DNA from: a virus
Length of the DNA: 21,182 nucleotides
Direction: 5' to 3' (one strand)
IMG/VR virus record: IMGVR_UViG_3300046465_000220
Location: 1-21,182 of that record
Positions 1-21,182 of this stretch are shown piece after piece. Position numbers and translations under genes: made by a program. The notes beneath the pieces were generated by a model. It was not told the DNA's origin, did not search any database, and saw only the letters and a list, made by a program, of their open reading frames with translations. Position 1 is the first letter of the stretch, and each line of letters begins with the position of its first letter.

Positions 1-327
1 GCAGATGAACTGATGGCCGAAAAAGAACCCACTGACGATGATACCATGGACGTTAAAATTGGTCCAGATGGTTCAATATCAAAAGCAGATGGGGACGCAG
101 AAGAAAGAGGTGAGAAGAAAGAACTTGACTTAGATGAATTCATCAAAGGTCATTTTGATTACACAACTAACAATTTTCCAAAAGGTGAAACAGCAGTACT
201 TACAGCATGTGAGAAAAAATATGGAGACGAAAGTCTTGCTCCTGCGGCAGTCATTATGAAAAAGTTAGTTACTAACCAAGATGGTGAGATGGAAAGAATC
301 AAACATTTAGCAGGTTTGGATAACTAA
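1..327 (+). CDS. Small acidic hypothetical protein, 5' end probably outside window
   Basis: The reading frame is open from the first base of the window and stops with TAA at 325-327. The first ATG is at 13 but has no recognisable Shine-Dalgarno sequence, and codons for A-D-E-L precede it in frame, so the true start may lie upstream. The visible part is about 108 residues, rich in Asp, Glu and Lys in its first half. The C-terminal half is probably helical and ends in MERIKHLAGL, a tail that resembles short proteins in marine T4-like phages. T4 has genes 33 and 59 just before gene 32, but I cannot match this protein to either, so function is unknown. It lies upstream of the gp32 promoter and is not co-transcribed from it. 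Confidence 0.7.
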   Translation, partial: ADELMAEKEPTDDDTMDVKIGPDGSISKADGDAEERGEKKELDLDEFIKGHFDYTTNNFPKGETAVLTACEKKYGDESLAPAAVIMKKLVTNQDGEMERIKHLAGLDN

Positions 328-351
328 TTCACTTTTTTGACAAAGTTCCAC

Positions 352-381
352 TTGACTTTATAAGTAAGTTTGTGTTATACT
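352..381 (+). promoter_or_regulatory. Sigma70-type promoter for gp32-uvsX
   Basis: The -35 element TTGACT is at 352-357 and the extended -10 TGTTATACT at 373-381 (hexamer TATACT, 376-381), with an 18-base spacer. This is close to the bacterial housekeeping consensus, as expected for an early or middle phage promoter read by host RNA polymerase. Transcription would begin near 388, giving a leader of about 60 bases before gp32. An inverted repeat ACTGT-TT-ACAGT (379-390) overlaps the predicted start. Confidence 0.75.
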
Positions 382-436
382 GTTTACAGTACTGCACAAT
401 CAAGGCAATACAATAACAGCCAAAGGCAAATTATAT

Positions 437-442
437 AGGAGG
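437..442 (+). promoter_or_regulatory. Perfect Shine-Dalgarno of gp32
   Basis: AGGAGG lies seven bases before the ATG at 450. It is the strongest ribosome binding site in the window and fits the high expression a stoichiometric DNA-binding protein needs. Confidence 0.8.
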
Positions 443-449
443 CTTAACA

Positions 450-1436
450 ATGGCAACATTAGCAGAAATAAGAGCTAAACTGAAAGAACAAGAATCACGC
501 ACAAGCGGTAATTCTTCAAGCGGCGGCGACAACGCAATTTACCCATTTTGGAACTTAAAGGAAGGCGAACAGTCAACTGTCCGTTTCTTACCTGATGGGG
601 ACGACACAAACACTTTCTTTTGGAAAGAACGTTTGATGATCAAACTACCTTTCGCAGGTTTAAAAGGCGAAACTGACTCAAGACCAGTACAAGTGCAAAT
701 CCCTTGCATGGAAATGTATGGTGAGTCATGTGCAATCTTAAACGAAGTTCGAGGTTGGTTTAAAGATCCTACTTTAGAAGATATGGGTCGTAAGTATTGG
801 AAGAAACGTTCATACGTATTCCAAGGCTTTGTAACTGAAAACGGACTGTCTGAAGATGGTACTCCAGAAAATCCAATTAGACGTTTTATTATTGGTCCAC
901 AAATTTTCCAACTTATTAAAAGTGCGTTAATGGATCCAGATATGGAAGAACTGCCAACTGATTACACTTCAGGTGTAGACTTTAGAATCGTAAAAACTTC
1001 TAAAGGTGGTTATGCAGATTATTCTACAAGTAACTGGGCACGTAGAGAGCGTCCTTTAACTGAAGTTGAAACTGCGGCCGTTGAGAAGAATGGTCTATAC
1101 AACTTGTCAGACTTTTTACCTAAGAAGCCTTCAGAGGTTGAAGTAAAAGTAATGCAAGAAATGTTCCAAGCATCTGTAGATGGTGAAGCATATGACGCAG
1201 AACGTTTTGGTCAATATTTCCGTCCAGCGGGAATGGCGGCGAGAACTGGTGATCCACAAAATAGAGCACCAGCAACTGCTCCAGCGGCAACAACTGCTCC
1301 GGCACCTGAGGCAACTCCGGCTCCAGTAGCAGAGGCGGCTCCAGCGGCAGTGGCACAAACTGCACCAGCGGCAGAACCTAAAGCAGACAATAGTGCGGAA
1401 GACATTCTTGCAATGATCCGTTCACGTCAAAACTAA
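450..1436 (+). CDS. 32: gp32 single-stranded DNA-binding protein
   Basis: This is the T4 gene 32-type helix-destabilising protein, which coats single-stranded DNA during replication and recombination and organises UvsX, UvsY and the helicase loader. At 328 residues it is slightly longer than T4 gp32. The N-terminal basic region (residues 1-20) is followed by the OB-fold core, with recognisable blocks around FWKERLMIKLPF, IPCMEMYGESC (about 85-94) and GRKYWKKRSYVFQGF (about 113-127). After residue 270 comes an Ala/Pro-rich linker of about 40 residues and a short charged helix ending in EDILAMIRSRQN, the likely protein-interaction tip. Only two Cys (86, 94) remain where T4 uses three Cys and a His for zinc. 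The start is fixed by AGGAGG at 437-442, and a sigma70-type promoter and a hairpin flank the gene. Confidence 0.95.
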   Translation: MATLAEIRAKLKEQESRTSGNSSSGGDNAIYPFWNLKEGEQSTVRFLPDGDDTNTFFWKERLMIKLPFAGLKGETDSRPVQVQIPCMEMYGESCAILNEVRGWFKDPTLEDMGRKYWKKRSYVFQGFVTENGLSEDGTPENPIRRFIIGPQIFQLIKSALMDPDMEELPTDYTSGVDFRIVKTSKGGYADYSTSNWARRERPLTEVETAAVEKNGLYNLSDFLPKKPSEVEVKVMQEMFQASVDGEAYDAERFGQYFRPAGMAARTGDPQNRAPATAPAATTAPAPEATPAPVAEAAPAAVAQTAPAAEPKADNSAEDILAMIRSRQN

Positions 1437-1447
1437 TATAGCAGTAC

Positions 1448-1473
1448 AGTGTGTGGGGGCAACCCCACACATT
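1448..1473 (+). terminator. GNRA-capped hairpin between gp32 and uvsX
   Basis: Arms 1448-1458 and 1463-1473 pair over 11 bp (one G-U), including the run GTGTGGGG/CCCCACAC, and close on the tetraloop GCAA, a GNRA loop. It begins 12 bases after the gp32 stop and ends about 20 bases before the uvsX start. No T-run follows, so it is not a classical intrinsic terminator. It may act as a leaky terminator, an RNA-processing barrier or a 3'-end stabiliser that raises gp32 over UvsX. Confidence 0.65.
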
Positions 1474-1492
1474 ATCTGAATAAGGAGATAAT

Positions 1493-2578
1493 ATGGCTAA
1501 TAAAGCATTTGACGTTTCCAAGTTTCGTAAAAACTTGACTAAATCGATCACAGGCATGAGTAGTGGTTTTAACGATCCTACTGATTGGATTAGTACAGGA
1601 AACTATGCCTTAAATTATCTTATTAGTGGCGACTTCCACAAAGGTGTTCCATTAGGTAAGGTAACTGTATTTGCAGGAGAGTCAGGAGCAGGTAAGAGTT
1701 ATATCTGTGCAGGTAACATTGTAAAGGCGGCACAAGATCAAGGTATCTTTGTTGTACTAATTGACAGTGAGAACGCACTTGATGAAACTTGGCTACAAGC
1801 ACTTGATGTTGATACAAGCGAAAGCAAACTACTAAAACTTAATATGTCAATGATTGATGATGTTGCTAAAACAGTGTCAACGTTTATGGCAGATTACAAA
1901 GAAATGTCGGAAGAAGAACGTCCTAAAGTATTATTTGTAATTGATAGTTTAGGTATGTTGTTAACACCAACTGATGTTGACCAGTTTAACAAAGGTGATA
2001 TGAAGGGTGACATGGGTAGAAAACCTAAAGCACTTACATCACTTGTAAGAAACACAGTTAACATGATTGGCTCACACAATGTAGGACTTGTATGTACTAA
2101 CCATACGTATGCATCGCAAGATATGTTTGACCCTGATGATAAAATTAGTGGTGGACAAGGATTTATCTATGCGTCATCTATTGTAGTAGCAATGAAGAAA
2201 TTGAAACTAAAAGAAGATGAAGCAGGTAATAAGATTAGCGAAGTACGTGGTATTAGAGCAGGTTGTAAAGTAATGAAGACACGTTACGCAAAACCGTTCG
2301 AAGGTGTACAAGTTAAAATTCCATATGAAACAGGAATGAATCCTTACAGTGGACTTGTTGATTTGTTTGAGAAAAAAGATATGCTTAAGAAAGACGGTAA
2401 CAGACTTAAATTTGTATCCAAAGATGGAGAAGAAATTAAGGAATATCGTAAAGCATGGGAAGCCGGCGGACCTTTACTTGACAGAGTCATGAACGAGTTC
2501 AGTGAAGTTCAGTCAGAGGTAATTACTGATGTAGAGGAAGAGGCACCCGAAACAATCGAACCAGTCACAGAGGAGTAA
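1493..2578 (+). CDS. uvsX: UvsX RecA-like recombinase
   Basis: UvsX is the phage RecA homologue that forms filaments on gp32-coated DNA and drives strand exchange and recombination-dependent replication. The 361-aa product has a Walker A box GESGAGKS at residues 62-69, a Walker B strand VLFVID at 146-151, and the DNA-binding loop 2 region around the CTNHTYASQDMF block and the following ISGGQG. The C-terminus is strongly acidic, as in other UvsX proteins. The ATG has AAGGAG at 1482-1487 upstream. It lies directly downstream of gp32 and upstream of a UvsY-like gene, so three interacting recombination proteins are probably made from one transcript. Length is a little under T4 UvsX (391 aa). Confidence 0.96.
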   Translation: MANKAFDVSKFRKNLTKSITGMSSGFNDPTDWISTGNYALNYLISGDFHKGVPLGKVTVFAGESGAGKSYICAGNIVKAAQDQGIFVVLIDSENALDETWLQALDVDTSESKLLKLNMSMIDDVAKTVSTFMADYKEMSEEERPKVLFVIDSLGMLLTPTDVDQFNKGDMKGDMGRKPKALTSLVRNTVNMIGSHNVGLVCTNHTYASQDMFDPDDKISGGQGFIYASSIVVAMKKLKLKEDEAGNKISEVRGIRAGCKVMKTRYAKPFEGVQVKIPYETGMNPYSGLVDLFEKKDMLKKDGNRLKFVSKDGEEIKEYRKAWEAGGPLLDRVMNEFSEVQSEVITDVEEEAPETIEPVTEE

Positions 2579-2585
2579 GTTAAGT

Positions 2586-2813
2586 ATGGATAGTTCACAA
2601 ATCGTAGATACCTGGAATCTTTTTAAAGAACACACAGATAAAAAGCAAATAGAAACGTTAGCAGAAAGATTTGTTGACTTACTTGCAGATTATGGTGTGT
2701 CCGATGAAGCACTTAAAGAGAGTTTAGGTACAGATGATCATCTTGATGCGGCAATTAACTACTATCTTGATATTGATGAGGAATTGACTGCTGACGATGA
2801 CGATTGGGATTAA
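2586..2813 (+). CDS. Conserved acidic 75-aa phage protein, function unknown
   Basis: This is a small, mostly helical and very acidic protein ending in ADDDDWD. Its Shine-Dalgarno AGGAG (2571-2575) is embedded in the last codons of uvsX, ten bases before the ATG, so it is likely translated together with uvsX. The next gene starts two bases after its stop. I recognise no domain. The position between UvsX and the UvsY-like gene suggests an accessory role in recombination or replication, but that is inference from neighbours only. The acidic surface could mimic DNA or bind a basic partner. Confidence 0.75.
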   Translation: MDSSQIVDTWNLFKEHTDKKQIETLAERFVDLLADYGVSDEALKESLGTDDHLDAAINYYLDIDEELTADDDDWD

Positions 2814-2815
2814 CT

Positions 2816-3268
2816 ATGTGGTATAGCCAAATATCAAAAGATATTAGTAAAATACCTGAGGCGTTAGACTATTATAACGATCAGTTATTACAGGCTAAAA
2901 AAGAAATCCGTATATTCGGAAGTCTTGAGAAGGCCGCGGCAGAAATGCCCGGCCTTGTCGAACAACGTTTTAATCAGTTACAAGAACTTGAAGCAATATT
3001 AGAATATCTTAACATCGAATTACGTAGATTACGTAGTACGTTTTTTAAGAAGTATCTTGAAAATTATCAACGAGCATTGTCAAGTCGTGATGTAGAAAAG
3101 TATGTTGACGGTGAAGCAGATGTAGTTGATATGGAAAAGATCATTAATGAATTTGCACTAATGCGTAACAAATGGTTAGGTATTACTAAAGGCTTAGATC
3201 AGAAGCAATGGCAAATTACTAACATTGTTAAGTTACGTGTAGCAGGTATGGAAGACGCTACAATATGA
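2816..3268 (+). CDS. Probable UvsY-like recombination mediator
   Basis: UvsY loads UvsX onto gp32-coated single strands. The 150-aa product, using ATG 2816 rather than an upstream TTG at 2804 that lies inside the previous gene, is almost entirely helical and has the size of UvsY (T4: 137 aa). Its last 65 residues follow the layout I recall for phage UvsY proteins: an R-rich helix, then DVEKYVDGEADV, a long helix, and a final helix with QKQWQITNIVKLR. The N-terminal half is not clearly similar. The location just after uvsX and a small gene supports the role. The stop overlaps the next ATG (ATGA, 3265-3268). It could instead be an unrelated coiled-coil protein; a profile search against UvsY would settle it. 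Confidence 0.6.
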   Translation: MWYSQISKDISKIPEALDYYNDQLLQAKKEIRIFGSLEKAAAEMPGLVEQRFNQLQELEAILEYLNIELRRLRSTFFKKYLENYQRALSSRDVEKYVDGEADVVDMEKIINEFALMRNKWLGITKGLDQKQWQITNIVKLRVAGMEDATI

Positions 3269-3975
3269 AGCACTTAGATAACGGTTGGTGGGTACCTGAT
3301 AACGAAATAAAAATTACAAGTCATGTTGCTGATAACGAAGATCAAAATAACCCAACATACGAAGAACGTGTTCGTAGCAAAATTTTAGAAAATATTAAAG
3401 AATTCAAAACATTTATTGATGTAGGTGCAAACATTGGTATATGGTCGTATCCATTTAAAGACAAATTTAAAAAAGTTATTAGTTACGAACCAAGTCCACG
3501 TAATTTAGAATGCTTGTATAAAAATATGCAAGGCGAAGGTGATATACGTGAATATGGTCTTGGTAACGAAAACACAGAAGCAGAATTTGTAGACAGTGAT
3601 GATAACTGTGGTAATGCACACATTGTAAATAAAAAGAAAAAACATTCATATACTATTAGAGTAAAAAAATTAGATGACGAAAATTTAGAGTCATGTAGTT
3701 TAATAAAAATTGATGTGCAAGGCTATGAATGGCCTGTAATACAAGGCGCAATGAAAACAATAGAAAAGTTTAGACCGTGGGTAGTGTTTGAACCTAATCA
3801 AGATGTAAATGAAATGATTTCTTATTTCCATAATTTAAGATACCATCCTATCTTAGTAAAAAGTAAAACTTGTTACATCTTTGCTCCAGAGGAAACTATT
3901 GAAGAAGATATTGTAGGTCTTAATGCATATCAACAAAAAATTGATATCATTAGAGAACTATATCATGAGCATTAA
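3265..3975 (+). CDS. FkbM-family SAM methyltransferase
   Basis: This is a class I S-adenosylmethionine methyltransferase of the FkbM type, a family that commonly O-methylates sugars or polyketides. The 236-aa product has the SAM-binding glycine motif FIDVGANIGIW at residues 50-60, the acidic end of strand 2 at YEPSPRN (74-80), and the family-typical KIDVQGYE at 148-155, followed by FEPNQD. It opens the accessory island: it starts by an ATGA overlap with the UvsY-like gene and ends inside the start of the ATP-grasp gene. Its substrate cannot be read from the sequence. The surrounding glycosyltransferases make a sugar acceptor the most reasonable guess. Confidence 0.88.
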   Translation: MKHLDNGWWVPDNEIKITSHVADNEDQNNPTYEERVRSKILENIKEFKTFIDVGANIGIWSYPFKDKFKKVISYEPSPRNLECLYKNMQGEGDIREYGLGNENTEAEFVDSDDNCGNAHIVNKKKKHSYTIRVKKLDDENLESCSLIKIDVQGYEWPVIQGAMKTIEKFRPWVVFEPNQDVNEMISYFHNLRYHPILVKSKTCYIFAPEETIEEDIVGLNAYQQKIDIIRELYHEH

Positions 3976-4750
3976 GCACGAAGCAACTCACTGGCATAAA
4001 AAGAAGTTAGGTACTTGGCCTAACATAGATAATCCAAAAACATTCAACGAAAAAATTGCTTGGTTAAAAATTTACGATCAAGACAAAGATCAAATTACTT
4101 GTTGTGATAAATTAGCAGTCAAAGATTTTATTTCTAAAGACTTTGGCAATGATTTAATTATACCTAACACAACAACATACCCTATGGTTATTAAAGCAAA
4201 CAACGGCTCAGGTGGTGTGCGTTTTGCTAATAACAAACAAGAAGAATTAGAAGCAGAAGAATTTTGTAAAGCAAAAGCATCTAAGCCTTACGGAAAAGGC
4301 AAAGGCGAATGGGCATATAGACTTATTACACCTGGCGTAGTTAAAGAAGTTAAATTAGAAGGCACAGGCGTTGACTATAAATTTAATTGTGTGCATGGTG
4401 AAGTAAAATGGGTAACTATGACTTGGGATAGACATGGTGGTAAAAAGAAAGAATCTATATTAGATCCTAATGGAAAAACTACACCATTGCATTTAGTACA
4501 CACAATGAAACACGTAGAACAAGAACCATTTGATGGCTTAGAAAACTTTTTTGAAATGAAAAAGATAGCAGAAAAGATATCTGCAAGATGGAAATATATT
4601 AGAGTTGATTTATATTGGGAAGGACAGCCTAAATTAGGTGAACTTACTTTTTGGCCAGGAGGCGGTTGTTACAAAACTCCTAATAATTTAAAGTTTGGAG
4701 AAATGTTAGATATTAATTTAACAACTACCAAGGAACCAGTTTTAGCATGA
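3965..4750 (+). CDS. TupA-like ATP-grasp protein
   Basis: The product (261 aa from ATG 3965) matches the TupA-like ATP-grasp family, named after the teichuronopeptide gene tupA and frequent in polysaccharide loci. Visible landmarks are NPKTFNEK near residue 23, the CCDKLAVKDF segment, the glycine-rich KANNGSGG near 77, DYKFNCVHGEVKW near 127, RVDLYWE near 213 and GELTFWPGGG near 225. These correspond to the ATP-binding and metal-binding parts of the fold. Members are thought to ligate amino acids or peptides to glycans, or to act in capsule assembly. A longer version from a start at 3923 would run deep into the FkbM gene, so I prefer 3965. It overlaps the next gene by ATGA. Confidence 0.82.
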   Translation: MSIKHEATHWHKKKLGTWPNIDNPKTFNEKIAWLKIYDQDKDQITCCDKLAVKDFISKDFGNDLIIPNTTTYPMVIKANNGSGGVRFANNKQEELEAEEFCKAKASKPYGKGKGEWAYRLITPGVVKEVKLEGTGVDYKFNCVHGEVKWVTMTWDRHGGKKKESILDPNGKTTPLHLVHTMKHVEQEPFDGLENFFEMKKIAEKISARWKYIRVDLYWEGQPKLGELTFWPGGGCYKTPNNLKFGEMLDINLTTTKEPVLA

Positions 4751-5463
4751 CCAGATACTTTGATGAAGAATGGCCAAAGGAAGAAGAAATATTGAAAATA
4801 GGTTTAGCACAATCTAAACTACACAAAAGGGAACGTATGATTAAAGTAGGATCAGTACAATGGTTGCAACAAATGGAAGAAAACTTTGGTGGCTATCATA
4901 ACACTGTGCCACGTAACAAAGTAAGTCCACTTGCACCTAAAACAAAATTAAATCCTGCAGGTATGTCAGGAGGTGATCGTATGACCCGTCATGGATATGC
5001 AACTTACTATAGTAAACATTTAATGGACCGTACTAACATAAAAACTATTGTAGAATGTGGTATATTGAAAGGCACAGGATTAGCAATATGGAGTCAATTG
5101 TTTCCTAATGCAGATATTATTGGATTAGATATTGACGTAAGTCATACACAAAATAATTTACAATTCTTAAAAGACAAAGGAGCATTTCAACATAAGGCAC
5201 CTGAACTTTATGAGTACGATCAATTTGCAGATAACCAAGAAAAAATTAACGAAATTCTAAAAGGTAGAACAATAGACATTGCAATTGATGATGGACATCA
5301 TAGTGATAGTAGTATTACAAATACATTAGATACACTTATGCCGCACTTGTCAAAACAGTTTGTATATTTTATTGAAGACAATAGAACTGTGCAACCTTTA
5401 CTAACAGAGTATAAATGTAAATTGTTTAATTACAAAAAACTAACGGTATTAGAAAATGAATGA
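4747..5463 (+). CDS. Class I methyltransferase, cephalosporin-hydroxylase/macrocin-type
   Basis: The 238-aa protein has an N-terminal stretch of about 95 residues and then a Rossmann methyltransferase core. The core has strand 1 with IVECGILKGTG at 101-111, strand 2 ending in GLDID at 126-130, the motif AIDDGHHSDSS at 179-189, and YFIEDN at 207-212. The DDGHH block is typical of methyltransferases of the macrocin O-methyltransferase and CmcI type, where the acidic residues and His bind a metal ion and the substrate hydroxyls. It probably O-methylates a sugar. It begins at an ATGA overlap and its 3' end overlaps the next glycosyltransferase by eight bases, so the genes are translationally coupled. 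Confidence 0.78.
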   Translation: MTRYFDEEWPKEEEILKIGLAQSKLHKRERMIKVGSVQWLQQMEENFGGYHNTVPRNKVSPLAPKTKLNPAGMSGGDRMTRHGYATYYSKHLMDRTNIKTIVECGILKGTGLAIWSQLFPNADIIGLDIDVSHTQNNLQFLKDKGAFQHKAPELYEYDQFADNQEKINEILKGRTIDIAIDDGHHSDSSITNTLDTLMPHLSKQFVYFIEDNRTVQPLLTEYKCKLFNYKKLTVLENE

Positions 5464-6157
5464 TATATTAGTAATAACTGCCGCAAATAAAAAATTTAAG
5501 AATATGTGTGATGTATTAGTACGTTCACTTGTTGATCTAAGACAAAAATATCATGTGTATGATTTAGGTGAATTAGGATATGGCGAACCTTTTGTTGGTG
5601 AAGTATACGAAGACGCAGGCAGAAAAATTCCAAGTAAACCTTTTATGGTCAAAGATGCTCTCAGCAAAGTTAATGCAGGAGAGTATGTAGTTTGGATGGA
5701 CGCTGATACAATCCTTTGGCAAAGTTTGCATGGTATTCAAGATAGAGGTAGTTATGATATCGGTGTAACTGTAAGAGGTGTAAAGTTTTTTAATGATCAA
5801 CCTATTAATGCAGGTGTAATGTTCTTTAGAAAAACAGAATCAACATTAAAATTTGTAGACATATGGTGTCAACGTATGAATAAGATAGACGGTACAAAAC
5901 AAGGAAGAAGTGATCAAAGAGAAATGAATTATTTTCTTAGAGGTAACTTGCCTACAAATTGGACCAACGAAATTGTAACAATACAAAACACACGATTTAA
6001 ATTATTTGATTGTAAAATTTATAATAATTGGCGTTTTAAGAAACCACAACTACATGCAAAAATTACACATTATAAAAGTTCTTATAGACACAACTGGCCT
6101 AAGAGAACTATTGATCGTGGACCAAAACAAGAACCTCGTTTTACTGACCTTGTTTAA
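5456..6157 (+). CDS. GT-A-fold glycosyltransferase (DAD motif)
   Basis: The 233-aa protein looks like a compact nucleotide-sugar glycosyltransferase of the GT-A fold. An N-terminal strand-helix unit (ILVITAANKKF) is followed by KPFMVKDALSKV and then VVWMDADTILW, whose D82-A-D84 is the metal-binding DxD motif. Downstream, PINAGVMFFRK (about residues 115-125) and SDQREMNYFLR are typical of GT8-like and related phage enzymes, where the acceptor-side Asp sits in the DQ segment. It has no signal peptide or membrane segment, so it acts in the cytoplasm. Donor and acceptor are unknown. It is one of three GT-A enzymes in the island that are clearly not recent copies of each other. Confidence 0.82.
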   Translation: MNDILVITAANKKFKNMCDVLVRSLVDLRQKYHVYDLGELGYGEPFVGEVYEDAGRKIPSKPFMVKDALSKVNAGEYVVWMDADTILWQSLHGIQDRGSYDIGVTVRGVKFFNDQPINAGVMFFRKTESTLKFVDIWCQRMNKIDGTKQGRSDQREMNYFLRGNLPTNWTNEIVTIQNTRFKLFDCKIYNNWRFKKPQLHAKITHYKSSYRHNWPKRTIDRGPKQEPRFTDLV

Positions 6158-6165
6158 ATACTTGT

Positions 6166-6912
6166 ATGAAACAGCAACTTTTAGATCATATTGAAAAGAA
6201 TTTTTCAAACACATACGAACTACAACAAAAGTATCGTAGTCACCCAAGTTATAGTTTATTAACTATTGACAACCTTGTTCCAAACGAACTTGTAAAAGCA
6301 ATGGCTAAAGAGTTGGAAGAAGTTCCACTTGAAGACTGTAAGCATTTTACAAGAGCAGGTTCATGTATGTATGAATATAATAACGTTGATAAGACGCCTG
6401 TACAAGATGCAGTTATACATGCATTACACAGTGGAAAGTTTATCAAATGGTTACAAGACGTTACTGACACAGTTGATCTAATACCTGATCCTCATCTTAT
6501 AGGTGCAGGATATTGTAAGTCATTAACAGGTGATAGTTTAAAAGTACACAGCGATTTCAATTGGAATGAACAACTTAGATTACACCGCATGGTAAGTTTA
6601 GTAATCTATCTTAATGAAGATTGGGATCAAGATTGGGGTGGACAGTTACAGTTTTATGATAGAAAAAGAGAAACTGTACATAGCAAAGTTCCTGTAGGTG
6701 CAGGTAATGCCGTTATATGGAGTTATGATAACTTTGCATTTCACGGTTACCCTGAGCCAATGACAAACCCAGAAGGTACAAGTAGAAAAGCATTGCGTTT
6801 GTTCTATTATGTTAGTAACGCAGAGCATGACTCTAAACATCCTCCACACAGAAGTTTGTATTGGTTTGATGACAAAGAGAAAGTAGCATACGACAAACCA
6901 TGGACCAAATAA
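6166..6912 (+). CDS. 2OG-Fe(II) oxygenase, prolyl-hydroxylase type
   Basis: This is a 248-aa 2-oxoglutarate/iron dioxygenase of the family that includes prolyl 4-hydroxylases. The iron triad is present: H128-S-D130 in KVHSDFNWN, and the distal H193 in AFHGYPEP. R207 in SRKALRLFYY would hold 2-oxoglutarate. Between them, VSLVIYLNEDW and WGGQLQFYD form the expected core strands. Such enzymes hydroxylate protein prolines, small molecules or sugars. It starts eight bases after the preceding stop and overlaps the next gene, another dioxygenase-fold protein, by 13 bases. The substrate is not deducible; both oxygenases may act on the same island product. Confidence 0.88.
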   Translation: MKQQLLDHIEKNFSNTYELQQKYRSHPSYSLLTIDNLVPNELVKAMAKELEEVPLEDCKHFTRAGSCMYEYNNVDKTPVQDAVIHALHSGKFIKWLQDVTDTVDLIPDPHLIGAGYCKSLTGDSLKVHSDFNWNEQLRLHRMVSLVIYLNEDWDQDWGGQLQFYDRKRETVHSKVPVGAGNAVIWSYDNFAFHGYPEPMTNPEGTSRKALRLFYYVSNAEHDSKHPPHRSLYWFDDKEKVAYDKPWTK

Positions 6913-7418
6913 CATTAGATATACCAGAACTTAATTACAAAAAACTTCTTTATGATGATAAAGATAACGTAAGTGATCAAGGCAGAGCAACTGCATTTGA
7001 ATCACAAAATAAAAAATATCATCTTGCAGGTTATACAAAAGACAACACACAGTACAAACAAGCATTTCCAGATAATGAAGATTTTATTAATTTTGGTAAG
7101 TCGTTATTTGACAGATGTACTGTCGCAGTAATGCAACAAGCACCAGGACAAGTATTACCAGAACACGTTGATACGTTTTATATGATATCAAAAAACTACG
7201 GAGTTGATCCTGACGAATGTTGTCGTATTAATATATTTTTAGAAGACTGGCAGAGTGGACATTATTTTGAAATAAACAATACACCTATCACTAAATGGAA
7301 ACGTGGTGATGCAATTATCATTCAAAAAGATGAGCCGCATTTAAGTGCTAATAGCGGAATGAGACCTAAGTACACTATGCAAGTAACTGGAGTAAAGAAT
7401 GAATTTAAGAGGCGCTAA
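6900..7418 (+). CDS. Second 2OG-Fe(II)/cupin-type oxygenase
   Basis: The 172-aa protein has a double-stranded beta-helix layout with an HxD...H iron site: H89-V-D91 in PEHVDTFYM, and H147 in DEPHLSANSG. A nearby Arg (R155, in MRPKYTMQVTG) is a candidate 2-oxoglutarate anchor. RINIFLEDWQSGHYFE and KWKRGDAIII match the strand patterns of phage and aspartyl/asparaginyl hydroxylase-like oxygenases. It is shorter than its upstream neighbour and not an obvious duplicate of it. The start overlaps the upstream oxygenase and its 3' end overlaps the next gene by 20 bases, so the trio is made as a coupled unit. Exact family assignment is uncertain. Confidence 0.75.
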   Translation: MDQITLDIPELNYKKLLYDDKDNVSDQGRATAFESQNKKYHLAGYTKDNTQYKQAFPDNEDFINFGKSLFDRCTVAVMQQAPGQVLPEHVDTFYMISKNYGVDPDECCRINIFLEDWQSGHYFEINNTPITKWKRGDAIIIQKDEPHLSANSGMRPKYTMQVTGVKNEFKRR

Positions 7419-8274
7419 ACCTGTAACAGACAACAAAATTAAAAAGTTTATTACAGAATTAAATCCTGTAAATGATTTGTATAACGAAGAATTACCATCT
7501 ACGTTTATTAAAACATTTATGGATTGGATTAGTGCAAGTGGTAATAATAAACTAATAGGACTTGATTTATTTCCAAGCCAAAAATTAGTTTGCGGTACTG
7601 TACAAGCCTTTGATCATTTTTATTTTAGACACAAAAACAAACGTTTTAGATTTCACAAAGGTGAATTTATGTATCACAGTGCATGTTTGAAACATGGGTG
7701 TGATTGGGAATACATCGAAGACGAACCACTTGAACACGACGATGTGTTAATCACAAGTGTACCTTTCAGCGACTATGGTAGACAGCATGTTGACCTTGAA
7801 TATTACTTAGATATTTGTAATAGTTTAGAAATTCCTGTGCTACTTGACTTTGCATATTATCCTTGTACAAAGAATATTAACGTAGATTTAGCACAATGGA
7901 AATGCGTAGAAACTATTACGTTTAGTATTAGTAAAGCATTTTATGGCGCAGAATTTTTACGTGTAGGTGTACGTTGTGAACGTGTAGATACAGATGACGG
8001 CATTGATGTGTTTAATTCTGTAGAAATGAATAACAGAATTGACATAAGCATTGCAAATAGTTTAATACAAAACTTTCCAGTAGATTGGAACTGGCAACAG
8101 TATGCAACTGCTTACAATCAAGCAATAGAAGATAAGAACTTACTACCCACAGACTGCATTATGTTTGGCATCGGAGACGACAAATGGAAAGATTGGAACC
8201 GAGGCAGTGACGTCAATAGAGTGTGTATTAGCGAACTAATAGGCGAAATAGTCAATACCAGTTCTGGCACTTAA
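7399..8274 (+). CDS. PLP-dependent aminotransferase-fold protein
   Basis: The 291-aa product carries signature residues of fold-type I pyridoxal phosphate enzymes. LLDFAYYP places D150, which contacts the pyridine nitrogen, and a following Tyr. SISKAFYGAEFLRVG places K179 as the Schiff-base lysine with an Arg/Gly-rich continuation, as in class I/II aminotransferases. The chain is roughly 100 residues shorter than usual, with reduced N-terminal and C-terminal small-domain parts, so activity may be specialised. The next gene is an amidinotransferase. An aminotransferase supplying an amine to an amidinotransferase is the logic of streptomycin-type guanidino sugar synthesis. No close family assignment can be made by eye. 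Confidence 0.75.
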   Translation: MNLRGAKPVTDNKIKKFITELNPVNDLYNEELPSTFIKTFMDWISASGNNKLIGLDLFPSQKLVCGTVQAFDHFYFRHKNKRFRFHKGEFMYHSACLKHGCDWEYIEDEPLEHDDVLITSVPFSDYGRQHVDLEYYLDICNSLEIPVLLDFAYYPCTKNINVDLAQWKCVETITFSISKAFYGAEFLRVGVRCERVDTDDGIDVFNSVEMNNRIDISIANSLIQNFPVDWNWQQYATAYNQAIEDKNLLPTDCIMFGIGDDKWKDWNRGSDVNRVCISELIGEIVNTSSGT

Positions 8275-8288
8275 TCTCATATCAGCCA

Positions 8289-8296
8289 TTTAAATA
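8289..8296 (+). promoter_or_regulatory. Possible late-type promoter (TTTAAATA)
   Basis: The 46-base gap before the amidinotransferase gene is one of the few true gaps in the island. It contains TTTAAATA, one base from the T4 late consensus TATAAATA, at a distance that would start transcription near 8303, just ahead of the AAGGAG at 8309-8314. Such words are frequent by chance in AT-rich DNA, so support is weak. Confidence 0.3.
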
Positions 8297-8308
8297 TGAA
8301 TACTAACC

Positions 8309-8314
8309 AAGGAG
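8309..8314 (+). promoter_or_regulatory. Strong Shine-Dalgarno of amidinotransferase
   Basis: AAGGAG sits six bases before ATG 8321. The segment through the start codon is almost identical to the one before uvsX, suggesting independent and strong translation, unlike the coupled genes around it. Confidence 0.7.
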
Positions 8315-8320
8315 ATTAAT

Positions 8321-9382
8321 ATGACAGTAGTAAGCAGTCACAATGATTGGGATCCATTAGAAGAATGTTTTGTGGGTATCGCCGATCATGCAAGAATACC
8401 AACAGTAGATAAATCAACGCACAGTTTTGGATTTGCAGATTGCAAATATGAACACATCAAAGACTTAGAAGGACCAAGTCCTGAGTGGGTAATTGACGAA
8501 GCAAATGAGGACCTTGATGGCCTTGCCAAACTTTTAACTAACCTTGGAGTTAAAGTTAGACGTCCAGAGTCAATTGATCACAGCGTAGAATTTGGTTCTC
8601 CAGATTGGAAAACTACAGGTTGGTACACATACTGTCCACGAGATTTATTATTGCCACTTAACAATCTTATTATTGATTGTCCAGGTGCAATGAGAGCAAG
8701 ACAATACGAAACAACAGCATACAGAGAATTTTTATATGAAGCAATGGCAGGCGGTTCACAATGGATTAGTGCGCCTCGTCCAAGACTGCTTGATGAAAGT
8801 TATCAACTTGAGGACCTAAGTATTCCTACACTTGTTAACAAAGAAATTGTATTTGATGCACCCAACGTAGTAAGACTTGGTAAGGATTTAATCTATCAAG
8901 TTAGCAACAGTGGTACACTATTAGGAGGACAGTGGTTAAAAACTATCCTTGAACCTTTAGGATATAAAATTCATCTTGCTGAAAAATTTTATAGTTATTC
9001 ACACTTTGACAGTACAGTAATTCCATTACGTCCTGGACTTGTGTTGTTTAACGGAGATAGAATTAATCCTGACTGGTATCCACCTATCTTTAAAAACTGG
9101 GATAAGATTTTCTTCCCAGGTGATAAGGTGCATGACATCGGCACTAACTTGCCTAACAACGTTTCGCCATGCAGTAAATATATTGGTTTGAACTTTATGA
9201 GTGTTAATGAAAAACTTGTAATTTGTGATGAGAATCAAGAAGACCTGCGTAAAGAATTAGATAAATGGGGAATTGAAAGTATAGCATTACCTATGCGTCA
9301 AGCACGTACATTGAGTGGTGGCTTCCATTGTGTTACTTTAGATACGAAACGTAAAGGCACATTGGAAAGTTACTTTGAGTAA
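8321..9382 (+). CDS. L-arginine amidinotransferase (AGAT/StrB family)
   Basis: This 353-aa protein is a full-length amidinotransferase, which moves the amidino group of arginine to an amine (glycine in AGAT, an amino-inositol in StrB). The catalytic triad is in place: D179 in VFDAPNVVRLG, H228 in SYSHFDST, and the nucleophile C337 in GGFHCVTLD. From memory of human AGAT (D254, H303, C407) the Asp-His spacing is the same, 49 residues. The C-terminal RKGTLESYF also follows the family. It is cytosolic. The preceding gene is an aminotransferase-fold protein, and a radical SAM gene overlaps its 3' end. The acceptor is unknown: glycine would give guanidinoacetate, an amino sugar would give a guanidino sugar. 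Identification of the family is secure. Confidence 0.93.
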   Translation: MTVVSSHNDWDPLEECFVGIADHARIPTVDKSTHSFGFADCKYEHIKDLEGPSPEWVIDEANEDLDGLAKLLTNLGVKVRRPESIDHSVEFGSPDWKTTGWYTYCPRDLLLPLNNLIIDCPGAMRARQYETTAYREFLYEAMAGGSQWISAPRPRLLDESYQLEDLSIPTLVNKEIVFDAPNVVRLGKDLIYQVSNSGTLLGGQWLKTILEPLGYKIHLAEKFYSYSHFDSTVIPLRPGLVLFNGDRINPDWYPPIFKNWDKIFFPGDKVHDIGTNLPNNVSPCSKYIGLNFMSVNEKLVICDENQEDLRKELDKWGIESIALPMRQARTLSGGFHCVTLDTKRKGTLESYFE

Positions 9383-10238
9383 ACGCGGTTATCATATACC
9401 AAATCTTGAATACATGATTACGACAAGTTGTGATCTGGCGTGTCCAGGTTGCGATAGGTTTATTGATCACAACTTACCTTTCGTAGAATCATTTGAAGAC
9501 ATTATTAAGAACATGGAAGCATGGGGTAAAAGACTTGACCCAGACCATGTTACTATCATTGGTGGTGAACCTTTGTTACACCCACGCATATACGATATAC
9601 TAAAAGAAGCAAGACGCATATTTGATCATGCAGTTATAGAAGTTTATACTAACGGATTCTTATTACCTAAGCGTCCAGACATACTAAAGGTCCTTAAGAA
9701 AATAGGCAGAGCAAAAATTAGTTGTAGTTTACATAATAAAAATCCTAAGGTTAGAGAACTTATTGAAACTAATTTATGGAATGCTTTTTACAGCAAAGGC
9801 AACTGGAGTATGGTTAGTGATATTGCACACAAGCAAGATGATGTTGAAGTAGAAGTTACTGATCCTACAGAAGGTGGCTGGTATGATTATAGACAAACGA
9901 TCAACGGCAAACTAAAGCCTTGGACTGACAAAGATCCTGAAGCAAGTTATAAAGCATGTGGTGTAAACATATATCCTATAATATACAAAGGACAGTTATA
10001 CAAGTGTCCTCCTATTAGTATGGTGCGTACATACTTGAGCAAAGCAGGACAAATAGATGATGTTGATTGGAAACCATATGTAGATTACGAAGGACTTAAC
10101 ATTGATGTACAAGAAAGTGAACTTGAAGAATTTGTTAAAAACATTTTCAAACCACACAGCATTTGTGCAATGTGTCCTGCTAATCCAAAACTAAAACCAC
10201 AAGACGAAGCAGTGGTTAAGAATGTAAAATTACTATGA
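9375..10238 (+). CDS. Radical SAM protein with C-terminal auxiliary Cys set
   Basis: The 287-aa protein has the radical SAM cluster motif C19xxxC23xxC26 (SCDLACPGC) right after the first strand, then IIGGEPLLH at 61-69 for SAM binding and EVYTNGF near 89. Four further Cys (195, 211, 264, 267) form a SPASM/twitch-like auxiliary iron-sulfur site at the C-terminus. I chose the TTG at 9375 because GGAAAG (9364-9369) precedes it, and a start at ATG 9414 would leave only five residues before the first cluster Cys. It overlaps the amidinotransferase by eight bases and is followed by an ATGA junction. Relatives modify peptides, sugars or other small molecules; the substrate here is unknown. Confidence 0.88.
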   Translation: MSKRGYHIPNLEYMITTSCDLACPGCDRFIDHNLPFVESFEDIIKNMEAWGKRLDPDHVTIIGGEPLLHPRIYDILKEARRIFDHAVIEVYTNGFLLPKRPDILKVLKKIGRAKISCSLHNKNPKVRELIETNLWNAFYSKGNWSMVSDIAHKQDDVEVEVTDPTEGGWYDYRQTINGKLKPWTDKDPEASYKACGVNIYPIIYKGQLYKCPPISMVRTYLSKAGQIDDVDWKPYVDYEGLNIDVQESELEEFVKNIFKPHSICAMCPANPKLKPQDEAVVKNVKLL

Positions 10239-11389
10239 AGAAAATACCTTTAATAACAATGGATAGTAATTCCAGAAGCCTTGGTACGTTTATCGAGAAC
10301 TTCGAAGGTATTATTGAATTTGAAGGACATAATGATAAGGTACTTGAGAATCAAGATAAACTTGTAGTATTCTTTGAATATGTAGGAGACAATGATTACA
10401 CATTTGAAACATTTACTAACTTTTTTAAAACGTATAAAATACCGACCTTTCTTGTTATCGATGACTCATACGAGGGGCTTACAGACGATGCATTTCTTGC
10501 GTTGGTAGAAAAAACTGTACAGGACAATCCTTATATTGTTGACTGGGTAATACTAACAAACAACAAACTTCTTAACACAAAGAACAAAATATATTTTAAT
10601 GTACAATTACATCTTGATAGATATGACGGCATTGATATACGCAATCATCTTAACAAAGACTGGAATGGTAACAGTAACTTACGTAAGAAAAAGTTCTTGT
10701 GTTTGAATAGGCAAGAACGTATGCATAGACTACAAGTAACACATCATTTGTTAAAGAATGATATTGCTAAACATACATACCTAAGTTGTCCACTTGGTGC
10801 ATACGAACATGTATTCAACGGCAATAGCACACAACAAGAACATAGAAAGTATCTTGACAAAAGTTTATTAGATACTAATTTGCCAAAAGAATTTGTAACA
10901 TTATTACAAGACAACTTGCCTGTAGAGTTAGACTTGAACGAAGTTACATATAAATCAATGTCAAGAAGTTTGCCAAGTGCAGATGATTATTACAAAGAAA
11001 GTTATTTTAGTATTGTTACTGAAGGAGACTTTTGGGATAATAATAGACAAGCATTTACAGAAAAAGCATTGAAGTGTTTCTTGTATAAGCACCCGTTTAT
11101 TGTTGTTGGTTTGAAAGGAACGTTAGCACTATTGCGTGAACTTGGCTTTATGACCTTTAGTCAAATTATAGATGAATCATATGACAACGAAGAAGATCCT
11201 TCAACAAGACTTGCAATGGCAATGGGTGAAGTTGATAAACTAAACAGTTATAATATACATGAACTACAAGACATGTACAACGAACTTACAACTATATTAG
11301 AATATAATAGAGAACATTATCTTAATTTGTTTCAACAAAAACAGCCTGTTGAATTATTACATAAGATTAATTCTTTTGTAAATGATTAA
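10235..11389 (+). CDS. Putative glycosyltransferase, GT10/exostosin-like C-terminus
   Basis: The 384-aa protein has a poorly recognisable N-terminal half. Its C-terminal half reads like a GT-B glycosyltransferase: KKKFLCLNRQERMHR at 151-165, YFSIVTEG at 257-264, FTEKALKCFLYKHPFIVVG at 274-292 and RELGFMTFSQIIDESYDN at 301-318. The TEK...F...PFI..G pattern matches the nucleotide-binding part of fucosyltransferase-like (GT10) and exostosin-like enzymes often seen in marine phages. No membrane segment is seen. It is the last plus-strand gene before the strand switch, and its 3' end overlaps the convergent radical SAM gene by 23 bases. Family is moderately secure, sugar specificity unknown. Confidence 0.7.
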   Translation: MKKIPLITMDSNSRSLGTFIENFEGIIEFEGHNDKVLENQDKLVVFFEYVGDNDYTFETFTNFFKTYKIPTFLVIDDSYEGLTDDAFLALVEKTVQDNPYIVDWVILTNNKLLNTKNKIYFNVQLHLDRYDGIDIRNHLNKDWNGNSNLRKKKFLCLNRQERMHRLQVTHHLLKNDIAKHTYLSCPLGAYEHVFNGNSTQQEHRKYLDKSLLDTNLPKEFVTLLQDNLPVELDLNEVTYKSMSRSLPSADDYYKESYFSIVTEGDFWDNNRQAFTEKALKCFLYKHPFIVVGLKGTLALLRELGFMTFSQIIDESYDNEEDPSTRLAMAMGEVDKLNSYNIHELQDMYNELTTILEYNREHYLNLFQQKQPVELLHKINSFVND

Positions 11390-12305
11390 TAATAAAATCT
11401 TTGTTAGGTAAGTTTAATCTTCGTGCATCACCAATAATACTATTCTTAGCATCAGCATCAAGGACATTGATATCTAAATCAAAAGGGAATGTTAGTACGT
11501 TAATGTACCAACGTGTGTTTGTAAATCTTGTACAGAAGTCATGTAAGTCTTTTAGACCCATGTAGTTGTTTTTGTGTAGCACAGAATTAAATTCTAATGT
11601 GTACATATTGTCGTGAACCCAATCAATAAATTTAACAACGTCAGGCCATTTAGTTCCGCCACGTACACGTTCTCCAAGTTCACCTATACCATCAATGCTT
11701 AAGATAAAAGTTACTTTCTTATAGTGCCTTAGTTCTTCAACAACTTCATCATTAGGTATAAACGTTCCATTGGTGTTGTATATGATTTCAACATGGCTTT
11801 TGTTTTTTACTTGACGTAACAGTTTCAAATGCCTATTAGTAATTAACGGTTCGCCTCCAAGAAACAATATCTTTTCAAGCGAGTCTGGTACGTTTGTAAC
11901 GTCATCAATCTCCATTAACTTGTGTTTAGGTGCTCCGTAAATTTCTTTTTCTTTTACAATCCAACTTGTACTAAACTCTGAATTACAACCATCACAAGTT
12001 AAATTACACAAGTTGTCAAACCCAATTTCAAGAAACTTTAGTTCAACTTTATCCATTGAATATTTTTCATTAAATTCTTCACGTAAACTTTTGTGCCCTA
12101 TCTTTTCTTCATAGAAACACTTTTCACAGCCTTTAATAAATTCGCCTTTAGCACTTTGTTCACGTAGATCTTGATAGGCTGTACTATGTAATACGTTGTC
12201 AATGTCGCCATCAAATGTAGCAATAGAACGTTTGAATCTACAACAAGGATAGACTCTATTGCCACTTCTTATATTGGTGTGATTCCAAAATGCACTACAT
12301 TTCAT
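11367..12305 (-). CDS. Radical SAM protein with N-terminal twitch-like domain
   Basis: The 312-aa protein carries an N-terminal Cys set (C3, C21, C22, C60, C63) before the radical SAM core. The core has C100xxxC104xxC107 (LCNLTCDGC), LFLGGEPLI around 138-146 and IIYNTNGTF. This order fits a family I recall as N-terminal twitch-domain radical SAM proteins, found in phage and polysaccharide loci. Compared with the other radical SAM protein of the island, the auxiliary domain is on the opposite side of the core. It is the last gene of a three-gene minus-strand block; its start overlaps the preceding gene by 11 bases. Substrate unknown. Confidence 0.85.
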   Translation of the reverse strand: MKCSAFWNHTNIRSGNRVYPCCRFKRSIATFDGDIDNVLHSTAYQDLREQSAKGEFIKGCEKCFYEEKIGHKSLREEFNEKYSMDKVELKFLEIGFDNLCNLTCDGCNSEFSTSWIVKEKEIYGAPKHKLMEIDDVTNVPDSLEKILFLGGEPLITNRHLKLLRQVKNKSHVEIIYNTNGTFIPNDEVVEELRHYKKVTFILSIDGIGELGERVRGGTKWPDVVKFIDWVHDNMYTLEFNSVLHKNNYMGLKDLHDFCTRFTNTRWYINVLTFPFDLDINVLDADAKNSIIGDARRLNLPNKDFIINHLQKN

Positions 12306-12720
12306 AATATGGTATCCAGTGTTTATCCAAGTCTTTCTTTATACATTTGGTTGCTAAATCTAATACAGATGTGTAATCAATTTTGGTCTTGTCTTCATTT
12401 CTAAATGGATCAAACACAAATCTATTATCTTTATTTACTATGTCAAACTCAGTATCATGCATGTTGATAAACATAGGTATACTGGCGTCTAAGACGCATT
12501 TTAAGGGCCCTACAGTACACAAAGCATAGTCTACACGGGCAACAGCATACTCTAATGATTCAGTGGTATACACGGGCATTTTAACCACGTTTACACGTTC
12601 CAATAACCATTGTTCTATATGCTTGTCTAACACATCATCTCCTAAGGGTAACAATAATACATTGCTAAACTTATTTTGATTTGAGTTCTCGATTAGTGTT
12701 AGAACTTCTTCGTTTGTCAT
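12295..12720 (-). CDS. Hypothetical protein, 141 aa
   Basis: I do not recognise this protein. It looks alpha/beta: a first helix, a hydrophobic strand FSNVLLLPLG, then VDYALCTVGPLKCVLDASIP, where a strand-loop-helix resembles the nucleotide-sugar side of GT-B or capsule-type proteins, and a polar C-terminal helix. It has three Cys and no signal peptide. It begins with an ATGA overlap to the upstream oxygenase-like gene and overlaps the radical SAM gene downstream, so all three are translationally coupled and probably act together. A role as partner or substrate-carrier of the radical SAM enzyme is possible but unproven. Confidence 0.7.
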   Translation of the reverse strand: MTNEEVLTLIENSNQNKFSNVLLLPLGDDVLDKHIEQWLLERVNVVKMPVYTTESLEYAVARVDYALCTVGPLKCVLDASIPMFINMHDTEFDIVNKDNRFVFDPFRNEDKTKIDYTSVLDLATKCIKKDLDKHWIPYYEM

Positions 12721-13310
12721 TTTTTGATTATTTCGAGATCAAAAGTAATAATATCCAAATTAGTTTTACTCAAGTTAGGTGTAGTACTAACATCTAAATA
12801 TCCTGGAATAAAATACATCTCGCCTTCTGGCATTGGCAAATACGTTTGCCAACTATTGTATGCGTTTTTATTTTCAACTGGAATCTTACTGAAGTAATAT
12901 TCACTTACAGGATTGTCAATTACAAGTCCGCCACTTTTTGGATCGCTGGTTACAAAGTACATACCTGAATAAAAACTATTTGTGTTTTTTGTTTTAGTTA
13001 AGCAACCACCTGGCAATACTGTTTGAATGTGTGCTCTGGTGATAGCAATATGCTGTCCTTGTTTAACTTCAAATTTTTCAGTAATAGACTTAACAAAACC
13101 CTTAACATCATCACTTTCGCTGATGTGTTTGAAGGCGTTATTAGTGTGAAAGTTATCCTTGCTTTGCCAAGTATTAATATGCTGTATATTAACATTGTTG
13201 GTTTGCTTTTGGTAGTCTTCAACAACTCTACCAAATAATTTTTTGATATCTTTGTGTTTTGAAAACGTAACTCTGCTGATACTATTAACAAATAAATTCA
13301 ATGTGTCCAT
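12717..13310 (-). CDS. 2OG-Fe(II) oxygenase-like protein lacking iron ligands
   Basis: The 197-aa protein matches the layout of a phage dioxygenase family I recall as TIGR02466. It has MDTLNLFVNSISRVTF at the start, NTWQSKDNFH, then PGG...SFYSGMYFVTSDPKSGG, DNP, and MYFIPGYLDVSTTPN near the end. In that family the segments before SG and after the late P carry HxH and H. Here the aligned positions are T-x-N and V, and the 2OG-binding Arg appears to be Leu. It therefore looks like a catalytically dead or repurposed oxygenase fold. The family-like N-terminus supports ATG 13310; a TTG at 13343 is in frame but lacks a Shine-Dalgarno sequence and would abut the divergent gene. Confidence 0.7.
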   Translation of the reverse strand: MDTLNLFVNSISRVTFSKHKDIKKLFGRVVEDYQKQTNNVNIQHINTWQSKDNFHTNNAFKHISESDDVKGFVKSITEKFEVKQGQHIAITRAHIQTVLPGGCLTKTKNTNSFYSGMYFVTSDPKSGGLVIDNPVSEYYFSKIPVENKNAYNSWQTYLPMPEGEMYFIPGYLDVSTTPNLSKTNLDIITFDLEIIKK

Positions 13311-13372
13311 GTAATTACTTATTGAGCAACCAGGAATAAACAATGTTATCTGGCACTAAATTAAATACATTT
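13311..13372. promoter_or_regulatory. Divergent junction between minus block and plus genes
   Basis: Both flanking genes need a promoter from this short region because each faces antisense neighbours upstream. No clear sigma70 pair is visible. Late-promoter-like words occur on both strands: AATAAACA on plus (13335-13342) and CATAAATG on minus (13375-13368), each one base from NATAAATA. AGGA at 13332-13335 supports ATG 13343 for the plus gene. The assignments are tentative. Confidence 0.3.
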
Positions 13373-14122
13373 ATGAAGTATGTGTTAGTTACAGGTGGCT
13401 TTGATCCACTACACTCAGGTCATTTGGCGTACTTTAAAGCGGCAAAGAAACTTGGTGACAAACTGGTTGTTGGACTAAACAGTGATGAGTGGTTGACAGC
13501 AAAGAAGGGTCAACCTTTCATGCCATTTGCAGAACGCCTTGCTATCATACGTGAACTTGAATGTGTTGACAACGTATTAAGTTTTGATGACAGCGATGGT
13601 ACAGCATGTGGGGCAATCTTCAAACTGATGGCTACTACTGTAGGAGAGTATGTATTTGCTAACGGTGGTGACAGGGTTGATGGTAACGTACCCGAGTATG
13701 ATACGTATGGTGACAAAATAGAATTTGTATACGGAGTAGGTGGCACAGACAAGATAAATTCAAGTAGTTGGATTTTAGAGAATTACAAATACCCAAAGAC
13801 GAAACGTAGTTGGGGTTGGTATAGAGTGCTTGATGAACAGCAAGGTTATAAGGTTAAAGAACTTGTAATAGAGCCTGGCAATAGTTTGTCAATGCAACGA
13901 CATAAACATCGCAGTGAGAACTGGTATGTGTTGAAAGGTAAGTGTGTTATTGAAACAGAATGGGAAAGCAGATTAGAGTCAAGAGAATTAGATGCTAACC
14001 GTTCATACACAATAGATAAAAATGTTTGGCACAAAGGAATCAACAATACAGAAGAACACTGTCATATATTAGAAGTACAGTTTGGCGACAAGTGTATTGA
14101 AGAAGACATAGAAAGAAGGTAA
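13343..14122 (+). CDS. Nucleotidyltransferase-cupin fusion
   Basis: Two domains are fused in 259 residues. Residues 12-145 form a cytidylyltransferase-like nucleotidyltransferase: VTGGFDPLHSGH carries the HxGH nucleotide-binding motif (24-27), with GLNSDEW, FAERLAIIREL, FANGGDR and a modified late motif INSSSWI. This type makes CDP- or ADP-activated polyols and sugars. Residues 157-255 form a type II phosphomannose isomerase-like cupin with SMQRHKHRSENWYVLKG; likely metal ligands are H187, H189, E192 and H230. The fusion suggests isomerisation or binding of a sugar phosphate coupled to its activation. AGGA at 13332 favours ATG 13343; ATG 13373 (MKYVLVTGG) is an alternative start without a Shine-Dalgarno sequence. 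Confidence 0.88.
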   Translation: MLSGTKLNTFMKYVLVTGGFDPLHSGHLAYFKAAKKLGDKLVVGLNSDEWLTAKKGQPFMPFAERLAIIRELECVDNVLSFDDSDGTACGAIFKLMATTVGEYVFANGGDRVDGNVPEYDTYGDKIEFVYGVGGTDKINSSSWILENYKYPKTKRSWGWYRVLDEQQGYKVKELVIEPGNSLSMQRHKHRSENWYVLKGKCVIETEWESRLESRELDANRSYTIDKNVWHKGINNTEEHCHILEVQFGDKCIEEDIERR

Positions 14123-14123
14123 A

Positions 14124-14810
14124 ATGAAAATTTTTGTAGGTTACGATACAAGAGAAGATATTGCTTATCAAGTTTGTAAGCACAGCATTGAATCACAATG
14201 CCCAACAGCAGAAGTGATTCCGTTGAAACAAAACGAATTAAGAAATGATAAGTTGTATTGGAGAGGCGAGGATAAACTTGCAAGTACAGAATTTACGTTT
14301 ACACGTTTTCTTATTCCACACTTAATGAATTACGAAGGCTGGGCATTGTTTATTGACAGCGACATTGTGTTTACAGAGAATGTAAAAAATTTATTTGATC
14401 TTGCAGACGACAAGTATGCTGTTATGTGTGCCCAACATGATTACACACCTAAGCCTGGAACAAAGATGGACGGACAAGTACAAACACAATATCCACGTAA
14501 GAACTGGTCAAGTGTTGTGTTATGGAACTGCGGACATCCAAGTAACCAAGCAGTAACAATTGACAGTGTAAACAATCCTAACTTCGATGGAAAATACTTT
14601 CACAGATTTAGTTGGCTCAAGGACGAGGAAGTAGGACAAATCAGTCACGAATGGAACTGGCTTGTTGATTGGTACCAAGAACCTGAAGACGGAACCCCAA
14701 AGGCACTGCACTATACAGAAGGCGGTCCTTGGTTTGAGAATTACAGACATTGTTCATACCACGGTGTTTGGAAAAAGTTTTTAACAGACATGATGTATAC
14801 AAATGTATAA
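14124..14810 (+). CDS. GT8-like GT-A glycosyltransferase (DSD motif)
   Basis: The 228-aa protein starts with MKIFVGYDTREDIAYQV, typical of phage GT8-like enzymes, and has FTFTRFLIPHL followed by ALFIDSDIVF, whose D78-S-D80 is the metal-binding DxD motif. NWSSVVLWNCGHPSN and the late ALHYTEGGPWFENYR complete the usual order of conserved blocks, with the His of HYTEGGP as a likely third metal ligand. No membrane segment is present. It follows the nucleotidyltransferase-cupin gene by one base and is preceded by AGAAGG (14114-14119), so it may use the donor that enzyme helps to make. Its 3' end overlaps the next gene by eight bases. Confidence 0.88.
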   Translation: MKIFVGYDTREDIAYQVCKHSIESQCPTAEVIPLKQNELRNDKLYWRGEDKLASTEFTFTRFLIPHLMNYEGWALFIDSDIVFTENVKNLFDLADDKYAVMCAQHDYTPKPGTKMDGQVQTQYPRKNWSSVVLWNCGHPSNQAVTIDSVNNPNFDGKYFHRFSWLKDEEVGQISHEWNWLVDWYQEPEDGTPKALHYTEGGPWFENYRHCSYHGVWKKFLTDMMYTNV

Positions 14811-15627
14811 AAAATACCCCGAATGTTTTGTAGCAGATAGTAGTGATGCTATTTCTAAACTATTAACAAATTGTTTTGAAAAAACTATACCTACAAGTTT
14901 AAAAGAATTACAAAAAGATACAGATCATCCACATACTCCTGTTATAGTAAGAGGTCTTACTGAGCGTAAAGTTATGAAAGTGGCTACAGAACAAAACAGA
15001 ACTTTCTATTATATTGACACTGGGTATATGGGCAACTTACAGAAACGCAAAGACTGGCATAGAGTTGTAAAGAATGATGTACAGCATTTTAGTCCAAGGT
15101 GGGACTTGCCAAAAGATAGATTTATTAGATTGCCAGGAGCAATTGACAAGTTAAGATTTAGAGGTTGGAAAAATCATAATGGTCCTATTCTTGTTGTAAC
15201 GCCATCAGAAAAACCTTGTATGTATTATGGTATAACCAGAGATCAATGGTTAACTGAAACTATGGCAGAATTAAAAAAACATACAGACAGAGAAATTATT
15301 GTACGTGATAAAGTAGGAAGAGTATTACGTGTAGGTGATAATAGTGTGCCTGCTCAAATTGATCGTGAAAAAATTTATGCACTTGTAACTTACAATAGTA
15401 TTGCGGCAACAGAAGCAATTAGTTCAGGAATACCTGCTATTGCTACAGCACCAGGCGCCGCTGATGCATTGTGTACAAAAAATATTTCAGACATTGAAAA
15501 TCCATATAGACCAGATCCTGACAAAGTTGTTGCTTGGCAAAACTGGTTAGCATACTGTAATTTTAACACAAGGGAGTTAGAAGACGGAACGGCATTAGCA
15601 ATTATAGAGGAGTACGGATTGTGTTAA
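14803..15627 (+). CDS. Capsule-type (KpsS-like) protein, copy A
   Basis: The 274-aa protein belongs with two downstream island proteins that share a GT-B-like C-terminal pattern. Here it reads VTYNSIAATEAISSGIPAIATAPGAA, then NP, PD, WLAYCNFNTRELEDG. This resembles the nucleotide-binding half of capsule polysaccharide (KpsS/CDP-glycerophosphotransferase-like) enzymes, where a Ser/Asn-Ser loop and a G-I/V-P turn bind the donor. The segment equivalent to the RxHP motif of the other copies is IIVRDKVGR, so the His-Pro is lost in this copy. No signal peptide is seen. Start and stop overlap the neighbours. Function is probably transfer of a phosphosugar or sugar, but the degenerate motif leaves activity open. 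Confidence 0.68.
   Translation: MYKKYPECFVADSSDAISKLLTNCFEKTIPTSLKELQKDTDHPHTPVIVRGLTERKVMKVATEQNRTFYYIDTGYMGNLQKRKDWHRVVKNDVQHFSPRWDLPKDRFIRLPGAIDKLRFRGWKNHNGPILVVTPSEKPCMYYGITRDQWLTETMAELKKHTDREIIVRDKVGRVLRVGDNSVPAQIDREKIYALVTYNSIAATEAISSGIPAIATAPGAADALCTKNISDIENPYRPDPDKVVAWQNWLAYCNFNTRELEDGTALAIIEEYGLC
15608..15612 (+). promoter_or_regulatory. Shine-Dalgarno fixing a GTG start
   Basis: AGGAG lies eight bases before GTG 15621, inside the end of the upstream gene. It supports the GTG over the in-frame ATG 21 bases further on. Confidence 0.55.
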
Positions 15628-16544
15628 CAGTAGCATCATACATGAAAGTAATTCCGCCAGGAAATTCAAATCCGGAAAAGCCAGCACTGCTTAAAAATTT
15701 TATTGAAGGTGTAAATCTTATTGGTGACCGAGGACTAATTATTAACACATATCATCCTATGGACACAGACGTTGCAGTTATACAAGGCTTTGTTCATGCT
15801 AACAGTAAAAGCACACCACACTTAAAATTACGTAGACAAGTTTATGATAATCAATTAAGACGTGGCAAACGTTGTATTATTGTTGACAGTAATTTATTTC
15901 TTGCGTTTGATAAAAACAACAGCAAAACTTATTTGCGTTATAGTTACGATGGTATCTTTGCTAACACAGGTGAATATTGTAACGGTCCAGAGAATGTTGA
16001 TAAACTGCGTTGGCAGAAAATGAAAAATGCATTAAACATTGATGTAAAACCTTGGCGTATACAAAATGAAGGACATATTTTAATTGCTTGTCAAAGAAAT
16101 GGCGGTTGGAGTATGCAAGGACAAAATGTACTGCAATGGTTACGTGCAACTGTAGAAAAGATTAGACAAAACATTGACGCACCTATTGTTGTGCGTTTTC
16201 ATCCAGGCGACAAACACAAAGATACATACGAGCCACAGATAAGAGATTTGAACGTTACTGTTAGTAGAACCAAAAGTATATTCGAAGACTTGAAAGGTGC
16301 AAGACTGTGTGTTGGACATAACAGTAGTCCAACAATCATTGCCGCTATTGAAGGTGTTCCTATCTTCTTAACAGATGCAGGACGTAGTCAAGCAAAAGAT
16401 GTCGCTAATTATAATTTCAAAAATCTTGCAACACCAGATGAATTTGATAGAGGTCCATGGCTTGAAAAACTTGCACAATGTCACTGGACACTACAAGAAC
16501 TAAAGGACGGTAGTTGTTGGAGACACATGAGGCAGTACACATGA
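15621..16544 (+). CDS. Capsule-type (KpsS-like) protein, copy B
   Basis: The 307-aa protein has an N-terminal Rossmann-like half with TDVAVIQGF near residue 50, and a C-terminal half with PIVVRFHPGD (RxHP motif), CVGHNSSPTIIAAIEGVPIF and WTLQELKDG. The same blocks recur in the third copy (17362-18192) and, weakened, in the first. Together they indicate a capsule-polysaccharide-type GT-B protein. The start is GTG with AGGAG upstream, overlapping the preceding stop by seven bases; the end forms an ATGA junction with the next glycosyltransferase. It is probably a glycosyl- or glycerophosphotransferase acting in the cytoplasm; donor unknown. Confidence 0.7.
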   Translation: MLTVASYMKVIPPGNSNPEKPALLKNFIEGVNLIGDRGLIINTYHPMDTDVAVIQGFVHANSKSTPHLKLRRQVYDNQLRRGKRCIIVDSNLFLAFDKNNSKTYLRYSYDGIFANTGEYCNGPENVDKLRWQKMKNALNIDVKPWRIQNEGHILIACQRNGGWSMQGQNVLQWLRATVEKIRQNIDAPIVVRFHPGDKHKDTYEPQIRDLNVTVSRTKSIFEDLKGARLCVGHNSSPTIIAAIEGVPIFLTDAGRSQAKDVANYNFKNLATPDEFDRGPWLEKLAQCHWTLQELKDGSCWRHMRQYT

Positions 16545-17365
16545 AGGTACTTGCACTAACAACATTTCATCAAGCAGGATTAGAACAGTACGGTCAACGT
16601 ATGATCGATACGTTTGCACAAAACGTAGACGAACAGATTGATCTAATTGTGTACACAGAAGATTGTACACCTACTAATCCTCAACCTACAAGAATACAGA
16701 TTGTAGATGCTAAAGCAGTGTTACCAAAGTTAAATGCGTTTAAGGCAAAGTGGAAAGACGAACCTAAAGCAAACGGTATATGTCCACCAGAGATAAAAGC
16801 AAGACGTCTACGTGATTGGCACAAGAAGTTTAAGTGGGACGCTATTAGATTTGCAAACAAAGTGTATGCAGTATATGACGCATGTACCAAAACGGAATAC
16901 GATTTAGTAATATGGATTGACGGAGATACAGTTTGTCATAGTCCTATTACACAAGATAGACTTGTAAGTTTCTTTCCAGAACAAAACTGGTTAGCATATT
17001 TAGGACGTGGTAGAAAATGGCCTGAGTGTGGATTTTATGCATTGTATATCAAACAACAAGGTGCTATTGATTTTCTTAAAGAGTTTGAACGTGTCTATGA
17101 AGATGCAGACAACGGCATTTTCAAAATGGAAGAATGGCATGACAGTTATGTATTTGATGAAGTGTTAAAGAAGATTAGATTACAACACCCTAACATCACA
17201 GACCTTAGTGGACATCTTGTTAAAGGTGAAGGACATCCTTTGATTAACACAGAACTTGGTGCATACTTTGATCATCTCAAAGGTGCTCGTAAAGAAGTAG
17301 GCAAAAGTAAACTTCAAGATTTATTTAGAAAGCGTCACGAAGAATACTGGAAAGATGCAAGGTGA
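16541..17365 (+). CDS. GT-A-fold glycosyltransferase (DGD motif)
   Basis: From ATG 16541, which overlaps the upstream stop as ATGA, the product is 274 aa. It opens with MKVLALTTFHQAGLEQYGQR, then a helical segment FKWDAIRFANKVYAVYDA preceding LVIWIDGDTVCHSP, whose D127-G-D129 is the metal-binding motif. CGFYALYIKQQGAIDFL and the acidic EEWHDSYVFDEVL segment follow, typical of compact nucleotide-sugar transferases. It is sandwiched between two capsule-type paralogues, suggesting stepwise assembly of one glycan. The longer frame from a TTG at 16514 lies inside the upstream gene and is not supported. Its stop overlaps the GTG start of the next gene. Confidence 0.82.
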   Translation: MKVLALTTFHQAGLEQYGQRMIDTFAQNVDEQIDLIVYTEDCTPTNPQPTRIQIVDAKAVLPKLNAFKAKWKDEPKANGICPPEIKARRLRDWHKKFKWDAIRFANKVYAVYDACTKTEYDLVIWIDGDTVCHSPITQDRLVSFFPEQNWLAYLGRGRKWPECGFYALYIKQQGAIDFLKEFERVYEDADNGIFKMEEWHDSYVFDEVLKKIRLQHPNITDLSGHLVKGEGHPLINTELGAYFDHLKGARKEVGKSKLQDLFRKRHEEYWKDAR

Positions 17366-18192
17366 AGTTTAGTCTGTTTACACACAATGGTGCATTAAAT
17401 TCAAAGCCTGTCTTTGAAGCATTCGCACAAGGTGTAAGCACATTAGGACACGAAGTTACATATAACAACTTAGATGCAGACGTTGCCGTTATATGGAGTG
17501 TGTTATGGCATGGCAGAATGTCAGCAAACAAAAACGTTTGGGATCATTTTAAAAAACAAAATAAAAAAGTTATTGTACTTGAAGTAGGAGCATTGTTTAG
17601 AGGCACTACTTGGAAGGTTGGTATTGATGGTATAAACGGAGATGCTGTATTTCCAGATGGTAATAACAAAAGTGATCGTGCTGAACAGTTAGGACTAAAA
17701 CTTAAACCTTGGAACACTGACGGCAGTAAGATTGTAATTTGTACTCAGCATGACAAGAGCCAACAATGGGAAGGCATGCCACCAATACAACAGTTCGTGT
17801 CTGACATGATACGAGGCGTTCAGATGTGGACGGACAGAGAAATAGTTGTTCGACCTCACCCACGTTGCAAAATTAAAATACCAGGCATAGAAGTACAAAC
17901 ACCAAAACAAATACCAGGCACCTATGATGATTTTGACTTACAGTTTGAAGATGTATATGCTTTAATAAATTGGTCAAGCAATCCTGCAACACAGGCAGTC
18001 ATGAATGGTATTCCTGTATTCACGGGTCAAAGCAGTCTTGCATGGGACATGAGCATGAAAAGTTTGACCAACATTAACAATCCGTTAATGCCTGATAGAG
18101 AACAATGGCTTAACAATTTGGCATACACGGAATGGAGTGTGCCGGAAATATCTCAAGGAACCCCAATAAAACACTTGACTTCTTTACTATAA
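17362..18192 (+). CDS. Capsule-type (KpsS-like) protein, copy C
   Basis: The 276-aa protein shares with copy B the blocks DADVAVIW, LKPWN, EIVVRPHPR (RxHP), ALINWSSNPATQAVMNGIPVF and WSVPEISQGTPIKHL. The N-terminal half has a Rossmann-like start MKFSLFTHNG and a V-rich strand KVIVLEVGALFRG. It is best described as a capsule-polysaccharide-type GT-B protein. The start is GTG overlapping the previous TGA, with GGAAAG at 17349-17354 upstream. It is the last gene of the island. The last codons overlap the -35 element of the promoter for the next operon, so the island and the following replication genes share these bases. Confidence 0.7.
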   Translation: MKFSLFTHNGALNSKPVFEAFAQGVSTLGHEVTYNNLDADVAVIWSVLWHGRMSANKNVWDHFKKQNKKVIVLEVGALFRGTTWKVGIDGINGDAVFPDGNNKSDRAEQLGLKLKPWNTDGSKIVICTQHDKSQQWEGMPPIQQFVSDMIRGVQMWTDREIVVRPHPRCKIKIPGIEVQTPKQIPGTYDDFDLQFEDVYALINWSSNPATQAVMNGIPVFTGQSSLAWDMSMKSLTNINNPLMPDREQWLNNLAYTEWSVPEISQGTPIKHLTSLL

Positions 18193-18203
18193 TCCTGTAT
18201 AAT
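18175..18203 (+). promoter_or_regulatory. Near-consensus sigma70 promoter before the uvsW operon
   Basis: TTGACT at 18175-18180 and TATAAT at 18198-18203 are separated by 17 bases, only one mismatch from consensus overall. The -35 lies inside the end of the upstream gene. It shares the ten bases CACTTGACTT with the gp32 promoter. It would start transcription near 18210, about 20 bases before the 417-aa gene. Confidence 0.8.
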
Positions 18204-18228
18204 AAGTTTTATAGTATAGGAATCACAG

Positions 18229-19482
18229 ATGAACCACGAATACAAAGTTGAAGATTTATTAGAAGCACTTGCAGGATTAACAGTCTTGCCGGGTAAGCAT
18301 TGGAAAGATAAATGCTTTCAATTACATCCTGACAACTCAAAAGTCTTATCAAGCATTGCACGTCAGGTATTCAAAGGATCTGCATTAACCGAAAAGCAAC
18401 ACGAACTTGTTAAAAAGTTAATTCTTGAATATTACACAGAGCAGTTTGCTAATCAAAATATTGATGTTACCAAACACGTAGACAGTATTAGAGAACCTTA
18501 CAGACAAGTAGACAAAAGTCATTGGGTTAAGTTTACACAAAAGAATAAGTTAGATTATGTAAGCATAAGATTTCCTTTTAGTAATGATGTAATTGAACAC
18601 GTACAAGATCTAAAAAAGGATAATGACGACACGTACTACTACGAAAAGCATACACATCACTTTGAAGCAAACGAACAAAACATTTACAAAGTATGCACTG
18701 TTGCATATAAATTTAAAGAAGATTTTGAAATTGATAAGGACGTACAAGAATACTATGACGAACTTGTACAGTTTGATATGAACAAGGATAATATTGTTCC
18801 AGGCATATATGAGAATCAATTTAAGAACATGAATGAAATATTAATTCAAAAGTTATCTGATAGATATCCTAATCCAGATGAGAATATGCTTGAACTTTGG
18901 GACAAGCGTTACTTGTATGGCTTACATCATTTTCCAGACTTTTCGTGTCCACAAGTTTCAACACTTACACACAAAATTTTAGAAAGAAAGAATAGTTCAG
19001 TTGTTGTTAATTCAAATGAATGGTCATTGGATCATGTGCTTGAAAGCCTACACGAACTAAACAGGTTCCCTTGTATTGTATTGTTGGAGCCTGAATCAGC
19101 AACAGATCAATTAAGCATGTTATATCATGCAACTAAAGGTTTCTTACATAATCAAGATATATCCGTTATGTTTAGATTGGACAATAAGAACAATGGTGAA
19201 TTTAACCAATTCGTCAGGGACAAGGCATTAAATAATAGTATAAGCAATTCAACAAGACTTGTTGTTGCTAATCGAAAGAAAATAACAAAACCTATTTTAA
19301 AGTCTGACTTTGATCCAGTAAGTGTACTTGTGCTTGGCAATTCAAGAGGATCTCACAATGTTGCAAGAGAATACGTAGAAAGATTTGATTTGAAAATATT
19401 TTGGACAGCAGAAGATAGCATTATCTCAAGATACACAAGGCACAAAGATAACACATACACGACAGGAATACAAGCCATATGA
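18229..19482 (+). CDS. 417-aa phage protein of unknown function, coupled to uvsW
   Basis: I cannot name this protein. Residues 1-70 contain LSSIARQVFKGSALTEKQ, a helical segment. Residues about 108-165 (VSIRFPFSNDVIEHV, then YYYEKHTHHFEANEQNIYKV) recall the small HARP-type DNA-binding modules that precede SMARCAL1-like helicases. That likeness is by eye only. The C-terminal half is alpha/beta with strands CIVLLEP, RLVVANR and VSVLVLGNSRG, and shows no Walker A. It has its own near-consensus promoter, and its stop overlaps the uvsW start by ATGA. The coupling argues for a replication or fork-repair partner of UvsW. It is well removed in style from the glycan island upstream. Confidence 0.78.
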   Translation: MNHEYKVEDLLEALAGLTVLPGKHWKDKCFQLHPDNSKVLSSIARQVFKGSALTEKQHELVKKLILEYYTEQFANQNIDVTKHVDSIREPYRQVDKSHWVKFTQKNKLDYVSIRFPFSNDVIEHVQDLKKDNDDTYYYEKHTHHFEANEQNIYKVCTVAYKFKEDFEIDKDVQEYYDELVQFDMNKDNIVPGIYENQFKNMNEILIQKLSDRYPNPDENMLELWDKRYLYGLHHFPDFSCPQVSTLTHKILERKNSSVVVNSNEWSLDHVLESLHELNRFPCIVLLEPESATDQLSMLYHATKGFLHNQDISVMFRLDNKNNGEFNQFVRDKALNNSISNSTRLVVANRKKITKPILKSDFDPVSVLVLGNSRGSHNVAREYVERFDLKIFWTAEDSIISRYTRHKDNTYTTGIQAI

Positions 19483-20939
19483 GCAGTTGCAGAATAGTAA
19501 TACATGACGAAGTAAACTTTAAGGTTGAAAACTTATCTGTTGACGTTCGTAGAAAGATTGCAAACAAACTAAAGTTTCAAGTTCCGTATGCACGTTACTT
19601 GCCACAGTACAAACTTGGTAGATGGGACGGCACTGTAGGCTTCTTTGGTTTAGGTGGTAGTGGTTACATTAATCATCTTGATGTTGTGTTAAAGGTATTG
19701 AATGAGCAAGGTGTTGAAGTTGCAGAGATTGTAGACAACAGAGAAACACACAATTTAAAATTTAGTAAGATTGATGAAAACTATTTCGCGGCACGTAGTT
19801 GGCCTAAAGGACATCAACTTGAAGGACAGCCTATTGTATTACGTGACTATCAGGTAGAAACAATTAATAACTTCTTAGAGAATCCACAAGCATTACAAGA
19901 AGTTGCAACTGGTGCAGGTAAGACAATCATTACTGCATGTCTATCACACATTACAGAGAAACTTGGTCGGACGTTGGTTATTGTTCCTAACAAATCACTT
20001 GTTACACAAACAGAAGAAGACTATGTTAACTGTGGACTTGATGTAGGTGTATACTTTGGTGATAGAAAAGAATTAGGTAGAACACATACTATTTGTACTT
20101 GGCAAAGTTTAAACATACTTGACAAACGTAACAAAGACGGACAAAGTGTTTTAAGTCTTGCAGAGTTTTTAGATGACGTAAAAACTATTATCATTGACGA
20201 AGTACACCAAGCAAAAGCAGATGTACTTAAGAAACTACTAACACAAAATTTAAAGAATGCACCTATACGTTGGGGACTAACAGGAACTATACCTAAGGAA
20301 CAATTTGAGTTTCAAAGCATACTTGCAAGTTTAGGTCCTGTAATAGGAAACATCAGTGCAAAAGAATTACAAGACAAAGGTGTATTGAGTAAGTGTCATG
20401 TTAACATATTACAAATGATTGACACACAAGTACACAGAGATTATCAAAGTGAACTGAAGTATCTAACAACAAACGAAAGTCGTTTAGAATATATTGGTAA
20501 GTTAGTAAAATCTGTTTCACAATCAGGTAATACACTAATACTTGTTGATAGGATATCAGCAGGAGAAAAACTATTGGATCTCGTTCCAGATGCAGTGTTC
20601 GTCAAAGGCGATGTTAAACTTGCAGATAGAAAAGATGCATATGATGAAATTAAAGAAGGTACAAACAAAGTTATTATTGCAACATATGGAGTTGCGGCTG
20701 TTGGTATTAACATACCGCGTATCTTTAATTTAATTTTACTCGAGCCAGGCAAGAGTTTTGTCCGAGTAATTCAATCAATTGGCAGAGGCATAAGAAAGGC
20801 ACAAGATAAGGACTTTGTACAGATATGGGACGTTACGTCTACATGCAAATATGCAAAGAGACATTTAACATCACGTAAAAAGTTTTACAAAGAAGCAGAA
20901 TATCCATTCACTATTGAAAAAATAGATTGGCAAAAATAA
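19479..20939 (+). CDS. uvsW: UvsW superfamily 2 DNA/RNA helicase
   Basis: UvsW unwinds R-loops and branched DNA and helps switch T4-like phages from origin- to recombination-dependent replication. The 486-aa product has the N-terminal DNA-binding domain with YLPQYKLGRWDG near residue 40, then helicase motifs in order: Q-motif-like LRDYQ at 121-125, motif I ATGAGKT at 143-149, motif II DEVH at 240-243, motif III LTGT at 267-270, and motif VI QSIGRGIR at 432-439. Length is close to T4 UvsW (about 500 aa). It starts at an ATGA overlap with the 417-aa gene and is transcribed from the promoter at 18175. It shares the recombination pathway with gp32 and UvsX at the other end of the window. Confidence 0.95.
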   Translation: MSSCRIVIHDEVNFKVENLSVDVRRKIANKLKFQVPYARYLPQYKLGRWDGTVGFFGLGGSGYINHLDVVLKVLNEQGVEVAEIVDNRETHNLKFSKIDENYFAARSWPKGHQLEGQPIVLRDYQVETINNFLENPQALQEVATGAGKTIITACLSHITEKLGRTLVIVPNKSLVTQTEEDYVNCGLDVGVYFGDRKELGRTHTICTWQSLNILDKRNKDGQSVLSLAEFLDDVKTIIIDEVHQAKADVLKKLLTQNLKNAPIRWGLTGTIPKEQFEFQSILASLGPVIGNISAKELQDKGVLSKCHVNILQMIDTQVHRDYQSELKYLTTNESRLEYIGKLVKSVSQSGNTLILVDRISAGEKLLDLVPDAVFVKGDVKLADRKDAYDEIKEGTNKVIIATYGVAAVGINIPRIFNLILLEPGKSFVRVIQSIGRGIRKAQDKDFVQIWDVTSTCKYAKRHLTSRKKFYKEAEYPFTIEKIDWQK

Positions 20940-20948
20940 AGGAAAAAA

Positions 20949-21182
20949 ATGAATATATTAACGTTAGATAACAAAGCCTTTTCACTTAACAACCTGCCAG
21001 AACAGATTGAAGAAGATATTAGATTCAGTGTATTAGATAACAGCGATCCTCAAAATCCTGATTTCTTTTTTATACCTCTAATATTTTTAGAAAGTTTTAG
21101 TTCGCCGGCTATTGTTATGGAGATTAACGGCAAAGAGATTAGTATGCCACTTGATTGGCATATTGCAGTAGGAGATTCAGAG
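20949..21182 (+). CDS. Conserved phage protein after uvsW, 3' end outside window
   Basis: An ATG at 20949 with AAGGA (20939-20943) upstream opens a frame that stays open to the window end, giving 78 residues. The sequence MNILTLDNKAFSLNNLPEQ is followed by DFFFIPLIFLESFSSPAIV and SMPLDWHIAVGD. I recall similar proteins next to uvsW in marine T4-like phages but know no function. The hydrophobic FFFIPLIFLESF segment is too short and too interrupted to call a membrane helix. It is probably in the same transcript as uvsW. Confidence 0.75.
   Translation, partial: MNILTLDNKAFSLNNLPEQIEEDIRFSVLDNSDPQNPDFFFIPLIFLESFSSPAIVMEINGKEISMPLDWHIAVGDSE

Follow-up and report, generated by a model that had tools for sequence, protein, structure and literature searches.

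Pelagimyophages, cyanophages and Campylobacter phages are known to carry islands of chemistry genes, and those of large marine phages have mostly been treated one gene at a time, as auxiliary metabolic or LPS genes. In the Campylobacter phages CP220 and CPt10, radical SAM and amidinotransferase genes form a module that can be interchanged (Timms et al. 2010, PMC2853527), pelagimyophages possess a hypervariable tail-fibre region (PMC7029224), and T4-like cyanophages contain large LPS gene clusters (Sullivan et al. 2010, PMC3037559). The island described here, whose genes are lettered A to S, shares features with each of them. As in CP220 and CPt10, an amidinotransferase stands with several radical SAM and glycosyltransferase-like genes, and blocks are exchanged between close phages; however, the amidinotransferases are only 27–29% identical to H of the island, and homologues of the PLP enzyme G and the oxygenase F were not detected there. 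In pelagimyophages and Mosig EXVC030M, cassettes of glycosyltransferase and radical SAM genes adjoin tail fibres, as do relocated copies of the E–M cassette of the island. Mosig has a G homologue (hhalign 99%), which was the only match, and a weak one, of G queries against cultured phages; its stretch has no annotated amidinotransferase, and the copy analysed here lies instead between uvsY and uvsW. In the cyanophage S-SCSM2R, genes for an amidinotransferase, radical SAM and 2OG enzymes and glycosyltransferases are likewise grouped, but in another order and at another site. The neighbouring "AHBA synthase" of S-SCSM2R was considered as a G homologue and rejected (hhalign probability 0.4%). A conserved, relocating E–M cassette appears to be undescribed in the open literature searched.

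The window, i.e., the whole stretch of 21,182 nucleotides that was analysed, comes from a relative of T4-like jumbo phages, among them Phosso, Atu_ph07 and PA5oct, with 62–68% identity to these in UvsX and 52–56% in UvsW. These are its closest cultured relatives, and their uvsY–uvsW interval is compact; the whole window had no megablast match among cultured phages, and the exact form of the T4 late-promoter motif TATAAATA is absent from it. A sequence-only reading had described 18 tightly packed genes, free of DNA-metabolism functions, between uvsX/uvsY-like genes and uvsW. PHROGs matches bear out the flanking genes, and the packed stretch is real, with junctions of −53 to +46 bp, although it holds 19 ORFs (A–S, 3265–18192) between UvsY and the gene that directly precedes UvsW. 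No A–S protein matched a DNA-metabolism family in Pfam, PHROGs or, for E–N, NCBIfam, and no island protein has a transmembrane segment. K, L and M are encoded on the minus strand and the remaining A–S genes on the plus strand. The features, with the matches that support them, are listed below.

450–1436: gp32 (PHROGs)
1493–2578, plus: UvsX-like recombinase, flank (phrog_97, E=7e-68; 68% identical to Phosso)
2804–3268, plus: UvsY-like mediator, left border (phrog_231, E=2e-16)
3265–3975, plus: A, FkbM methyltransferase (PF05050, E=4e-19)
3923–4750, plus: B, TupA-like ATP-grasp protein (PF14305, E=3e-21)
4747–5463, plus: C, class I methyltransferase, Methyltransf_24 (PF13578, E=5e-4, below cut-off; phrog_21658, E=1e-16)
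5456–6157, plus: D, GT-A-type glycosyltransferase (PF03407, E=4e-8; PF05637, E=4e-7; DxD motif in sequence)
6166–6912, plus: E, P4H-like 2OG-Fe(II) oxygenase, first gene of the cassette (PF13640, E=1e-14)
6900–7418, plus: F, 2OG-type oxygenase, E–M core (motif and weak AtsK match, E=0.003)
7399–8274, plus: G, short PLP enzyme with aminotransferase class I/II fold, E–M core
8321–9382, plus: H, StrB1-like L-arginine amidinotransferase, E–M core
9375–10238, plus: I, MoaA/PqqE-like radical SAM enzyme with auxiliary cysteines, E–M core (PF04055, E=1e-15)
10235–11389, plus: J, probable GT-B glycosyltransferase, E–M core
11367–12305, minus: K, N-terminal-twitch radical SAM enzyme, E–M core (NF033640, 212 bits against a cut-off of 170 bits)
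12295–12720, minus: L, 141-aa protein of the cassette (position in gene order conserved)
12717–13343, minus: M, 2OG-oxygenase fold, last gene of E–M (phrog_81, E=2e-10)
13343–14122, plus: N, nucleotidyltransferase–cupin fusion, first gene of N–S (PF01467, E=2e-16; PF01050, E=8e-21)
14124–14810, plus: O, GT8-like glycosyltransferase (PF01501, E=4e-7; phrog_28018, E=2e-46)
14803–15627, plus: P, probable GT-B, P/Q/S family (aligns with Q and S)
15621–16544, plus: Q, probable GT-B, P/Q/S family (aligns with P and S)
16514–17365, plus: R, probable GT-A glycosyltransferase (WIDGD, a DxD motif, in sequence)
17362–18192, plus: S, probable GT-B, P/Q/S family (aligns with P and Q)
18229–19482, plus: T, gene before UvsW, right border (20th ORF, beyond A–S)
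19479–20939, plus: UvsW-like helicase, right border (phrog_16, E=7e-82)

Most of the enzyme types named in the sequence-only reading hold: two methyltransferases (A and C), an ATP-grasp protein (B), an aminotransferase fold (G), an amidinotransferase (H) and two radical SAM enzymes (I and K). Where it counted two oxygenases, there are three proteins of the 2OG fold, two of which keep their metal ligands. Its figure of at least five glycosyltransferases is matched by Pfam for D and O, both GT-A, whereas R, P, Q, S and J are probable members, assigned by motifs or weak fold matches.

The nine genes of E–M form a discrete cassette (6166–13343). The HxD...H metal triad is kept in both E, in which H128, D130, H193 and R207 are invariant, and F, in which H89, D91 and H147 are invariant across 11 homologues. 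In M, the metal-binding histidines are gone from the window protein and retained in one homologue (L044); its dN/dS is 0.06–0.07. G has the PLP class I/II fold: Foldseek matches its AlphaFold model (pLDDT 87) about equally well to HisC, CobD and GntC (E about 1e-11 to 1e-9), PF00155 is matched by 4 of the 12 family members (best E=1e-6), and the PLP lysine with its Asp and Tyr is present and invariant (K179, D150, Y153). The CxxxCxxC radical SAM cluster motif occurs in I and K, with invariant C19, C23, C26, C195, C211, C264 and C267 in the former and C100, C104, C107 and five auxiliary cysteines in the latter. J has a conserved TEK...PF..G motif and matched neither a sequence family nor, convincingly, the sequence of a solved structure; the best Foldseek matches of its model (pLDDT 85) are GT-B enzymes, none below E=1e-3, the match to SenB being a weak one (prob 0.99, TM 0.45–0.52). 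No family or PDB match was found for L.

H matches the pentein amidinotransferase fold over its full length, with the Asp/His/Cys residues and HxD motif present; D108, R127, H228, D230, H336 and C337 are invariant, and the catalytic triad is intact. It aligns end to end with both StrB1 (L-arginine:inosamine-phosphate amidinotransferase, PDB 1BWD) and AGAT, sharing their catalytic residues, and its profile scores 390 bits to the former and 273 to the latter. The phage gene differs in having a short PLP enzyme and a 2OG oxygenase as partners. Both are missing beside the retrieved chromosomal relatives, except on three small MAG contigs (L072–L074) that may be phage, and chromosomal StrB1-like loci gave no G partner.

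Within N–S, the start of N may lie at 13373. R has no Pfam match and is inverted in five related loci (L021–L025), and P, Q and S gave no family match of note and no convincing sequence match to solved structures.

E–M and N–S are syntenic between uvsY and uvsW in many contigs; however, most uvsY–uvsW intervals of the lineage carry N–S without E–M. Of 29 newly fetched uvsY loci that extend 9 kb or more downstream, 25 have N, 26 have O and all 29 have the P/Q/S family, whereas G and H occur together in only two. Conversely, in three contigs whose UvsX is 81–87% identical to that of the window, E–M (E–I only in one of them) sits 38–47 kb from uvsX, and their uvsY–uvsW interval contains N–S and lacks G and H. 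In two of the three, the relocated cassette lies amid tail-fibre and baseplate genes and adjoins a carbamoyltransferase. At this second site, a NodU-type carbamoyltransferase is followed by E–M and, in several contigs, by a tryptophan halogenase; the neighbours are tail-fibre, baseplate-wedge and baseplate-connector genes, and the site is also found without the cassette in relatives. Empty uvsY–T–uvsW sites exist as well, gene T being found in two of them (L278 and L305); T has no detectable relationship to the Phosso gene adjoining uvsW. The left segment A–D is replaced among relatives, A being present in only eight of the fetched loci.

Across 44 non-redundant G loci, on contigs that are fragments, nine lie between uvsY and uvsW, 14 near tail genes and 21 are unplaced. 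The window copy is not beside tail genes, and none of 78 uvsY loci gave a tail-gene match. Glycosyltransferase-like genes recur beside G and H, and in some distant phages the G–H pair has replication genes nearby, namely DNA polymerase in L218 and ribonucleotide reductase in L206. A single origin of the uvsY placement is not rejected by the G tree (p-AU 0.67).

Since N–S occurs without E–M, E–M without N–S, and A–D is replaced, the genes are partly separately distributed. Judged by gene order, the interval is a composite of separately moving blocks: N–S, a lineage-wide block probably for glycan assembly; E–M, whose genes co-occur strongly, as a self-contained, relocating unit; and A–D, an exchangeable left segment. 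The uvsY–uvsW interval is best read as an insertion hot spot in a marine T4-like jumbo-phage lineage. The complete biosynthetic route proposed in the sequence-only reading is not supported by this comparison, although a biosynthetic or glycan-modifying role fits the gene content and the intact genes; gene order in relatives separates two or three blocks but leaves the E–M genes together.

There are no stops or frameshifts in the window, and dN/dS is 0.01–0.41 for every island gene tested, with most E–M genes similar to uvsX and gp32. Island genes recur in dozens of marine contigs. The near-identical or syntenic copies among the 66 loci found with H, together with these dN/dS values, indicate that the island is not a chance arrangement; its genes are intact and, by these ratios, under purifying selection.

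Block structure, relocation, conserved catalytic residues and purifying selection are all documented in the sequences compared; the chemistry and the target of the product are inferred. The explanation we favour, to which we give roughly an even chance, is a hot spot with N–S, relocating E–M and exchangeable A–D, whose product decorates the virion or the host envelope; the tail-fibre genes that surround this cassette in relatives favour such a decoration. Its most likely form is a hydroxylated, guanidine-bearing group on a tail-fibre or host-surface glycan. H would transfer the amidine group of arginine to an amine, giving a guanidine; the amine would be provided or rearranged by G. Hydroxylation would fall to E and F, radical reactions at carbon to I and K, and the transfer of a sugar to J. 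N would activate a sugar or alditol phosphate, and O–S would construct the glycan. The decorated product would most likely end up on virion proteins, those of the tail fibres or others, or on the host envelope, altering receptor binding or superinfection. The usual substrates of class I/II PLP enzymes are amino acids and not sugars, so the glycan link of G is uncertain, and collagen-like Gly-X-Y repeats, a hint of hydroxylysine glycosylation, were not found in nearby fibres.

A sub-case of this explanation, in which the cassette remodels the host envelope glycan for superinfection exclusion and not the virion, is possible but doubtful. Such a role has been argued for glycosyltransferases in the pelagimyophage tail-fibre hypervariable region (PMC7029224), and it would make sense for a cassette that modifies the receptor to travel with the tail fibres. 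However, an initiating phosphoglycosyl transferase (PF02397) and a flippase (PF01943) are absent from 15 contigs, and membrane proteins are absent from the island, so host machinery would need to be borrowed.

Known DNA hypermodification pathways use PLP enzymes, radical SAM enzymes and glycosyltransferases, the types found here. Modification of the phage DNA, e.g., with a guanidinylated, glycosylated base that evades restriction, would also suit the recombination cassette around the window genes and the distant copies near replication genes. We nevertheless consider it improbable: hydroxymethylated bases require a thymidylate-synthase-family gene, which only one of the 15 contigs tested, all fragments, contains; presence and absence of the cassette among close relatives would be unusual for a genome-wide base modification; and the association with the tail locus would be left unexplained.

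The tight overlaps, the shared strand of most genes and the presence of several gene types that natural-product clusters often contain (amidinotransferase, radical SAM, 2OG, PLP) could suggest that all 18–19 genes form one complete pathway to a small diffusible product, and H has Streptomyces relatives in known aminoglycoside producers, e.g., S. griseus and S. bluensis. The block structure weakens this reading, as the three blocks are found independently of one another; no scaffold synthase, carrier protein, RiPP precursor, transporter or resistance gene was found (Pfam and PHROGs; NCBIfam for E–N only), and the island proteins have no transmembrane segments. A single pathway is accordingly a distinctly poor prospect, and with it the diffusible product that had been suggested.

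Viral genes of the creatine pathway have been proposed on the basis of ocean viromes (PMC11360552), and H might make a guanidino metabolite, e.g., guanidinoacetate, for creatine-like energy buffering. This is very unlikely, since H is nearer StrB1 than glycine amidinotransferase by the bit scores above, is consistently accompanied by G, F and glycosyltransferase-like genes, and a creatine-type kinase was not observed. That the island is functionless stuffer DNA, raised by Sullivan et al. for cyanophage LPS clusters (PMC3037559) and compatible with the lost metal ligands of M, is scarcely credible, being contradicted by the selection analysis, the uninterrupted frames and the invariant catalytic residues.

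A defined core of 2OG oxygenase, PLP enzyme, StrB1-like amidinotransferase, radical SAM and glycosyltransferase-like genes recurs as a unit in many phages, documented with empty sites, a second, tail-fibre location, and presence or absence among close relatives. A vague "sugar island" thereby becomes a unit open to testing, of nine genes that lend themselves to joint expression and whose product can be sought on tail fibres and host glycans. A more specific proposal, which we put forward as unlikely, is that a mobile cassette places a guanidine-bearing, hydroxylated glycan on the phage's own tail fibres and relocates between the tail and recombination loci; if true, the phage itself would encode a chemical means of diversifying its receptor-binding protein.

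The window covers an entire virus record of 21,182 bp, in which PHROGs confirm four genes, gp32, UvsX, UvsY and UvsW. There is no DNA-level match to it among cultured phages; by protein, the nearest cultured relatives are the T4-like jumbo phages Phosso and Atu_ph07 and, for UvsW, PA5oct-type phages (62–68% identity for UvsX and 52–56% for UvsW). Whereas uvsX, uvsY and uvsW are compactly arranged without island genes in Phosso and Cassandra, the interval in the window is filled at 3265-18192 by nineteen ORFs, A to S, with junctions of −53 to +46 bp. The island is real, and domain searches bear out the enzyme kinds named in the sequence-only reading, whose biosynthetic interpretation is sound at that level; the corrections include a third 2OG-fold protein (M, its metal ligands lost) and the minus-strand position of K, L and M.

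Genes of the island, with strand and assignment
A, plus strand, FkbM methyltransferase (domain search)
B, plus strand, TupA-like ATP-grasp protein (domain search)
C, plus strand, second methyltransferase (domain search)
D, plus strand, GT-A (domain search)
E and F, plus strand, 2OG oxygenases
G, plus strand, PLP class I/II fold
H, plus strand, amidinotransferase
I, plus strand, radical SAM enzyme
J, plus strand, probably GT-B
K, minus strand, radical SAM enzyme
L, minus strand, no family match
M, 12717-13343, minus strand, 2OG fold with metal ligands lost
N, plus strand, nucleotidyltransferase-cupin fusion
O, plus strand, GT8
P, Q and S, plus strand, one common family, probable GT-Bs
R, plus strand, probable GT-A

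The architecture is modular: instead of the single complete route proposed earlier, the island comprises two or three independent blocks, i.e., a variable left segment (A-D), a nine-gene cassette (E-M, 6166-13343) and a glycan block (N-S). A search with H retrieved 66 viral loci. Members of the window's own clade keep the order from E to S, followed by T (an ORF at 18229-19482), between uvsY and uvsW, while A-D are replaced in many of them. Searching with UvsY revealed intervals devoid of E-M. In a set of 29 newly fetched loci that extend at least 9 kb downstream (those fetched earlier under other ids left out, near-duplicates kept in), every locus has P/Q/S, 26 have O, 25 have N and 21 have T, whereas just two have G plus H. 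Empty sites are represented by L278 (uvsY-T-uvsW, 1.3 kb) and L305. T precedes uvsW in most intervals examined, these two included, and has no match in PHROGs, Pfam or cultured phages, nor to the Phosso neighbour of uvsW. In L234, a peroxiredoxin-like gene (phrog_2281, 3386-3961) lies at the uvsY-N junction, in the place of the window's A-M.

The cassette is relocated in some relatives, where it occupies a second site. In contigs G002, G008 and G009, whose UvsX is 81–87% identical to that of the window, H lies 38–47 kb from uvsX, and neither G nor H is present between uvsY and uvsW, where N, O and P/Q/S are found. A NodU-type carbamoyltransferase precedes E-M in G002 and G008, a tryptophan halogenase follows it in loci L030 and L031, and tail-fibre, baseplate-wedge and baseplate-connector proteins surround it at this site; G009 has only E-I, with no tail gene detected nearby. 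Among carbamoyltransferase sites with at least 8 kb downstream, the cassette is present in 6 of 38 and absent from 32. Of 44 non-redundant G loci, nine could be placed at uvsY-uvsW and 14 near tail genes, the other 21 going unassigned; the tail probes came from one clade and so miss distant tail genes. The same probes gave no tail match in 78 uvsY loci. The G of the 356-kb contig G013 lies near tail-type proteins (L215), an independent case, and a homologue of G is part of a chemistry island adjoining tail fibres in pelagiphage Mosig. The G tree does not reject one origin of the uvsY placement.

Other features of these loci were recorded. The Mosig island (L223, ~16 kb) includes nitroreductase, carbamoyltransferase, MoaA-like, aminotransferase and hydroxylase genes. 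Between the baseplate genes and the carbamoyltransferase of L030/L031 lie a phrog_8954 protein and three phrog_4205 paralogues in tandem, an arrangement found in relatives with and without the cassette. The uvsX match in G013 (20342-21397) is reported with one in-frame TGA, which may reflect an intron, recoding or an assembly error.

With G clustered at 60% into 17 groups, 13 groups have F nearby, 11 have H, 10 have J and nine have K. Since chromosomal StrB1-like loci lack G, and the whole set or parts of it occur only in three small MAG contigs (L072-L074) that are possibly phage, the module looks phage-specific within the data searched. In a Chloroflexi MAG contig (L075), an amidinotransferase sharing 51% identity with H is grouped with genes that resemble those for carbamoyltransferase, halogenase and radical SAM enzymes, a set similar to that of the phage tail locus; in Burkholderia and Pseudomonas genomes (L077, L080, L082), a StrB1-like amidinotransferase is closely followed by a carbamoyltransferase that resembles its phage counterpart.

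That most of the genes are inactive is excluded by sequence criteria: catalytic residues are kept in E-I and K, and pairwise dN/dS is 0.01–0.41 in all testable genes, values that are indicative given saturated dS in some distant pairs. H aligns better with the L-arginine:inosamine-phosphate amidinotransferase StrB1 (PDB 1BWD; 390 bits) than with AGAT (273 bits), and its catalytic residues are conserved in 14 homologues, invariant except for the equivalent of StrB1 Asp179, which is Asp or Glu. G retains the PLP lysine, aspartate and tyrosine, and its structure model (pLDDT 87) matches HisC, CobD and GntC; I and K retain CxxxCxxC plus auxiliary cysteines, and E and F retain HxD...H. M lacks HxD...H, the ligands being present in one homologue (L044), and is under strong purifying selection (dN/dS 0.06–0.07); it may be a pseudoenzyme that serves a structural or regulatory purpose.

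Judging from the enzyme families, H would form a guanidine from arginine, G would perform amine chemistry, E and F hydroxylation, and I and K radical chemistry, while J, O, R and P/Q/S would transfer glycosyl groups from a donor nucleotide-activated by N. The decoration may target the virion or the host surface. Protein decoration or the use of borrowed host carriers is slightly favoured, because no initiating phosphoglycosyl transferase or flippase was found in 15 contigs, which are fragments, and no membrane protein is encoded in the island. Modification of DNA by the cassette enzymes is weakened, since a thymidylate-synthase-family gene occurs in only one of 15 contigs, again fragments.

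Comparable islands have been described. Campylobacter phages carry an interchangeable module of radical SAM and amidinotransferase genes to which no function is assigned (Timms et al., PMC2853527); the pelagimyophage tail-fibre region holds glycosyltransferase and radical SAM cassettes, for which the authors favoured O-chain modification (Zaragoza-Solas et al., PMC7029224); and cyanophage LPS clusters are known, whether they work being left open by the authors (Sullivan et al., PMC3037559). No description of the F-G-H core or of its two locations was found in the open-licence literature. The nine-gene cassette represents a new form of an established type of phage island, and the link to tail genes opens its function to testing.
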